Source: Flavicella sediminum (GTDB lineage: Bacteria; Bacteroidota; Bacteroidia; Flavobacteriales; Flavobacteriaceae). From it: a stretch of DNA of 64,000 nt. This document shows, one piece after another, positions 1 through 64,000 of the stretch. A program made the position numbers and the translations under genes. The notes under the pieces are model-generated. The model ran no database searches. It was given only the letters and a program-made list of their open reading frames with translations, and had not been told where the DNA came from. The stretch covers positions 1-64,000 of the forward strand of contig NZ_VDET01000021.1 in NCBI RefSeq assembly GCF_006381105.1, written 5' to 3'. Position 1 is the first letter of the stretch; each line of letters begins with the position of its first letter.

Positions 1-90
1 TAATTCTACTTGGTTATCACCAAGAGCTTTTGCTTTTTCATTGTCCCACAAGTAATCAACGTAATTGAATTTTTTTATAATTGTATCCAT
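1..90 (-). CDS. Bifunctional rhamnulose-1-phosphate aldolase/short-chain dehydrogenase, N-terminal fragment
   Basis: Only the first 30 codons are inside the window; the gene runs off the left edge. The start is MDTIIKKFNYVDYLWD, followed by a segment ending GDNQVEL. This matches my memory of the N terminus of the Bacteroidota fusion of rhamnulose-1-phosphate aldolase and an alcohol/lactaldehyde dehydrogenase, which cleaves L-rhamnulose-1-phosphate (possibly also fuculose-1-phosphate) to DHAP and lactaldehyde. It is divergent from the uronate operon, which fits a deoxysugar/uronate catabolic region. With so little sequence the assignment rests on N-terminal resemblance alone. Confidence 0.5.
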   Translation of the reverse strand, partial: MDTIIKKFNYVDYLWDNEKAKALGDNQVEL

Positions 91-114
91 AAGAAATATT
101 AATGTATCTGATAA

Positions 115-122
115 CAAATATA
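115..122 (-). promoter_or_regulatory. Predicted -7 element for the leftward aldolase gene
   Basis: Read on the minus strand this is TATATTTG, a perfect match to the Bacteroidota -7 consensus TAnnTTTG, 25 nt before the start codon of the aldolase gene. No clear -33 TTG is at the usual spacing. Confidence 0.45.
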
Positions 123-467
123 TTTTAAGAAAATTAAGATTCTGTCCTGTGCTGTACTGCAAAGAGGTTTTTAATTGAATTGTAATAGCTCATTTTCTAC
201 CTTATCCTTATCCTTAATTTTGGGTTTACCAAGATGTAATATTTAAGAAAAACTAGGAAATGGCGAGGGGAGTTTTTTTTTGAGTACCGTTGCAAGCATG
301 CTAACTAAAAGAAAGCCATGTAGAACAAATCAAAGAAATATTAGTTCACTATTTCACAAAAAAATAGCGTGCTAATTTCTGTTAATTTAAAAAATAGGGA
401 TTACTTTTTTCTACTTTAAAAAAAACAAATTATTTTTTTAGAACCTAGGAATGTTTCCTTAAAAAAA

Positions 468-508
468 TTGCTATAACATCAATTTTTCATATATTTGTGT
501 GCGCACAC
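468..508 (+). promoter_or_regulatory. Promoter and palindromic operator of the uronate operon
   Basis: TTG at 468-470 and TATATTTG at 490-497 are separated by 19 nt, the Bacteroidota -33/-7 arrangement. A perfect 12-bp palindrome GTGTGCGCACAC occupies 497-508, starting at the last base of the -7 element and lying over the expected transcription start. A protein bound there would block initiation, so a repressor (LacI- or GntR-type, inference) released by a uronate intermediate is the simple reading. Confidence 0.6.
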
Positions 509-543
509 GAAAAATATTAGGTGTTCAACTTAAAAGTATATAA

Positions 544-1356
544 ATGAATTTATTTAATGTAGAGAAGAAAGTAATACTGATCACAGGTGGTGGTGGTGTA
601 TTAGGCGGTCAAATGGCTGAGTATTTATTAGGAAATGGCGCAACTGTAGTCATTTTAGATTATAAACAAGAAATTGTTGATGTAGCCATAGAGAGATTTA
701 AAAAAATCAGTCCAAATGTTTTTGGATTTGTTTGTAATGTGTTAGACGAAGCAAGTACGAAAATAGTTTCTGATCAAATTATTGCAGACTTAGGTAAAAT
801 TGATGTTCTAATTAATGCAGCTGGAGGAAATATGCCAGGGGCTACTATTGGAGAACATCAAAATATTTTTGATGTAAAAATTGACGATTTTAAAAAAGTA
901 GTCGATTTGAATTTGTTTGGTAGTATCATTCCTTCTTTGGTTTTTGGAAAAGCAATGACAGAAAATAAACAAGGAGTAATTATTAATATTTCTTCAATGA
1001 CGGCACAAAGTGCTATTACTAGAGTTGTAGGATATTCTGCTTCAAAAGCTGCAATTGATAATTATACCAAATGGTTGTCTGTTGAATTGGCATCGAAGTT
1101 TGGAGATGGTATGCGTGTAAATGCGATTGCACCTGGATTTTTTATTGGAAATCAAAACAGAGCATTGTTAACAAATGAAGACGGTACTTATACTGATAGA
1201 GCGAATACCATTATTCAAAACACTCCAATGAAACGTTTTGGAGAAGCGGATGAATTAAATGGATCGATTCATTTTTTATGTACGGATGCTTCAAAATTTG
1301 TAACAGGAATTGTAATTCCTATTGATGGTGGATTTAGTGCCTTTAGTGGTGTGTAA
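544..1356 (+). CDS. SDR-family D-mannonate oxidoreductase (fructuronate reductase)
   Basis: Predicted to reduce D-fructuronate to D-mannonate with NAD(P)H, in the cytoplasm. The 270-aa protein is a classical short-chain dehydrogenase: glycine-rich cofactor motif TGGGGVLG at residues 14-21, NAAGG at 91-95, catalytic Ser around 150-151 and YSASK with Tyr164/Lys168. The substrate is inferred from context: the next genes encode mannonate dehydratase and uronate isomerase, and Bacillus-type mannonate oxidoreductase (YjmF) belongs to the same SDR branch, unrelated to E. coli UxuB. It is first in a three-gene operon; the gap to the next gene is 16 bp. Other SDR substrates cannot be excluded from sequence alone. 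Confidence 0.8.
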   Translation: MNLFNVEKKVILITGGGGVLGGQMAEYLLGNGATVVILDYKQEIVDVAIERFKKISPNVFGFVCNVLDEASTKIVSDQIIADLGKIDVLINAAGGNMPGATIGEHQNIFDVKIDDFKKVVDLNLFGSIIPSLVFGKAMTENKQGVIINISSMTAQSAITRVVGYSASKAAIDNYTKWLSVELASKFGDGMRVNAIAPGFFIGNQNRALLTNEDGTYTDRANTIIQNTPMKRFGEADELNGSIHFLCTDASKFVTGIVIPIDGGFSAFSGV

Positions 1357-1372
1357 TTAAAAGTTTAGAAAA

Positions 1373-2560
1373 ATGGAACAAACATGGCGTTGGTACGGGC
1401 CAAATGATCCCGTACAATTATCAGATATCAAACAAGCAGGGGCAACAGGAGTCGTTTCTGCATTGCATCAAGTGCCAAACGGAGTGGTGTGGTCAAAAGA
1501 AGCAATTCTTGAAAGAAAAAATAGTATTGAAGCAGCTGGTCTGACTTGGTCTGTAGTAGAAAGTATTCCTGTACATGAAAATATAAAAACTCGTTCAGGA
1601 GATTTTCAGGTCTATATAGAAAATTATAAACAAAGTATCGAAAATTTAGCAAGTTGTGGTATTCACATTGTGTGTTATAATTTTATGCCGGTTTTAGATT
1701 GGACAAGAACAGATTTAGAATTTGAAGTAGAGGATGGTTCCAAAGCCTTACGTTTTGATGTGGATGCTTTCGCTGCTTTTGAATTATTCTTATTGAAAAG
1801 ACCGGGTGCCGAAAATGAATATTCGGGTGCACAAAAAGCCAGAGCTAAAGAATATTTTGATTCGTTAAATGAAGTACGAAAAACAAAATTAGTCAATAAT
1901 ATCATTGCAGGTTTACCAGGAGCGGAAGAAGGTTATACTTTAGATCAGTTCCAACAAATATTGGATACATACAAAGATATTGATGCTGAAAAATTAAAAG
2001 AAAATTTAGTAGCTTTTCTAAAGGAAATTATACCCATAGCTTCAAAAAATGAAGTTTTAATGTGTATTCATCCTGATGATCCTCCTTATCAAATTCTTGG
2101 TTTGCCTAGAGTAGTAAGTACTGAAGAAGATTATGCTTATTTGTTTGAACAAGTACCAGATATTGCAAATGGAATTACCTATTGTACAGGTTCTTTAGGC
2201 GTAAGAGATGATAATAACCTGGTGCAAATTTTTAAAAGATTTGCCGACAGAGTACATTTCTTACATTTAAGAAGTACACAAAGAGATGCCAAAGGTAATT
2301 TTTACGAAGCCAATCATTTAGAAGGAGATGTAGATATGTATGGTGTCATCAAGGAAGTGTTGATTGAAGAAAAACGAAGAATTGCTGAAGGAAGAAAAGA
2401 TGCTTTGATTCCTGTACGACCAGATCATGGTCATCAAATGTTAGACGATTTGTCAAAAAGAACCAACCCTGGTTATTCAGGAATTGGTAGATTGAGAGGT
2501 TTGGCTGAATTGAGAGGTTTGGCTCTGGGGATTTCAAAAAGTATGGAAAATGCAATTTAA
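1373..2560 (+). CDS. uxuA: Mannonate dehydratase
   Basis: Dehydrates D-mannonate to 2-keto-3-deoxy-D-gluconate, a cytoplasmic Mn/Fe-dependent step of glucuronate breakdown. The 395-aa length is normal for UxuA. The N terminus ([14 protein letters not shown], then [15 protein letters not shown]) and the metal-site segment CIHPDDPP near residue 230 are family hallmarks, as is the C-terminal RPDHGHQM segment. It follows the SDR gene by 16 bp and overlaps the start of uxaC by 11 bp, so the three genes are almost certainly cotranscribed and translationally coupled. Confidence 0.95.
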
Positions 2561-3965
2561 AAAAGACGCAACAATCGATTTGGAAAATTTATTTCTGAAT
2601 TCCGAAACGGCTAAAAACTTGTATCATAATTTTGCAGCTAAAATGCCGATCATTGATTATCACAATCATTTATCGGCACAGCAAATTGCAGAAAACAAAC
2701 CTGTAGAAAATATTACAGATGCTTGGTTGGCCGCAGATCATTACAAATGGCGTGCAATGCGTGCCAACGGAATTGATGAAAATTTTGTGACCGGTTCAGC
2801 TTCTAAAAAAGAAAAATTTCAAAAATGGGCAGAAACGGTTCCTTACGCTGTAGGAAATCCTTTATTTCATTGGAATCAATTAGAATTAAAAAGGTATTTT
2901 GATATTGATGAAATATTACAAGCTTCAACAGCAGATGCCATTTACGACAGGGCAAATGCAGTTTTAGCGACTAAAACGCCAGCACAATTATTAGAAGATA
3001 AGCAAGTGCAACTAGTTTGTACTACTGATGATCCTACAGATTCATTGGAGTACCACCAGCAAATAGCTTCAGGTAATTTTTATACAAAAGTATTGCCAAC
3101 CTTCAGGTCTGATAATTTGTTTTTTATAGGAGAAGAGAATTTTTCTTCTTATTTAAAGAAATTAGAAACTGTTTCTGGAATTACAATCTCCAGCTTGAAA
3201 AGTCTTTGCAAAGCCATTGCGGTGAGAATCGATTTTTTTGAAGAACACGGTTGTAAAATTTCTGACTATGGGATTACAGGAAAATTAGTTATAGAAGAAA
3301 TTACAGATGAAGAAGTTAGCGCAATTTTTGATCGATTTTTATTAGGAATGCCATTGTCTGATTTGGAAATAGGGAAATATAGAACGTATATTTTGTTTTA
3401 TTTGGCTCGTAAATACCATGAAAAAGGATGGGCACAACAATACCATTTAGGACCTATAAGAAATAACAACAAGCGTCTGACGGAATTGTTTGGTGCAGAT
3501 GCAGGTTGCGATTCTATGGGGGATGATTCCATGGCGGCGCCTTTGTCTAAATTTTTAAATCAGTTAGATTATGAAGGGAAATTGGCCAAGACGATTACCT
3601 ACAATCTAAACCCTGCATATAATGAAGTATTTGCAACCATGATGGGAAATTTTGCCTCTGGTGGTGAAGCAGGAAAAATGCAATGGGGTGCAGCTTGGTG
3701 GTTTTTAGATCAAAAAGATGGAATTAAAAAGAATTTGGAAACCTTGGCTAGCTTAGGCTTGTTAAGTCGCTCTTTAGGTATGTTAACCGATAGCAGAAGC
3801 TTTTTGTCTTTTCCTAGACATGAATATTACAGAAGAGTTTTATGCGATTTGTTAGGTGATCAAATAGAAAAAGGAGAGCTTCCTAATGATCTAGATTTTT
3901 TCGGAAAGTTGGTTGAAAATATTTCATACTACAACACCTTAAATTATTTTCAATTTGACGCGTAA
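2550..3965 (+). CDS. uxaC: Glucuronate (uronate) isomerase
   Basis: Interconverts D-glucuronate and D-fructuronate (or galacturonate and tagaturonate), the entry step of the pathway. The 471-aa protein has the amidohydrolase-fold HxH metal motif in IDYHNHLS (His38, His40), GPIRNNN near residue 306 and [16 protein letters not shown] near the C terminus, all typical of UxaC. The start lies inside the end of uxuA (11-bp overlap). A good terminator follows. The gene set covers glucuronate to 2-keto-3-deoxygluconate; KDG kinase and aldolase are not in the window. Confidence 0.95.
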
Positions 3966-3994
3966 GTAACGAAAAATAATTTATAAAGTTTAAG

Positions 3995-4031
3995 ATGTCA
4001 AGTCATACAAATGATTTGGCATTTTTTTTTG
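3995..4031 (+). terminator. Rho-independent terminator after uxaC
   Basis: Arms ATGTCAAGTCAT (3995-4006) and ATGATTTGGCAT (4011-4022) pair with G-U wobble around a 4-nt loop and are followed directly by a run of T residues. Confidence 0.8.
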
Positions 4032-4083
4032 TGCATAACAGGCTATTGTAAAAGCTTTCAAATTTTTAGGGCCCTTCCTTTAG

Positions 4084-5751
<1,668 letters not shown>

Positions 5752-5768
5752 TTGTTTTTATTAAAACT

Positions 5769-5807
5769 AAAAAAGGAGATTTTCTATGAGAAGGTCTCCT
5801 TTTTTTT
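5769..5807 (+). terminator. Rho-independent terminator after the ABC-F gene
   Basis: AAAAAAGGAGA (5769-5779) pairs with TCTCC followed by T residues (5795-5807), leaving a loop of about 15 nt. Confidence 0.8.
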
Positions 5808-5875
5808 ATGTCAAGTATTTTGTATTGAATTAAGTGATATATTTAAAACTTAATAATTAACCTAAACCTTAAAAG

Positions 5876-6184
5876 ATGAAAAAATTACTAGTAGTATTCG
5901 TTGCCTTATTTATGTCGGTAGCAATCAATGCCCAAGCTAAAAAAAGTATTGAAGATTTTGCAGAGAAAGCAGGACTTACGACGGAACAAGTAACACAAAT
6001 TAAAGCGCTGAATAAAGAAAAAGTAGCGGCGATTAAGGCAATTAAAGCAGAGAAGTTAGACAAAATGGTGGCTAAAGAAAAAATTAAAGCCATCAATAAA
6101 GCTACCGCTCCTAAAATAAGAAAAGTATTAGGAAAAGAGAAAATGAAAGAATATGCTGCTTACTGGAAGAAAGCTAAAAAATAA
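5876..6184 (+). CDS. Small secreted lysine-rich protein
   Basis: 102 aa with an N-terminal signal peptide (MKKLLVVFVALFMSVAINAQA, cleavage likely after the AQA region). The mature part is highly charged, rich in Lys, Ala and Glu, and predicted helical. It contains ALTTEQ-like spacing (GLTTEQVTQIKALNKEK) reminiscent of Spy/LTxxQ periplasmic proteins, but the family is not established. The next gene encodes a protein of the same size and style, so the two are probably distant paralogues, each with its own terminator. Function unknown. Confidence 0.75.
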   Translation: MKKLLVVFVALFMSVAINAQAKKSIEDFAEKAGLTTEQVTQIKALNKEKVAAIKAIKAEKLDKMVAKEKIKAINKATAPKIRKVLGKEKMKEYAAYWKKAKK

Positions 6185-6211
6185 GAATATTTAAAAATTT
6201 CAATGAATTTA

Positions 6212-6243
6212 TAGAGAAACCTTAGGGTTTCTCTATTTTTTTA
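6212..6243 (+). terminator. Rho-independent terminator
   Basis: AGAGAAACC (6213-6221) and GGGTTTCTCT (6225-6234) form a tight hairpin with a three-base loop, followed by A and a T run. Confidence 0.8.
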
Positions 6244-6296
6244 CGTGTACATACATTTTACAAACGCATACAGATATTTGGTTTTAGTGTAAATAC

Positions 6297-6304
6297 TACA
6301 TTTG
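6297..6304 (+). promoter_or_regulatory. Predicted -7 element for the second small secreted protein
   Basis: TACATTTG matches TAnnTTTG perfectly, 38 nt before the start codon at 6343. Confidence 0.45.
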
Positions 6305-6342
6305 AGGCATAACCAAATATGTAACATTAAAATAGAACACCC

Positions 6343-6687
6343 ATGAAAAAATTATTGAGTATTGCCTTATTACTGTTTATAACCGTTTCTGTATCGGCAC
6401 AAAAAACATCAAAATGGATTGACAAAAAAGCCAAAGTTGTATCTCAAGATATGAAAAAAGTGCTTTCGCTTTCAGATGAACAAACAACGGCTATGTATGA
6501 TATTGAAGTCGAAAAGCTAGTGGCTATCTATGAAGCTAAAAAGAAAAATGGCGGTAAGAATATTTCTAATGATGCCCACAAAGCTTTGATAGCACCTTTT
6601 GTGGCGAAACAAACCGAAGTTGCTGGTGGAAGAAAGAAAATGAATGCCTACTATGTGTATATGAAGGAAAAAAGAGCTAAAAAATAA
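6343..6687 (+). CDS. Small secreted protein, paralogue of the preceding gene
   Basis: 114 aa with a clear signal peptide (MKKLLSIALLLFITVSVSAQ) and a lysine-rich mature part containing KVLSLSDEQTTAMYDIEVEKL, again reminiscent of the Spy/LTxxQ style in which a short helical motif precedes a charged helix. It ends in EKRAKK. It has its own -7 element and terminator. Function not recognised; an envelope role is only inferred from the signal peptide. Confidence 0.75.
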   Translation: MKKLLSIALLLFITVSVSAQKTSKWIDKKAKVVSQDMKKVLSLSDEQTTAMYDIEVEKLVAIYEAKKKNGGKNISNDAHKALIAPFVAKQTEVAGGRKKMNAYYVYMKEKRAKK

Positions 6688-6701
6688 TTCTAAAATAAAG
6701 T

Positions 6702-6735
6702 AAAAGTCCAATCAATTTGATTGGACTTTTTTTTT
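6702..6735 (+). terminator. Rho-independent terminator
   Basis: A 14-bp stem, AAAAGTCCAATCAA (6702-6715) with TTGATTGGACTTTT, on a minimal loop and running into more T residues. Confidence 0.85.
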
Positions 6736-6791
6736 GAAATAAACTTTAGGAGAGTAGTTTGTTTTCAAGAAATTAATACAGATAGTTTTCC

Positions 6792-6799
6792 TACTTTTG
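6792..6799 (+). promoter_or_regulatory. Predicted -7 element of the GlmM-type mutase gene
   Basis: TACTTTTG is a perfect TAnnTTTG match, 46 nt before the start codon at 6846. Confidence 0.45.
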
Positions 6800-6845
6800 C
6801 AGGGTTATAAAAAGAATATTCGTAGAATTAAAAAACAGAACACAT

Positions 6846-8246
6846 ATGTCATTAATAAAATCAATTTCAGGAATTAGAGGAACCATTGGAGGAGGAATCG
6901 GCGAGAATTTAACCCCTTTAGATGCTGTAAAATTTGCCAGTGCTTATGGTACTTGGTTGTTGAACAGAAATGCAGGAACTACTTCCGGAAAATTAAAAGT
7001 GGTTATTGGTAGAGATGCTCGTATTTCAGGAAAAATGATCAGCAGTTTGGTCAGCAATACTTTGGTTGGATTAGGAATTGATGTGATTGACTTAGGCTTG
7101 TCTACCACGCCAACGGTTGAGGTAGCTGTTCCTTTAGAAAAGGCGAATGGTGGAATTATTATCACCGCTTCTCACAATCCAAAACAATGGAATGCATTGA
7201 AATTATTAAATGAAGAAGGAGAATTTTTAAATGGTGAAGAAGGCGAGAAAATTTTAGTTTTGGCTGAAAACGATGGCTATTCTTATGCAGAAGTAGATGA
7301 TTTGGGAGCCTATACAAAAGACAGAACCTATGTTAAAAAACACGTTGATGCTGTTTTAGCTTTGGAATTGGTAGATGTAGAAGCGATTAAAAAAGCAAAA
7401 TTCAAAGTGGTTTTGGATGCTGTAAATTCTACAGGAGGAATTTTTATTCCTGCTTTGTTAGAGGAATTAGGTGTTGAATGTGTCAAATTATACTGTGAGC
7501 CAAATGGTCAATTTCCACACAACCCAGAACCATTGAAAGAACATTTAGGGGATATCTCAGCTTTGGTTGTTAAAGAAAAAGCAGACTTAGGAATTGTTGT
7601 CGATCCCGATGTAGATCGGTTGGCTTTGGTAAATGAAGACGGTTCTATGTTTGGTGAAGAATATACCTTGGTAGCTTGTGCTGATTATGTTTTAGGAGAA
7701 TTAAAAGGAGGAAATACCGTTTCTAACTTGTCTTCTTCTAGGGCTTTAAGAGATGTAACTGAAAAGCATGGCGGAACCTATACAGCAAGTGCTGTTGGTG
7801 AAGTAAATGTAGTGATTGCTATGAAAGCAACAAATACGGTTATTGGAGGTGAAGGAAATGGAGGAATTATTTATCCAGAATCACATTATGGTCGTGACTC
7901 ATTGGTTGGAACAGCATTATTTTTATCACATTTGGCAAAATGTGGTATGTCCTGTAAAGCATTAAGAGCTTCTTACCCAAGTTATTTTATGAGTAAGAAC
8001 AAAATTCAGTTGACACCAAGTTTAGATGTAGATAAAATTTTGGAAGAAATGGCCAAAAAACACGCTGCTGAGGATGTGAATACGATTGATGGTGTAAAAA
8101 TTGATTTTCCAACAGAATGGGTACATTTGCGTAAATCAAATACAGAACCTATTATTCGAATTTATACCGAAAGTACTTCTCAAGAAAATGCGGATGCTTT
8201 GGCAAATAAAATTATCGACGAAATAAAAGAAATTGCAGGTTTGTAA
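6846..8246 (+). CDS. glmM: Phosphoglucosamine mutase (alpha-D-phosphohexomutase family)
   Basis: Converts glucosamine-6-phosphate to glucosamine-1-phosphate for cell-wall and LPS precursors, in the cytoplasm. At 466 aa it has the family motifs in order: ISGIRGTIG at the N terminus, the phosphoserine loop TASHNP (Ser109), the Mg-binding DPDVDRL near residue 253, the sugar-binding GEGNGG segment near residue 337, and the phosphate-binding loop RKSNTEPIIRIYTE near the C terminus. The phosphomannomutase/phosphoglucomutase branch is related, so the exact hexose is slightly uncertain; flavobacterial homologues are usually called GlmM. Confidence 0.85.
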   Translation: MSLIKSISGIRGTIGGGIGENLTPLDAVKFASAYGTWLLNRNAGTTSGKLKVVIGRDARISGKMISSLVSNTLVGLGIDVIDLGLSTTPTVEVAVPLEKANGGIIITASHNPKQWNALKLLNEEGEFLNGEEGEKILVLAENDGYSYAEVDDLGAYTKDRTYVKKHVDAVLALELVDVEAIKKAKFKVVLDAVNSTGGIFIPALLEELGVECVKLYCEPNGQFPHNPEPLKEHLGDISALVVKEKADLGIVVDPDVDRLALVNEDGSMFGEEYTLVACADYVLGELKGGNTVSNLSSSRALRDVTEKHGGTYTASAVGEVNVVIAMKATNTVIGGEGNGGIIYPESHYGRDSLVGTALFLSHLAKCGMSCKALRASYPSYFMSKNKIQLTPSLDVDKILEEMAKKHAAEDVNTIDGVKIDFPTEWVHLRKSNTEPIIRIYTESTSQENADALANKIIDEIKEIAGL

Positions 8247-8284
8247 ATTCTGATAAATATCATTTTGAATGCAGTTGACTTGCT

Positions 8285-8292
8285 TAATTTTG
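8285..8292 (+). promoter_or_regulatory. Predicted -7 element of the 8317 gene
   Basis: TAATTTTG matches TAnnTTTG. A TTG at 8264-8266 lies 18 nt upstream, close to the preferred -33 spacing. Confidence 0.45.
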
Positions 8293-8316
8293 CACTTCAA
8301 ATAAAGGAAAGGAATA

Positions 8317-9162
8317 ATGAAAAAAATACTAGTATTAGTACTTGTGATGTTGTCAACGGTTGTTTCATCACAAGAACAAGAACCTACGGAAAAAAGAACC
8401 AACAAAGGAAGATTCTTTTTGTATTGGGGTTGGAATCGTGGGTATTATACAGATTCGGATATTCGATTTAAAGGAGCGGATTATGATTTTACCTTGTCGG
8501 ATGTAAAAGCATCAGACAGACCAACAGAATTTACCGTGAATAATTATTTTCACCCAGGTAATATTACCATTCCACAAACAGATTATAGAATTGGGTATTT
8601 CTTTAAAGAAAATTATTCCATTTCTATAGGGGTAGATCATATGAAATATGTGGTGGATTATGGACAGGAAGTTGGTATCAATGGTCAAATTGATGCTTCT
8701 TATGGAACAGATAAAACCAATTATACAGGAGCGGATACTGAAATTTTAGATGCTGATTTTTTAGAATTTGAACATACGGATGGTTTAAATTATATAAATG
8801 TGGAGCTAAGTCGTTTTGATGATGTGAGTCGTTTTTTTGGAATGCACAGCAAAAATTTCTCGATCAATTTATCAGAAGGAGTAGGAGTTGGAGTTTTGTA
8901 TCCTAGAACCAATACCACGCTTTTAGGAAAAGAAAGACATGATGATTTCCATGTGTCTGGTTTTGGAGTTTCAGCACGTGTGGGCTTAGATATCGCCTAC
9001 AAAGGATTTTTTATTATGACCGAGTTTAAAACGGGGTATATCAATATGCAAGACATTAAAACATCGACTAGCTCAGCAGATTCTGCAAGTCAGACGTTTG
9101 GATATATTCAACCAACACTTGTGTTAGGAGGACGATTTTATCTTAAGAAAAGAAAGAAATAA
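8317..9162 (+). CDS. Predicted outer-membrane beta-barrel protein
   Basis: 281 aa. The signal peptide MKKILVLVLVMLSTVVSSQ is followed by a mature part of alternating hydrophobic/polar stretches rich in Tyr, Phe and Gly (RFFLYWGWNRGYY, NYSISIGVDHMKYVV, GFGVSARVGLDIAY). It ends in a strand-like LVLGGRFYLKK segment, as outer-membrane barrels do. I do not recognise a named family. It stands alone between glmM and the convergent acyltransferase gene, so the neighbourhood does not suggest a role. Confidence 0.65.
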   Translation: MKKILVLVLVMLSTVVSSQEQEPTEKRTNKGRFFLYWGWNRGYYTDSDIRFKGADYDFTLSDVKASDRPTEFTVNNYFHPGNITIPQTDYRIGYFFKENYSISIGVDHMKYVVDYGQEVGINGQIDASYGTDKTNYTGADTEILDADFLEFEHTDGLNYINVELSRFDDVSRFFGMHSKNFSINLSEGVGVGVLYPRTNTTLLGKERHDDFHVSGFGVSARVGLDIAYKGFFIMTEFKTGYINMQDIKTSTSSADSASQTFGYIQPTLVLGGRFYLKKRKK

Positions 9163-9181
9163 TAGTTTGAATTATAACTGT

Positions 9182-9217
9182 AAAAAAAATCCTAGTGTTT
9201 TACTAGGATTTTTTTTG
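9182..9217. terminator. Bidirectional terminator between convergent genes
   Basis: AAAAAAATCCTAGT and ACTAGGATTTTTTT form a near-symmetric hairpin with poly-T on both strands. It serves the 8317 gene and the convergent acyltransferase gene; the latter's TAG stop codon is inside the stem. Confidence 0.8.
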
Positions 9218-10103
9218 TGCTTTCTTTTGGAACCTTGTCCATGTGCTTGAAACGTTTGTGTGTCCAAAAATAATACTCAGGTGTTTCTCTGATTTGTTTT
9301 TCTACTTTTTCTAAAAACAAATCTGTAATTTCATAATCTGGGGTTCCCTTCGGACTTTCAGCTAAGAGTTCAAAATCTATTTCATAATGACTTCTTTTGA
9401 CTTTGTTTACGGTCATGTAAATAATAGAAAAATCGTGCTTTTTAGCCAACATCTCTGCACCAGTATGTATGGGTACGGTAACGCCTAAAAAAGGTGCCCA
9501 ATAATGTGTCTTACGAATTCGTGGAGACTGGTCGCTTAGCAAACCATAAAGGGAATTGATATTGTTTTGTTTGTTTTCAATAATTTTTTTAATGGTAATT
9601 GCAGTAGGGATAAAATCAGAACCAAATCGACTGCGATTTTTTTTGATCAACTTGTCGTAATAAGGGTTGGAAAGTTTGGCATAAGCACCTACACAGTTCA
9701 AGCTTGTCATACTTTGAATATTAATAATCCATTCCCAATTGGCATAATGTGAGCCCATTAAAATGGCACTTTTATCCAAAGCTTCTATCTTTCTAAATAC
9801 ATCCGAATTTTTGTATTTATAGCGTTTGTTTATTTCTTCTTCAGAAATGGTAAACGATTTGATCATTTCAATAAAAATATCTACAAAATGATGGTAGAAT
9901 TTTTTTCGAATTTTTTTCAATTCTTTGAGGTCTTTCTCTGGAAAAGAAATTTTTAAATTGTTTAAAACGACTTCCTTTCTATAATTAAAAACATAAAAAA
10001 GGAGTACATAAATACAATCAGATAAAAAATGCAATACCCAAAAAGGAAGTATGGAAAACAACCAAATAATAGGATAGGTTAATAAAAATACAATTCGATG
10101 CAT
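9192..10103 (-). CDS. LpxL/HtrB-type lysophospholipid acyltransferase
   Basis: Predicted to transfer a secondary acyl chain in lipid A (or a related lipid) assembly at the inner membrane. The 303-aa protein has an N-terminal hydrophobic segment (residues 4-38) and the family's HX4E catalytic motif in GSHYANWEW (His119, Glu124). The downstream SDQSPR segment and the C-terminal EYYFWTHKRFK segment are also characteristic of LpxL-family proteins. It is convergent with the upstream barrel gene and divergent from the rhomboid gene. Chain length and exact acceptor cannot be read from sequence. Confidence 0.85.
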   Translation of the reverse strand: MHRIVFLLTYPIIWLFSILPFWVLHFLSDCIYVLLFYVFNYRKEVVLNNLKISFPEKDLKELKKIRKKFYHHFVDIFIEMIKSFTISEEEINKRYKYKNSDVFRKIEALDKSAILMGSHYANWEWIINIQSMTSLNCVGAYAKLSNPYYDKLIKKNRSRFGSDFIPTAITIKKIIENKQNNINSLYGLLSDQSPRIRKTHYWAPFLGVTVPIHTGAEMLAKKHDFSIIYMTVNKVKRSHYEIDFELLAESPKGTPDYEITDLFLEKVEKQIRETPEYYFWTHKRFKHMDKVPKESTKKILVKH

Positions 10104-10142
10104 AGAACATTATAATTTGACTGCAAATATCGGATATAATTT

Positions 10143-10150
10143 TATCTTTG
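10143..10150 (+). promoter_or_regulatory. Predicted -7 element of the rhomboid gene
   Basis: TATCTTTG matches TAnnTTTG, 21 nt before the start codon. Confidence 0.45.
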
Positions 10151-10171
10151 ACTTTAAAATAAACTATAAAA

Positions 10172-10816
10172 ATGGGACAATTAGTTTTAGTATTAATAGC
10201 AGTAAACGTACTTATTTCATGGAAAGGATTGAACGATAATTCTTTTTTTGAAAAGTATAAATTTCAAATAGGTCCTATTGCCCATGGCGAAAAGATTAGA
10301 ATGTTAAGTTCTGGTTTTTTACATGTGGATTATATGCATTTAGGTTTTAATATGTATGCCTTGTATATTTTTGCCGATGTGGTGATGTATAGAATGGGAG
10401 CTGTTGCCTTTTTAGTTTTGTATTTCGGAAGCCTTTTTGCTGGTAGCCTACTTTCGTATGTTTACAACAAGGGGAATAGTTATTACAGTGCTGTTGGAGC
10501 GTCAGGAGCTGTTTCTGGGGTTGTATACAGCGCCATTATGTTCAATCCTGATATGAACTTGAATTTTATTTTATTTCCTTTTATAGATATTCCTGGCTAT
10601 GTTTTTGGAGTAGGGTATTTGTTGTATTCTATATATGGAATGAAAAAGCAACTTGGAAATATTGGACATAGCGCTCATTTAGGTGGAGCTATTGGAGGTT
10701 TTGTTTGTACTCTAGTATTGGCTCCAGAAATTCTTCAAGAAAATACATTTATGGTTATTCTATTAGCTGTACCCATTGTATTGTTGTTGGTTTTCGAAAA
10801 AAAGTTTCAAAAATAA
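10172..10816 (+). CDS. Rhomboid-family intramembrane serine protease
   Basis: A six-helix inner-membrane protease that cleaves substrates within the bilayer. The 214-aa protein has the GxSG nucleophile motif GASG (Ser111) and the catalytic His in GHSAHLGG (His169), with a conserved HxxHxxFN-like segment (HVDYMHLGFNMYALYIF) in the second helix. Hydrophobic segments cover most of the chain. The start is supported by the -7 element 21 nt upstream. Substrate unknown. Confidence 0.9.
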   Translation: MGQLVLVLIAVNVLISWKGLNDNSFFEKYKFQIGPIAHGEKIRMLSSGFLHVDYMHLGFNMYALYIFADVVMYRMGAVAFLVLYFGSLFAGSLLSYVYNKGNSYYSAVGASGAVSGVVYSAIMFNPDMNLNFILFPFIDIPGYVFGVGYLLYSIYGMKKQLGNIGHSAHLGGAIGGFVCTLVLAPEILQENTFMVILLAVPIVLLLVFEKKFQK

Positions 10817-10843
10817 AAAAGCTTCCCGGTTGGGAAGCTTTTT
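10816..10843 (+). terminator. Rho-independent terminator after the rhomboid gene
   Basis: AAAAAGCTTCCC and GGGAAGCTTTTT pair perfectly on a 4-base loop, only two bases before the 3' end of the convergent tRNA gene. Confidence 0.85.
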
Positions 10844-10844
10844 G

Positions 10845-10917
10845 AGCGAAAGACCAGGTTCGAACTGGCGACATTCAGCTTGGAAGGCTGACGCTCTACC
10901 AACTGAGCTACTTTCGC
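10845..10917 (-). tRNA. tRNA-Gly (anticodon TCC)
   Basis: Read on the minus strand, acceptor arms GCGAAAG and CTTTCGC pair. The D-arm has AGCTCAGTTGGTAGAGC, the anticodon arm is TCAGC-CTTCCAA-GCTGA with anticodon TCC, and the T-arm has GGTTCGAACC-type sequence in CCAGTTCGAACCTGG. The length with the discriminator base is 73 nt. No CCA end is encoded. It reads GGA (and probably other GGN) glycine codons. Confidence 0.95.
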
Positions 10918-10972
10918 GTTTGGTATTGCGGTTGCAAATATACTACGTTTTTTAAATGTTGCAAGTTTTTTT

Positions 10973-11419
10973 TTAATAAAATTCACCATCTTTTCGTAAC
11001 ACCTTGATAAAGTGGTACCCATAAATTTCATAGCCTTCATTTAAATAAAATTTATGCGATTTTCTATTTCCTGTATAAGCATTTAGCTCTGTGGCTTCGT
11101 ATCCAATTTCCTTTGCGTAGTTGTAAATCCACTCAAATAGCTGTTTTCCAAGTTGCTGTCCTCTGAAGGCTTCATCAATGACAACATGGTCGGGTTCTAC
11201 TGTTTTACCAATATAATGTCTCGTTAAAAACCAAAGTCCGCTGATACCAACCAATTTAGCATCTATATATATACCTATACATTTGTAGTTCTGTGTAGAC
11301 ATATCTTTTAAACGTTCTTTTAAAATGTGTTCAGGGGTCGTTTTGTTTAGTTGTTGTAACAAAGGAATGATTGAGACCAGTTCCTTGGTAGGGATTATTT
11401 TTATTATTGGTTTCGTCAT
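10973..11419 (-). CDS. GNAT-family N-acetyltransferase
   Basis: A cytoplasmic acetyl-CoA-dependent acyltransferase of about 148 aa. It shows the GNAT beta-strand CIGIYIDAKLVGISGLW, then VIDEAFRGQQLGKQLFEW, where RGQQLGKQ is the acetyl-CoA pyrophosphate-binding loop, and the C-terminal NRKSHKFYLNEGY typical of the fold. I start at MTKPIIKI (11419) rather than the Met 12 codons upstream, because the extra segment is hydrophobic and does not belong to the fold. Substrate unknown. Confidence 0.8.
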   Translation of the reverse strand: MTKPIIKIIPTKELVSIIPLLQQLNKTTPEHILKERLKDMSTQNYKCIGIYIDAKLVGISGLWFLTRHYIGKTVEPDHVVIDEAFRGQQLGKQLFEWIYNYAKEIGYEATELNAYTGNRKSHKFYLNEGYEIYGYHFIKVLRKDGEFY

Positions 11420-11534
11420 AAAAAATAGAAATAGATGAGCTATCAAAAATAGCAAATATTAATTTTTAGAGGCTTTTTAAGGGAAATAAAAATCACTTCA
11501 GACTTATGTATCTTTAAATTTGAAATTAGACCAT

Positions 11535-11572
11535 AAAAAAATCTGACACTCCTAAGAGTATCAGATTTTTTA
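11535..11572 (-). terminator. Terminator after the leftward sulfatase
   Basis: AAAAAATCTGA and TCAGATTTTTT arms, extended by CACTC/GAGTA with one mismatch and a 4-base loop, give a hairpin with T runs on both strands. It ends the sulfatase transcript and probably also insulates the GNAT gene. Confidence 0.75.
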
Positions 11573-11591
11573 TTGGCTTTTTTTCAAGGGG

Positions 11592-13016
11592 TTATAGACT
11601 TTCTCTTTCTTTAGAGAATAATTTTGAATTTGGTTTCTTGGGTAAAGTTTTTTGCCAAGCGCTAATTTTAGTTTTCAAATCGCTAACAACCGAAGTGTTT
11701 TGCTCCTTTACATCTGTTTTTTCATAAACATCACTGGCAATATCATAAAGTTCCACATAGCTTAAATCATGATTCGCAACTAATTTCCACTGTGCATCAA
11801 CTACAGCATAAGATACCCAGTGATAAGGTTTTGTTTGGTTGATCGGCCAATGTGCTCCAATTTTCCAAAATAGTGGTTTTGTTCTGCTCAAATATTTTTC
11901 ACCCATTAATGTGGCTACCTGACTAAGTCCGTCTGGTTTGTAATTTTCGGGTAGTTTAGCCCCAGCAATTTCACAAAAAGTTGGTAATATATCCACTGCA
12001 GAAATTAAAGAAGAATTGTCAACAACTCCTGCTTTTATTTTTCCTGGCCAACGCGCAATAAATGGAACTCCAATACCTCCTTCAAATAAGGCAGCTTTGT
12101 ATCCTTTTCTACCTCCTGTTATTCCTTTAGAGGCTCCAATACCATAACCAACACCTGTTGCAGTATCTAAATAGGTTTTTAATTCCTTAACTGTAGTTGA
12201 GGCTCTTGCTGGGCCGTTGTCAGAACTAAATACAACCAAGGTGTTGTCTGTAATCTTTAATCGATCAAGTGCGTCTAAAACGTCTCCAATTCTATCATCA
12301 GCATGAGACAGAACCGAAGCATAGATATTATCAGCTTCTTCCAATTCAGGAAAACGCCATTGGTATTTAGGAACTACATGATGTGGTGTATGTGGTTCAT
12401 GCATCCATAAGTTTATAAAAAAGGGATTATTTTCTGTGGTGTTCTTTTCTATAAATGCAATGGCATTTTGAGCATCTTCATGCACAGGCATTTGTTCTCC
12501 AGAGCAATTAAAAGCGCCATAGGTATCATAGCCATATTTAATTGGAGTTGGTGAGTCTGGAATCATATTGTTTGAAAGATGCCATTTACCAAAATGAGCC
12601 GTTGCATAACCACTTTCTTGTAACAATCGAGGCAATAAAGTGGTTTCGTAATCTAACCAATCGGGCATGTTTCTTTTAGCATTACTTGGTACCCAAGCAA
12701 AATGGCCGTCAATATTATGTCTAGCAGGAAATTGTCCGGTCATAATAGCTGCTCTACTTGGAGAACACACTCCACTGGCAACGGTAAATCGTTGAAAATC
12801 GGTTCCTTCTTTTACCAATCTGTCTATATTTGGTGTTTTTACGTAAGGATGACCATGGGCGCTTAAATCTCCCCACCCCCAATCATCGGTAAAAATAAAA
12901 ATAATATTAGGTCTAGATTCTGTGCTTTCTGCTGTTTTGTTATGGGTTTCTTGTTTACAGCTAAAAAATAGCAGGCTTGTACAAAAGCAATAGTGTAGTA
13001 GTTTTTTAAAGTGCAT
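11592..13016 (-). CDS. S1-family sulfatase, lipoprotein
   Basis: Predicted to hydrolyse a sulfate ester from a polysaccharide or oligosaccharide. The 474-aa protein has a lipoprotein-type signal with Cys20 in LLFFSCKQ. The metal-binding start is IIFIFTDDWGWGDL, and the formylglycine motif is CSPSR with Cys84, which a maturase must oxidise. GKWHLSN, SSDNGPA and GGIGVPFIARWPG are the later conserved sulfatase segments. It resembles N-acetylgalactosamine-6-sulfatase-like/arylsulfatase A-like members, but the S1 subfamily needs a search. It is the leftmost PUL gene, divergent from the 13299 operon; no 27-bp regulatory box is seen on its side. Confidence 0.9.
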   Translation of the reverse strand: MHFKKLLHYCFCTSLLFFSCKQETHNKTAESTESRPNIIFIFTDDWGWGDLSAHGHPYVKTPNIDRLVKEGTDFQRFTVASGVCSPSRAAIMTGQFPARHNIDGHFAWVPSNAKRNMPDWLDYETTLLPRLLQESGYATAHFGKWHLSNNMIPDSPTPIKYGYDTYGAFNCSGEQMPVHEDAQNAIAFIEKNTTENNPFFINLWMHEPHTPHHVVPKYQWRFPELEEADNIYASVLSHADDRIGDVLDALDRLKITDNTLVVFSSDNGPARASTTVKELKTYLDTATGVGYGIGASKGITGGRKGYKAALFEGGIGVPFIARWPGKIKAGVVDNSSLISAVDILPTFCEIAGAKLPENYKPDGLSQVATLMGEKYLSRTKPLFWKIGAHWPINQTKPYHWVSYAVVDAQWKLVANHDLSYVELYDIASDVYEKTDVKEQNTSVVSDLKTKISAWQKTLPKKPNSKLFSKERESL

Positions 13017-13225
13017 ATGTATAGGTTTTTAACAAAAGTATTTAATTCAAAAAAAAGGGAGTTGCTCAATTACTATTATTTCGTTCTCATTTCAATCATC
13101 TTAAAAAAAGTATGATAGATAGTGGTTTTAAGCTAGAGGATCTAGGTCTTAATGGGCTAGTTTGTTTTATAAAAAGTGTTTAAAAGGTCCGTTTTTAGTA
13201 GGTTTTTATAGGGAATACAATAATT

Positions 13226-13281
13226 CAGCAATTTATTGGGTCATTAGAGAAAGCTAATTGGTATTGAATTTATGATTTTTA
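13226..13281 (+). promoter_or_regulatory. PUL box 1 and activated promoter (13299 operon)
   Basis: The 27-bp box at 13226-13252 begins CAGCAAT and ends TTAGAGAAA. The -7-like element GATTTTTA at 13274-13281 ends 29 nt after the box, as at the other sites. A transcription start near 13288 would place the first usable ATG at 13299. Confidence 0.65.
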
Positions 13282-13298
13282 CATTTAAATATCGGAAC

Positions 13299-14345
13299 AT
13301 GAAAATTAGAACGCTACCCTTTCTCGTTTTTGGAATTTTGCTTTTTTTTATTTCTTGTAAAAAAGAGGTTGCCATTCTAGAATCGACGTTTATCAAAGCT
13401 CAAGAACCAGGAGCTTATATTTTGGATGCACCTGAAGATTGGTGGCATTGGTGTATGGCACCTATTTACGACAGCTCAGAAAAATTGCATGTGTTTATGT
13501 CGGCAATTCCAAAAGATGGAAGTTGGAGTAGAGATAGTAAAATTGTACATTATACGGCAAATTCACCAAAAGGACCTTATACGTTTGTGGACACTACTTT
13601 TACAAGTAAAACACATACCTATCACAATCCACAAATATCACAAGTAGATGATACCTTTGTTTTGGTTTATCTGTTGAAAAATAGAGATACCCCTGGTGAA
13701 AATCAGGAAATAGGTATTGCTACAGCAGCTTCTTTAAATGGGCCTTGGACAGAAAGTCCTTTCAATCCAATTATAAAAGCTTCGGGGAAACAAGGCAATG
13801 GCGCTACTATTGTACATGCTTCCAATCCAACTTTTGTTAAGGATAAAGATGGAAAATATAGAATATATTACAAGTCAATGACAGATGCTTATGGTTCAAA
13901 AAGATTTCGAGAAATTTCGTTAGCAACGAGTACTAAAATTGAAGGACCCTATGTCAATTATGAAAAAAATCCATTGATAAGTTATGCCGATAAAGGTTTA
14001 GACATTGAAGATTGTTATGCTTTTTTATACAAAGATTCTTATTTTATGATTGTTGAAGACCGAAAAGGTATAAAAGATATGTTGGATGGGAACTTGGTAA
14101 AGCCAGGAAGACCAGGAGGGTGGCGTCCGGGACTGATTTATAAATCGGACGATGGTTTGGAGTGGGAAAGACCAGAAATAGGGTATAAAACAAACAAACA
14201 ATATTTTGGCGACAAATTGGCTAGAACAGAACGTCCGCATATTTTATGGAAAAATGGAGCTCCTGAATATCTTTTTCTTGCCTGTCACGATGATGATCCC
14301 TCTGCGGGTTTTTATGTGAAGATAAATGATTGGATTCCGAATTAA
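13299..14345 (+). CDS. Five-bladed beta-propeller glycoside hydrolase-like lipoprotein (GH43/GH117/GH32 type)
   Basis: About 348 aa. Signal peptide with lipobox in GILLFFISCKK. The mature protein has repeated propeller-type signatures: APIYDSSEKLHVFMSA, SPKGPYTF, IGIATAASLNGPWTESP, ISLATSTKIEGPYVNYEKNPLI and GLIYKSDDGLEWERP. These are typical of GH43/GH32/GH117-like exo-enzymes that remove terminal sugars; acidic catalytic residues cannot be picked with certainty. I start at 13299 rather than the Met at 13272, because the predicted -7 element (13274-13281) lies between them and the MKIRTLP start gives a proper signal peptide. Next gene overlaps or abuts, so it is an operon. Confidence 0.7.
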   Translation: MKIRTLPFLVFGILLFFISCKKEVAILESTFIKAQEPGAYILDAPEDWWHWCMAPIYDSSEKLHVFMSAIPKDGSWSRDSKIVHYTANSPKGPYTFVDTTFTSKTHTYHNPQISQVDDTFVLVYLLKNRDTPGENQEIGIATAASLNGPWTESPFNPIIKASGKQGNGATIVHASNPTFVKDKDGKYRIYYKSMTDAYGSKRFREISLATSTKIEGPYVNYEKNPLISYADKGLDIEDCYAFLYKDSYFMIVEDRKGIKDMLDGNLVKPGRPGGWRPGLIYKSDDGLEWERPEIGYKTNKQYFGDKLARTERPHILWKNGAPEYLFLACHDDDPSAGFYVKINDWIPN

Positions 14346-14385
14346 ATTGATATATATAGCTGTGTTAAAAAGTAAAGATTACATG

Positions 14386-15585
14386 ATGAAACTAATAAAA
14401 AAAGCAAGTTTTGTTTGCCTGAGTTTTCTTGCAATTTCTTGCGCCTCTTTGCAAGGGCAAACCACTTGGGAAAATAGTGATGGGAGTCATTTTCAACCGA
14501 AGGAATTTTATCCCAAATTTAGTTGGGAATCAACGCCCATGTATTATATGTTTGGAGATCCAAAAAGAGTTCTGACATCGAAGGAAATTAAATTTATAAC
14601 GGAGCGAACAGAATTTATTTGTATTGAAAAGTCACATGGATTGCGACAGTTAGGTGCTGCAGAATTGGGGGCTAAACACGAAATAGCAGCCATTAAGAAA
14701 GTCAATCCCAAAATAAAAGTGCTTTTCTATTTCAATTCAGCCTATGCATGGCCATTTACCTCGTATAATAAAAATTTCACGTATAAAACGATAGAACAGC
14801 ATCCAGAATTAAAGAAGTTTTTAATCTTAGATCCTAAAACTTCGGAATTGGAACAACGTGATCAGACTTTTTATTTTGATGTTTTAAATCCAGAATTTCG
14901 TGATTGGTGGGTAGCTACCGTAGCAAAAGGTGTTGAGTTTTCTGGAGCTGATGGGGCTTTTATAGATCAAATGCATGGTTTTGCTTGGTTGCGACAAGAC
15001 AAAAGCAAGGAAGTACAGAAAGCCATGGGAATGATGATGGCAGCACTAAAAGAAAAATTAGGGCCTCAAAAAATACTCTTGGGAAATAATGCCCATGTAA
15101 GGGCTGCACAGTATGTTTTTCCTTCAATTGATGCCAATATGTTTGAGCATTATAAAACAGAATTTATAAGTAAAGAAAGCCTCGTAAAAGATTGGGCAGA
15201 TATGTTGCGAATTTCGCAAGCAGGAAAAATGTCCATTTTTAGAATAGGTGTTGAATACACAAAAACGGCCCAAAAAAATAAACAATTTTATAAAGGAAGA
15301 AGTCGGAATGAAAGGTTTGTCGTTCTTGCGAAAGAAAAAGTAGCATTTTATCATGCCTGTTACTTAATAGGGGCACAACCTTATTCTTATTTTCAATATG
15401 GCTGGGGTTGGCAGCTTTCACATGGTTCTTTGGTAGATTTTCCGGAGTTTCAAAAAAAATTAGGCGCACCTAAAGGAGCTTATGTCAGAAAATCGGACAA
15501 AGAATGGGAGTTTACCCGGGAATTTGAACACGCCTCCGTTTGGGTGGATTTGGAGAAAGAGCAAGCTGAGATAAAATGGAAATAA
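14386..15585 (+). CDS. Putative TIM-barrel glycoside hydrolase, family A (paralogue of 29903 and 31093)
   Basis: About 400 aa with an export signal (MKLIKKASFVCLSFLAISCASLQGQ; lipobox and signal peptidase I site both possible). The mature part begins FSWESTPMYYMFGDP and ends with the family signature KLGAPKGAYVRK...EFTREFEHASVWVDLEKEQAEIKWK, shared with the two proteins at 29903 and 31093. A strand with a buried acidic residue, SGADGAFIDQMHG, aligns with IDGLFMDANIKV of the paralogues. This looks like one of the hypothetical glycosyl-hydrolase (GHL-type) families; the context suggests a fucan-cutting enzyme. The longer upstream reading begins inside the previous gene and lacks a signal peptide. 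Confidence 0.6.
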   Translation: MKLIKKASFVCLSFLAISCASLQGQTTWENSDGSHFQPKEFYPKFSWESTPMYYMFGDPKRVLTSKEIKFITERTEFICIEKSHGLRQLGAAELGAKHEIAAIKKVNPKIKVLFYFNSAYAWPFTSYNKNFTYKTIEQHPELKKFLILDPKTSELEQRDQTFYFDVLNPEFRDWWVATVAKGVEFSGADGAFIDQMHGFAWLRQDKSKEVQKAMGMMMAALKEKLGPQKILLGNNAHVRAAQYVFPSIDANMFEHYKTEFISKESLVKDWADMLRISQAGKMSIFRIGVEYTKTAQKNKQFYKGRSRNERFVVLAKEKVAFYHACYLIGAQPYSYFQYGWGWQLSHGSLVDFPEFQKKLGAPKGAYVRKSDKEWEFTREFEHASVWVDLEKEQAEIKWK

Positions 15586-15730
15586 TGAAAAACACCTAGT
15601 TTGATTTCTTAAAGAAAGAGAATTTATGGGCAGATGTAGATAGAGTTAGGAAAATATAATTAATTTTATCAGTTCGCAATAGACAGCTTTACTATAAACA
15701 GAAGATTACTATTTTTTAATAGAACAAAAT

Positions 15731-17974
15731 ATGAAACAAATTCTTTGGGCATTGTTAACACTTATCCTCGTTTTCAATGGGCACTCTCAAGAGATAAATT
15801 TTTTACAAGCTCCAGAAAATCAACAACTTTATGCTAGAGATACAACGAATTCCGCCGAAGTTTTTCTGGAAGGAGAATTTAAAGAAAAAGCAAAGTCTAA
15901 ATATATTGTTTTAAAAGTTTTTAAAAACGATAAACTGTTTGCCTCACAAAAATCACGAATAAAAAAGAACAAATTTGCAATTTCTACAAAAATTGAGGCA
16001 GGTTTACATCAATATAGATTTGAGCTGTATATAAAAAATAAAAAACAAGAGAAGCTTTGTTTTGTTGCCGATGATGTGGTCTGTGGAGATGCATATATTA
16101 TTACCGGACAGTCTAATTCTCATGCCAGTAGCACCTTGTCAACCTATAGCAATCCTTTTTGTAGAAGTTTTGGTGTAAAAACAGGTTATAAAAGTTATAC
16201 GGAAGCACATAAAAAAATAAGATGGGGCTTAGCTACCGGAAATTGTCCAGATTTAAAACGAGAAATTGGAGGATGGTTTACCGTAAATCCTTTGGGTGTT
16301 GGCGTTTGGGGAATGGAGCTAATGCGACTTTTGGTTGAAAAACATCAAATGCCAGTTTGTATTATAAATGGTGGAAGTGGATCTTCATCGATAGAACAAA
16401 ACATGAAAAAAACATCCAAACCTACTTTGGATACTAGTTTTGGTCGGTTAGCATATCGTGTTGAACAAGCGGGATTAAAAAATAAAATAAAAGCTATTTT
16501 CTGGCATCAAGGAGAGTCTAATTCAAATACAGAAAAAAGTTACAAAGCCTATGCGGCTAATTTTGATACGCTTTTAACGGATTGGAAAAAGGAATACAAC
16601 AGTCTTGAAAAAATATATCTATTTCAATTACATCCCGGTTGCGGAAAACAGGCGGTATCGTTTCATGCGGAATTAAGAGAAGTACAAAATCAGTTGGTAG
16701 AAAAATACGATATGTTGGAAATTATGTCGACTCTAGGAGTACCTGGACATGATGGCTGTCATTTTTCATACAAAGGCTATTTAGAGTTTGCCAATCGAAT
16801 TTTTCCTTTGGTGTCTAGAGATTTTTATGGAGTAAAAGTAACTCATACAATAACACCACCAACGTTGCTAGAAGCAAGTTATAAAAGCCCTAAACAAATA
16901 GTGTTAAGCTTCGATCAACCTTTATACTTAGAAGAAAAGAAGGAGGTAAATGGAGTGCGCTATTTCTTAAAAGATCAGTTTTTCTTTAGCAATGAACAAG
17001 GAAAAACCAATGCAATAGAAAAAGTTGAAAATATTAAAGTTGTTGGAAATACGTTGATAATTTCCTTGGTATATGACGCAACCTACAAATACATTAGCTA
17101 TTTGCCAGGTAAATTTTATACAGGTACCAAAGTTATTTATAACGGACCTTGGCTATTTGGTAAAGAAAATAATATTGGTGCCTTAAGTTTTTATCAAAGG
17201 CCTATTAAAACAATTGAAAAAAAAATAGTTCAAAAAAAACAAAATGATTTTAAAGGCTTCCAAATGATAACGGCAGCTTTAAATGGTGTCAACTACAAAG
17301 TTGTACTTCCTAAAAAAGCCAATAAAAATAGAGATTGGATTTGGAGAGCACGTTTTTGGGGACATGAACCTCAAACAGATATTGCCTTGTTAGAAAAAGG
17401 TTTTCATTTGGTGTATATAGAAGTTGCAGGTTTGTTTGGGAATGAAAAAGCACTGCGTATTTGGGATGATTTTTATGGGTTGATGACTACAAAATACCAA
17501 TTGAATTCAAAAGTAGTTTTGGAAGGAATGAGTAGAGGTGGTTTGATTGTTTTTAATTGGGCAAATAAAAATGCTTCAAAAGTGGCTTGTATGTATGTCG
17601 ATGCTCCTGTGTGCGATTTTAAAAGTTGGCCAGCTGGCAAAGGTTTAGGTGAAGGTTCTGCAGGTGCTTGGAAATCGTGTTTAAAAGTATATGGTTTTTC
17701 TGAAGAAGAAGCAATGGGATACAAAGGGAATCCGGTAGATCATTTAGAGAATATTGCGCTGAATAAAGTACCTGTTTTAAGTGTTGTTGGAAATGCGGAT
17801 AAGGTAGTTCCTGTTTCAGAAAACTCATTGCTTGTTCAAAAAAAATTACAACAACTCGGTTGGGATGCAACCATCATTGGCAAACCAGGAATCGGTCATC
17901 ATCCTCATTCTTTAAAAGATCCTAAACCAATTGTCGATTTTATTTTAGAACATACAGGGAATTCAATCAAATAA
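15731..17974 (+). CDS. Dual-domain secreted carbohydrate esterase: SGNH (sialate O-acetylesterase-like) plus alpha/beta-hydrolase
   Basis: 747 aa with signal peptide MKQILWALLTLILVFNGHSQ. Residues about 110-370 are an SGNH/SASA-type esterase: GQSN with Ser128, FWHQGESNS near 256-263, and a DxxH pair in HDGCHFSYKGY near 340. A linker domain follows, about 375-500. Residues about 510-747 are an alpha/beta-hydrolase: nucleophile elbow GMSRGG near 598-603, an aspartate in GNADKVVP, and a histidine in GIGHHPH near 722. Two complete, unrelated serine-esterase catalytic sites in one protein suggest removal of two ester types, or of acetyl groups at two positions. It is third in the 13299 unit, after a 145-bp gap that holds only a weak box-like sequence. 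Confidence 0.75.
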   Translation: MKQILWALLTLILVFNGHSQEINFLQAPENQQLYARDTTNSAEVFLEGEFKEKAKSKYIVLKVFKNDKLFASQKSRIKKNKFAISTKIEAGLHQYRFELYIKNKKQEKLCFVADDVVCGDAYIITGQSNSHASSTLSTYSNPFCRSFGVKTGYKSYTEAHKKIRWGLATGNCPDLKREIGGWFTVNPLGVGVWGMELMRLLVEKHQMPVCIINGGSGSSSIEQNMKKTSKPTLDTSFGRLAYRVEQAGLKNKIKAIFWHQGESNSNTEKSYKAYAANFDTLLTDWKKEYNSLEKIYLFQLHPGCGKQAVSFHAELREVQNQLVEKYDMLEIMSTLGVPGHDGCHFSYKGYLEFANRIFPLVSRDFYGVKVTHTITPPTLLEASYKSPKQIVLSFDQPLYLEEKKEVNGVRYFLKDQFFFSNEQGKTNAIEKVENIKVVGNTLIISLVYDATYKYISYLPGKFYTGTKVIYNGPWLFGKENNIGALSFYQRPIKTIEKKIVQKKQNDFKGFQMITAALNGVNYKVVLPKKANKNRDWIWRARFWGHEPQTDIALLEKGFHLVYIEVAGLFGNEKALRIWDDFYGLMTTKYQLNSKVVLEGMSRGGLIVFNWANKNASKVACMYVDAPVCDFKSWPAGKGLGEGSAGAWKSCLKVYGFSEEEAMGYKGNPVDHLENIALNKVPVLSVVGNADKVVPVSENSLLVQKKLQQLGWDATIIGKPGIGHHPHSLKDPKPIVDFILEHTGNSIK

Positions 17975-18295
17975 TACTATTCGGAGTTTTATTTGATGGC
18001 TAACTTCTTTAGAGATGAAAACTTGGGTTTTTATAGTTTAAAAAGAGTTGCTTTTATAAAAGAATGTTCTGCTTCTGTGTTGTGCTCGTTTACTTATGTG
18101 GATAGCATTTTTTTGAGACAAACCGCTTTGGTCCAATAGGAAATACTGTATTTGCAGTAATAAAGAAAGTTCTTGATTGATTAGAGAAAGAGTTTCATGG
18201 AAAACGAGCTTATCTTTGCTAAAAAAGATAGCTGGAGGAGTAATACGTTGCCTTTTAATTGCGATTGTCTTTTAATAATTAGAATTCAGAAAATT
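17975..18295. other. Intergenic region before the first tandem sulfatase pair
   Basis: No gene is supported in this 321-bp stretch. Its right half carries box 2 and its -7 element; the rest is AT-rich with no clear terminator. Confidence 0.6.
18163..18218 (+). promoter_or_regulatory. PUL box 2 and activated promoter (18296 operon)
   Basis: The box is at 18163-18189, with AGAAAG at 18164-18169 and again at 18185-18190, a perfect 6-bp direct repeat 21 bp apart, and TTGATT between. The perfect -7 element TATCTTTG (18211-18218) ends 29 nt after the box. There is no -33 element, so an activator is expected to be needed. Confidence 0.75.
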
Positions 18296-19834
18296 ATGAA
18301 TAAAATTAAAAGGCATGCCCTTTTTTTAGCAGTACTTCTTGCTATATCCTTGAGTTCCTATGCACAAAACAAAAAACAGGGAACAACGAAAAAAACTAAT
18401 ATAATATTTATTTTGGCAGATGATTTGGGCTATGGAGATATTTCTAGCTACAATGAAAATTCAAAAATAAATACGGCACATATAGACAAGTTGGCTTCTC
18501 AAGGCGTTCTGTTTACAGATGCACATACTAGCAGTTCTGTTTGCACGCCTACACGTTATGGAATTTTAACAGGACGTTACAATTGGCGTTCAAAATTAAA
18601 ATCGGGAGTGATCAAAGGTTTTAGCACAGCTTTAATTCAGCAAGACAGGGCTACCATAGGAGATGTACTCAAATCAAATGGTTATAAAACGGCGGCAATT
18701 GGTAAATGGCATTTAGGTTGGGATTGGGCAAATATTGAAGCAGGAGAATCAAAAGTCAATTATTCTAAAAAAATTAAAAACGGACCTACAACACTTGGTT
18801 TTGATTATTGGTTTGGTTTCTGTGGTTCTTTAGATATGGAGCCCTATGTTTGGGTAGAAAATGAGCAACCGACTATGGTTCCTACTAAATTTACACAAAA
18901 TACAGGACAAGCGATGTGGAGGAAAGGACTGACTTCGGATGATTTTGATCATGAGCAAGTCTTGCCGAAAATTACTGCTAAAACAGTCACCTATATTCAG
19001 GAAAACGCAAATGGAGAAAAACCATTTTTCTTATACATGCCTTTGCCAGCTCCCCATACACCTATTTTACCAACCCCTGAGTTTAAAGGGAAAAGTGGTT
19101 TAGACAATCCTTATGGTGATTTTGTATTGATGGTAGATGCAGTGGTAGGAGCAGTGATGAAAGCTTTGGAAGATCAGGGAATCGCTGACAATACCATGGT
19201 GGTTTTTACGAGTGATAACGGATGTTCTAATCAAGCAAATTTTAAACAATTAGCGAAAAAAGGACACGATCCTAGTTATGTTTTTAGAGGACATAAAGCC
19301 GATATTTTTGAAGGAGGACATCGGGTGCCATTTATTGTTCGTTGGCCTGAAGAAGTCAAAGCAGGAACTTCGAATCAATTGGTGTGTACCACAGATTTTT
19401 TTGCAACAGTAACGGATGTTTTAGGACTAAAAATTGAAGACAATGTAGCGGAAGATAGTTTTAGTTTTTTAGCTGCCTTAAAGGTAAAATCCAAAGCGGA
19501 GGTTCGAGAAAGCATTGTACATCATTCTATAAATGGTTCCTTTGCGTATCGTAAAAATAATTGGAAAGCCGTTTTTTGTCCAGGTTCTGGTGGTTGGAGT
19601 TTTCCAAGACCAAATTCAAAAGAAGCCAAAGCTTTACCAAAATTTCAATTGTACAATTTGAAAAAAGATATGGGTGAAGAAGATAATTTAGAAAATAAAA
19701 AACCTGAATTATTAGAAAAATACCGTGATGAATTGGCACAGCTTGTTTTAAAAGGAAGAAGTACGAAAGGTGCGGTTCAAAAAAATGACGGTGCTGAACG
19801 TTGGAAGCAGTTAAGTTGGATGCAAGACAAATAA
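18296..19834 (+). CDS. S1-family sulfatase (CTPTR group), secreted
   Basis: About 512 aa. Signal peptide MNKIKRHALFLAVLLAISLSSYAQ. Sulfatase hallmarks: FILADDLGYGD, formylglycine motif CTPTRYGILTGR with Cys83, GKWHLGWDW, MPLPAPHTPILP, FTSDNGCS, GGHRVPFIVRWP. It groups with the proteins at 43499 and 53567, which share the CTPTRYG motif, the RYNWR/RYSWR extension and the C-terminal GRSTKG segment, so these are three copies of one sulfatase type. I reject the Met at 18197, which lies upstream of the predicted transcription start (-7 ends at 18218) and lacks a signal peptide. It is followed by a second sulfatase 45 bp downstream. Confidence 0.9.
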   Translation: MNKIKRHALFLAVLLAISLSSYAQNKKQGTTKKTNIIFILADDLGYGDISSYNENSKINTAHIDKLASQGVLFTDAHTSSSVCTPTRYGILTGRYNWRSKLKSGVIKGFSTALIQQDRATIGDVLKSNGYKTAAIGKWHLGWDWANIEAGESKVNYSKKIKNGPTTLGFDYWFGFCGSLDMEPYVWVENEQPTMVPTKFTQNTGQAMWRKGLTSDDFDHEQVLPKITAKTVTYIQENANGEKPFFLYMPLPAPHTPILPTPEFKGKSGLDNPYGDFVLMVDAVVGAVMKALEDQGIADNTMVVFTSDNGCSNQANFKQLAKKGHDPSYVFRGHKADIFEGGHRVPFIVRWPEEVKAGTSNQLVCTTDFFATVTDVLGLKIEDNVAEDSFSFLAALKVKSKAEVRESIVHHSINGSFAYRKNNWKAVFCPGSGGWSFPRPNSKEAKALPKFQLYNLKKDMGEEDNLENKKPELLEKYRDELAQLVLKGRSTKGAVQKNDGAERWKQLSWMQDK

Positions 19835-19879
19835 TAGAAGAATAAAATAGCGCAATACAAATTAAAATAAATAAAAACC

Positions 19880-21739
19880 ATGAAGTTAAAACAATTTTTT
19901 AAACTCCCTGAAAATCAATTCAAAAAGGGAATTAATTCAACCTCTTATTTCTTGCTTTTATTTGCATTGTTTTCTTTCGTTTCTTGCAAAGAAAAAGAAG
20001 GAAAGACTGCAGGTGAAAAAAAGAAACCGAATATTGTTTTTGTAATTACCGATGATCAAGGGTATGGAGATTTAGGACATACAGGAAATCCGATTATCAA
20101 AACACCTACCATTGATAAATTTGCAACTGAGTCTGTGAGTTTAACAAATTACCATGTGGGTACTACATGTGCACCTACTAGAGCAGGTTTGCTAACAGGA
20201 AGAAATTGCAATAGAAATGGAGTTTGGCATACCATTATGGGGGCTTCTATGTTGAATAGAGAAGAAGTTACGATGGCAGATGTGTTGCAGCAATCTGGCT
20301 ATAAAACAGGTATGTTTGGAAAATGGCATTTGGGAGATAACCATCCGTTTAGACCGTATGAAAGAGGTTTTGATGAAGCTTTTTACCACGGTGGTGGTGG
20401 GGTGGGTCAAACACCAGATTATTGGGATAATGATTATTTTGATGATTCTTACTACAGAAATGGTGTTCCAGAAAAACAAGAAGGCTATTGTACTGATATT
20501 TGGTTTGATGAAGCCATGCGTTTTATTGAAGCTAAAAAAGAAGATCCTTTCTTTTGTTATTTGAGTTTAAATGCTCCACATGGTCCTTATAATGTGCCTA
20601 AAGAGTATTATGATATGTACAAAGATGAAACTGCTATTAGTGAAAAACAAAAGCGTTTTTATGGAATGATTACCAATATTGATGACAATTTTTCTAAGTT
20701 GTTGACTAAATTGGAAAGCCTTGGAATTGCTGACAATACAATTATTGTTTTTACAACAGATAACGGAACAGCTAGAGGTTATAAAGTTGATGAGAAATCA
20801 AATAAATTACTAGGCTACAATGCTGGAATGCGTGGTACTAAAGGAAGTGAGTATGACGGAGGTCATCGTGTACCTTTTATTGTTAGATGGCCAGATGGTG
20901 GTTTGACAGGAGGAAAAAGCTTGGGGAACTTAGTAGCACATGTAGATATGTTACCAACGTTTATGGGCTTAACAGGACAAAAATTTACTCCAACAAAAAC
21001 CATGGATGGTGCAGATTTGAGTTCTTATTTATTAGGAACAGCTGAAGCTCCTAAAAGATATTTAGTAACAGATACACAGCGTGTGCCTTGGCCTGTAAAA
21101 GGAAAGAACAGTTGCGTGATGGATGATAACTGGAGATTGATCAAAGGACGTGAGTTGTATAATATTTCTGAAGATCCGGGACAGGAACATAATATTGCCG
21201 ATGCACATCCTGAAAAAGTAGCAGAAATGAATGCTTTTTATGAAAGTTGGTGGAAAGACGTTATCAAGGAAACAAAATTTTCTGTGATTAATTTAGGTGT
21301 GGATAAAATAGATGCTTTGTCTTGTCATGATGCACGTACAATAGATTTTTACCCACCTTGGAACCAACAATTAATTAGAGCTGGTAAACCTATGGAGCCT
21401 GCTCCATTTACGGTAAACTTTGTAAAAGCAGGTAAGTATAAATTTCATTTAAGAAGATGGCCAGCAGAAAGTGGCTTGGCACTTGGTGCAGATTTGAAAG
21501 ATGGAAGAGCAGCTACCTCACATACAGAAGAAATTGTGAATGGAAATGCATTGAAGTTTAAAAAAGCTTATTTAAAAATAGGGAAAAACAAAGTAGAAGT
21601 AGCTGTAGATAATAAGGCAACAGCGGCTGTATTAGAAATGGAAGTTGCTGAAGGTGAAACAGAGCTACTAGCTTATTTTGATATGCTTAACGGAAAACCT
21701 TGCAATGCGTTTTATATTGATGTTGAAAAAATAGACTAA
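19880..21739 (+). CDS. S1-family sulfatase with C-terminal accessory domain, lipoprotein
   Basis: 619 aa. Lipobox in FSFVSCKEK (Cys36). Core motifs: VITDDQGYGDLGHTGNP, formylglycine motif CAPTR with Cys97, GKWHLGDN, FTTDNGTARG, GGHRVPFIVRWPDGG. It is longer than typical S1 enzymes: residues about 480-619 form an extra domain, probably beta-rich, beginning near DALSCHDARTIDFYPPWNQQ. It is second gene of the unit started by box 2 and is followed by a strong terminator. The arylsulfatase A-like branch is likely; subfamily and sulfate position are not readable here. Confidence 0.9.
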   Translation: MKLKQFFKLPENQFKKGINSTSYFLLLFALFSFVSCKEKEGKTAGEKKKPNIVFVITDDQGYGDLGHTGNPIIKTPTIDKFATESVSLTNYHVGTTCAPTRAGLLTGRNCNRNGVWHTIMGASMLNREEVTMADVLQQSGYKTGMFGKWHLGDNHPFRPYERGFDEAFYHGGGGVGQTPDYWDNDYFDDSYYRNGVPEKQEGYCTDIWFDEAMRFIEAKKEDPFFCYLSLNAPHGPYNVPKEYYDMYKDETAISEKQKRFYGMITNIDDNFSKLLTKLESLGIADNTIIVFTTDNGTARGYKVDEKSNKLLGYNAGMRGTKGSEYDGGHRVPFIVRWPDGGLTGGKSLGNLVAHVDMLPTFMGLTGQKFTPTKTMDGADLSSYLLGTAEAPKRYLVTDTQRVPWPVKGKNSCVMDDNWRLIKGRELYNISEDPGQEHNIADAHPEKVAEMNAFYESWWKDVIKETKFSVINLGVDKIDALSCHDARTIDFYPPWNQQLIRAGKPMEPAPFTVNFVKAGKYKFHLRRWPAESGLALGADLKDGRAATSHTEEIVNGNALKFKKAYLKIGKNKVEVAVDNKATAAVLEMEVAEGETELLAYFDMLNGKPCNAFYIDVEKID

Positions 21740-21772
21740 AGATTTATCCTTTTTACGATAAGCGTATTTCAG

Positions 21773-21811
21773 AAAAGGTCATTCTAAATGTATTTAGAAT
21801 GACCTTTTTTT
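21773..21811 (+). terminator. Strong Rho-independent terminator
   Basis: A 17-bp stem, AAAAGGTCATTCTAAAT (21773-21789) with ATTTAGAATGACCTTTT, two-base loop and T run, closing the 18296-21739 operon. Confidence 0.9.
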
Positions 21812-22611
21812 GTACACCAAAGTATCTGATTTTATAAAACTTTCTTTCTCTATAGGAGGGTGAAGGAAGCTATGAATTCTTTTTTATCCGACTTACAACT
21901 CATCAACCATGCATACATTGTTTTAATTTGTTTGGTGAATTTTACGCCACTTATATTTCAAATTGAGTTCCTGCTAATTGAAGGTTGATGTCGTTTTTGT
22001 CAAGTTGCTAAATGGGTACAGTATAAAAAAACTTAGTAACGAAACTGATTGTATAGCTACCAATGAATGCAATTGTTGAATATCGCAAATGGAGTCATGT
22101 CTGAATGTGTTTTAACTTAAGGCTTCAGGTATTGGTTAGCGTGTATTTACAAGGTAAATATCTATTGGATAAGAGGAATATACGTTAAGTAATTGGTCTT
22201 ATTGAAAAAGGCTATTGGAGAATGCTCTATATAGTCTTACACAAAGTATAGCTTGATGTGGCAAGGAGTTTATTGTACCCGTATAGTTGTATATAGGAGG
22301 GGGGAAAAGTGTAACGACACAAATATTTTATTCTGAGTAGCGATAAATGATTTTAGGGAAAAAATAAATGCTAGTCGTTCAAAAATAACGTGCCGTTATA
22401 CTAAGTTACGCAGGGGTAGTAGCGTTCTAAGGTGTGGATATAATATTATTTTTTTATAAGCTTTAGAGAGGGGCTAATAAACACCTTCCAGTTTTTTTAT
22501 TTAAGTGAAATTTTGTTCCAACTAAATATTGGGCTGTTTTTTAAAGGAACCATATGTATGGAAACAAATCAAAAACAAGTGGCAACTTTTAGTTGGAACG
22601 ATATTTTTTAT
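21812..22611. other. 800-bp region without a recognisable gene
   Basis: It lies between two convergent units. I find no credible reading frame, tRNA-like fold or insertion-sequence ends. Short patches are somewhat richer in G and C than their surroundings, for example around 22290-22440, which could be decayed coding sequence or an RNA. It is the longest geneless stretch in the window. Confidence 0.5.
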
Positions 22612-24417
22612 TTAATGATTTACAGGAACTAAAACAATCGATTTTAAGCTAGATGATTTAGGATTTCCTTCCACTAAAGAAACAGAAATGCTATGTTTTC
22701 CAGGTTTTTTAAACTCTAAAATCCCCATTTTGTAATCAACGTATTTTGCCGTTGCAGCTTGTTGATTTTGAATACGAATGTCTTCATCTGTTTCAATTTT
22801 CCATACCAATCTGTCTTCACCAGCATAACAAAGATTTACATAGTAATATCCAGCTTTTTGAACATTTACATCCCAAGTAACCTGACCATTTTTTTCCCAA
22901 TTACCAACTTGATTGGCATGTTTCCATTCTCCAAACTTTTCCATCCAACGGATGTTCTTTTGCTCCGCATTGCTAACGTTTCCAAATTCAGTAATTAATT
23001 CAGTTTCTCTATTTGGGTAAATTCCTAATTCTTTGTCATCAACTGCTACTTTAGTTTTACTGGTCAACTCAATAATAGAAATAAGTTTTTCTGGTGCTTT
23101 AAATGGTACGTCAAAAACAACCCAATTATCTTTAGTTTGTGTGAATTTAATTTTCACACTTTTCCCTTCTGGATTTAAAATTTTTGCCGATTTAATTTTT
23201 GTCTTTACACCAGGTACGTATAATTTTCCATCCGTAGGCCAATCTGAAACCGCTAAAAACATAGCATTGTCTTTCGTTGTTACATCACCCCAAGGTAATT
23301 TGTATTCCCAAGGAGAAGGATCAGCATCATAAACAACTTGTGGGTAACGTTTCAACCATTTTCCAGTCTCTCTTAAAAATTCAGCACCAATTTCAGGAAC
23401 TGTACCTAAATTGTTTGGCCCTACATTAAATAAGTAAGAACCTCCACGTGCCACAGTTTCTACCAATCTTGATAAAATGACTTTAGGACTCTTAAAATTA
23501 TTGTCGTACCAAGCATACGACCAAGAATCGTTATTGGTATCACAGGTTTCCCATAAACCATTAATTCGTTTGGTTGGAACCTCCATATCACCTACACTGG
23601 CATAATCTCCTAATCCGTAACCAACTCTACTACACATCATTGCCTTAGGTTGTAATTCTCTGACCATAGCCGCTAATTCTACGACGTATTCTTTTTTCAT
23701 ATCACCAGGGGTATCAAACCATACAAAATCTATTTGACCATAGTTTGTACAAATTTCTTTAACCTGGGGTTTACATTTGTTATAGAAATAGTCTTTAAAA
23801 GTAGCTTCTTTACCATTGGCATCTGTTTTTGGCCCTCTAGCTCCTCCAGGAGTTGTCCAGTCTTGATTGTGTGAATAGTAAAAACCAAATCCAAGTCCAA
23901 GTTCATGACAAGCATTTGATAATTCATGCATCGGGTCTCTTCCAAATGGACTAGCATCTACAATGTCGAAATCACTTACTTTTGAGTCAAACATGGCAAA
24001 ACCTTCATGATGCTTACTTGTAATAACAATGTATTTCATTCCGGCATCTTTTGCCAATTGTGCTATTTTTTTTGCATCAAATTCTGTTGGGTTAAAATCA
24101 TTGGCAATTTTTTTATAATCGGCAACAGGAATACCTGCCATTCTAGGATTCATAATCCATTCGCCAATACCATAATATGTTTTATCATTCCATACGCCAC
24201 CTAAATTGGAAAATAAACCCCAATGGATAAACATACCAAAATTGCTTTCGTCAAAGAATTTTCCTTTTCCATTTTTTAAGGCATCTATTGAAACGCTGGT
24301 TTCACCCCACATTTCTTCCATTCCTTTCTCTTTCTTGTCTTGAGAAAAGCTTAGGTTTGAAATACATAAAACCGCTAAAACTAACAATACGTATTTGTTT
24401 CTATTTTTTAAAATCAT
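22612..24417 (-). CDS. GH29 alpha-L-fucosidase with C-terminal beta domain
   Basis: Exo-enzyme releasing alpha-L-fucose by a retaining mechanism. 601 aa, signal peptide ending near NLSFSQ. GH29 catalytic barrel: FGMFIHWGLFSNLGG near 60-73, VITSKHHEGFAMFDS near 131-145, FGFYYSHNQDW near 177-187, and nucleophile Asp235 in FVWFDTPG. YLFNVGPNNLG near 344-354 marks the barrel end. Residues about 365-601 hold beta-sandwich material, including a carbohydrate-binding-like C terminus (GKHSISVSLVEG). It is a single-gene unit under its own PUL box (box 8). Confidence 0.95.
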   Translation of the reverse strand: MILKNRNKYVLLVLAVLCISNLSFSQDKKEKGMEEMWGETSVSIDALKNGKGKFFDESNFGMFIHWGLFSNLGGVWNDKTYYGIGEWIMNPRMAGIPVADYKKIANDFNPTEFDAKKIAQLAKDAGMKYIVITSKHHEGFAMFDSKVSDFDIVDASPFGRDPMHELSNACHELGLGFGFYYSHNQDWTTPGGARGPKTDANGKEATFKDYFYNKCKPQVKEICTNYGQIDFVWFDTPGDMKKEYVVELAAMVRELQPKAMMCSRVGYGLGDYASVGDMEVPTKRINGLWETCDTNNDSWSYAWYDNNFKSPKVILSRLVETVARGGSYLFNVGPNNLGTVPEIGAEFLRETGKWLKRYPQVVYDADPSPWEYKLPWGDVTTKDNAMFLAVSDWPTDGKLYVPGVKTKIKSAKILNPEGKSVKIKFTQTKDNWVVFDVPFKAPEKLISIIELTSKTKVAVDDKELGIYPNRETELITEFGNVSNAEQKNIRWMEKFGEWKHANQVGNWEKNGQVTWDVNVQKAGYYYVNLCYAGEDRLVWKIETDEDIRIQNQQAATAKYVDYKMGILEFKKPGKHSISVSLVEGNPKSSSLKSIVLVPVNH

Positions 24418-24489
24418 CTCTTAAATTTTTTAATTTCCCTATCAATCGTAAAAATTATATTTTCTTTTTATTGAAAAGCTAATACACTA

Positions 24490-24546
24490 CAAAAGTAACT
24501 GTAGATGCTAGAAAATGACTTTCTCTGTTCTTTCATTCTATTGCTC
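24490..24546 (-). promoter_or_regulatory. PUL box 8 and activated promoter (GH29 gene)
   Basis: On the minus strand the box (24520-24546) reads GAGCAAT at its start and GAGAAA at its end with TGA in the middle. The perfect -7 element TACTTTTG (24490-24497) ends 30 nt after the box, one more than at the other eight. Confidence 0.75.
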
Positions 24547-24614
24547 AAATAGTGTTTTGTACTTAAAACAGTGGGCTATTTGTGTTTTTATTGCTTAAAA
24601 TGGTGGATAAACTA

Positions 24615-24655
24615 AAATCCCCCTGCTTTGCATAAATGAAAAGTCAGGGGGATTT
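24615..24655 (-). terminator. Terminator-like hairpin after susD
   Basis: AAATCCCCCTG (24615-24625) and CAGGGGGATTT (24645-24655), an 11-bp GC-rich perfect stem with a 19-nt loop, 20 nt past the susD stop. The T tract is short. Confidence 0.65.
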
Positions 24656-24674
24656 AAATTGCAACAATTACAAA

Positions 24675-26333
24675 TTAGTAACCTTCGTTTTGTTTCCAAC
24701 CATAGTTTAAGTTAATTTCTAACTGTGCTTGGGGTATTGGCCATAACCATTCATTGTCGGGCCATAATATTTTACCTGTAAAATCAGCTGATGCTGCTTT
24801 TAAAGTTCTAACAGAACCTTGTTCTGCTTCCCAAACAATATTTATGTCTTCCGTTGAGGTTGTAAGTCTGTCTGTACGAATCAAATCGAATTTACGTTTG
24901 TATTCACCTGCAAATTCACATCTTCTTTCTTTCCAAATAGCCAATCTAAAATCTTCTTGAGATAAGGCTGGAGTTAAATCGGCCAAGCCTGCTCTGTTTC
25001 TAATTCTGTTCACAGCGTTATAGGCTTCGTCACTTGGTGCTCCGTCAGCTTCATTTTGTGCTTCTGCAAAAATCAATAAAGCATCTGCAAATCGGTATAA
25101 GACTGTATTGTTGTCTGCATATCTAAAATCAGATCCTTCAACCAAAGTCAATACATCCGTATCAACAAATTTTCTAAACATTGGTTGCGTGAGGTATGTT
25201 GCTCCATTAGGAACGTCATATCTTGTTAAGATATTAAAATCTCTTCTTTCGTCACCATCTTCAAATTCATCGTATAAATGAGGGGTTGGTAAGAAAATAC
25301 CTGCATTGTTCGTTCTAGGAAATTTTAAATCATCTACAGTAGCTGTATTTCCGGTATCATTGCCATCTTTATCAAGTAAAACAGGAACATCAGTAGCTCT
25401 TCCCCAATAATCTTTTCCATTACTAGCAGCTCTTCCTTCACGTGTCATCCAGTTTCCAATATCAGTTATTGGAAGATAGGATATTTCTAACATAGATTCT
25501 TTAGAAAATGAGTTGTTTTTATCCCAAGCAACTCCATATGCAGGTGCTGTTGTTGAGGCTTCAAGATTTAATGAATGTGGTGAATTGTCTATTACATCTT
25601 TAGCCATGTCTCTAGCCAAAGCATAATTAGAAGCTTCTCCAAATACAAATTCACCTGTTGAAGTACGTCTTTTTCCAGCTCTTGTTAAATAAACTTCTGA
25701 CAAAATAAGTTTAGCGGTCCATTTAGTAATATGTCCATCATGCAATCCGTCAGAACAGTGTTCTCCTGCAAAAAGCAAGTCAGGAATAATAATTTGGTCA
25801 TAAATAGCATTTACATCTGACCTAGGAATTTCCCAGTTGGCTGCATTTGTAATGATTGGCATATCTCCATAAGCTCTGACTAAGTTGTAATAATAAAAAG
25901 CTCTAAGTGCTCTTGCTTCTCCAACAATGAGATTGATGATCGCTTCATCAATATCCATGGCAGAGGCATTTTTAATAACATTGTTTGCTCTTCCAATTCC
26001 AATCCACCAATCAAAATACACATCATGATTGTCGTCAAATAATTCAAACGAAGGTGTGATATTATGCTTAGCCATTGGAATGGTCCAAACATTACTTCCT
26101 TTTTTACTCACAACATCATCTGTGTATAAATCAATACACATCCATCGTCTACCAAAAACATTGGCCATTCTTTCATACACACCATCTACTGCATTTCTAG
26201 CATCTTCAGGAGTTTTGTAAAAATTTTCAGCAGCAATAAATGTTGGTGGTTCTTCATCTAAAAAATCACTACAAGAAACAAGTCCAAGCGAAATGAATAG
26301 AATAATTACTATATTTTTTATATTTTTTTTCAT
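24675..26333 (-). CDS. susD: SusD-like glycan-binding outer-membrane lipoprotein
   Basis: Surface lipoprotein that caps the SusC transporter and binds incoming oligosaccharides. 552 aa. Lipoprotein signal with Cys in GLVSCSDFLDEEPPTF (the usual SusD start). Helical TPR-like core with ARALRAFYYYNLVRAYGDMP near residues 140-160, and the conserved late segments FRYADNNTVLYRFADALLIFAEAQNEA, NRIRNRAGL and WKERRCEFAGEYKRKFDLIR. The C terminus ends PIPQAQLEINLNYGWKQNEGY. It lies 23 bp after susC in the same operon. Ligand inferred from neighbours: sulfated fucan oligosaccharides. Confidence 0.95.
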   Translation of the reverse strand: MKKNIKNIVIILFISLGLVSCSDFLDEEPPTFIAAENFYKTPEDARNAVDGVYERMANVFGRRWMCIDLYTDDVVSKKGSNVWTIPMAKHNITPSFELFDDNHDVYFDWWIGIGRANNVIKNASAMDIDEAIINLIVGEARALRAFYYYNLVRAYGDMPIITNAANWEIPRSDVNAIYDQIIIPDLLFAGEHCSDGLHDGHITKWTAKLILSEVYLTRAGKRRTSTGEFVFGEASNYALARDMAKDVIDNSPHSLNLEASTTAPAYGVAWDKNNSFSKESMLEISYLPITDIGNWMTREGRAASNGKDYWGRATDVPVLLDKDGNDTGNTATVDDLKFPRTNNAGIFLPTPHLYDEFEDGDERRDFNILTRYDVPNGATYLTQPMFRKFVDTDVLTLVEGSDFRYADNNTVLYRFADALLIFAEAQNEADGAPSDEAYNAVNRIRNRAGLADLTPALSQEDFRLAIWKERRCEFAGEYKRKFDLIRTDRLTTSTEDINIVWEAEQGSVRTLKAASADFTGKILWPDNEWLWPIPQAQLEINLNYGWKQNEGY

Positions 26334-26356
26334 AATCTATATCTTATAAATAGTTA

Positions 26357-29300
26357 CTAAAACTTTAATTTTACTCCGACTCTTAGTATTCTTGCTAAAG
26401 GATAAGCTCCTTTATCATGACCTATTGCTCTTGTTGCAGAACCTCTAATAGAAACATCAGGAGAGTATCCTGTATATTTGGTCCAAGTATATAAGTTAGA
26501 AGCTGAAGCATAGATTCTAAATGAGGATAGATTCATTTTTTCAACTGTAGATTTCGGAAATGAATATCCAACAGTAATGTTTTGTAAACGAACAAAAGAA
26601 CCATCTTCTATATATCTTGAACTAAAGATGCTTTGTCTGTTTTCAGTACTAACTCTTGGATAAACTGCACTAGGGTTTTCTGGAGTCCATCTTTCCATAA
26701 CAATTGCCAAGGCTTGTCTATCCGCAAATTCAAATAATCTCATGTTTTGAATGGCAGCAATATCTTTTCCTATTTGAGAGTCAATAAAGAAGGAAAGATC
26801 TACGTTTCCAAAAGTAAACGAATTGTTAATTCCAAAGGAAACATCTGGTTGTGCACGTCCAATTACTTGTCTGTCAGCTTCATTGAAATCTCCACTTCCA
26901 TCCAAATCTTCATACAACTGATCTCCAGGTCTGCTTCTATCAGCGGTAGCAGGTACGCCTCCGTTAAATCCATTTACAAAGGTATAATCACCGCGAGTAG
27001 GATCTGCATTGTATAAATCAATTTGTTCTTGATTAGTTAAACCTTGAAATTCTACAAAATCATCAAACTGTGCAATTCCTGTAGTTTGGTATCCGTAAAA
27101 AGCACCTACTTCTTCTCCAATAATTAAACGCTGTGTTCCTCCAGGAATGTAACCAGGATCCCAACCACTTTGTATATAATCGGATCCCATCTGGGTGATC
27201 ACAGTTTTTCCAGTACCTAAATTAGCATTTACGGTCCAAGAAAATTTCTTATTATTTATAATATGGGCTTTAACATCCATTTCAAATCCTTCGGTTTGCA
27301 ATTGTCCAAAATTTTCAGTGTAGGTACTAAAGCCAGATTGAATAGCAATGGCGTTGTCTGCAAATAAAATATCATTTGTTTCTTTAAAATAATATTCAAA
27401 ACTACCTGTAACTCTGTTTTTTAATATTCCGTAATCGATAGCAAAATTTAACTGACTTGTTGTTTCCCAAGTAAGGTTTTCGTTTGTTAATTGACTTGGA
27501 CTATAGTAGGTAGTTAATGCTTCGTTAAAACCTGTAATTCCTGCTTCATACTGATCTAAAGATTGGTAAGCAGAAATTCCTTGATTTCCAGAAAAACCAT
27601 AACTGGTACGAATTTTTAACTCGTTTATAAAATCAATGTCTTCCATAAAGCTTTCTTTAGAAATTTTATAGGCAATGGCAGCAGCTGGGAAAAATGCCCA
27701 TTTGTTGTTTGCAGAAAATTTTGAAGAACCTTCATATCTACCTGTTAAGGTGGCTAATATTTTACTTTTGTAGTTGTATGAAATTCTACCAAACCAAGAA
27801 GATAAAGCGGTCTTGGTGTAACTTACACGGTCAGGGTCGTTAAAAGTAGCTGTTTCCGGAGCATAAAAAGATAATAAGTCATTTGGAAAACCAAAGTTGG
27901 AAACAAAAACGGCTTCAGATTCTGTAGACTCTAAGGACTGACCTATAAAAGCCGTAACGGAATGTTTTCCAAATTTACCTCTATAGTTTATCGTATTTGT
28001 AATTGTAGAACGTGTATTTCTTGTGTCAGAAGTTTTAGCTCTTCCTCCTTCAGAAAAACGACCTAAGACATCATTTTGGTAATAGCGTTTGGCGGTGTTT
28101 TTGTTTTGATGACTCAATGCTGTTTTAAACGTGAAATTTTTATTGAATTTGTAATCTAGCTTCATGCTACCTACTAATTGTGTCAATAAATTGCTGTATT
28201 CATTTGCTAATAGTGAAGTTAGCGGCGAGTACCCATCAAGAAATTCAGGGTCATCATCATCTTCATTTTCTATAAATTTTTCATAAGGTTTGGCATTAAA
28301 GGCTCTTTTAATTGCACTTGTAGCACCTTTCCCGTCATTGTCTCCTGTGTTCACAGCTTTTTGGTTAGAGGTAACATGCGCATAATTAATAGATGTACTA
28401 ACACTTAATTTTTCTGAAACAGCAGCTTTTAAATTAACTCGGGTCGTTATTCTATCTAAATCGGTACTTTGTACAACTCCTTCAGCACTTAAAATATTGG
28501 TTGAAATTAAATAGTTTAAGTTCTTGTCACCACCACTAAAATTAATATTGGTGTTAGAAGACATTCCAGTTCCAATAATTGTTTTTTGCCAATTTGTAGA
28601 TTCTAATAAACCCAAACGAGCAGAATCTAATTGAGTTGAATTACCAACGGTACCGTTCGCATGAAATTTCGATTCGTTGTTGATAATTGTATATTCATTA
28701 GCATCTAATAAGTTGATTAAATTAGGTACTTCTATAACAGAATAATCATGATCAATACGAATAACTCCTTTTCCTACTTTTCCAGTTTTTGTAGTAATTA
28801 AAACAACTCCATTTGCCCCTCTCGATCCATAAACAGCGGTTGATGATGCATCCTTCAAAACTTCAATAGATTGAATGTCTGCAGGATTGATCATTGATAA
28901 TGGACTGATACTAGAACTCTCTAAATCTTGATCTCCTAAACCAGCAGCGGCTGTGTTGTCCATAGGAACTCCGTCAATTACATATAAAGGTTCACTGCTT
29001 GTTAAAGAACTAAGTCCCCTAACAACAATAGATGCTGCAGAACCAGGCGCTCCAGAAGCTTGAGTTACAACCACCCCAGATGCTCTACCCGACAAGGCTT
29101 GTTCGATTCCGATTCCTCCAATTTTCGTAAGCTCTTCTGCTTTTATTGAAGATACAGAACCTGTTAAATCACTTTTCTTAACCGTACCATATCCAATAAC
29201 AACGACTTCTTCAAGTTCATTACTAGCTCTAGTAATAACGGCATTCAGAATAGTTGAATCACCTACAGTCATTTCTTTAGTTTCCATTCCTATAAAAGAA

Positions 29301-29506
29301 AACACCAAAACATCTCCTGTTTTTGCTTTCAAAGAGTAATAACCGTCAAAATCTGTTACGGTTCCTCTTGCAACTCCTTTAATTAAAACAGTCACTCCTA
29401 ATAGGGGCTCACCTGTTTCATCTTTTACGCTTCCAGTTATGTTTTTTTCTTGTGAAAAAACCCCAGTGCTAAACACTAGAAGGAAAATGGTTAAAATTTT
29501 TTTCAT
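26357..29506 (-). CDS. susC: SusC-like TonB-dependent outer-membrane transporter
   Basis: Active importer of oligosaccharides across the outer membrane. 1049 aa. Signal peptide MKKILTIFLLVFSTGVFSQ; carboxypeptidase-regulatory-like domain about 22-95 (GSVKDETGEPLLGVTVLIKG); the conserved EEVVVIGYGTVKKSDLTGSV at the start of the plug; plug domain to about 240 with VYGSRGANGVVLITTK; then a 22-strand-type barrel ending ARILRVGVKLKF. Paired with susD, it defines the PUL. It is the only SusCD pair in the window, so it probably serves the whole enzyme set. Expression is predicted from box 9. Confidence 0.97.
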   Translation of the reverse strand: MKKILTIFLLVFSTGVFSQEKNITGSVKDETGEPLLGVTVLIKGVARGTVTDFDGYYSLKAKTGDVLVFSFIGMETKEMTVGDSTILNAVITRASNELEEVVVIGYGTVKKSDLTGSVSSIKAEELTKIGGIGIEQALSGRASGVVVTQASGAPGSAASIVVRGLSSLTSSEPLYVIDGVPMDNTAAAGLGDQDLESSSISPLSMINPADIQSIEVLKDASSTAVYGSRGANGVVLITTKTGKVGKGVIRIDHDYSVIEVPNLINLLDANEYTIINNESKFHANGTVGNSTQLDSARLGLLESTNWQKTIIGTGMSSNTNINFSGGDKNLNYLISTNILSAEGVVQSTDLDRITTRVNLKAAVSEKLSVSTSINYAHVTSNQKAVNTGDNDGKGATSAIKRAFNAKPYEKFIENEDDDDPEFLDGYSPLTSLLANEYSNLLTQLVGSMKLDYKFNKNFTFKTALSHQNKNTAKRYYQNDVLGRFSEGGRAKTSDTRNTRSTITNTINYRGKFGKHSVTAFIGQSLESTESEAVFVSNFGFPNDLLSFYAPETATFNDPDRVSYTKTALSSWFGRISYNYKSKILATLTGRYEGSSKFSANNKWAFFPAAAIAYKISKESFMEDIDFINELKIRTSYGFSGNQGISAYQSLDQYEAGITGFNEALTTYYSPSQLTNENLTWETTSQLNFAIDYGILKNRVTGSFEYYFKETNDILFADNAIAIQSGFSTYTENFGQLQTEGFEMDVKAHIINNKKFSWTVNANLGTGKTVITQMGSDYIQSGWDPGYIPGGTQRLIIGEEVGAFYGYQTTGIAQFDDFVEFQGLTNQEQIDLYNADPTRGDYTFVNGFNGGVPATADRSRPGDQLYEDLDGSGDFNEADRQVIGRAQPDVSFGINNSFTFGNVDLSFFIDSQIGKDIAAIQNMRLFEFADRQALAIVMERWTPENPSAVYPRVSTENRQSIFSSRYIEDGSFVRLQNITVGYSFPKSTVEKMNLSSFRIYASASNLYTWTKYTGYSPDVSIRGSATRAIGHDKGAYPLARILRVGVKLKF

Positions 29507-29531
29507 ATTTATTTGTTAAAATTAGTTTAGG

Positions 29532-29587
29532 CTAATTTAGATAGATGCTTAAAAACAGACTTTCTTTAAATAACCATAAGTTTGCTC
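29532..29587 (-). promoter_or_regulatory. PUL box 9 and activated promoter (susCD)
   Basis: On the minus strand the box (29561-29587) starts GAGCAAA and ends AAAGAAA, with TGG in the centre. The -7-like element TAAATTAG (29532-29539) ends exactly 29 nt after the box. The leader before the susC start codon would be only about 20 nt. Confidence 0.65.
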
Positions 29588-29653
29588 ATTTTGTGCAATA
29601 TACCAAAACGCTAGGCTTTTCGTGGGCTTAGAGTTTTGAAAGTAAGTATAGGG

Positions 29654-29670
29654 ATTGAAATTATTTCAAT
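29654..29670. repeat. Palindrome in the susC/29903 control region
   Basis: ATTGAAAT and ATTTCAAT are perfect 8-bp inverted arms around one base. It sits midway between boxes 9 and 7. It could be an operator for a second regulator, but an AT-rich palindrome of this size can arise by chance. Confidence 0.35.
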
Positions 29671-29708
29671 TTAAGTAATTTTTAAGGAAGCTCTTTATTA
29701 GTCAATTT

Positions 29709-29764
29709 GAGCATGATTATGATGAATTCGAGAAAGCGTTATTTTGAATGGTTGTGTAATTTTA
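29709..29764 (+). promoter_or_regulatory. PUL box 7 and activated promoter (29903 operon)
   Basis: The box (29709-29735) starts GAGCA, has TGATGA in the middle and ends GAGAAA. The -7-like element TAATTTTA (29757-29764) ends exactly 29 nt after it. The predicted leader is about 130 nt. Confidence 0.7.
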
Positions 29765-29902
29765 TCCTATAAAAAAATAGTTATTGCCAAGTAGTTAGAA
29801 AATACTTTAACATTAGTGTTTGATGAAGTTAGTGTTAATTTTTTTTAAGATACTTATGCAACCCGTTGTTAGATTTAAAATAATTTTAAAAGAATGTCGG
29901 TC

Positions 29903-31078
29903 ATGAAAAATTCTATAATCACCTGTTTGCTTGTTGCTTTATTTTTCGCAAATCCTATGATAGCTCAAAATAAAGAAGAACACACTAATTTACCAGAATT
30001 TTCTTGGGACACCATGCCCTTGTATATGCATTTGCGCAAGGCGACTGCTTTTTCAAAAGAAGAAATTAAATTTATAGCAAAACACCCTTTAATTACCTTT
30101 GAAAAAACGACTGGAAGTACAAGTTATGGCTCTACAGAAAAAGGAACTCTAAAAGCAGCTGCGGCAGTGAAAAATATAAACCCTGATACAAAAATATTGT
30201 ATTATAAAAATGTGGTTATTAATTGGAGTGGTTATGGTGAAGATGAAGCTTTCTTAAAAAAACACCCAGAAGCAATTTTGAGAGATGCGAATGGGAAAAA
30301 AGCTTTAATGCCAAATAACAAAACAGGCTTCTTTGATTTGTCGCAAGAAAATGTTCGTAGGTATTGGTTAGATCATGTTACAAAAATGGCGAATAATCAA
30401 GAAATTGATGGTTTGTTTATGGATGCGAATATCAAAGTATTGGTTCCAGGTTTTTTTAGCGCTCGTGTAGGAAAAGAAAAACAAGCGGCAGTTGAAGCTG
30501 GCTATTTGACGATGATGAAAGAATTAGACCAAAGATTGGGAAAAGACAATTTGTTAATTGCAAATATTTTAAGAGTTCGTCCTGAATTTAAAGACGCTGG
30601 TAGAACTTATTTAAAGTTTTTTTCAGGCTCATATATAGAAGGATTTGAACATGAAAGCTTTGGAATGACCTACGAGGATTATTTAGCAAAAGGAATTGAG
30701 GCAGTTCAAAAATCAGCAAGAGAAGGAAAAGTAATTGCCATGTCTATGGGAATAGGAAAAGCATCTAAAAATGCGGTAGCTGGTATAGATGATGTAAGGC
30801 AAAAAGTAAATGCGAATGACGATTTAACGAAACGTTTGGACTATATCTTGGCCATCTTTTTGGTTTGTGCAGAAAAACACAGTTATATTTATCCACATGA
30901 CGGATATGGAATTACCAAATCTGCAGTGTGGTTAAAAACATTTCCACAATACGAGAAAAAATTAGGGGCACCAAAAGGTTTTGCTAAAAAAGAAGGATAT
31001 GTGTATACCCGATCTTTTGAGCATTTAGATGTTGTTTTGGATATTCAAAAGAAAACGGCAAAATTAAATTGGAAATAA
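29903..31078 (+). CDS. Putative TIM-barrel glycoside hydrolase, family A, secreted
   Basis: 391 aa from MKNSIITCLLVALFFANPMIAQ, a signal-peptidase I signal; a Met three codons upstream is the alternative start. The mature part opens LPEFSWDTMPLYMHLRK. Candidate catalytic acids are the Asp in IDGLFMDANIKV (Asp174) and the Glu in YIEGFEHES (Glu246), both at ends of predicted strands and both kept in the next gene. It ends in the family signature GAPKGF...YTRSFEHLDVVLDIQKKTAKLNWK. I cannot name a CAZy family; a GHL-type or GH168-like endo-fucanase is a hypothesis from context. It heads the operon under box 7 and has a tandem copy 14 bp downstream. Confidence 0.6.
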   Translation: MKNSIITCLLVALFFANPMIAQNKEEHTNLPEFSWDTMPLYMHLRKATAFSKEEIKFIAKHPLITFEKTTGSTSYGSTEKGTLKAAAAVKNINPDTKILYYKNVVINWSGYGEDEAFLKKHPEAILRDANGKKALMPNNKTGFFDLSQENVRRYWLDHVTKMANNQEIDGLFMDANIKVLVPGFFSARVGKEKQAAVEAGYLTMMKELDQRLGKDNLLIANILRVRPEFKDAGRTYLKFFSGSYIEGFEHESFGMTYEDYLAKGIEAVQKSAREGKVIAMSMGIGKASKNAVAGIDDVRQKVNANDDLTKRLDYILAIFLVCAEKHSYIYPHDGYGITKSAVWLKTFPQYEKKLGAPKGFAKKEGYVYTRSFEHLDVVLDIQKKTAKLNWK

Positions 31079-31092
31079 ACCGGAATAAAACC

Positions 31093-32319
31093 ATGAGCTT
31101 TAACTATTTATTTTCTTTTTTCACATCGGTTCTATTAGCAGTAACTGCTTGTCAAAAAACAGCTAGCGAAACAACAGAAACGATTGAGGCGTCAAAAGAA
31201 GAACCGGTAGAAGAAATTGCAAACCCAAATTTGCCAGAATTTTCATGGGATACCATGCCCTTGTATATGCATGTGCGTAAAAAATCGGCCTTTACAAATG
31301 ATGAGATTGAATTTTTAGCTGAATTTCCATTGATCACCTTAGAAAAAAGTACAGGTTATGAAACTTATGGATCTAATGAAAAAGGAAGCATTGAAGCAGC
31401 TAAGGCAATCAAAGCCATCAATTCAAAAGCAACCATACTCTACTACAAAAATGTAGTGATCAACTGGGGGAATTATGAAGAAGATGAAGAGTTTTTAGAA
31501 GCGCATCCGGAAGCTTTATTAACAAACAGTGATGGAGAAAAAGTATTCATGCCAAATGGTACGACTGGTTTTTTTGATATTTCTCAAAAATATATTCGTG
31601 ACTATTGGTTAGAGCATGTGCGTAAAATTTCAGAAAGTCCTTTTATTGATGGAGTTTTTATGGATGCCAACATTAAAGTATTGGTAGAAGGTTTTTTTAA
31701 TGGTAGAGTTGGTGAAGAAAAACAGCAGGAAATAGAAGCAGGGTATTTTAACATGATGGAAGATTTGAATACGCAAATAGGTGAAGACAATCTTTTAATC
31801 GCAAATATTTTGAGGGTTCGACCAGAGTTTACAGATTCTGGTAGAGAGTTTTTAAATTATTTTGACGGTTCCTATTTAGAAGGTTTTGACAATGCAAATT
31901 TTGGAATGACTTATGCTGAATATTTGGCTAAAGGGATAGAAGCTGTACAAAAATCGGCAAGAGAAGGTGAAGTAATTGCCATGTCTTTAGGCTTAGGAGA
32001 AGCATTAGAAGGTGCCAATGTAGGAATTGATGATGAGCGAGAATCTGTAGAACTCGACGAGGATTTAAGTGCTCGTTTGGATTATTTATTGGCGATCTTT
32101 TTGGTGTGTGCAGAAAAACACAGTTATGTTTACCCCCATGATGGTTACAATAGTTTAACCTCTGCTACTTGGTTAAAAACATTTACACAATACCAAAAAA
32201 GGTTAGGAGCACCAAAAGGCTATGCAAAAAAGGAAGGCTATGTTTATACTAGGTCTTTTGAATATGTAGATGTAACTTTAGATATAGAAAACAAAACAGC
32301 AATATTAGCTTGGAAATAA
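31093..32319 (+). CDS. Putative TIM-barrel glycoside hydrolase, family A, lipoprotein copy
   Basis: About 408 aa. It is a close tandem paralogue of the preceding gene over its whole length, with the same FSWDTMPLYMHVRK start, IDGVFMDANIKVLV and SYLEGFDNANFG segments. Note that the Glu followed by Gly-Phe is kept. The difference is export: the signal ends in a lipobox (VLLAVTACQK) followed by an acidic linker (about TEETIEASKEEPVEE), so this copy is probably tethered to the outer membrane while its sister is soluble. The Met at 31069 lies inside the upstream gene and is less likely. Catalytic function inferred. Confidence 0.6.
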   Translation: MSFNYLFSFFTSVLLAVTACQKTASETTETIEASKEEPVEEIANPNLPEFSWDTMPLYMHVRKKSAFTNDEIEFLAEFPLITLEKSTGYETYGSNEKGSIEAAKAIKAINSKATILYYKNVVINWGNYEEDEEFLEAHPEALLTNSDGEKVFMPNGTTGFFDISQKYIRDYWLEHVRKISESPFIDGVFMDANIKVLVEGFFNGRVGEEKQQEIEAGYFNMMEDLNTQIGEDNLLIANILRVRPEFTDSGREFLNYFDGSYLEGFDNANFGMTYAEYLAKGIEAVQKSAREGEVIAMSLGLGEALEGANVGIDDERESVELDEDLSARLDYLLAIFLVCAEKHSYVYPHDGYNSLTSATWLKTFTQYQKRLGAPKGYAKKEGYVYTRSFEYVDVTLDIENKTAILAWK

Positions 32320-32349
32320 AAAAGAAGTAAAACAAAAACAATAATAAAA

Positions 32350-34290
32350 ATGAAAAAAAGAAATAGTTTTTTGATAGGAATTTTAGCAGTTTCTCTTTTT
32401 TCTATGCCAGTACAGGGACAGAAAAAAAGCAACAACATACAGCCAAATATCATCATTTTTTATGCAGATGATTTGGGTTGGCAAGACACTCAGTTAAATA
32501 ACTTAGATGAACCAAGTCCTTGGGAGACCCCCAATATTTCTAAATTAGCTGAAGAGGGTTTAAATTTTACCAATGGGTATTCACCAGCACCTACTTGTGC
32601 TCCTTCAAGAGCTGCAGTGCTTTCTGGTTTGCATCCAACAAAAACAGGGATTACACATGTAAGTGGAGGAAGTCTCCCGGTACCTGCAGGTCGTTCAAAT
32701 TATATGGCACCTTTTTTTCCAATAGGATTGATGCCGGAAAACTTTACGATTGCTGAAGCTTTAAAAATGAATGGTTATAAAACGGGGCATGTTGGTAAAT
32801 GGCATGTTGGAGGTCTTGAGATTCAAAAATCAACCAATCAAGGTTTTGATTTTGCTTATGAATCTAGAGGTGCGCATCAAGGGCCAAAGAAACCCGTTAC
32901 TCGTTTAACTGAATTTGCAACACATCAAAAAAGTGATCCCTATCAATTGAGTGATGAAAAATATGCTCCTTTTACTAAAAATGCTCCTAATGGAATTTCG
33001 TATCCTAAAGATATGGTTACTGAAAAAGCACTTGAATTTATTACCAAAAGTAAAGACGAACCTTTCTTTTTATATTTAGCACATTGGTTGGTACATGCTC
33101 CTATTCATACCAAAAACAAAGAATTGTTACAATATTATTGTGATAAATTAGGAATCGATTTTCCTACAAAAAACATCCCTATTAAAACTGGCGGACAAAC
33201 AAACCCTTTTTATGGATCTATGGTAACTACTTTAGATTGGAGTTTAGGACGTGTGGTAGATTTGTTAAAGAAAACAGACGACCCAAGAAATCCTGGAAAA
33301 AAATTATATGAAACTACCTATATTATTTTTTCTTCTGATAACGGAGGGGTAGAAAAAGCAAATGGAGACATTGTTACCGATAACTTTCCTTTAGATGAAG
33401 GTAAAAAATATGCGCAAGAAGGTGGAATTAGAGTGCCAATGGTTATTGCTGGTCCAAATATTCCAAAAGGAGAAACAAAAGATGTATTGATCAATCAATT
33501 AGACTTTTTTCCAACCCTTTTAAATATTACAAATAGCAAAATACCTGCTAAATATAGTTCAAATTTAGATGGATTAAATATCTCTAATGTTTTGTTTGAT
33601 AATGAAAGTGTTGTAAAAAATAACAATGGAGAAACAAGAGAAGATTTATGGTGGCATTTTCCTCATAATTCAGATACTCAAATGCAATCTGCTATAAGAA
33701 GTGGCGATTATAAATTGTATAAAAACCATATCAAAGGTAATTATGAATTATACAGATTGTATAAAGACGGAAAAAGAGCAGATTTAGAAGAAAAATTCGA
33801 TATAGCTAAACAAAATCCTAAAGTAGTAAAAGACTTGTCTACAAGATTAGAAAAATACTTAAAGGATAATGATGCTAAATACCCATATAAAAGTACTACA
33901 ACACCTAAAGGAGGAAAAGCTTTAGAAAATGTAGCTGCTATTCCTGTTATTAGCAATGATACTTTCGATGCAGGAACTCGTAAAGTTGTTGTTACCTTAG
34001 AAAAAGGAAAATCTAAAGTACTAGAAAGTTATGCTTTGATAAAAATTGCAAACAAAGGAAGTAGAAAAGGAAAGCATTCTACAACCTTTATAAAAGCACC
34101 TTTAGAGGTTAGCAAAAATAATTTAGAATATACATTTACGGTTCCTAAAGACATTATTGAATATGGTGTTATTTTAATTGATGAAAATAGATTTATGGTT
34201 AAAAGTGAATTTCATCAAGTAGATGTAGCCAATACACCAATCAAAAAGGTGAAGAAGAACAGGAAAAACAAAAAGAAAAACAAACAATAG
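32350..34290 (+). CDS. S1-family sulfatase (CAPSR pair, first copy) with lysine-rich tail
   Basis: 646 aa, signal peptide MKKRNSFLIGILAVSLFSMPVQGQ. Motifs: IIIFYADDLGWQD, CAPSR with Cys83, GKWHVGG, LAHWLVHAPIHTK, FSSDNGG, GGIRVPMVIAGP. Residues about 520-630 form an extra beta-type C-terminal domain, and the protein ends in a strongly basic tail (KKVKKNRKNKKKNKQ). The next gene is a tandem copy with the same domain order. It follows 31093 by 30 bp, in the box 7 operon. Sulfate position unknown. Confidence 0.9.
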   Translation: MKKRNSFLIGILAVSLFSMPVQGQKKSNNIQPNIIIFYADDLGWQDTQLNNLDEPSPWETPNISKLAEEGLNFTNGYSPAPTCAPSRAAVLSGLHPTKTGITHVSGGSLPVPAGRSNYMAPFFPIGLMPENFTIAEALKMNGYKTGHVGKWHVGGLEIQKSTNQGFDFAYESRGAHQGPKKPVTRLTEFATHQKSDPYQLSDEKYAPFTKNAPNGISYPKDMVTEKALEFITKSKDEPFFLYLAHWLVHAPIHTKNKELLQYYCDKLGIDFPTKNIPIKTGGQTNPFYGSMVTTLDWSLGRVVDLLKKTDDPRNPGKKLYETTYIIFSSDNGGVEKANGDIVTDNFPLDEGKKYAQEGGIRVPMVIAGPNIPKGETKDVLINQLDFFPTLLNITNSKIPAKYSSNLDGLNISNVLFDNESVVKNNNGETREDLWWHFPHNSDTQMQSAIRSGDYKLYKNHIKGNYELYRLYKDGKRADLEEKFDIAKQNPKVVKDLSTRLEKYLKDNDAKYPYKSTTTPKGGKALENVAAIPVISNDTFDAGTRKVVVTLEKGKSKVLESYALIKIANKGSRKGKHSTTFIKAPLEVSKNNLEYTFTVPKDIIEYGVILIDENRFMVKSEFHQVDVANTPIKKVKKNRKNKKKNKQ

Positions 34291-34316
34291 AAAATAGCGT
34301 ATAAATAATTTTTAAT

Positions 34317-36194
34317 ATGAAAATCAAAAAAAGTTTTTTAGGTTTATTTCTCCTTTTACTATTTATTTCGAATGCTGTAAATAGTCAGGGTAAAGGTGAT
34401 TTAATAAAACCCAATGTCATTATTTTTTATGCAGATGATTTAGGTTGGCAAGACATACAATTAAACGATTTAGATGAGCCATGTGCTTGGGAAACTCCCA
34501 ATATTACAAAATTAGCGAAGGATGCTGTAAATTTTACAAATGGATATTCTGCTGCACCCACTTGTGCACCTTCTAGAAGTGCTATTTTAAGTGGACTACA
34601 TCCTGCTAAAACAGGAATAACAAATGTTGTTGGAGGTGGTATTCCCAAAGCTCAGAGAGGCGCTAAGTATATCAGTCCTTATTTTCCAGAAGGATTAATG
34701 CCAGAAAATTTTACCATTGCAGAAGCTCTAAAAATGAATGGTTATAGAACAGGGCATGTGGGTAAATGGCATGCAGGTGCGCTTCAAATTCAGAGTTCTT
34801 CTAATCAAGGTTTTGATTTTGCACATGAGTCTAGAGGAGCACATCAAAGTCCTAGAAAACCAGACAATCGTGTGACTGAGTTTGCGACACATGATAAAAA
34901 GGATGCCTATCGTTTAAGCGAGGAAAAGTATTTTCCTTTTACCAAAACAGCTCCTAATGGAATTTCATATCCAAAAGATGAGGTTACGGAAAATGCACTT
35001 AAATTTATTACCGAAAGTAAAAACGAACCTTTCTTTTTGTATTTAGCACATTGGATGGTACATTATCCTATTCACACTAAAAACCGTGACTTGTTACAAT
35101 ATTATTGTGATAAATTAGGAATAGAATTTCCAAAAGAAGATGTACCAATGACCAAAGGAGGACAAAACAATCCTTATTTTGGAGCCATGGTTACTACCTT
35201 AGATTGGAGTTTAGGTCGTGTGGTAGATTTGTTAAAGAAAACAGATGACCCAAGAAATCCTGGAAAAAAATTATACGAGACTACTTATATCTTTTTCTCT
35301 TCTGATAATGGTGGAGCAGAACAGCGTAAAACAGAAATAATGTCTGACAACGCACCTTTGGATAAAGGTAAAAAATATACAGAAGAAGGTGGAATTAGAG
35401 TTCCAATGTTTGTGACAGGTCCAAACGTTTCAAAAGGAAAAACAAAAGATGTTTTAATCAATCAATTAGATTTTTATCCAACAATTTTAAACCTTACCAA
35501 TAGTAAAATTCCTGCAAAATACAGTGCAAATTTAGACGGACTTGATATTTCAAATGTTTTATTTACGAAGGAGAATGATGTAAAAAATAGTCATGGTAAA
35601 GTTAGAGAAGATTTATGGTGGCATTATCCTTATGGAGACGAAACTAAGAATCAATCAGCTATACGGTCTGGAGATTATAAATTGTATAAAAACTTTATCA
35701 CAGGCTCCTATGTATTGCATCGTTTGTATAAAAACGGAAAACGCCATGATTTAGAAGAAAAGTACGATATCGCTAAACAAGAACCTAAAATAGTAAAAGA
35801 ACTGTCTAGTAAGTTGGAAAAATATTTAAAAGACTACGATGCAAAACTTCCTTATAAAGAGCCTTCTCAATTTAAGGGTGAAAAAGAGGTAGTTGCTATT
35901 CCAACAATTATTTCCGATTCCTATAATGCAAATTCTCGTAAAGTTTCTATACAGTTAGAAAAGGGAAAAACGAAAGTAACTGAAGGCTATGCCTTGGTGA
36001 AAATATCAGATACTCCAAAGAAAAATGGAAGGAGAGGAAGAATACATTCAACCTATATAAAAGTACCTGTAGATTGTAACAAAAATAAATTAGCGTACAC
36101 CTTTACGGTTCCCAAAGAAGCAAAAGAATATATTTTTATTGTAATTGATGAAAATAGATTTATAGTGAAAGGGAAATTGCATAAAATCAAGTAA
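34317..36194 (+). CDS. S1-family sulfatase (CAPSR pair, second copy)
   Basis: 625 aa, signal peptide MKIKKSFLGLFLLLLFISNAVNSQ. A tandem paralogue of the preceding gene along its full length, including VIIFYADDLGWQD, CAPSRSAILSG (Cys83), GKWHAGA, the LAHWMVHYPIHTK segment and the C-terminal domain, but without the poly-lysine tail. A block of about 80 bp around 33235-33320 and 35205-35285 is nearly identical at the DNA level. The pair probably differs in substrate detail (the histidine-containing segment and the loop after CAPSR vary). It is 26 bp after its sister. Confidence 0.9.
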   Translation: MKIKKSFLGLFLLLLFISNAVNSQGKGDLIKPNVIIFYADDLGWQDIQLNDLDEPCAWETPNITKLAKDAVNFTNGYSAAPTCAPSRSAILSGLHPAKTGITNVVGGGIPKAQRGAKYISPYFPEGLMPENFTIAEALKMNGYRTGHVGKWHAGALQIQSSSNQGFDFAHESRGAHQSPRKPDNRVTEFATHDKKDAYRLSEEKYFPFTKTAPNGISYPKDEVTENALKFITESKNEPFFLYLAHWMVHYPIHTKNRDLLQYYCDKLGIEFPKEDVPMTKGGQNNPYFGAMVTTLDWSLGRVVDLLKKTDDPRNPGKKLYETTYIFFSSDNGGAEQRKTEIMSDNAPLDKGKKYTEEGGIRVPMFVTGPNVSKGKTKDVLINQLDFYPTILNLTNSKIPAKYSANLDGLDISNVLFTKENDVKNSHGKVREDLWWHYPYGDETKNQSAIRSGDYKLYKNFITGSYVLHRLYKNGKRHDLEEKYDIAKQEPKIVKELSSKLEKYLKDYDAKLPYKEPSQFKGEKEVVAIPTIISDSYNANSRKVSIQLEKGKTKVTEGYALVKISDTPKKNGRRGRIHSTYIKVPVDCNKNKLAYTFTVPKEAKEYIFIVIDENRFIVKGKLHKIK

Positions 36195-36202
36195 TATGTA
36201 AC

Positions 36203-36540
36203 ATGAATAAAATCTTCCAGACCAGTCTTTTTTATGTCTCTATTGTTTTTTGTACAAATAACACAAGGACAAACAAATTTAAAAAGACTAAAGAATAGCC
36301 GTCCTAAGCTTATTTTTTTTATGATGGATGATCAAGGTCTGGGAGATTTATTGTGTATGGGAAACCAGGTGGTAAAAACACCAAATATTGATGCTTTTTA
36401 TCAAAAATCAACACGTTTTACAGAATATCATGTAAGTCCACTTATGCCTTTACATGAGTTGCTTTAATGAGCGGTTGGAGTCATGTATACTATTCTCGAG
36501 CGTTAAATAATGGTCTTAGATGTGTTTGCTCTATTCAATA
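36203..36540 (+). pseudogene. Broken sulfatase remnant
   Basis: The start ATG at 36203 gives the beginning of a signal peptide (MNKIFQTSLFYVS), but the rest of the signal and the sulfatase N terminus (LLFFVQITQGQ, then PKLIFFMMDDQGLGDLLCMGNQVVKTPNIDAFYQKSTRFTEYHV) are in another frame starting at 36234. That frame ends just where the formylglycine motif should be. The motif can be read only with a further frameshift (Cys codon at 36445-36447, Arg codon replaced by a TGA at 36455-36457), followed by VALMSGWSHVYYSRA-like sequence. The remaining two thirds of the enzyme are gone. At least two frameshifts and a stop make it dead. Confidence 0.8.
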
Positions 36541-36753
36541 ACTTAAACACAATAAATCTAAAATTATAGACTTGTAAAATATGTAATACCGCACATCGAA
36601 AATTTCACTTAAAGAAAAAGTCATAATTGAGACTTTATTTAGGTTTATGTTGTAGAATAATTGAATAAGATACAGTTTTGATTGGATTAGATATGAAATT
36701 AACTAAAAAGAAACAACAAATTAGTATCCTCAAAAAACAACAAAACAATAACG
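36541..36753. other. Gap between sulfatase remnant and the DUF6786-like gene
   Basis: 213 bp of AT-rich sequence with no reading frame and no PUL box. It probably includes erased 3' parts of the broken sulfatase and the leader of the next gene. Confidence 0.45.
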
Positions 36754-38034
36754 ATGAATAATTCCAACGTTTCTAATAGAGAATTTATAATTACATCTAG
36801 AGGTGTTTGGAAACCAACTATTTTATCAATTATATTATTTTTTATTATGATGACTGAAAACACAAAGGCACAAGGAGGTTTTGCCAAAGATCTAACGTTT
36901 CTTAAAAACCACACAGAAATTATTGTATTAAGACAAGGACAGAGTGCTGTTGTTGTCGCTCCTTTATTTCAAGGTCGTGTTATGACAAGTGCTACCAATG
37001 CTTCTAAAGGTGCTGGTTTTGGATGGATTAACAAAAAAGTAATAGAAGCAGGTTTTTTAACAGAAGAAGAACGTAAAGGAAAAATAGAAAGTCAAATTTA
37101 TGTTTTTGGAGGAGAAGAACGTTTTTGGTTAGGACCCGAAGGAGGACAATTTTCCATCTTTTTTAAACCTGGAGCAACGTTTGATTTTTCGAATTGGAAA
37201 ACTCCAGCGGTGATAGATACGGATGCTTTTACTTTAGTGTCTAAAACGGAATACACAGCTAAATTTAAACATAGTTGTGAACTTATAAACAAGAGTGGAA
37301 CTATTTTTAAAATGGGAATTGCTCGTACCGTAACTATTTTAAATAAAGTAGCTGTAGAAGCTGTCATCAAAAAAGAATTATCAGATAAAATTGAATTTGT
37401 AGGGTATCAAACAAAGAATCAAATTACAAATATTGGAGAAAAACCTTGGGTTCCAGAATCAGGTTTACCGTCTATTTGGATGTTAGGAATGTACAATCCA
37501 TCACCAGAAACAACGGTGGTTATTCCTTTTGTAGAAGGAGATGAAAGTGAGTTGGGAGAAAAAGTGAATGATACTTATTTTGGAAAAATATCAGAAGATT
37601 ACTTAAAAGTAAAAGAAGATGTTTTGTTTTTAAAGGGAGATGGTACCAAGCGAGGAAAAATAGGTGTAGGACCTAAAAGAACGAAAGGGATTGCAGGAAG
37701 TTACGATGCTAATGGAGGAGTTTTAAACATCGTAACCTATAATCAGCAAGAAGCAAAACATGGATATGTAAATTCTACTTGGGAAGAGCAAGTAGAACCT
37801 TTTGCAGGAGATGTATTAAACGCATATAACGATGGTGCTCCAGAGCCAGGAGTCGCTCAAATGGGGCCTTTTTATGAGTTGGAAACTTCATCACCAGCAG
37901 CAGCTTTAAAGCCTAAGGAAACAATGACTCATATTCAAACAACAATTCATTTACAAGGAGATAAAGAAGATTTGAATAGACTTTCAGAAGCTTTACTAGG
38001 AGTAAGTTTGAATGAAATTACAAATGCCTTTTAA
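36754..38034 (+). CDS. DUF6786-like secreted protein
   Basis: 426 aa. An export signal is likely in the hydrophobic stretch ILSIILFFIMMTENTKAQ (residues about 24-41), but it sits unusually far from the N terminus; an internal Met could be the true start. The mature part has beta-rich repeats and segments such as SAVVVAPLFQGRVMTSATNASKGAGFGWINKK and GPFYELETSSPAAALKPKETMTHIQTTIHL. The latter are reminiscent of the mutarotase/galactose-mutarotase-like fold and of proteins I recall as DUF6786. Function unknown; it overlaps the start region of the next GH29 gene, so the two are linked. Confidence 0.55.
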   Translation: MNNSNVSNREFIITSRGVWKPTILSIILFFIMMTENTKAQGGFAKDLTFLKNHTEIIVLRQGQSAVVVAPLFQGRVMTSATNASKGAGFGWINKKVIEAGFLTEEERKGKIESQIYVFGGEERFWLGPEGGQFSIFFKPGATFDFSNWKTPAVIDTDAFTLVSKTEYTAKFKHSCELINKSGTIFKMGIARTVTILNKVAVEAVIKKELSDKIEFVGYQTKNQITNIGEKPWVPESGLPSIWMLGMYNPSPETTVVIPFVEGDESELGEKVNDTYFGKISEDYLKVKEDVLFLKGDGTKRGKIGVGPKRTKGIAGSYDANGGVLNIVTYNQQEAKHGYVNSTWEEQVEPFAGDVLNAYNDGAPEPGVAQMGPFYELETSSPAAALKPKETMTHIQTTIHLQGDKEDLNRLSEALLGVSLNEITNAF

Positions 38035-38077
38035 TAAAAGGCTGACCCAAGAATCTAAACAATATTTAAATACCACA

Positions 38078-39937
38078 ATGAGCACTAAAATATTCATTCA
38101 AAGTTTACTGTTAACAGTCTTTTTAGGTCTATACGGATGTAAACAAAAAGAAACAACAAAAGGAGTAGCAACGCAAGCTTTTGACCAAACAGCTAATTGG
38201 GCAATTTTAGAGAAAGCAGATGCCGTTAAAGAAGGAAATATTTATACATGGAATATTGAGGTAAAACATCCTGTAGAGTATTTTGTACAAGTTGTTTTTG
38301 ATGCTTTACCAACAAATACATCTGTAGCAAAAGTAAAGGTAGATGATCAGGAGTTAGCTGGAACATTTCAACAAGATTATACAACGTACAACCACAAAAT
38401 AGTTTCTGAGTTTCAAAAATCAATAAAAATTAGGGATGTTGCTACTAAGCATCTAATAACTATAGAAACGGAAGTCGATTTTAAACAACTAAGATTAGTT
38501 CCTTCTTATAAAACCCCCGTAGGTTCTGGAGTACATCAGAAAGAGTGGTTGAAAATGCATGAATCACCAGAAAAACAAGCCGCTTTAGCATGGTTTAAAG
38601 AGGCTAAGTTTGGAATGTTTATTCATTGGGGACTGTACTCTCAAGCAGGAGGAATGTGGAAAGGAACTAAAATTAACAATTCACCTTATCCAGGACCAAA
38701 AGTAGCAGAATGGATTATGCATGCTTTTCAAATTCCAAGAGAGGTATATGCGCAGTTAGCAAAAACATTTAATCCAGATACCTCTTTTGCTCAGAATATT
38801 GCCAAGTTAGCTAAAAAGGCAGGGATGAAATATGTAGTGATTACTTCTAAACATCACGATGGTTTTGCTTTGTTTGATTCAAAAAGTTCTGAGTATGACA
38901 TGGTAGATGCTACTCCTTATAAAGCAGACGCAGTAAAAGAATTGTATGAAGCTTGTTTAAAAGAAGGTTTAGATTTTGGAGTTTACTATTCTCATGGAAA
39001 TGATTGGAATGATGGAGGAGATGGTAATTATGCGAATGTAAAAAAAGTAAATGATTCTTTAGGAATTTACACACATAGTTCAGGTAAAAACACCTGGGAT
39101 CCGAGTCCAAATACTCATGCGGAATATTATCAATCTAAAAGTTATCCTCAAATTAAAGAGCTAATTGCTTTGTTACCAGAGTTGCGTTTAATTTGGTTTG
39201 ATGGTGAAGGATTTACGACCGAAGAACAATCTTTTCATTTTTACAAAATGGTGTACGATGCAAATCCAAATATTTTGGTAAACAGAAGAGTAGGTTGGGA
39301 CTTTGGAGATTATTTAGATGCAGGAGATAATAAAATACCATCAGCAAAAGAAAAAATAGATAAGTATTGGGAAACTTGTGGAACCACTAATAATTCTTGG
39401 GGATACAAGGTGTACGATCATGACTGGAAAAGCACGAGAGAGTTGTTGTACTATTTTGTAGATATCCTATCAAAAGGTGGAAACTATTTATTAAATATAG
39501 GTCCTGATGGAAAAGGACATGTACCAGAAGCGAGTTCAAAAGGACTTTTAGAAATGGGAGAATGGATTGCCACTAATGGAGAAGCTGTTTATGGAACAGC
39601 ACGTTGGATTGTTGCGAATGAGGGTAAAGAAGAAACACTTTTAGACGGAACAGGTCATAGAGCTGCAAAAGGATTCAAACGTAGTTTTACAAAAAGCGAT
39701 TTTTGGTTTACAACGAAAGACAATTCGGTTTATGCAATTTCATTAGTGCCTTCTTCTACAACGATATTAATTCGTTCTTTAAACAAAGAAATAGGAGTTA
39801 TTAAGGACGTACATATTTTGAATGGACACCCAATTAAATATTGGTCACAAACAGACAAAGGGCTTTTAATTTATTTAAAAACAGCCGTTACTGCCGAAAA
39901 TGGTTTTGTTGTAAAAGCAAATTTCAAACTAAATTAA
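38078..39937 (+). CDS. GH29 alpha-L-fucosidase, lipoprotein
   Basis: About 619 aa from MSTKIFIQSLLLTVFLGLYGCKQKE (lipobox LYGC). The longer reading from 38012 starts inside the previous gene and lacks a proper signal. An N-terminal beta domain of about 150 residues precedes the GH29 barrel: FGMFIHWGLYSQAGGMW, VITSKHHDGFALFDS, FGVYYSHGNDW, and LRLIWFDGEGF carrying the nucleophile Asp. It ends the barrel with NYLLNIGPDGKG. The N-terminal extension, absent from the 22612 and 48624 GH29 proteins, may bind glycan. Surface tethering is inferred from the lipobox. Confidence 0.92.
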   Translation: MSTKIFIQSLLLTVFLGLYGCKQKETTKGVATQAFDQTANWAILEKADAVKEGNIYTWNIEVKHPVEYFVQVVFDALPTNTSVAKVKVDDQELAGTFQQDYTTYNHKIVSEFQKSIKIRDVATKHLITIETEVDFKQLRLVPSYKTPVGSGVHQKEWLKMHESPEKQAALAWFKEAKFGMFIHWGLYSQAGGMWKGTKINNSPYPGPKVAEWIMHAFQIPREVYAQLAKTFNPDTSFAQNIAKLAKKAGMKYVVITSKHHDGFALFDSKSSEYDMVDATPYKADAVKELYEACLKEGLDFGVYYSHGNDWNDGGDGNYANVKKVNDSLGIYTHSSGKNTWDPSPNTHAEYYQSKSYPQIKELIALLPELRLIWFDGEGFTTEEQSFHFYKMVYDANPNILVNRRVGWDFGDYLDAGDNKIPSAKEKIDKYWETCGTTNNSWGYKVYDHDWKSTRELLYYFVDILSKGGNYLLNIGPDGKGHVPEASSKGLLEMGEWIATNGEAVYGTARWIVANEGKEETLLDGTGHRAAKGFKRSFTKSDFWFTTKDNSVYAISLVPSSTTILIRSLNKEIGVIKDVHILNGHPIKYWSQTDKGLLIYLKTAVTAENGFVVKANFKLN

Positions 39938-39958
39938 GCGAGCCAAAATAAAAAAAGC

Positions 39959-42319
39959 ATGGAAAAATCAGGGTTATTATGTTTAAACTTACTACTACTT
40001 TTTTTCTATAGTTGTTCCAATCAAAAAACAGATATTTATGTAAGTCCAACTGGAAATAACACAAATATTGGGACAAAAGAAAATCCGTTAAAAACGATTG
40101 AAAAGGCCTTGGCCTATGCACATTCCATAAAAAAGGAGAAAAACAATGCAACGACAATTCATCTTTTAGAAGGGGAGTATCATTTGTCTTCGACTTTGGT
40201 TATTGATGCAGAATTAAGTAATATTTCAATTGTTGGAGTAGGAGCAGATAAAGTTACCGTGAAAGGTTCCAAAATGCTAGAGGCAAAATGGGAACTGCTA
40301 TCAGAAAATATATGGGTAACAACTATTGATCCTACTTTAGATTTTAGTCAATTATTTATTAATGATGAAAAGCAAGTTTTAGCTAGGTATCCTAATTATG
40401 ATGAAAATGCAGGCTATTGGCAAGGTTTTGCTGCCGACGCCATTGATCCAAATCGAATTTCAAAATGGAAAAAACCGAAAGGTGGTTTTGTACATGCTAT
40501 GCACAGTGGGCGTTGGGGTGGATTTCATTTTGAAATAGTAGCGATGAAAGAAGATGGTGAATTGGAGCTCATTGGAGGACATCAAAACAACCGTCCATCA
40601 AAAATGCATGCAAAATATAGAATGGTAGAAAATGTGTTTGAAGAATTGGATGCTGCTAAAGAATGGTATTTAGACAAGGATACGCACAAATTATATGTTT
40701 GGAATGATAAAAAGGTAGATTTAAATAAAGCTAAAGTCGAAGTAAGTGTTCTAAAACATTTAATTGAAGTAAAAGGAAGTGTGGAAATACCTGTGAAAAA
40801 TGTGGATATTTCGGGAATTAGTTTTCAACATGCTGCCCGAACATTTATGGAAACCTATGAACCCCTTTTGCGAAGTGATTGGACTATTTATAGAGGTGGT
40901 GCTTTGTTGTTAGAGGGAGCAGAAAATGTAAGTATTCAGGATTGTAAATTTACAAATCTTGGAGGAAATGTGATTTTTGCTAGTGGATACAATAGAAACT
41001 TAAAAATTACAGGAAATCATATTTACGATTGTGGAGCCTCTGCTATTTCGTTTGTAGGTGATGCTTCTGCTGTTCGTTCTCCTGCTTTTCAATACAATGA
41101 AATTGTGGCTATAAAAGATATGGACACTTTGGTTGGTCCGAAAAATGAAGTGTATCCGTCAGATTGTCGTGTAGCAGATAATTTAATCCACAGAATAGGA
41201 CGTGTAGAAAAACAAGTAGCAGGAGTTCAGATTTCTATGGCGATGAAAATTCATGTAAAAAACAATAGTATTTACGATGTGCCGCGTGCAGGGATTAATG
41301 TAAGTGAAGGTACTTGGGGTGGTCATATAATTGAATACAACGATGTGTTTAATACGGTTTTAGAAAGTAGCGATCATGGTTCTTTTAATTCTTGGGGAAG
41401 AGATCGTTTTTGGTACCCTAATCGAGCAACATCAGAAGGTTTGGTAAAAGCAAATCCGAAAATGCCTTTGTGGGATGCCATGCACACCACCATTATTAGA
41501 AATAACAGATTTCGATGCGATCATGGTTGGGATATTGATTTAGATGATGGCTCTTCTAATTATAAAATTTACAATAATTTATGTTTGAATAGAGGAATAA
41601 AATTACGTGAAGGTTATTACCGTGAGGTTAAAAATAACATTATGGTCAACAATACGTTTCATCCTCATGTTTGGTTTTCTGCAAGTGATGATGTTTTTAC
41701 AAATAATATTGTGATGAAAAAATACGCAGATATTCGTTTAAAGGCTTGGGGGAAAGAAGTAGATGCTAATTTGTTTCCAAGCAAAGGTGCCTTGTTGAAA
41801 GCACAAGCCAAAGGAACAGATAAAAATAGTGTTTTTGGAAATCCGTTATTTGTAAATCCTGAAAAAGGAGATTTTACAGTTTCAGAAAATTCACCCGCAC
41901 TAAAAATTGGTTTTAAAAATTTCTCAATGAATCAATTTGGCGTTCAAAAACCTGCCTTAAAGGCCATTGCAAAGCAACCAATAATTCCAACTTTGAAAAT
42001 AGAATCTTCAGAAAATTCAAATTCGAAAACTAAAAATTGGAAGGGAATAACACTTAAAGAAATGGAAACCATAGAAGAGCAGTCTTCTTTTGGAACACAC
42101 AATATGGATGGAGTTATTGTGTTAAAAATTGATAAAGAAAGTAAGTACTCAAAATCGACATTGAAAGAAGGAGACGTGATTGTGGGAGTTGAAAAAGAAA
42201 AAATTAAAGATATTTCTAGTTTTATAGACACCTATGGGAAATATGATTATCGAGAGAAAAGCCTATTTACGATAGTTAGAAATCAAAAGGAAATGGTGAT
42301 TGTATTTAATAAATTATAG
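39959..42319 (+). CDS. Right-handed beta-helix glycoside hydrolase (GH141-like) with C-terminal PDZ domain, lipoprotein
   Basis: 786 aa. Lipobox in LLLFFYSCSNQK, then the entry DIYVSPTGNNTNIGTKENPLKTIEKALAYA typical of beta-helix enzymes. Parallel beta-helix repeats cover about 280-580 (NVSIQDCKFTNLGGNVIFASG, NLKITGNHIYDCGASAISF, HVKNNSIYDVPRAGINVSEG). The arrangement resembles GH141, whose founding member is an alpha-L-fucosidase, which fits this locus. The last 85 residues or so (DGVIVLKIDKESKYSKSTLKEGDVIVGVEKEKI) look like a PDZ domain, which is unusual on a glycoside hydrolase. It follows the GH29 gene by 21 bp. Confidence 0.7.
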   Translation: MEKSGLLCLNLLLLFFYSCSNQKTDIYVSPTGNNTNIGTKENPLKTIEKALAYAHSIKKEKNNATTIHLLEGEYHLSSTLVIDAELSNISIVGVGADKVTVKGSKMLEAKWELLSENIWVTTIDPTLDFSQLFINDEKQVLARYPNYDENAGYWQGFAADAIDPNRISKWKKPKGGFVHAMHSGRWGGFHFEIVAMKEDGELELIGGHQNNRPSKMHAKYRMVENVFEELDAAKEWYLDKDTHKLYVWNDKKVDLNKAKVEVSVLKHLIEVKGSVEIPVKNVDISGISFQHAARTFMETYEPLLRSDWTIYRGGALLLEGAENVSIQDCKFTNLGGNVIFASGYNRNLKITGNHIYDCGASAISFVGDASAVRSPAFQYNEIVAIKDMDTLVGPKNEVYPSDCRVADNLIHRIGRVEKQVAGVQISMAMKIHVKNNSIYDVPRAGINVSEGTWGGHIIEYNDVFNTVLESSDHGSFNSWGRDRFWYPNRATSEGLVKANPKMPLWDAMHTTIIRNNRFRCDHGWDIDLDDGSSNYKIYNNLCLNRGIKLREGYYREVKNNIMVNNTFHPHVWFSASDDVFTNNIVMKKYADIRLKAWGKEVDANLFPSKGALLKAQAKGTDKNSVFGNPLFVNPEKGDFTVSENSPALKIGFKNFSMNQFGVQKPALKAIAKQPIIPTLKIESSENSNSKTKNWKGITLKEMETIEEQSSFGTHNMDGVIVLKIDKESKYSKSTLKEGDVIVGVEKEKIKDISSFIDTYGKYDYREKSLFTIVRNQKEMVIVFNKL

Positions 42320-42321
42320 CA

Positions 42322-43467
42322 ATGATGGTAGTGAAACAGTTAAAGGCAAAATTTCTATTTGCGTTTTTGTTATTTTCTTTTGTCATAGGAAACGCGCAAA
42401 CAGACGATCAGTCGAATGGGATGTATGCGAAAATGTATACAACAAAGACTTGGCAAAAATTAGATGTGAATAAGGATGGTAAAGTTGTTGAAAACGAGCA
42501 TACAGATCAAAGAGTTTGGAAGCGTTTAAAGGCATTTGACACAGATAAAGACCAGCAATTGAGTTTTAAGGAGTATGCCGCTAAAGTCAAAATTCCTTAT
42601 TTGGAAACGGGAGGAAAAAGAAAACTAAATGTTTTGTACAAAAAAACAAAAGAAGAAGATTTGTACTTAGATATTTATTTTCCTAAAAACACAAAAGAAG
42701 GAGAACAAGTCCCTGTTGTAATTTATACCCATGGTGGTGGTTGGGCAGCCGGAAGCAGACATGGAGCTGCCAAAGCTTCTTTTAAAACGGTGCATTTAGC
42801 GCTTTTAGAAAAAGGTTTTTGTGTGGTGGCAGTTAGTTACAGGTTGTGGAAAAAAAATGGTACGACTTCAATGCGAGATTGTGTGATAGATTGCAAAGAC
42901 GGGCTACGTTATTTGTCAAAACACAGTTCAGAACTAGGAATTGATAAAAATCGATTTTATTCTTTTGGAGATTCGGCTGGTGGACAAATTTCTCAAATGT
43001 TGTTGTTAAGTTCTTCTGAGAGTTTGGTTGGGGATCCAGATTTGGCAAAATACACCTATAAAATGGCAGCAGGAGTATCGTGGTACGGACCCTGTGATTT
43101 TGAAAAATCAAGTTTGTTTAACCATGATAATCGGGCTAATTTTAGAGATCGATTTGGACCTCGAATTTTAATGCCAACTACCAAAGTAAAAGATAAATTG
43201 GCTTTGTATAGAGAAATGAGTCCTATCAATTATTTAACAAAAAAAAGTGCTCCTTTGTTAATGCTACAAGGAGATAGTGATACCACTATCCCTGTAAAAC
43301 ATGCGTATTATATGCAAGAAAAATCTAAGAAAATCAAGGCTCCTGTTACAATTCGTATTGTTAAAAATGCAGGACATAATTGGCGTAAAGTGGGAGCAGA
43401 TATCAATCCGACTAGGGGAGAGATTGAGCAAACGACTATTGATTTTTTTGTTTCAAATAAAAATTAA
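42322..43467 (+). CDS. EF-hand plus alpha/beta-hydrolase carbohydrate esterase, secreted
   Basis: 381 aa, signal peptide ending near VIGNAQ. Two EF-hand calcium loops are visible at residues 48-59 (DVNKDGKVVENE) and 73-84 (DTDKDQQLSFKE). The rest is an esterase/lipase-type alpha/beta-hydrolase: oxyanion HGGGW at 137-141, nucleophile Ser218 in GDSAGG, an Asp in LQGDSDTTIP and a His in NAGHNW. It is likely an acetyl- or feruloyl-type esterase acting on decorated glycans. It begins two bases after the stop of the GH141-like gene, so the genes are coupled. Confidence 0.8.
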   Translation: MMVVKQLKAKFLFAFLLFSFVIGNAQTDDQSNGMYAKMYTTKTWQKLDVNKDGKVVENEHTDQRVWKRLKAFDTDKDQQLSFKEYAAKVKIPYLETGGKRKLNVLYKKTKEEDLYLDIYFPKNTKEGEQVPVVIYTHGGGWAAGSRHGAAKASFKTVHLALLEKGFCVVAVSYRLWKKNGTTSMRDCVIDCKDGLRYLSKHSSELGIDKNRFYSFGDSAGGQISQMLLLSSSESLVGDPDLAKYTYKMAAGVSWYGPCDFEKSSLFNHDNRANFRDRFGPRILMPTTKVKDKLALYREMSPINYLTKKSAPLLMLQGDSDTTIPVKHAYYMQEKSKKIKAPVTIRIVKNAGHNWRKVGADINPTRGEIEQTTIDFFVSNKN

Positions 43468-43498
43468 AAATACATTTTCATTAAATAAAACGAGAGTT

Positions 43499-45079
43499 AT
43501 GAGTGTTTATACAAAAAAGGTTATGTACTTATTTATAGTAATAAGCCATGTTTTCTACACGGAAAGTTACGCGGTTTCTAAAGGACCCAAACCAAATATT
43601 ATTTACATTTTAGCGGATGATTTAGGCATTGGGGATCTGACTTTTTACAACAAAAAGGGAAAAATACCAACACCTAATTTGGATAAGATGGGGGCCGAGG
43701 GAATGAAATTCACAGACGCCCATACCTCGTCGTCGGTTTGTACACCTACCCGATATGGAATTTTAACCGGAAGGTACAATTGGAGAACTCCTTTAAAAGA
43801 ATTTGTGACTTGGGGAAACTCTCCTACGTTGATTCGTAAAGACCGATTGACGGTAGCCAAATTGTTGCAAAGTCATGGATATCAAACAGCAAATATTGGA
43901 AAATGGCATTTAGGATTGAATTGGTCTATGAAAAATAACAGTCCCGATTTTGAACATTTTTCAGACAGGAAAGATCGAGTAGATCAAAATAAAATAGATT
44001 TTTCTAAGCCGTTAAAATTTGGTGCTTTGAATTTAGGTTTTGATTATTCTTACATGATTCCTGGGTCTTTAAATATGCCTCCTTTTGTGTATTTGGAAAA
44101 TGACAAGGCAACGATGCTTCCTACAAAGAAAACAGAAAGAAAAAGAAGTGAATACCCTTACTCTAGTTGGATCAAAGGAGTTGTTGCAGATGATTTTGTA
44201 CACGAGCAAGTATTGCCAACTTTTGTCAAAAGAACGGTCTCTTATATCGAAGAAAATGCAAATAAAGAAAAACCATTTTTTATTTACATGCCTTTGCCTT
44301 CGCCGCACAGTCCTGTGTTACCAATAGCTCCTTGGAAAGGAAAAAGTGGTATCAACGAATATGCAGATTTTGTGATGATGGTAGATGATTTGATGGGAGT
44401 TATTTTTAAAACACTAAAAGAACAAGGGATAGAAGAAAACACGATGGTTGTTTTTACAAGTGATAATGGTTGTTCAGGAACAGCAAACCTTCCCTTGCTA
44501 AAAAAGAAAAATCACAGTCCGAGTTATATTTATAGCGGTTTTAAAGGAAGTTATTTAGAAGGTGGACATAGAGTGCCATTTATGGTAAAATGGCCTGAAA
44601 AAATTAAACCAAATTCTGTATGTGAGGAAACTATTTGCACCACTGATTTTATGGCAACCATTGCCGATTTGTTGGGCTATTGTTTAAAAGATCATGAAGG
44701 AGAAGATAGTTATAGCATGCTTCCTTTGTTAATTCAAAAAGGTAATTTTGTGAGAGAAGCCACCATTCATCATGATAAGTATGGGGTGTTTGCGATTAGA
44801 AAAGGAGATTGGAAATTGATCGTGTCTCCAAACTCAGGTATTGATGCAGCAGGGAAACCAGCAAAACATAAGAATAAATCTTCAGAAGATATATTGTACA
44901 ATTTAAAAACAGATGTTAAAGAAACGACGAATATTGCCCATAAATATCCAGAAAAAGTAAAAGAATTGAAAGAGTTGTTAATTCAACAAATAAAAGAAGG
45001 AAGAAGTACCAAAGGGAAAATACAAAGTAATGATGAAATTACGACTCCTTGGCCACAAGCTGCTTTTGCCTTTCATTAA
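43499..45079 (+). CDS. S1-family sulfatase (CTPTR group)
   Basis: 526 aa from MSVYTKKVMYLFIVISHVFYTESYA, a signal peptide. The longer reading from 43301 lies inside the preceding esterase gene and is rejected. Motifs: YILADDLGIGD, CTPTRYGILTGRYNWR with Cys81, GKWHLGLNW, MPLPSPHSPVLP, FTSDNGCSGTA, GGHRVPFMVKWP. Same group as 18296 and 53567. The C terminus has GRSTKGK and ends AAFAFH. It lies 31 bp after the esterase, in the same unit. Confidence 0.9.
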   Translation: MSVYTKKVMYLFIVISHVFYTESYAVSKGPKPNIIYILADDLGIGDLTFYNKKGKIPTPNLDKMGAEGMKFTDAHTSSSVCTPTRYGILTGRYNWRTPLKEFVTWGNSPTLIRKDRLTVAKLLQSHGYQTANIGKWHLGLNWSMKNNSPDFEHFSDRKDRVDQNKIDFSKPLKFGALNLGFDYSYMIPGSLNMPPFVYLENDKATMLPTKKTERKRSEYPYSSWIKGVVADDFVHEQVLPTFVKRTVSYIEENANKEKPFFIYMPLPSPHSPVLPIAPWKGKSGINEYADFVMMVDDLMGVIFKTLKEQGIEENTMVVFTSDNGCSGTANLPLLKKKNHSPSYIYSGFKGSYLEGGHRVPFMVKWPEKIKPNSVCEETICTTDFMATIADLLGYCLKDHEGEDSYSMLPLLIQKGNFVREATIHHDKYGVFAIRKGDWKLIVSPNSGIDAAGKPAKHKNKSSEDILYNLKTDVKETTNIAHKYPEKVKELKELLIQQIKEGRSTKGKIQSNDEITTPWPQAAFAFH

Positions 45080-45192
45080 AAAGAAGTATTATTGCAATTA
45101 AACAGCTTAAAATTCCGTGTTACAAAAACAAGCATCTAAAAACGATTGTTGGTAATTATTTTGTAGACTAATAAAAAATAAAAAAATCAAGT

Positions 45193-46044
45193 ATGAAATT
45201 AGTGAGCTTCCTATTCTTGTTTTGTTGTGGCTTTATGGCAAAAGGACAAATTTCTTATGAACCAGATGAAACACTGGTTTATAAAACAACACCACAAACA
45301 AGCTTAAAGCTGCATGTTTTTAAGCCAGAAAATCATAAAAAGAAGGACAAACGCCCTGTAGTAGTTTTCTTTTTTGGAGGAGGTTGGTCTGGTGGTTCGC
45401 CTAAACAGTTTTACCAACAAGCACGATATTTTTCAGAAAGAGGAATTTTGGCTATTTCAGCGGAATATAGAATTTTCAGCAAACATAAAACAACACCTTT
45501 TGATTGTGTGCGTGATGCCAAATCTGCCATACGTTGGGTGCGCGGACATGCTTGTGAATTGGGAATAGATCCTGATAGAGTGATTGCCTCTGGCGGTTCA
45601 GCAGGTGGACATTTAGCTGCAAGTACAGGTGTTATTGAAGGAAATGAAGAAGTAGGAGAAAAGTTGAAAATTAGTTCGGTGCCCAATGCCATGCTTCTTT
45701 TTAACCCGGTAATTGATACCACAGAAAAAGGCTATGGATTGAAGAAAGTAGGGGAAGCTAGAAAAACGGAAATATCGCCTACGAGTCATGTTCGAAAAGG
45801 AATTGTACCCACTTTAATTTTTCATGGAACAGCAGATAAAACAGTTCCGTTTGAAAATGTACAACGTTTTACAAAATTGATGAAAGAAGCAGGGAATAGC
45901 TGTGATTTGGTGGCATTTGAAGGAGAAGGGCATGGTTTTTTTAATGGCTCTTTTTTTAGAAAGAAGAGTACCGATGTTATTTTTAATGCAACCATGGAAA
46001 AATCTATGGAATTTCTAAAAGAACTTCAATTTATTGCTAAATAA
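45193..46044 (+). CDS. Secreted alpha/beta-hydrolase esterase
   Basis: 283 aa with a short signal (MKLVSFLFLFCCGFMAKGQ). Esterase/lipase signature: FGGGW oxyanion loop at 61-65, nucleophile Ser136 in GGSAGGH, catalytic Asp in FHGTADKTVPF and His in GEGHGFFNG. It is the same broad family as the 42322 protein, without the EF-hand segment. Probably removes acyl groups from the glycan. It is preceded by a 113-bp gap without a box and ends before the GH95 operon's control region. Confidence 0.8.
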   Translation: MKLVSFLFLFCCGFMAKGQISYEPDETLVYKTTPQTSLKLHVFKPENHKKKDKRPVVVFFFGGGWSGGSPKQFYQQARYFSERGILAISAEYRIFSKHKTTPFDCVRDAKSAIRWVRGHACELGIDPDRVIASGGSAGGHLAASTGVIEGNEEVGEKLKISSVPNAMLLFNPVIDTTEKGYGLKKVGEARKTEISPTSHVRKGIVPTLIFHGTADKTVPFENVQRFTKLMKEAGNSCDLVAFEGEGHGFFNGSFFRKKSTDVIFNATMEKSMEFLKELQFIAK

Positions 46045-46061
46045 ATTGAAATGCTTATCTA

Positions 46062-46088
46062 CAGCAATTACTTGTGTAATTTGAGTAT
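46062..46088 (+). promoter_or_regulatory. Degenerate second copy of the PUL box
   Basis: It starts CAGCAATT, has TG at positions 12-13 and GAG at 22-24, but the end is GAGTAT rather than GAGAAA. It lies 93 bp upstream of box 3. No -7 element lies 29 nt after it, so if real it would be an accessory binding site of the GH95 operon. Confidence 0.3.
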
Positions 46089-46154
46089 GTAGCTGTCTTG
46101 TAAATCTTCGTAATAGCTCGGTTTAGTCGCATTTATTTTAGGAATGGCCGTATT

Positions 46155-46210
46155 CAGCAATTGTTTGAATGATATGAGAAAATAAAAGTTGAATTAGTTT
46201 TTTAGTTTAG
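46155..46210 (+). promoter_or_regulatory. PUL box 3 and activated promoter (46237 operon)
   Basis: The box (46155-46181) starts CAGCAATT, has TTGAATGA in the middle and ends GAGAAA. The -7-like element TAGTTTAG (46203-46210) ends exactly 29 nt after it and has the same TTAG ending as the susC promoter. The leader is about 20 nt. Confidence 0.7.
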
Positions 46211-46236
46211 CCTTTGTAATATTATACATCCAAACA

Positions 46237-48618
46237 ATGAATCCATTTAGAATAAGTAAAACACCGCTATCGTATTTATTTTTCATTTTTTTCTACGGTC
46301 ATATTGTACAAGCACAGCAAGTCGACTATAATGTAGATTTTGAACATTTTTTATCTAAACACGACATGGTGTGGGATGAAATTCCTACTACTTGGGAAAC
46401 CGCAGCCTATACAGGAAATGGAAATGTTGGATTTTTATTCTACAAAACAAAAGGACAAGGAGATAATGTAATGTCTATTCATTTAGGTAGACATGATTAT
46501 TCCGATCATAGAGAAGCTTCTAAAACAGATCAAATGTTATGGATCAAAAGAAGTCGTTTGCCTTTAGGCTATTTTAATTTAACATCTAAAGGAACTGTTA
46601 CAGGAGTAAATTTAAAATTAGATTTATGGAATGCAGAGTTAACAGGTACTGTTAAAACAAGCCTAGGAAGTTATAACATAAAAGGATTTTCGCATAGTGG
46701 TGAAGATGTAGTTTATTTTGAAACAGATGCAAAAAACGAAGATGTAAAAATTACTTGGCATCCTAGAAAACCAGTTCCTCCAGTATACAGTGTTTTAAAA
46801 AAAGGAGGTGGTCCTAAAGCAGGAGGTTCATGGGCTAGAATGCGTGCAGAAGTTTTAGAAATGCCCGAAGAACCAACTTTGAGTAAAAAAGATGGTTATG
46901 AATTTTGTTTTCAGCCTTTGTACAAACACAGAGGTGAAACAACTACTGGATGGAAAATATCTGGTAAATCTAATGGAAAACAAGAATTGATGACAAGTGT
47001 GCATCATAGTTATCCTGAAAGAAATTCACTAGAAAAAGTAACTCAAAACTTAGATAAAGGATTTGAATTGTTACAACAAAAACAATTTGTAAAAACACAT
47101 CAAAAATGGTGGCATGAATATTACCCTTTAAGCTTTGTAACTTTTAACGATCCTGAAAAAGAATCTTTCTACTGGATTCAAATGTACAAGTTTGGTTCTG
47201 CTACTAGAGGTAATGGACCTATAATGGATTTAATGGGACCTTGGTATCACGATACTTTTTGGCCAATGGTTTGGGGAGATTTAAATGTAGAATTACAATA
47301 TTGGACTCATTTAACGGCCAACCGTTTAGAGGTGGGACAATCTTTACCTAACAATATAGATAAATACACCAAACATTTAGAAGGTAACGTACCAGAAAGA
47401 TGGAAAGAAAGTGCTGCTATTGCTGCTTTGTTCCCTCAAAACATGGATGCTTATAATGGAGCAAAGGTTCCAGACATGTTGGTATGGATTTTAAACGATT
47501 ATTGGTTGCACTGCGAGTTTGCAGGAGATCATGAGCGTATGAGAGACAATTTGTTTCCTATTCTAAAAAAAGCAGTAAATAGTTATTTAAATTATATTAA
47601 AGACAATCCTGTTGAAAGTACGGATGGTAAAATTCATATTAAAAATAGTTGGTCTCCAGAATACCCTAGCGGACATGGGCAAGATGTTAATTTTACCTTG
47701 GCATTAATCCGTTGGGGTTGTCAAACATTGGTTGACATAGATACTGAATTTAACCTACAAGATCCTTTAAAAAAGGAATGGCAAAACTTATTAGATAATT
47801 TGGTAGATTTTCAAGTAGACAAAAACGGACTTAGAATAGGAAAAGATATTGCTTTTGAAAAACCACACCGTCACTACTCACATTTATTAGCTTTTTACCC
47901 CTTATCTATTATTACTCCAGAAACCAAAGAAGATAAAAAACTATTAAAAACATCTTTAGACCATTGGTTAGACGTAACTTTTAATAGTGATATTAAAGTA
48001 AAAGCAATGCCTGTTACAGGGTATACTGCTACAGGAGCTGCATCTATGTACGCATGCTTAGGAGATGCAGACAAAGCTTATTATTATCTTGATTTTTTAA
48101 TCAAACATAAAAACATTTCACCAACCACCATGTATGCAGAAGGTGGAAATCCTGTAATTGAAAGTCCTTTGTCTTTTGCAACAAGCGTACACGATATGTT
48201 GTTACAAAGTTGGGGAGGAAAAATTAGAATATTCCCTGCCACTCCAAAAAAATGGGAAGATGCTACGTTTCACAACTTTAGAACTCAAGGAGCTTTTTTA
48301 GTAAGTGCAAAAAAAATAAAAGGAATTACCGAATTTGTTGCTGTAAAAAGTTTAAAAGGAAAAAAATGTTTTATTCAGACAGATATAGAAAATCCTAAAT
48401 TTTACATCAACAATAAAAAAATAAAGCTTCAAATAAATAGAAATGGATTTTATCAGATTCCACTAAAAGAAAATGAAACAGCAATTATTACTTGTAAAAA
48501 ACTAGAAAAGACAGATTTATCAATTAATGAATTACCTGTAAAAGACAGTGATACCAATTTATTTGGATACAGTAAAAAAACAAAAAGACTACCTAGTCAT
48601 AACTTTTACTCTAAATAA
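46237..48618 (+). CDS. GH95-like alpha-L-fucosidase (or related (alpha/alpha)6 exo-enzyme)
   Basis: 793 aa, signal peptide ending near HIVQAQ. N-terminal beta-sandwich domain (about 30-270), then an (alpha/alpha)6-barrel-type domain: MDLMGPWYHDTFWPMVWGDLN, KNSWSPEYPSG near 468-478 (the position of the catalytic Asn-x-Ser-x-Glu region of GH95) and PHRHYSHLLAFYPL near 541-554, the HRHxSHL hallmark. HGQDVNFTLALIRWG and AMPVTGYTATGAAS are also GH95-like. Inverting alpha-1,2-L-fucosidase or L-galactosidase activity is known for the family; the linkage here is not readable. It is the first gene under box 3. Confidence 0.8.
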   Translation: MNPFRISKTPLSYLFFIFFYGHIVQAQQVDYNVDFEHFLSKHDMVWDEIPTTWETAAYTGNGNVGFLFYKTKGQGDNVMSIHLGRHDYSDHREASKTDQMLWIKRSRLPLGYFNLTSKGTVTGVNLKLDLWNAELTGTVKTSLGSYNIKGFSHSGEDVVYFETDAKNEDVKITWHPRKPVPPVYSVLKKGGGPKAGGSWARMRAEVLEMPEEPTLSKKDGYEFCFQPLYKHRGETTTGWKISGKSNGKQELMTSVHHSYPERNSLEKVTQNLDKGFELLQQKQFVKTHQKWWHEYYPLSFVTFNDPEKESFYWIQMYKFGSATRGNGPIMDLMGPWYHDTFWPMVWGDLNVELQYWTHLTANRLEVGQSLPNNIDKYTKHLEGNVPERWKESAAIAALFPQNMDAYNGAKVPDMLVWILNDYWLHCEFAGDHERMRDNLFPILKKAVNSYLNYIKDNPVESTDGKIHIKNSWSPEYPSGHGQDVNFTLALIRWGCQTLVDIDTEFNLQDPLKKEWQNLLDNLVDFQVDKNGLRIGKDIAFEKPHRHYSHLLAFYPLSIITPETKEDKKLLKTSLDHWLDVTFNSDIKVKAMPVTGYTATGAASMYACLGDADKAYYYLDFLIKHKNISPTTMYAEGGNPVIESPLSFATSVHDMLLQSWGGKIRIFPATPKKWEDATFHNFRTQGAFLVSAKKIKGITEFVAVKSLKGKKCFIQTDIENPKFYINNKKIKLQINRNGFYQIPLKENETAIITCKKLEKTDLSINELPVKDSDTNLFGYSKKTKRLPSHNFYSK

Positions 48619-48623
48619 AAACA

Positions 48624-50144
48624 ATGTTTAAATTAAACAAAATTCATTTCACGCTACTTCTAAGTATATGTTCTTTTGGTCTAGTTGCTCAGGAACGTAA
48701 AATTCAACCTACTTGGGAATCTTTGGCTCAAAACTATCAAGTGCCAGAATGGTTTCTAGATGGTAAAATTGGTGTTTGGATGCATTGGGGAATTCCATCT
48801 TCTATTAAAGGAGATAGACCACACGACGGTTCTCATTACGGAAGATGGGTATATGGTACCGAAGATTACATTCCTAAAGTACCTAGTGAAGCTGTAAGGA
48901 AAGCAGTAACCAAACTTAAAGCCTGGCATATAGAGAATTATGGTCCTTTAGAATACTTTGGATATGAAGATTTAATTCCTCAGTTTAAGGGAGAAAATTT
49001 TGATGCTGAAGCCATTGTAAAATTTGTAAAAGAGTGTGGTGCTAGGTTTATTATGCCTGTAGCCACACATCACGATAATTTTGACATGTACGATTCTTCT
49101 TTTCCCTACAATTCCGTAAAAATGGGACCTAAAAGAGATGTGTTACAAGAATGGAAAAATGCGGCTTATAACAACGGATTAAAATTTGGAGTTTCTACAC
49201 ATTTATATTGGTCTCCTCGTTTTTTTAATGGAGCTAGAAAATACCAAAAGCCAAATACTCCTGAATGGAAATTGTTTAATATGGATTATGATCCTGTAAG
49301 ATTTGCTAGTCAAGACAGTTGGAATAAACATTGGTACCAACGCTGTTGGGATGTGATTGAAAAATACAATCCAGACATGTTTAACAACGACTCTCCCTAC
49401 CCTGATTTAAAAACAGGAAAAGGAATTGGATTAAAATTGTTTACAGATTATCTTAATAAAGACTTAAAAGAAAACAACGGAAAACAAACCACCGTACTTT
49501 CTTTTAAAGATGCTAAAAAAAACAAAGCTGCTTTTACCTATAATATGGAACGTGGTATGTCTGGTGAAATACAAGAACATCCTTGGATGTGGGCTACAGA
49601 TATTTCTGGTACATGGTTCTATAGAAAAGGAGCTTCTAATAGAATACTCCCATCTGTTTTAATAGGAAATGCTATTGATGCTATTAGTAAAAACGGAGTG
49701 GTGATGATTAATATTGCACAAAAAGGAGATGGTACTATTCCTGAAAATCAAATTAAAATATTAAGCGATTTTGGAACTTTTGTAAAAACAAATCAAGAAG
49801 GAATTTACAGAACAAGACCCTGGAAAATATTTGGAGAAGGTTCTTTAAAAATAGAAACTAGAAGAGGGGGTGAAAACTTAAAAGAATTCTCTGAAAAGGA
49901 TATTCGTTTTACCCAAAAAGGCAATTATTTATTTGTTTTTGTACTAGCGCAACCTACACAAGATATTACTATAGAAAGTTTAAAAAAAGGAGGTCTTTTA
50001 AAAGAAGCTATTCTAAACATTACTTTGTTAGGAAGTACTGAAAAAATAAAATGGCAACACAACAAACAAGCACTTAGCATTCAACTTCCAAAAGAAGCAA
50101 TGCCCAATCCACATGCTATTTGTTTTAAATTATATTTGCAATAA
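48624..50144 (+). CDS. GH29 alpha-L-fucosidase (divergent active-site segment)
   Basis: 506 aa with signal MFKLNKIHFTLLLSICSFGLVAQ. The GH29 start region is WFLDGKIGVWMHWGIPSS near 43-60; the histidine pair HHDNFDMYDSS is near 149-159; VSTHLYWSPRF follows. The nucleophile position reads NPDMFNNDSPYP with Asp256, whereas the other two GH29 proteins here have WFD. It ends the barrel with VMINIAQKGDGTIP. This probably marks a different GH29 subfamily, perhaps with a different linkage. It is 6 bp after the GH95 gene. Confidence 0.88.
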   Translation: MFKLNKIHFTLLLSICSFGLVAQERKIQPTWESLAQNYQVPEWFLDGKIGVWMHWGIPSSIKGDRPHDGSHYGRWVYGTEDYIPKVPSEAVRKAVTKLKAWHIENYGPLEYFGYEDLIPQFKGENFDAEAIVKFVKECGARFIMPVATHHDNFDMYDSSFPYNSVKMGPKRDVLQEWKNAAYNNGLKFGVSTHLYWSPRFFNGARKYQKPNTPEWKLFNMDYDPVRFASQDSWNKHWYQRCWDVIEKYNPDMFNNDSPYPDLKTGKGIGLKLFTDYLNKDLKENNGKQTTVLSFKDAKKNKAAFTYNMERGMSGEIQEHPWMWATDISGTWFYRKGASNRILPSVLIGNAIDAISKNGVVMINIAQKGDGTIPENQIKILSDFGTFVKTNQEGIYRTRPWKIFGEGSLKIETRRGGENLKEFSEKDIRFTQKGNYLFVFVLAQPTQDITIESLKKGGLLKEAILNITLLGSTEKIKWQHNKQALSIQLPKEAMPNPHAICFKLYLQ

Positions 50145-50167
50145 ACCTTATTACAAAAAAACTTATC

Positions 50168-51724
50168 ATGCAATTTAACACCTCTCGAATTTTACTAAGA
50201 ACACTACTTTTTGTTCTACTTAATTTTTATTCTGCTGTAGCTTTTAACAAAACAGTTGTAAATAATCCAACAAAAATTGAGTTAGCTTCTCTATTTCAAA
50301 ACCATATGGTTTTACAAAGAGATGCAAAAATTCCTGTTTGGGGAAAAGGAGAACCTGGTACAAAAATTACAGTACAGTTTGCAAATACTACAAAAAAAAC
50401 AACCGTTGATAAAAATGGAAAATGGCAAGTAAAGCTACCTTCTTTAAAAGCTAGTTTTGAGTCTAGAACGATGACAATATCATCGGCTAAGGAAACCATA
50501 GAAATTACAGATGTTGTTGTTGGAGAAGTTTGGATTTGCTCTGGGCAATCTAACATGCAGTTTCATGTAAATTCTGTTCCCGAATTAAAAAAACTAATTC
50601 CATCAGCAAAGAATATTAGAAGCTTTCAGGTAAAAAACACCGTTGCTTTTACACCTCAAGACACTTGTGAAGGAACTTGGAAAACAGAAAACCCAAGCAG
50701 CGCTGTAGCTTTTTCTTTTGCTTATTTTTTAGAAGATGCGATTGATACTCCTATAGGAATTATTCAAACTTCTTGGGGAAGTTCTTCTTTAGAAGCTTGG
50801 ATGCCTAGAGAATTAACAGCTAAAGTTCCTCATTTTAAAACAATGATGGAAGAGTTTGATGCTGATACTACAACCCAAAATAAAATTAAAACCATTTTAG
50901 AAGGACCAAAACCTTGGACTAGAAATGATGATGTTTTTTTACGCAGACAATCTAACATTCTTTACAATGCTATGATGCACCCACTAATTCCTTACGCTTG
51001 TAGAGGTTTGGTGTGGTATCAAGGAGAACGTAACACACAGTCTATGCAGGGTATGGTAGAAAAACCTTGGTTTTCTAGAAATTCTGGAATGTTAAAATAC
51101 AGTAGTTCACTACAACAATGGATTCACAATTATAGAGATTCTTGGAATCAAAAAGACATGGATTTTTTAATTGTCATGCTTCCTGGTTACGGACAAATTT
51201 TAAAAGATAGTCCCGTAAAAGAAATGAATCATCCCAATGCTCATTCTTGGGCTTGGATGCGTGAGTCTCAGTTAAAAGCACTAGAAATTCCTCATACATC
51301 TGTAGCCAATACGATTGATTTAGGAGATGTTAAGAACATTCATCCTAAAGACAAATTACCTGTAGGACAAAGATTGGCTTTACTTGCACAACGTGATGCT
51401 TTAGATTTAAAAGTAAAAGCATCGGGTCCTGTATTTAAAAAAGCTAAAATAAAAAACAACACAATTACTATTTGTTTTGATGAAGCCAAAACATTAAAAA
51501 CAACAGACGGAAAAGCTCCTAGAGAATTTTGGCTGGCAGATGATTCTAAAAAATGGGTACAAGCCAATGCTGAAATAAAAGGAGAAACTATTGTGTTGTC
51601 GTCTTCTAAACTAAAAAACCCAAAATACGTTAGATATGCGTTTACAGGAAAACCTAACGTAAACTTGGTCAACGAAATTGACTTACCTGCTTATCCGTTT
51701 AGAACAGATAACTTTAAACCTTAA
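50168..51724 (+). CDS. Sialate O-acetylesterase-like SGNH esterase
   Basis: 518 aa with signal region MQFNTSRILLRTLLFVLLNFYSAVA. Family start ELASLFQNHMVLQRDAKIPVWGKGEPG, then the SGNH block I in VVVGEVWICSGQSNMQFHV (nucleophile Ser in GQSN near 129), and block III-like GLVWYQGERNTQS. The C-terminal segment includes NTIDLGDVKNIHPKDKLPVGQRLALLA with the DxxH-type catalytic His. Members remove O-acetyl groups from sugars; here most likely from the fucan. It lies between the GH29 gene (24 bp) and a sulfatase (17 bp). Confidence 0.88.
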   Translation: MQFNTSRILLRTLLFVLLNFYSAVAFNKTVVNNPTKIELASLFQNHMVLQRDAKIPVWGKGEPGTKITVQFANTTKKTTVDKNGKWQVKLPSLKASFESRTMTISSAKETIEITDVVVGEVWICSGQSNMQFHVNSVPELKKLIPSAKNIRSFQVKNTVAFTPQDTCEGTWKTENPSSAVAFSFAYFLEDAIDTPIGIIQTSWGSSSLEAWMPRELTAKVPHFKTMMEEFDADTTTQNKIKTILEGPKPWTRNDDVFLRRQSNILYNAMMHPLIPYACRGLVWYQGERNTQSMQGMVEKPWFSRNSGMLKYSSSLQQWIHNYRDSWNQKDMDFLIVMLPGYGQILKDSPVKEMNHPNAHSWAWMRESQLKALEIPHTSVANTIDLGDVKNIHPKDKLPVGQRLALLAQRDALDLKVKASGPVFKKAKIKNNTITICFDEAKTLKTTDGKAPREFWLADDSKKWVQANAEIKGETIVLSSSKLKNPKYVRYAFTGKPNVNLVNEIDLPAYPFRTDNFKP

Positions 51725-51740
51725 AACTAAACCCTTATAA

Positions 51741-53303
51741 ATGAAAGCTCTTATAAAAAACATTCTTAAAATTACTGGCTATGCTTTTACGGTAGCTATC
51801 TATCTTTCTTTTAATACGCTTTTGGCTAGTTCTAAAAAACCAAAGCCAAATGTTATTTTTGTGTTTTCTGATGATCAAAGATTTAATTCTTTAAGTATGA
51901 CTGGAGATGCAGTTACTAAAACTCCAAATATTGATCAACTAGCTAAAGAAGGAGTGTTTTTTAACAATGCCTATATCACTAGTCCTATTTGTGGACCTAG
52001 TAGAGCTAATATATTTTCAGGGCAATGGGAAAGAAAAAACAAAATTGGTTTTAACTATGTTTCTAAAAACTTAATATCTGAAGAAACTTATCAAAATAGT
52101 TGGTTGGCACAGTTAAAAAAAGCAGGATATTCTACAGCATTTATTGGAAAAAGTCACACCAAAATTGCCGACAGAAAAAACACTCCTTTAAATAAAAATA
52201 CGGATTTTGCTTATTACGGAGAAGGCCACTTAGGATTTTATCCTGCAAGAAAACACAAACAGTTTTCTAACCTAAAAAACAAAACTCAAATAGAAGGATT
52301 GTTAGAGGCTACAAAAGCTTATTTAACACAAGATGATAGCTACGATTATTTTTACAAAAATGCGTTGCCTTCTATTCAAAATCAATTACAAAAAAGGGAT
52401 CCTAAAAAGCCTTTTTCTGCTTGGATTAACTTAAACCTTCCACACGCATCTAGTATTGGAGGAATGGGATCACAAGCCACAGATCCGGAATACTACAAAA
52501 CACTTTATAACGATGTAAAACATCAAATTGAACTTCCGGAAGGATATCCGCAAGACATTAGTTTACCAGACAATGTATATGCTACCAAAGATTTAATGAA
52601 GTATTATGTAACATCTAACAAAAACAGATTGTTAAACGAGAAACTTAAGATGGATAGAGCAGTATACGCTATTGATCTAATGATGGGAAATTTACGTGCC
52701 TTTTTAAAAGAAATTGGAGAAGATAAAAACACCATTATAGTGTTTTGTTCAGACAACGGTTTGTTTTTAGGAGAACACGGTTTAGGTGGTAAAACTATTT
52801 TGTACGATGAATCAGTACACGTTCCCCTAGTTGTATATTCTCCATTATTCGATAAAAAAACAAAAGGTAAAGTAATTGATGAATTGGTAGTTGGACAAGA
52901 TATTCCTGCCACTATTTTAGATATGTGTGGTATAGCTGTTCCTAAATCGTACCAAGGAAAAAGCATGCTTCCTTTAATTGAGAAAAATAAAACTCCTTGG
53001 AGAGAAGAAATCTTTTTGGAAAACTTATTTACAGATCAAGGTTATCCTCGTCAGGAAGGAATAAGAACAAAACAATACAAATACATTCGCTCTTTTAGTA
53101 AAGAAAATGACAGAAGTAAATATTTACCTGAACAGTCTATCAAAACAAAAGAAGCGCCTATTTACGAAGAATTGTTTGATATTTTAAAAGATCCTAAAGA
53201 GCAAAATAATTTAGCTTCCATTCCAAAATATAAAAGTGAACTGGATTATTTTAGGAAAAAATGTAGTGAAAAAGCAGAAGAATTATTAACCTCCTGTGAC
53301 TAA
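51741..53303 (+). CDS. S1-family sulfatase (CGPSR)
   Basis: 520 aa. Signal region about MKALIKNILKITGYAFTVAIYLSFNTLLA. Motifs: VIFVFSDDQRFNSLSMTGD, CGPSRANIFSGQ with Cys84 (formylglycine position), FIGKSHT in place of GKWHL, FCSDNGLFLGEHGLGGKTILYDESVHVPLVVY. The SDDQRF start and the GEHGLGGK segment mark a subfamily unlike the other nine sulfatases here. It is fourth and last gene in the box 3 operon. Confidence 0.9.
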   Translation: MKALIKNILKITGYAFTVAIYLSFNTLLASSKKPKPNVIFVFSDDQRFNSLSMTGDAVTKTPNIDQLAKEGVFFNNAYITSPICGPSRANIFSGQWERKNKIGFNYVSKNLISEETYQNSWLAQLKKAGYSTAFIGKSHTKIADRKNTPLNKNTDFAYYGEGHLGFYPARKHKQFSNLKNKTQIEGLLEATKAYLTQDDSYDYFYKNALPSIQNQLQKRDPKKPFSAWINLNLPHASSIGGMGSQATDPEYYKTLYNDVKHQIELPEGYPQDISLPDNVYATKDLMKYYVTSNKNRLLNEKLKMDRAVYAIDLMMGNLRAFLKEIGEDKNTIIVFCSDNGLFLGEHGLGGKTILYDESVHVPLVVYSPLFDKKTKGKVIDELVVGQDIPATILDMCGIAVPKSYQGKSMLPLIEKNKTPWREEIFLENLFTDQGYPRQEGIRTKQYKYIRSFSKENDRSKYLPEQSIKTKEAPIYEELFDILKDPKEQNNLASIPKYKSELDYFRKKCSEKAEELLTSCD

Positions 53304-53370
53304 GTTGTTTTTCATAATAGTAAGAAAAACAGGATCAATTAATGAGCTAATAACAGGTTTAGATAGTTTA

Positions 53371-53426
53371 GAGCAATTTTTTGATGAGATTGAGAAAACA
53401 CAACTGTTCTTTTGAAGCTAACTTTG
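53371..53426 (+). promoter_or_regulatory. PUL box 4 and activated promoter (53567 gene)
   Basis: The box (53371-53397) starts GAGCAATT, has TTGATGAG in the middle and ends TTGAGAAA. The perfect -7 element TAACTTTG (53419-53426) ends exactly 29 nt later. The leader is about 135 nt, similar in length to that of the 29903 operon. Confidence 0.8.
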
Positions 53427-53566
53427 ACCTAGTCAATCTACAGTCTTGGCGTAACAACAAGTCTGTTGATTTATAAGAATAGTTTTAAGGTAGCTAGACT
53501 TAAATAGTTTTCAGAAAAACAATTTATAGAAACTGCCAAAGGTGAAATTCAATTAAATTAGCAAGT

Positions 53567-55132
53567 ATGAATAAATCGAATGTTTTTAATGCAAAATTAA
53601 TTTTGGCAATGTTGTTAACTGTTGTTTTGGACGTGAATGCTCAAAAAAAATCAGAACAACCCAATATTGTTTTTATCATTTGTGACGATTTAGGTTATGG
53701 AGATGTACAGAGTTTGGCTCCAGAAACAAGTAAAATTAAAACACCACATATTGATAGGTTAACACGAGAAGGAATGGTGTTTACAGATGCACATTCTGGC
53801 TCATCGGTTTGTACTCCAACACGTTATGGTATCATGACAGGGAGGTATAGTTGGCGAACAAAACTTCAAAGCGGTGTTGTTCAAGGCTTTGCTCCAAATT
53901 TAGTTGCAGAGGATCGACCAACAATTGGTAATTTTCTTAAAAGTCAAGGCTATCATACTGCAATCATAGGAAAATGGCACTTGAATTTTCAATATCTAGA
54001 TGCTGTTTCAAAAGAACCTATTTCAAAAATTGGAAAAAAACAGTTGCCACCAGTAGGTGCCATTATTCCTGATGGACCTATACATCGTGGGTTCGATTAT
54101 TACCACGGTTTTCATCATGCCAGAGATATGAAAGCTGTGATTGAAAATGACAAAGTAATTCTTTATGATGATGAAATTAATATGTTACCTCGTTTGACTA
54201 GTAAATCGGTCAATTATATTCATCAACAGGCAAAAAATAAAGATGGAAAACCATTTTTTTTATATGTTCCTTTAGGCTCTCCACATACACCAATATTGCC
54301 TTCAAAAGAATGGCAGGGTAAAAGCGGAATGGGGGCATATGCCGATTTTGTGATGCAAACAGATGCAACGGTAGGATCGATTACAAAAGCACTAGATGAA
54401 TCGGGCTTGTCGAAAAATACCTTGCTTATATTTACAAGTGATAATGGTACGTCTAAAGCGGCAGATATTCCAAATTTAGAGAAATATGGACATATTGTAA
54501 GTGCTGGATACCGTGGTTCAAAATCAGATTTATGGGATGGTGGTCATCGAGTGCCTTTTATTGTAAAATGGCCAAATAAAGTAAAAGCCCACTCAACCAA
54601 TAGTTCGTTAATTTGTTTAACGGATGTTTTGGCTACGTTTTCTGAAATAACGCATGTTGCTGTACCAAGTAAAAGTGGTGAGGATAGCGTAAGTTTTTTA
54701 GCTGCATTAAAAGGAGAAAAAATAAAGAGTACCAGAGCGGGAGTAATTCATCACTCAATTAGTGGGCATTTTGCCTATCGATTAGGGAAATGGAAATTAC
54801 TATTAGCCAAAGGATCTGGCGGTTGGTCGTCACCAAGAGAAAACGAGTCTTCTAAAATGCCAATTGCGCAATTATATGATATAGAAAAAGATCCGGCAGA
54901 AACTCAAAATTTGTACGAAACCCGTCCTGAAATTGCAAAAAAACTTTTAAAGCAATTGGAATTAGATATCAAAACAGGGCGAAGTACAAAAGGAGAATTC
55001 TCAAAAAATGATGTAGATAAAATCATTTTATGGAAAAGCGAAAACAGTAATAAGGCTAAAAATAAGTCCAAAAAAAATAAGAAGGCAAAAAAGAAAAGGT
55101 CTAAAAAGAAGAAGTCTAGAGAGGAGGTTTAA
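53567..55132 (+). CDS. S1-family sulfatase (CTPTR group) with poly-basic C-terminal tail
   Basis: 521 aa, signal peptide ending near LDVNAQ. Motifs: FIICDDLGYGD, CTPTRYGIMTGRYSWR with Cys82, GKWHLNFQY, VPLGSPHTPILP, FTSDNGTSKA, GGHRVPFIVKWP. Third member of the CTPTR group (with 18296 and 43499), sharing GRSTKG near residue 480. After it the protein ends in a tail of about 25 residues made almost only of Lys, Ser, Asn, Ala and Arg, which may hold the enzyme against an anionic polysaccharide. Single-gene unit under box 4. Confidence 0.9.
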   Translation: MNKSNVFNAKLILAMLLTVVLDVNAQKKSEQPNIVFIICDDLGYGDVQSLAPETSKIKTPHIDRLTREGMVFTDAHSGSSVCTPTRYGIMTGRYSWRTKLQSGVVQGFAPNLVAEDRPTIGNFLKSQGYHTAIIGKWHLNFQYLDAVSKEPISKIGKKQLPPVGAIIPDGPIHRGFDYYHGFHHARDMKAVIENDKVILYDDEINMLPRLTSKSVNYIHQQAKNKDGKPFFLYVPLGSPHTPILPSKEWQGKSGMGAYADFVMQTDATVGSITKALDESGLSKNTLLIFTSDNGTSKAADIPNLEKYGHIVSAGYRGSKSDLWDGGHRVPFIVKWPNKVKAHSTNSSLICLTDVLATFSEITHVAVPSKSGEDSVSFLAALKGEKIKSTRAGVIHHSISGHFAYRLGKWKLLLAKGSGGWSSPRENESSKMPIAQLYDIEKDPAETQNLYETRPEIAKKLLKQLELDIKTGRSTKGEFSKNDVDKIILWKSENSNKAKNKSKKNKKAKKKRSKKKKSREEV

Positions 55133-55151
55133 GATTTACTGTCTGAAAATA

Positions 55152-55193
55152 AATTCACCTCTAGTTGCTGTCAAAGGCTTCTAGAGGTGAATT
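55152..55193. repeat. Perfect 13-bp inverted repeat without a T tract
   Basis: AATTCACCTCTAG (55152-55164) and CTAGAGGTGAATT (55181-55193) pair perfectly around 16 nt, just after the sulfatase stop. GCTTTAC follows, not a T run, so it is either a weak terminator or a transcript-end stabilising hairpin. Confidence 0.55.
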
Positions 55194-55224
55194 GCTTTAC
55201 AACAATAGGGTTCATGCCTGTTTA

Positions 55225-55280
55225 CAGCAATGGTTTGATGAAAAAGAGAAAGTCGTTTTTTTATAGATAGACGTACTTTG
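55225..55280 (+). promoter_or_regulatory. PUL box 5 and activated promoter (55305 operon)
   Basis: The box (55225-55251) starts CAGCAAT, has TTTGATGA in the middle and ends AGAGAAA. The -7-like element GTACTTTG (55273-55280) ends exactly 29 nt later. This puts transcription start near 55287, so translation starts at the ATG at 55305. Confidence 0.75.
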
Positions 55281-55304
55281 TTTTCAAGTAAGCAAAACCA
55301 AACT

Positions 55305-57251
55305 ATGTTCAAAAAAAATACAATTTTAATGCTGTTAATGCTGGCATTTGTAAGTAGTACACAGGCTCAATTTTTATGGTATGAAAATGAAACGAATACA
55401 AATCATTTAGAGTATTCCAAGACTTCCTCAGGAACTTTTTTTACGAATGTGGAAAATCCAGATACTTCTGGAATTAATGCTAATGCAAGCGTAGCTAAAT
55501 TTAATAGAAATGAAGGTGTAAAGGCTTTTTTAGATTTTAACTTGTACAAGCCCATCACCAATTTAACGGGGTTTTCAATTACTATAAAAGCGTATTTGGA
55601 CATACCTACGGAAGAGCTAACAACTGTTAATAAAAGGTTTAGAATGTATGTGTCAAGTTCTTCTGTAAATGGAGCAATTTATAAGCAACTTAATTTTACA
55701 GCAGGCCAAAAATGGGAATCTTTTACATTTGAATTTGATGGTGAAGCAATTTCTGAAGCGTTGAGTAACTCAGGTGGTTTTGATCAAATAAAAATAGGTT
55801 TTGCCAATAGCAATACTTCGCTTCCTGCGGCAAGTTATTATTTAGATAGTATTTCAGGAACTACAGAGCAAACAAGACCTGCGGCTAGTTGGATGGCTGG
55901 TTCATGGGGAGTTACTTTTCCAGTATTTGGAGGGGAACGACTGGATGCTGAAGTTGCAGGTGGTTATGATTTACTTGGTGGCGCTCAAGAAATTGTAGCA
56001 GAACTCCCAGCAGTTGGTCATGTAATTACAAACCTTTCTTATTTTGCACATTCGTATTATTTCCCTTTAAGAGAAAATAGGTATGTAGATGTTGCCAATG
56101 AAATTCATTCCAGTATTGTTCCGAGTGTTGAAAATGGAGAAATTATATATGAGGTTTTGCAAACTTTTAAAGACGCAAATAAAAAAGTCATATTGTATAT
56201 TTCTACCAATTATTTTGAAAGAGCAAGTAATGAGGTGAAAAATGCATGGCTTGACTATTACACGGCTAAATTTGCTGGGGATGAATATGCGGCTTATGAA
56301 AATTTGATCAAAGGTTTTGTTGAGCAAGTAAAAAACTATGCTGATGGTTATTGGTTAGATACTACATCGTCATTAGCCAATGATGGAAAACTAGATGATT
56401 TTATTCTAATGCTAAAAGAAACGGATCCAGGAGCAGCGGTTAGTGCCAATTATCAAAAAAACTATTTTGTCGATGAAAATGAGGCATTTATTTATGTTGA
56501 TTCAGACGGTATTGATGATGAAGATCCTACGGATTATAAAATTGTATTGCATGAGCCTTTAAATGCTTTTCAAGACTTTACCAACGGACATGTAACTCCG
56601 CTTGGACAAGGAGCTCCTCCTAATTCTTTTGGATACGAAGAGTATACCTTACCTAATATGGCAGCTGAACCTTGGTTTAATTTTGAAGGGAAAGATGTTT
56701 TAAAACATGCTTGGTTTCCTATTAGAGAAAGATGGCATGTACCAACGCAAGATTTGGTTTTTGAGACAGAGCAAGCCTATCGCTATGTAAGAACTGTGGT
56801 TGATGGGAATGCTTCGATTACTTTTGCGAATACAACCGATGATGGTCTTGTAAAAGCTGGGTATATGATGGCTGATGAAATGGCTATAATGAAAGAAATT
56901 AATACGAGATTACTTAGCAATCCAATTCCAAATTACGAGCCTTATGTCAGGCCAGAAGGTGCCTACCTTTTAGGAGAAGAAAATTTAGAAGTTCAGAGTT
57001 TTCCTACCAAAAAAGTTCATATTTATCCAAATCCGGTAGTTCATGAAGTAAGTTTGACCAAAAGTATTGCAGCGGCGTATACAGTTCACTTAATTTCTGT
57101 AACGGGTGTTTCTGTTTTGAAAACTACATGGTCGGGAGCGGAATTAACAAAAAAACTAGATGTTTCTCATCTTACTTCAGGTATCTACTTTTTAAAATTA
57201 TCTGATGAAAAAAATCTGGATAGCATTCGGAAAATAATTATAACTCAATAA
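55305..57251 (+). CDS. Family B putative endo-acting glycoside hydrolase with carbohydrate-binding-like domain and T9SS sorting domain
   Basis: 648 aa from MFKKNTILMLLMLAFVSSTQAQ. Residues about 20-190 are a beta-sandwich resembling a carbohydrate-binding module. A catalytic-type domain of about 365 residues follows (WMAGSWGVTFPVFGGERLD to YVRPEGAYLLGE), near-identical in layout to the 58451 protein. Candidate catalytic acids: Asp352 in ADGYWLDTTSS and Glu417 in IVLHEPLN. The C-terminal 80 residues or so (VHIYPNPVVHEVSLT to SGIYFLKLSDE) are a type IX secretion sorting domain, so it is exported to the surface or medium. No named CAZy family is recognised; GH168-like is a hypothesis. The Met at 55278 is upstream of the predicted transcript start. 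Confidence 0.65.
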   Translation: MFKKNTILMLLMLAFVSSTQAQFLWYENETNTNHLEYSKTSSGTFFTNVENPDTSGINANASVAKFNRNEGVKAFLDFNLYKPITNLTGFSITIKAYLDIPTEELTTVNKRFRMYVSSSSVNGAIYKQLNFTAGQKWESFTFEFDGEAISEALSNSGGFDQIKIGFANSNTSLPAASYYLDSISGTTEQTRPAASWMAGSWGVTFPVFGGERLDAEVAGGYDLLGGAQEIVAELPAVGHVITNLSYFAHSYYFPLRENRYVDVANEIHSSIVPSVENGEIIYEVLQTFKDANKKVILYISTNYFERASNEVKNAWLDYYTAKFAGDEYAAYENLIKGFVEQVKNYADGYWLDTTSSLANDGKLDDFILMLKETDPGAAVSANYQKNYFVDENEAFIYVDSDGIDDEDPTDYKIVLHEPLNAFQDFTNGHVTPLGQGAPPNSFGYEEYTLPNMAAEPWFNFEGKDVLKHAWFPIRERWHVPTQDLVFETEQAYRYVRTVVDGNASITFANTTDDGLVKAGYMMADEMAIMKEINTRLLSNPIPNYEPYVRPEGAYLLGEENLEVQSFPTKKVHIYPNPVVHEVSLTKSIAAAYTVHLISVTGVSVLKTTWSGAELTKKLDVSHLTSGIYFLKLSDEKNLDSIRKIIITQ

Positions 57252-57271
57252 AAATAGTTAATATATAGCCT

Positions 57272-58120
57272 ATGAAAAATTTATTATTGTCCTTGCCAAT
57301 CGGAATCGGAATGTTGTTTTTAAGCGGCTTCATTTCTGTAAATAATGAACGAACTACGAGTCAAAGTTTTTGTAGTAAAAAAGTGATTCAAAATAAAGAA
57401 ACCGCTAACTCACGACTTAAAATTTATTATATAAGGCATGCTGAAGGTGGACACAATGTAAAAAAGGAATGGGGAATATTTCCAGAGAGTACATGGCCTT
57501 CTTATGTAGGAAATCCGAATATGTTTACCCCTAAGGGAATTATGCAGCAATCTAGAGTTGCCAATAAGTTAAAACGATTTCATTTTGATTATGTAGCCGT
57601 AAGTCCCGCGTGGCGTTGTAAAAACACCATATTACCTTATTTAAAGGCTTCAAAAAAGAAAGCAGAAATTTGGCCTGAATTGGCTGAGATATATGCAACA
57701 AATTTGATGATTTCACCAGATTTACCCAAACATGAATCAAAAGAAAAAATTCTTGGAGCAGGTACATTAATAAAATTACTTCCTGAAGAAGAACCTTATT
57801 TTACCCTACGTAAAAATGGCTTGTATGAATTTAAGAAAGCTCGTTTTCCTAGAGATCATTCGGAAACTGCGAAAGAGAATGCCGCAAATAAAATTGTTAT
57901 TGATAAGGTATTGGAGTTAATAGCTGATCAAAGCAAGTCTTCTAATACAATACTCTTATCAGGGCATGGAAGTAGTGGTGCCGCTATTTTAAGAATGCTA
58001 ACTAAGAATCCATTGTATCATTTTCCACAAATTTCGAATACAGGCATTTGGATGGTGGAACAACAAGAAGATGGAGCTTTTCAATTAAAAATGTTCAACG
58101 ATGTTCCTTTTCCAGGTTAA
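57272..58120 (+). CDS. Secreted histidine phosphatase (phosphoglycerate mutase-like)
   Basis: 282 aa with hydrophobic N-terminal signal MKNLLLSLPIGIGMLFLSGF. RHA catalytic motif at residues 55-57 (His56 in YYIRHAEGG), an Arg in SPAWRCKNTI near 112, and the second catalytic His in LLSGHGSSGA near 231. These are the histidine-phosphatase superfamily hallmarks. Substrate unknown: a phosphate ester, or possibly another ester, on a sugar. It lies 20 bp after the T9SS enzyme in the box 5 operon, which argues for a role in the same glycan pathway. Confidence 0.8.
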   Translation: MKNLLLSLPIGIGMLFLSGFISVNNERTTSQSFCSKKVIQNKETANSRLKIYYIRHAEGGHNVKKEWGIFPESTWPSYVGNPNMFTPKGIMQQSRVANKLKRFHFDYVAVSPAWRCKNTILPYLKASKKKAEIWPELAEIYATNLMISPDLPKHESKEKILGAGTLIKLLPEEEPYFTLRKNGLYEFKKARFPRDHSETAKENAANKIVIDKVLELIADQSKSSNTILLSGHGSSGAAILRMLTKNPLYHFPQISNTGIWMVEQQEDGAFQLKMFNDVPFPG

Positions 58121-58450
58121 CAAAATTATTTTCCGGCTTGTTTTTATAGAGTGCTCTGTAAAGTAATGACCATGAATTATTGAATCATAGCTCTTTGTTA
58201 CTAAGAATTTTCTAGCTAAAGCAGAACCTTGTTGAAGTGATCTGTTTGTAGGTAAAATTCATTGCGTCAATATTTTAGGTGTGGGTTATGATAGTTTACA
58301 GCAATTTTTTGATGAGTTAGAGAAAAGGATATGGCTTTATAGAAGCTATTTTTACAAGGGCTTAAATCTTGGAAATAACCTTTGTGTTTAGGCTGATGAA
58401 CGAATCAACCCAATAAAAGAATAATTTTAATTTGATTATCTTTTAGGAAC
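58121..58450. other. Intergenic region before the 58451 gene
   Basis: 330 bp without a gene. It contains box 6 and its -7 element; the rest is AT-rich and unremarkable. Confidence 0.6.
58299..58354 (+). promoter_or_regulatory. PUL box 6 and activated promoter (58451 gene)
   Basis: The box (58299-58325) starts CAGCAATT, has TTGATGAG in the middle and ends TAGAGAAA, the closest to consensus. The -7-like element TATTTTTA (58347-58354) ends exactly 29 nt later. The leader is about 90 nt. Confidence 0.75.
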
Positions 58451-59680
58451 ATGAATACAATTATGAAAAGATTATATACCACAGTATTTTGCATTTTATT
58501 TCTTTTTGCTTGTTCTAAAGCCAAAGAAGGAGTTAAGATAGAAGAGGAAGTGCCCGAAGAAATAATTACGGAACCAACAACGACAGTAGATTGGTTGGCG
58601 GGTTCTTGGGGAGTTACATTTCCTATTTATGGAGGAGAAAGGTTAGATTCTGAAGTTTCAGGAGGCTATGCTTACTTAAATGGTGCCCAGCAAATTGTAG
58701 ATGAACTTCCGGCTGTTGGGCATGTGATCACAAATCTTACCAATTTCGCAAAATCTTATTATTTCACTTTAAGAGGAAATGACAATGTGGATATTGCGAC
58801 CGAAATTGACGAAAGTATGGTACCTAGTCTTCAAAATGAAAGCATCATTTTTGAGGTGCTTCAAAAGTTCAGAAAGGCAGGAAAGAAAAATATTTTGTAC
58901 ATCTCTACCAATTATTTTGATCGATTGGATGAGGCAACACATCAAAAATGGGTGAATTATTACACAAACAATTTTGCCGGTGATGAGTACTTAGCGTATA
59001 GAGATTTAATTCAAGGATATATTTATCGAGTAAAAGATTACGCCGATGGTTATTGGTTGGATACTACGGCTGAGCTAGACGATGATGGGCATATAGAAGA
59101 TTTTGTTCAAATGATTAGAGATGCGCATCCAGGATGTGCTATTTCAGCTTCGCCAAACGGTGCTTATTTTCAAGAAAATGGTGAAAATATTTTAGTAGAT
59201 TCTGATGGTCTTGATGATGAAGATGACAGAGATTATAAAATTGTAAGTTTTGAAGGAGTGAATAAGTACCAAGACTTTACAAGTGGTCATGTAACACCCT
59301 TGGGGCAAGGAGCTCCTCCTAATTCTTGGGCTTATGAAGAATTTACCATGCCTGCTATGGTGGCAAATCCATGGGATGACTATGAAGGAAAAACAATACT
59401 AAAACATGCTTGGTTTCCAATGAGAGATAAATGGCATGTTGCTTCAGCAAACCTAATATTTGGAACAGAAGATGCTTACAGGTTTACTAGAACTTTAGTA
59501 GATGCCAAAGCGGGAATTACTTTTGCAACTACGGTTTCTGATAAAGGGAGTAATAAAGGTTCTTTAATGACTGAAGAAATGACCATTATGAAAGAAATTA
59601 ATACTAGATTATTAGCCAACCCTATGCCAAATTATGTGCCTTATGTTAGGCCAGAAGGGGCTTTTCTTGTGGGTGAATAA
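58451..59680 (+). CDS. Family B putative endo-acting glycoside hydrolase, lipoprotein
   Basis: 409 aa (a Met at codon 5 is an alternative start). Lipobox in FLFACSKAK, then an acidic/Thr-rich linker, then the same catalytic-type domain as the 55305 protein: WLAGSWGVTFPIYGGERLD, AVGHVITNLTNFAKSYYF, ILYISTNYFDR, YADGYWLDTT with candidate Asp204, SFEGVNKYQDF with candidate Glu268, GHVTPLGQGAPPNSW and HAWFPMRDKWHV. There is no binding module and no T9SS domain, so this copy would be anchored in the outer membrane. The length and Asp/Glu layout are close to what I recall for the GH168 endo-fucanase Fun168A, but this is a hypothesis only. Confidence 0.6.
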   Translation: MNTIMKRLYTTVFCILFLFACSKAKEGVKIEEEVPEEIITEPTTTVDWLAGSWGVTFPIYGGERLDSEVSGGYAYLNGAQQIVDELPAVGHVITNLTNFAKSYYFTLRGNDNVDIATEIDESMVPSLQNESIIFEVLQKFRKAGKKNILYISTNYFDRLDEATHQKWVNYYTNNFAGDEYLAYRDLIQGYIYRVKDYADGYWLDTTAELDDDGHIEDFVQMIRDAHPGCAISASPNGAYFQENGENILVDSDGLDDEDDRDYKIVSFEGVNKYQDFTSGHVTPLGQGAPPNSWAYEEFTMPAMVANPWDDYEGKTILKHAWFPMRDKWHVASANLIFGTEDAYRFTRTLVDAKAGITFATTVSDKGSNKGSLMTEEMTIMKEINTRLLANPMPNYVPYVRPEGAFLVGE

Positions 59681-59749
59681 AACTTATTCACTAATTGTTT
59701 TGATAGATTATTTTTTTTAATAACTCTAAGCCTACTGCCTACAAGAAAA

Positions 59750-59806
59750 AAGCAATAAAAAGACTGAAATGAGTACAGTGAATAAAGCTATATATGAATT
59801 TATTTG
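59750..59806 (+). promoter_or_regulatory. Candidate PUL box 10 (60006 operon)
   Basis: Positions 2-7 are AGCAAT, 13-14 GA and 22-24 GAG, but the end is GAGTAC rather than GAGAAA. A TTTG ends 30 nt after it, at the centre of the large palindrome. It may be a weak site or chance. Confidence 0.3.
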
Positions 59807-59829
59807 CAAATAAATTCATATATAGCTTT
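59784..59829. repeat. 46-bp perfect palindrome
   Basis: The 23-bp arms 59784-59806 (AAAGCTATATATG... ending TTTATTTG) and 59807-59829 are exact inverted copies with no spacer. The 3' side ends in AGCTTTT. It could act as a terminator for the 58451 gene (loop formed by opening the central bases), or as a large operator. Confidence 0.7.
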
Positions 59830-59833
59830 TGTG

Positions 59834-59986
59834 TTGAGAAAAAAACAAAAAAACTTTAAAGTAATAACAGTTTTATATGCCATCTTTCTTTTATCTATAT
59901 CATGTGGAGCTGTAAATACAGATTCTGATGTTGTAACTATTAGAAAGAGTCCTTCAGAAGTAATACTTGAAAATATACAGATGTGA
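59834..59986 (+). CDS. Short putative lipoprotein, possibly degraded
   Basis: About 50 codons, starting with TTG (or GTG at 59831), reading LRKKQKNFKVITVLYAIFLLSISCGAV with a plausible lipobox, then about 25 residues to the stop. The in-frame ATG at 59804 lies inside the large palindrome and is an unlikely start. It may be a tiny lipoprotein or the leftover N terminus of a larger exported enzyme. Gap to the next sulfatase is 19 bp. Confidence 0.35.
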   Translation: MRKKQKNFKVITVLYAIFLLSISCGAVNTDSDVVTIRKSPSEVILENIQM

Positions 59987-60005
59987 ATAATAAACTCTTG
60001 AAATT

Positions 60006-61445
60006 ATGGCTAAGAAAAGTATTATAACAACAGTTGTTACCGTCATTTTGTTTTTGAGTCAAAACTTATTAGCTCAAAAAAAGACAGGTCAAAGGCAACC
60101 AAATATAATTTTAATTATGGCTGATGATGTTAGCTGGAATTGCTTTGGAACTTACGGTGCTGAAGATTATAATACACCTAATATTGATGCCTTAGCTTCT
60201 AAAGGAATAAAATTCAATCATTGTTATTCTACACCAATTTGTACGCCTTCTAGAGTGAAAATTATGACGGGGCAATATAATTTTAGAAATTACACCCATT
60301 TCGGATACCTAAATCCTAAAGACAAAACTTTTGGACACTTACTGAAAGATGCCGGCTATAAAACGGCTATTGCAGGTAAATGGCAATTAAATGGCTTATA
60401 CCATAACGCGGAAGGAAATTTAGATGGGAAAAGGCCACAAAAAGCTGGTTTTGACGAATCTTATTTGTGGCAAGTTACAATACAAAAAAAAGGAATCAAT
60501 GGAGGAGAACGTTTCTGGAGTCCACCTTTAGAACATAATGGGAAAATGATTAGTGTAGAAGATAATAATGGGAAATATGGACCTGATCTTATGTCTGACT
60601 TTGTTTGTGATTTTATTGAAGAAAATAAAGACGAACCTTTTTTTGTGTATTATCCTACTGTTTTAGTTCATAGTCCTTTTGTTCCTACACCAGAAACTAT
60701 TGGAAACCAACCAAGAGATCAAAAAGCAAATAAAGTTCCTAAAGACGGAAAATTGAGAAAGGAAAATTATGTGGCAATGGTAAATTATTTAGATAAAATT
60801 GTTGGAAAAATTGTAAAAAAAATAGAAACAGTTGGACAACTAGAAAATACCATTATTTTATTTACCTCCGACAATGGAACACAATCTATCCTTTCTAAAT
60901 GGAAAGGAGAGAATATTAAAGGGGCTAAAGGAAAAACAGTAGATATGGGTACACATGTGCCCCTGGTAGCCTATTGGAAAGGACATACCCCTGTAGGTGT
61001 AGAAAGTAATGATTTAATTGATTTTACAGATTTCTATACAACCTTTGCTGAGGCAGCTTCATTAAAAACGACCGAGAATGACCCTATAGATGGCCGTAGT
61101 TTTTTTCCTCAACTACAAGGGAAATCGGGAAATCCAAGAGATTGGGTCTTTTGGCATTATCAACCTTATTGGGGAAAAATCGGTAAATATAAAGGTGCTC
61201 AATTCGTCAGAAACCAAGAGTATAAACTGTATCGTAATGGAGGTATGTATCACATACCTAGTGATATTCATGAGAAGAAAAATCTGCTGTTAGAAGAACA
61301 TAGTACTTTGGTTAAAAACACAAAAGAAAATCTTCAAAAGGTTTTTAATCAAGCTCCACCTGCTCCTTCTGTTGATGAAAGTAGAGAATCAAAAGAAAGA
61401 CCTGTATATCCTACTTGGAAGAATATGGTGAACCCAAATGATTAA
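60006..61445 (+). CDS. S1-family sulfatase (CTPSR)
   Basis: 479 aa, signal peptide MAKKSIITTVVTVILFLSQNLLAQ. Motifs: IILIMADDVSWNCFGTYGAEDYNTPN, CTPSRVKIMTGQ with Cys79, AGKWQLNG (Gln instead of the usual His in GKWHL), FTSDNGTQ, GTHVPLVAYWKG. The DDVSWNCFGTYG start distinguishes it from the other sulfatases. It ends with a Pro-rich C terminus (QAPPAPSVDESR). It is followed by another sulfatase gene 130 bp downstream. Confidence 0.9.
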   Translation: MAKKSIITTVVTVILFLSQNLLAQKKTGQRQPNIILIMADDVSWNCFGTYGAEDYNTPNIDALASKGIKFNHCYSTPICTPSRVKIMTGQYNFRNYTHFGYLNPKDKTFGHLLKDAGYKTAIAGKWQLNGLYHNAEGNLDGKRPQKAGFDESYLWQVTIQKKGINGGERFWSPPLEHNGKMISVEDNNGKYGPDLMSDFVCDFIEENKDEPFFVYYPTVLVHSPFVPTPETIGNQPRDQKANKVPKDGKLRKENYVAMVNYLDKIVGKIVKKIETVGQLENTIILFTSDNGTQSILSKWKGENIKGAKGKTVDMGTHVPLVAYWKGHTPVGVESNDLIDFTDFYTTFAEAASLKTTENDPIDGRSFFPQLQGKSGNPRDWVFWHYQPYWGKIGKYKGAQFVRNQEYKLYRNGGMYHIPSDIHEKKNLLLEEHSTLVKNTKENLQKVFNQAPPAPSVDESRESKERPVYPTWKNMVNPND

Positions 61446-61574
61446 AGGAAGTATAATCATTTATTGTAGTTTCATTCAAAATTAACCCTAGACAAGGCAA
61501 TAAACAATGGCCTATTTATAAACGACTTATAAATGAAAACAGAAAGATTAATATTTAAATTAAGAATTTTAATA

Positions 61575-63038
61575 ATGAGAAAGCACACCTTTTTATTACT
61601 TGTTACTACATTGCTGTTTTTTAACAGCTTTAGTCAAACTAAACAAAAGCAAAATAGTCAAAAGCCAAATGTAGTCATCATTTTTATAGACGATGAAGGT
61701 TATGGTGATGTAGGAAGTTATGGAGCTACTGGCTTCCAAACACCTAATTTAGATCATATGGCAAGTCAAGGAATGAGATTTACAAATTATTATGCGGCTC
61801 AACCTGTATGCAGTGCTTCTCGTGCTGGAATTTTAACAGGGTGTTATCCCAATAGAATAGGTATTTCAGCGGCTTTAACGCCACTCCATAATAAAGGAAT
61901 CAATTCCAAAGAATTAACAATTGCCGAAATGTTTAAAGAACAAGGATATAAAACGGCTTGTTTTGGAAAATGGCATTTAGGATGGCAAAAAGAATTTTTA
62001 CCATTACAACATGGTTTTGATGAGTATGTAGGTTTACCATATTCAAATGATATGTGGCCACGTAACAACATAACTGGAGAAAAAGTACCCACAACACATA
62101 AACGTTCAAGATATCCAGAACTTCCATTGATGGAAGGGAACGAAATTAAAAAATATATAACATCGCTAAAAGATCAAGATGAGTTAACAACGCTTTACAC
62201 AGAAAAGGCTGTTGATTTTATCAATAAAAACGCAAACGATCCTTTTTTTTTATATGTTCCACATGCTATGGGACATGTTCCTCTGGGAGTTTCTGATAAG
62301 TTTAGAGGTAAGAGTGAGCAAGGATTGTACGGAGATGTGATGATGGAAATTGATTGGTCTGTAGGAGAGATAAGTAAAGCATTAGAAAAGAATAAAATAG
62401 CAGACAATACCATAGTTATTTTTACCACAGACAATGGACCTTGGTTAAATTATGGGAATCATGCTGGATCAGCTGGAGGATTGAGAGAAGGTAAATTATC
62501 TAGTTGGGAAGGTGGTCAACGTGTTCCGTTTATTATTCGTTGGCCTGGAAATGTACCTGAAGGAACGGTTTGTAATAAATTAGCCTGTGCTATAGATTTA
62601 CTACCTACCCTTGCGACTATTACAGATGGAAAACTATCTGAAAATAAAATTGATGGTGTAGACATTTCATCACTTTGGAAAGGGAATTTTGAAGCAACAC
62701 CTCGTGAAACGATTCTTTATTACTATAGAAAAAACAATTTAAATGCTGTTAGAAAAGGAAACTGGAAGTTGGTTTTACCACATAAATATAATTCATACAA
62801 TACCAAACCAGGAAATGATGGTGTTCATGGTGGAAAGTTAAAAATGGCTGTTGAGCAACCAGAGCTTTATAATATGTCAAGAGATCCTGGAGAGCAATAC
62901 AATGTAATCACTTCTTATCCCGAAAAAGTAAAAGAACTAATGGTTGTTGTAGAAAAGTACCGAAAAGAACTAGGAGATTTAAATGTGGGAATCGCAATAG
63001 GAAGTGAAAATAGAAAAGTAGGTGAAATAGGAAAATAA
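61575..63038 (+). CDS. S1-family sulfatase with CSASR formylglycine motif
   Basis: 487 aa, signal peptide MRKHTFLLLVTTLLFFNSFSQ. The Met 14 codons upstream gives an unlikely extension. Motifs: VIIFIDDEGYGDVGSYGATG, CSASRAGILTG with Cys79, GKWHLGW, VPHAMGHVPLGVS, FTTDNGPWLNYGNHAGSA, GGQRVPFIIRWPG. The formylglycine motif has Ala where most S1 enzymes have Pro (CxPxR); CxAxR is a known variant in sulfatases. The arylsulfatase A-like group is likely. Confidence 0.9.
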   Translation: MRKHTFLLLVTTLLFFNSFSQTKQKQNSQKPNVVIIFIDDEGYGDVGSYGATGFQTPNLDHMASQGMRFTNYYAAQPVCSASRAGILTGCYPNRIGISAALTPLHNKGINSKELTIAEMFKEQGYKTACFGKWHLGWQKEFLPLQHGFDEYVGLPYSNDMWPRNNITGEKVPTTHKRSRYPELPLMEGNEIKKYITSLKDQDELTTLYTEKAVDFINKNANDPFFLYVPHAMGHVPLGVSDKFRGKSEQGLYGDVMMEIDWSVGEISKALEKNKIADNTIVIFTTDNGPWLNYGNHAGSAGGLREGKLSSWEGGQRVPFIIRWPGNVPEGTVCNKLACAIDLLPTLATITDGKLSENKIDGVDISSLWKGNFEATPRETILYYYRKNNLNAVRKGNWKLVLPHKYNSYNTKPGNDGVHGGKLKMAVEQPELYNMSRDPGEQYNVITSYPEKVKELMVVVEKYRKELGDLNVGIAIGSENRKVGEIGK

Positions 63039-63139
63039 ATTAACAATCAGATTATTAGAATATCAAAGAAATCTAATAATTAAGTATTTTCCTTAATTAG
63101 CTTAAACAAAAGAAATCTAAAAAAAATAAAACACTATTC

Positions 63140-64000
63140 ATGAAAAAATACGTCTCCTACTTTTTAATTTTAATGCTTATTAGTTCTTGTGGAAAGAAAA
63201 AAGAAAGCACAAATCAGTCCACTCAATATGTTAAAGAATTACCATTTACACGTATTGAATTAAAAGATCTTTCCAGTTTTCAGCCAACATCAAAAAATTG
63301 GCAAATTGTTGGTGATGTGATTGTAGACAGAACCCAAAGAAGAAAAATTTCTACAGCAGAAGGAATGGGGGTATTGGTAAACAATTCTAATAGAACTTTT
63401 AAAAAACACATTTTTTCAAGTTTTGATCATGGAGATATCGAATTGGAGCTAGATGTAATGATGCCTGTTGGGTCAAATTCGGGAATTTACCTACAAGGAA
63501 GATATGAGGTGCAACTTTTTGATAGTTGGCATAAAAATAAAGTTAAATTTTCTGATATAGGAGGTATTTATCAGCGTTGGGATAAAAGTGCAGCAAAAGG
63601 AAAAGAAGGGTATCAAGGTCATACTCCTGTTGTTAATGCAGCAAAGGCTCCTGGTTTATGGCAACATCTAAAAATTAAGTTTACAGCACCAACTTTTAAT
63701 GAGTTTGGACATAAGACAAAAAATGCAAAATTTGACGAGGTTTGGTTAAACGGTGTATTACTACATGAAAACGTAGAGCTTACAGGACCAACGAGAGCCT
63801 CTCCTTTTATTTCCGAAACTCCTTTAGATCCATTTATGATTCAGGGAGATCATGGACCTGTTGCCTTTAAAAATATTAAATACAAATTATATAAAAAGCA
63901 GAATATTTCTTTTTCAGATTTTAAATTTAAAGAATATAATACTGCCTACGAAGAAAATATTCCTAACCTAAACATAGAAAAGGAAATTAAAAATAAAAAG
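63140..64000 (+). CDS. DUF1080 (3-keto-disaccharide hydrolase-like) lipoprotein, partial
   Basis: Open to the right edge, with 287 codons inside the window and no stop. Lipobox in LILMLISSCGKKK. The mature part has the LamG/concanavalin-like pattern of DUF1080: DGDIELELDVMMPVGSNSGIYLQGRYEVQLFDSW, GGIYQRWDKSAAKGKEGYQGHTPVVNAAKAPGLWQHLKIKF, EVWLNGVLLHENVELTGPTR, and PFMIQGDHGPVAFKNIKYK. Such proteins often sit among glycan-degradation genes and bind or cleave sugars. It follows the CSASR sulfatase by 101 bp. Confidence 0.8.
   Translation, partial: MKKYVSYFLILMLISSCGKKKESTNQSTQYVKELPFTRIELKDLSSFQPTSKNWQIVGDVIVDRTQRRKISTAEGMGVLVNNSNRTFKKHIFSSFDHGDIELELDVMMPVGSNSGIYLQGRYEVQLFDSWHKNKVKFSDIGGIYQRWDKSAAKGKEGYQGHTPVVNAAKAPGLWQHLKIKFTAPTFNEFGHKTKNAKFDEVWLNGVLLHENVELTGPTRASPFISETPLDPFMIQGDHGPVAFKNIKYKLYKKQNISFSDFKFKEYNTAYEENIPNLNIEKEIKNKK

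Follow-up and report, generated by a model that had tools for sequence, protein, structure and literature searches.

A 37-bp direct-repeat operator at a near-fixed distance from the -7 element in a probable sulfated-fucan locus of Flavicella sediminum, and its likely unlinked HTCS regulator

Nine 27-bp boxes stand before genes of a PUL in Flavicella sediminum, and, judged by their sequence and their distribution among genomes, they are most probably parts of activator operators of a single HTCS, of the clade of the gene at C8:173855-178000, which would act in trans on the locus. The window analysed is the whole stretch of 64,000 nucleotides, C14:1-64000 of the 97,110-base contig C14, and the genome examined comprises 4,581,197 bases in 77 contigs.

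By Pfam, the window encodes SusC, SusD, three GH29, one GH95 and three GHL15 proteins, ten sulfatases and several esterases. In the PDB search, the fucanase P5AFcnA (6m8n) came out as a close relative of the products of both 55278 (E 4e-111) and 58451 (E 1e-100), which were also related to 8bpd; we take both to belong to family GH107. The product of 29894 is related to endo-1,3-fucanases (9joc, E 7e-136). The locus accordingly unites susCD with fucanase relatives, fucosidases and sulfatases, the composition of a fucan PUL, as seen from Pfam and from the PDB relatives 6m8n, 8bpd and 9joc, and the fucanase relatives suggest that its substrate is very probably sulfated fucan. The PDB search with 13272-14345 gave no match, and NCBIfam, applied to ten proteins, recognised little except secretion tails and sulfatase.

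All nine boxes were found at the coordinates and on the strands given by the initial annotation, and the shared letters it had described largely held: AGCAA at box positions 2-6 is exact in seven of the nine (AGAAA in 18163, AGCAT in 29709), TG at 12-13 is present in all nine, and GAGAAA at 22-27 in eight (AAGAAA in 29561). When column conservation was computed, AGCAA, TG and GAGAAA were nearly invariant, a -7-like element appeared at 49-56 (box = 1-27), and little else was conserved. The pattern AGCAAN5TGN8RAGAAA matched exactly seven times in the 4,581,197 bases, each time inside the window, and the other two boxes match it at one mismatch; with one mismatch allowed, 56 genome matches were obtained vs. 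37 for a reversed control, at which point the pattern was no longer informative. Model R1 (30 positions, built from the nine boxes) recovered the boxes with E-values of 2e-4 to 7e-3; these were the nine matches at E<0.01, all in the window, and the next had E 0.7. The genome-wide searches consisted of patterns and of models scoring 150 of several thousand first-look candidates, and the E-values are rough. Since R1 was built from the same nine boxes, the absence of matches elsewhere is the new information here. Neither pattern nor model searches revealed strong matches beyond the nine boxes in the 4.58-Mb genome. The matrix used below was scanned on selected stretches.

The box proved real, while its 27-bp limits had to be rejected, as conservation extends 10 bp further upstream and includes a TG-N5-A part that had been missed. 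The operator is 37 bp long and consists of two 16-bp half-sites in head-to-tail order, separated by a 5-bp spacer, with a 21-bp period. In 39 aligned sites from five other genomes, the TG at -9/-8 is repeated exactly 21 bp on at 12/13, the A at -3 likewise at 18, and the GAGCAA at 1-6 as GAG[A/C]AA at 22-27. The direct repeat of 21 bp noted previously was thereby borne out: over 94 unique sites, the mean correlation of half-site columns was 0.83 at lag 21 and did not exceed 0.35 at lags 18-20 and 22-24.

The -7-like element was confirmed to end 29 nt past the box in eight sites and 30 nt past it in one (24520), that is, it starts 21 nt (+/-1) downstream of the operator. An element resembling TAnnTTTG is found at all nine boxes, the exact sequence only at three (18163, 24520 and 53371); that of 13226 reads GATTTTTA, and that of 55225, TACTTTG, is one base short. 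Primary sigma promoters of Bacteroidota carry TAnnTTTG at -7 and TTTG at -33 (PMC7366714); the fucan promoters have the former and, at the nine window sites, lack the latter. Because the A-rich end of the box occupies the place of the -33 TTTG in all nine, the statement that these promoters have no good -33 element stands. The spacing was further assayed in operators from non-training regions that were ranked by operator score alone, blind to the -7, with the best -7 sought among 41 offsets: it fell within +/-1 of the expected place in 37 of 41, after removal of two of 43 operators that were already in the training set (38 of 43 before), and was absent from that place in the other four. In the training regions, likewise blind to the -7, 44 of 56 kept the spacing. 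Two further tallies are biased by selection. A matrix scan of selected regions gave 48 sites in six genomes, seven at offset 0 and two at +1 in F. sediminum and 32, 5 and 2 at 0, +1 and -1 in the others, under a filter (-7 score of at least 2.4 at offsets -1 to 1, outside ORFs) that biases this count; the 94 unique sites, themselves chosen by joint score, had the -7 at offset 0 in 79, +1 in 14 and -1 in one.

Coordinates of the sites found in F. sediminum are collected in Table 1. The gene calls are plain ORFs, and the listed starts 13272, 18197 and 55278 precede or fall within the -7, so the real starts must lie downstream; in-frame start codons occur there (ATG at 13299, TTG at 18248), and the ATG at 13299 is probably the first real start of 13272-17974.

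Table 1. Operators and weaker sites in the F. sediminum genome. Positions without a contig name are those of the window; joint scores and E-values are given where reported singly.
Site	Position	Strand	-7 element	Joint score	Genes headed and remarks
Weaker operator, absent from the initial annotation	13062..13098	-	TACTTTTG, 13033-13040	20.6	Sulfatase 11592-13016 (-)
Operator (box 13226-13252 plus 10 bp upstream)	13216..13252	+	Poor, GATTTTTA, 13274-13281		13272-17974
Operator	18153..18189	+	TATCTTTG, 18211-18218		Two sulfatases, 18197-21739
Operator	24520..24556	-	TACTTTTG, 24490-24497, one base farther		GH29 fucosidase 22612-24417
Operator	29561..29597	-	TAAATTAG, 29532-29539		susC-susD, 24675-29506
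Operator, divergent from the susC operator	29699..29735	+	TAATTTTA, 29757-29764		Two GHL15-type proteins, one of them 29894, and two sulfatases, possibly through to 46044
Operator	46145..46181	+	TAGTTTAG, 46203-46210		GH95-GH29-SASA-sulfatase, 46237-53303
Operator	53361..53397	+	TAACTTTG, 53419-53426		Sulfatase 53567-55132
Operator	55215..55251	+	TACTTTG, 55274-55280		Secreted fucanase-like gene, listed start 55278 within the -7
Operator	58289..58325	+	TATTTTTA, 58347-58354		Second fucanase-like gene, 58451-59680
Weaker operator (59750), absent from the initial annotation	59740..59776	+	Non-canonical, TTTATTTG, 59799-59806	20.9	Sulfatase 60006-61445
Weaker operator	C14:67088	+			Just upstream of a sulfatase
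Site	C12:1775099	-		39.1	411-aa lipoprotein-like gene; model E 5e-6
Site	C12:943832	-		28.4	With C12:941142, heads two adjacent sulfatases with secretion tails
Site	C12:941142	-		31.5	See C12:943832
Site	C8:178311	+		26.2	Follows the HTCS gene; model E only 0.09

Contig C14 carries 12 sites with a joint score of at least 20, nine at 38-44 and three weaker ones at 20.6-23.4; no operator was found ahead of the listed genes 36754 and 61533. The idea of one regulon was retained, and its size of nine members was not: besides the 12 sites on C14, three were found on C12 and at least one on C8, the genome total being 16 with one counted on C8. A gene weakly similar (26-33% identity) to the target of C12:1775099 also bears a site in genome G234. 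No site of 20 or more was found in 400 kb taken from elsewhere in this genome, nor in 296 kb around 15 of its other HTCS genes; at a threshold of 13, these controls gave four sites and one site, respectively, the highest at 18.1. The model matches listed for this genome at E<=0.5 numbered 32. One candidate, C12:432296 (joint score 20.9), lies inside a 376-aa ORF and was rejected as a target and counted as chance. On C8, two positions below the threshold, 179418 and 183628 (joint scores 17.6 and 16.7), precede secretion-tail or neighbouring genes.

The operators are conserved in other genera at loci with an orthologous SusC, which supports the earlier view of the whole locus as one regulon, and operator conservation was seen in ten further genomes in all. 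A SusC orthologue is present in 8 of 397 genomes of the family, F. sediminum included. When the first model was applied to the other seven, its best match lay within 20 kb of the SusC orthologue in five; on 60 relatives, it matched in six, again including F. sediminum, with one or two weak matches in each of the other five. Three regions outside the training set (G256, G361 and G349 C8) contained 3, 6 and 3 sites with joint scores above 22, and ten shuffles of each gave no site of 20 or more; nor did a region of G409 with an HTCS of another clade (41% identical) contain any of 15 or more. Further, a prediction model of 68 positions covering operator and promoter, built from 38 sites (in model A2, one of the 39 offset-0 sites, near-identical to another in G234, was omitted), was run on 21 genomes. 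The three that carry the HTCS without a SusC orthologue gave best E-values of 2.3e-8, 2.8e-9 and 1.9e-8, and all 18 others had best E-values of at least 3e-4; in other words, E<1e-4 was reached in 3/3 vs. 0/18. Of the three, G371 shows a cluster of sites leading to the HTCS, G383 one strong site adjoining it, and G156 two nearby. The best of the 18, G002 and G197, have related HTCSs at 40-44% identity with weak sites near them.

With respect to the regulator, inspection of 40 out of 44 listed window ORFs recognised none, and all 39 HTH_18 matches of the genome lie on contigs other than C14, which points to a regulator acting in trans. A regulator farther along the contig was considered and rejected: C14:60001-97110 holds 29 listed ORFs of at least 130 aa, and the only regulators among the 20 checked with Pfam were of FUR type and TetR type. 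In four relatives (G200, G349, G409 and G230), an HTCS of 1375-1410 aa shares a region with the locus, and the sole full-length counterpart of these HTCSs in F. sediminum is G000:C8:173855-178000, a protein of 1381 aa. Along its full length, it shares 53-63% identity with the four and with the HTCSs of G256, G361 and G349 C8. By Pfam it has the complete set of propeller sensor, Y_Y_Y, HisKA, HATPase, receiver and HTH_18 domains, and its sensor matches structure 4a2l (E 6e-80). Its gene ends a run of class II aldolase, L-fucose isomerase, FGGY kinase, MFS transporter and fructose-bisphosphatase genes.

An orthologue of this HTCS (at least 52% identity) occurs in 11 of the 397 family genomes, among them all 8 with the SusC orthologue. 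Among the named genomes, for which the best 80 of 251 relatives were taken, 16 loci had an HTCS of at least 47% identity and 64 had other HTCSs; the 16 include Mariniflexile fucanivorans, Wenyingzhuangia, Polaribacter, Tamlana, Arenibacter and Kriegella. Within these best 80, sites with a joint score of at least 20 were found within 10 kb of 11 of the 16 orthologues vs. none of the 64 other HTCS loci. Without L277, which overlaps a training region, the former count becomes 10/15, and the 64 others amount to 1.40 Mb with only 13 below 38% G+C. Nine of those 11 loci have one site 66-367 bp past the HTCS match, like C8:178311 of F. sediminum, and the five flanks of the same set without a site of 20 or more were L264, L265, L270, L271 and L274. 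The gene order of C8 recurs in L277 (Tamlana sedimentorum contig4), where FucP, AraC, aldolase, isomerase, kinase, FBPase and HTCS follow in this sequence, and the same contig also carries a susC orthologue. In F. sediminum, HTCS and susCD lie on separate contigs; co-localisation of an HTCS with its susCD is usual and unnecessary for function, and the split is best read as a rearrangement. The operators hence track one HTCS clade, in support of the AraC-type HTH activator, such as an HTCS, that the initial annotation had suggested, with binding and activation by this protein as predictions. G200, G234 and G349 each have two HTCS orthologues, so that operator and HTCS may not pair one to one.

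If this HTCS reads the operators, a fucan-derived oligosaccharide would bind its periplasmic sensor, and a phosphorelay would then free the HTH_18 domain, two monomers of which may bind the two half-sites from the same side of the helix, two turns apart. Box position 27, the end of the proximal half-site, lies roughly at the place expected for the -33 TTTG, suggesting contact with the polymerase there; the proximal monomer may thus recruit RNA polymerase to the -7, by analogy with AraC. At araI1-araI2, adjoining the -35 region, Escherichia coli AraC binds two half-sites that are directly repeated at 21 bp; it is a one-component regulator at another type of promoter, and the fucan operators share with it the 21-bp repeat layout. 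The outcome would be that about 16 promoters are switched on for SusCD, fucanases, fucosidases and sulfatases.

Direct repeats are usable by AraC-type proteins in general, and two stand-alone AraC-family genes, C8:163139 and C8:167754, lie within the fucose cluster, so the operators could also be bound by one of these regulators of fucose catabolism instead of the HTCS. In G234, an operator heads the orthologue of C8:163139 (62% identical), upstream of a fucose-permease-like gene; that AraC gene, though, resembles a target. Beside the 16 HTCS orthologues (best 80 of 251), the first AraC is found in one flank (L266) and the second in two (L264 and L277), whereas sites are found at 11 of the 16. 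Sites also lie directly behind the HTCS gene, and we regard an AraC-family regulator of the operators as improbable.

Still less probable, and in our view very unlikely, is that an alternative sigma factor of ECF type reads these promoters, with the box as their upstream element; a conserved box at a near-fixed distance to the -7 might be expected from such a factor as well. Against this, the box tracks an HTCS clade, the direct repeat of 37 bp with its 21-bp period far exceeds a -35 hexamer, and the TAnnTTTG downstream belongs to the primary sigma factor (PMC7366714). That the boxes are leftover copies from recent promoter duplication, silent on regulation, is hardly credible, even though the locus contains several sulfatase, GHL15 and GH29 genes and the 59750 and 67088 sites are nearly identical across the operator. 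The flanks of the nine boxes show no likeness, and columns carrying so little information there mean that recent duplication does not explain the likeness of the boxes; moreover, the box stands before genes of different families, occurs again at PUL promoters of other genera, and was correctly predicted in genomes outside the model. Operators of the HTCS therefore remain the preferred reading.

Beyond this locus, we tentatively propose, leaning slightly towards doubt, that HTCS promoters across Bacteroidota are built on a single rigid frame irrespective of the sequence recognised by each HTCS: a direct repeat with a 21-bp period, its proximal half-site ending some 17-24 nt ahead of TAnnTTTG in place of the -33. 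In 600-bp stretches beside 64 HTCS genes only 26-34% identical to that of C8, which are not independent, as many come from few genera, a strong lag-21 repeat in this frame was found at 13/64, vs. 0-5/64 at the other lags examined except lag 22 (9/64), and 1/64 for lag 21 at 35-42 nt; the motifs of these loci differ, several containing ACCCC. Lag-21 repeats picked blind had TAnnTTTG 15-26 nt downstream in 20/706 cases, more often than repeats at the other lags (1-14). Counter to the general frame, lag 21 at 5-12 nt occurred in 7/64 of the HTCS loci, and mean self-similarity peaked at lag 21 in other stretches of the F. sediminum genome too, so that it was rejected as proof of the frame and, being unspecific, was replaced by per-locus counts; the 15 neighbourhoods of other HTCS genes in this genome showed no clear lag-21 peak. 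If the general frame is true, HTCS targets would be findable by layout alone, and the fixed distance between operator and promoter already suggests a layout rule for searching them.

These results connect a probable sulfated-fucan locus with its probable sensor-regulator, the operator sequence and a set of targets, despite the unlinked regulator gene. Fucan sensing forms part of the slow turnover of brown-algal carbon, and the predicted pairing is testable with one protein and a 60-bp probe.

Operators of this kind have precedents. In Bacteroides thetaiotaomicron, predicted HTCS operators are direct repeats with an average of 21 bp between sites (Ravcheev et al., 2013; PMC3878776), and that of HTCS_Man, with two 16-bp sites and a 5-bp spacer, has the layout of the fucan operator. 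The motifs in that study were likewise derived by phylogenetic footprinting of PUL promoters; its predicted regulons were selected for HTCS genes co-localised with susCD, whereas the probable regulator of the fucan locus lies on another contig, and here the substrate is fucan and the genera belong to Flavobacteriaceae. The HTCSs BT4124 and BT4663 have the same protein architecture as the C8 HTCS, with 4a2l as the sensor structure, and their receiver-HTH part binds susCD operon promoters in gel shifts in a regulated manner (PMC11253607); they differ in ligand and targets from the C8 HTCS, whose binding is predicted. Compared with the primary sigma promoters of PMC7366714, the -7 TAnnTTTG is alike, while the -33 TTTG is replaced by the operator end in the fucan locus. 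No HTCS operator for fucan was found in open-licence papers; the kind of system, HTCS operators with 21-bp repeats, is known; judged by those papers, the fucan motif together with its regulon, its unlinked regulator and the frame of its promoters seems to be new.

The genome of F. sediminum holds, on contig C12, the decayed remnant of a second hybrid two-component system (HTCS) of the same clade as the candidate regulator on C8: about 158 residues of the frame are 64–73% identical to HTCSs of that clade, and its upstream portion is unrelated sequence fused to the C-terminal piece. An argF-like gene directly follows the frame. The genes behind the predicted operator in G409, a related genome, share this argF-side setting with the remnant, as if the argF-like spot were a landing place for fucan genes.

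In G234, one operator of the divergent pair precedes an AraC-family gene that shares 62% identity with C8:163139 of the F. sediminum fucose cluster, with a fucose-permease-like gene further on, and the other precedes a sulfatase-like gene, an arrangement in which a cascade from HTCS to monosaccharide regulator is possible.

Within the window, the second operator-like sequence at 46062 lacks a -7 element. The beta-helix protein, which is GH141-like, combines its fold with a PDZ domain, an unusual pairing. The last 167 nt of the esterase ORF also belong to the sulfatase ORF, so the true sulfatase start probably lies downstream of the first ATG.

Features located in the window and in other stretches
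Feature	Position	Strand	Remark
Parallel beta-helix protein	39959-42319	+	C-terminal PDZ domain
Esterase ORF	42322-43467	+	
Sulfatase ORF	43301-45079	+	
Second operator-like sequence	46062	+	93 bp upstream of the 27-bp box at 46155
HTCS C-terminal frame, 190 aa	G000:C12:1628647-1629219 (L158:18647-19219)		Partial receiver + HTH_18
Predicted operator	G409:C1:108127 (L213)		Upstream of two genes directly preceding argF-like gene
Predicted operators, divergent pair	G234:C3:203218, 203288 (L209)	-, +	
ACCCC repeat family	L285, L289, L291, L294, L296, L300, L328, L331		Each beside own HTCS gene

Direct repeats containing ACCCC, with a period of ~21 bp and followed by TAnnTTTG, form one family adjoining HTCS genes, several of these loci being from Dyadobacter, and are probable operators of another HTCS clade.
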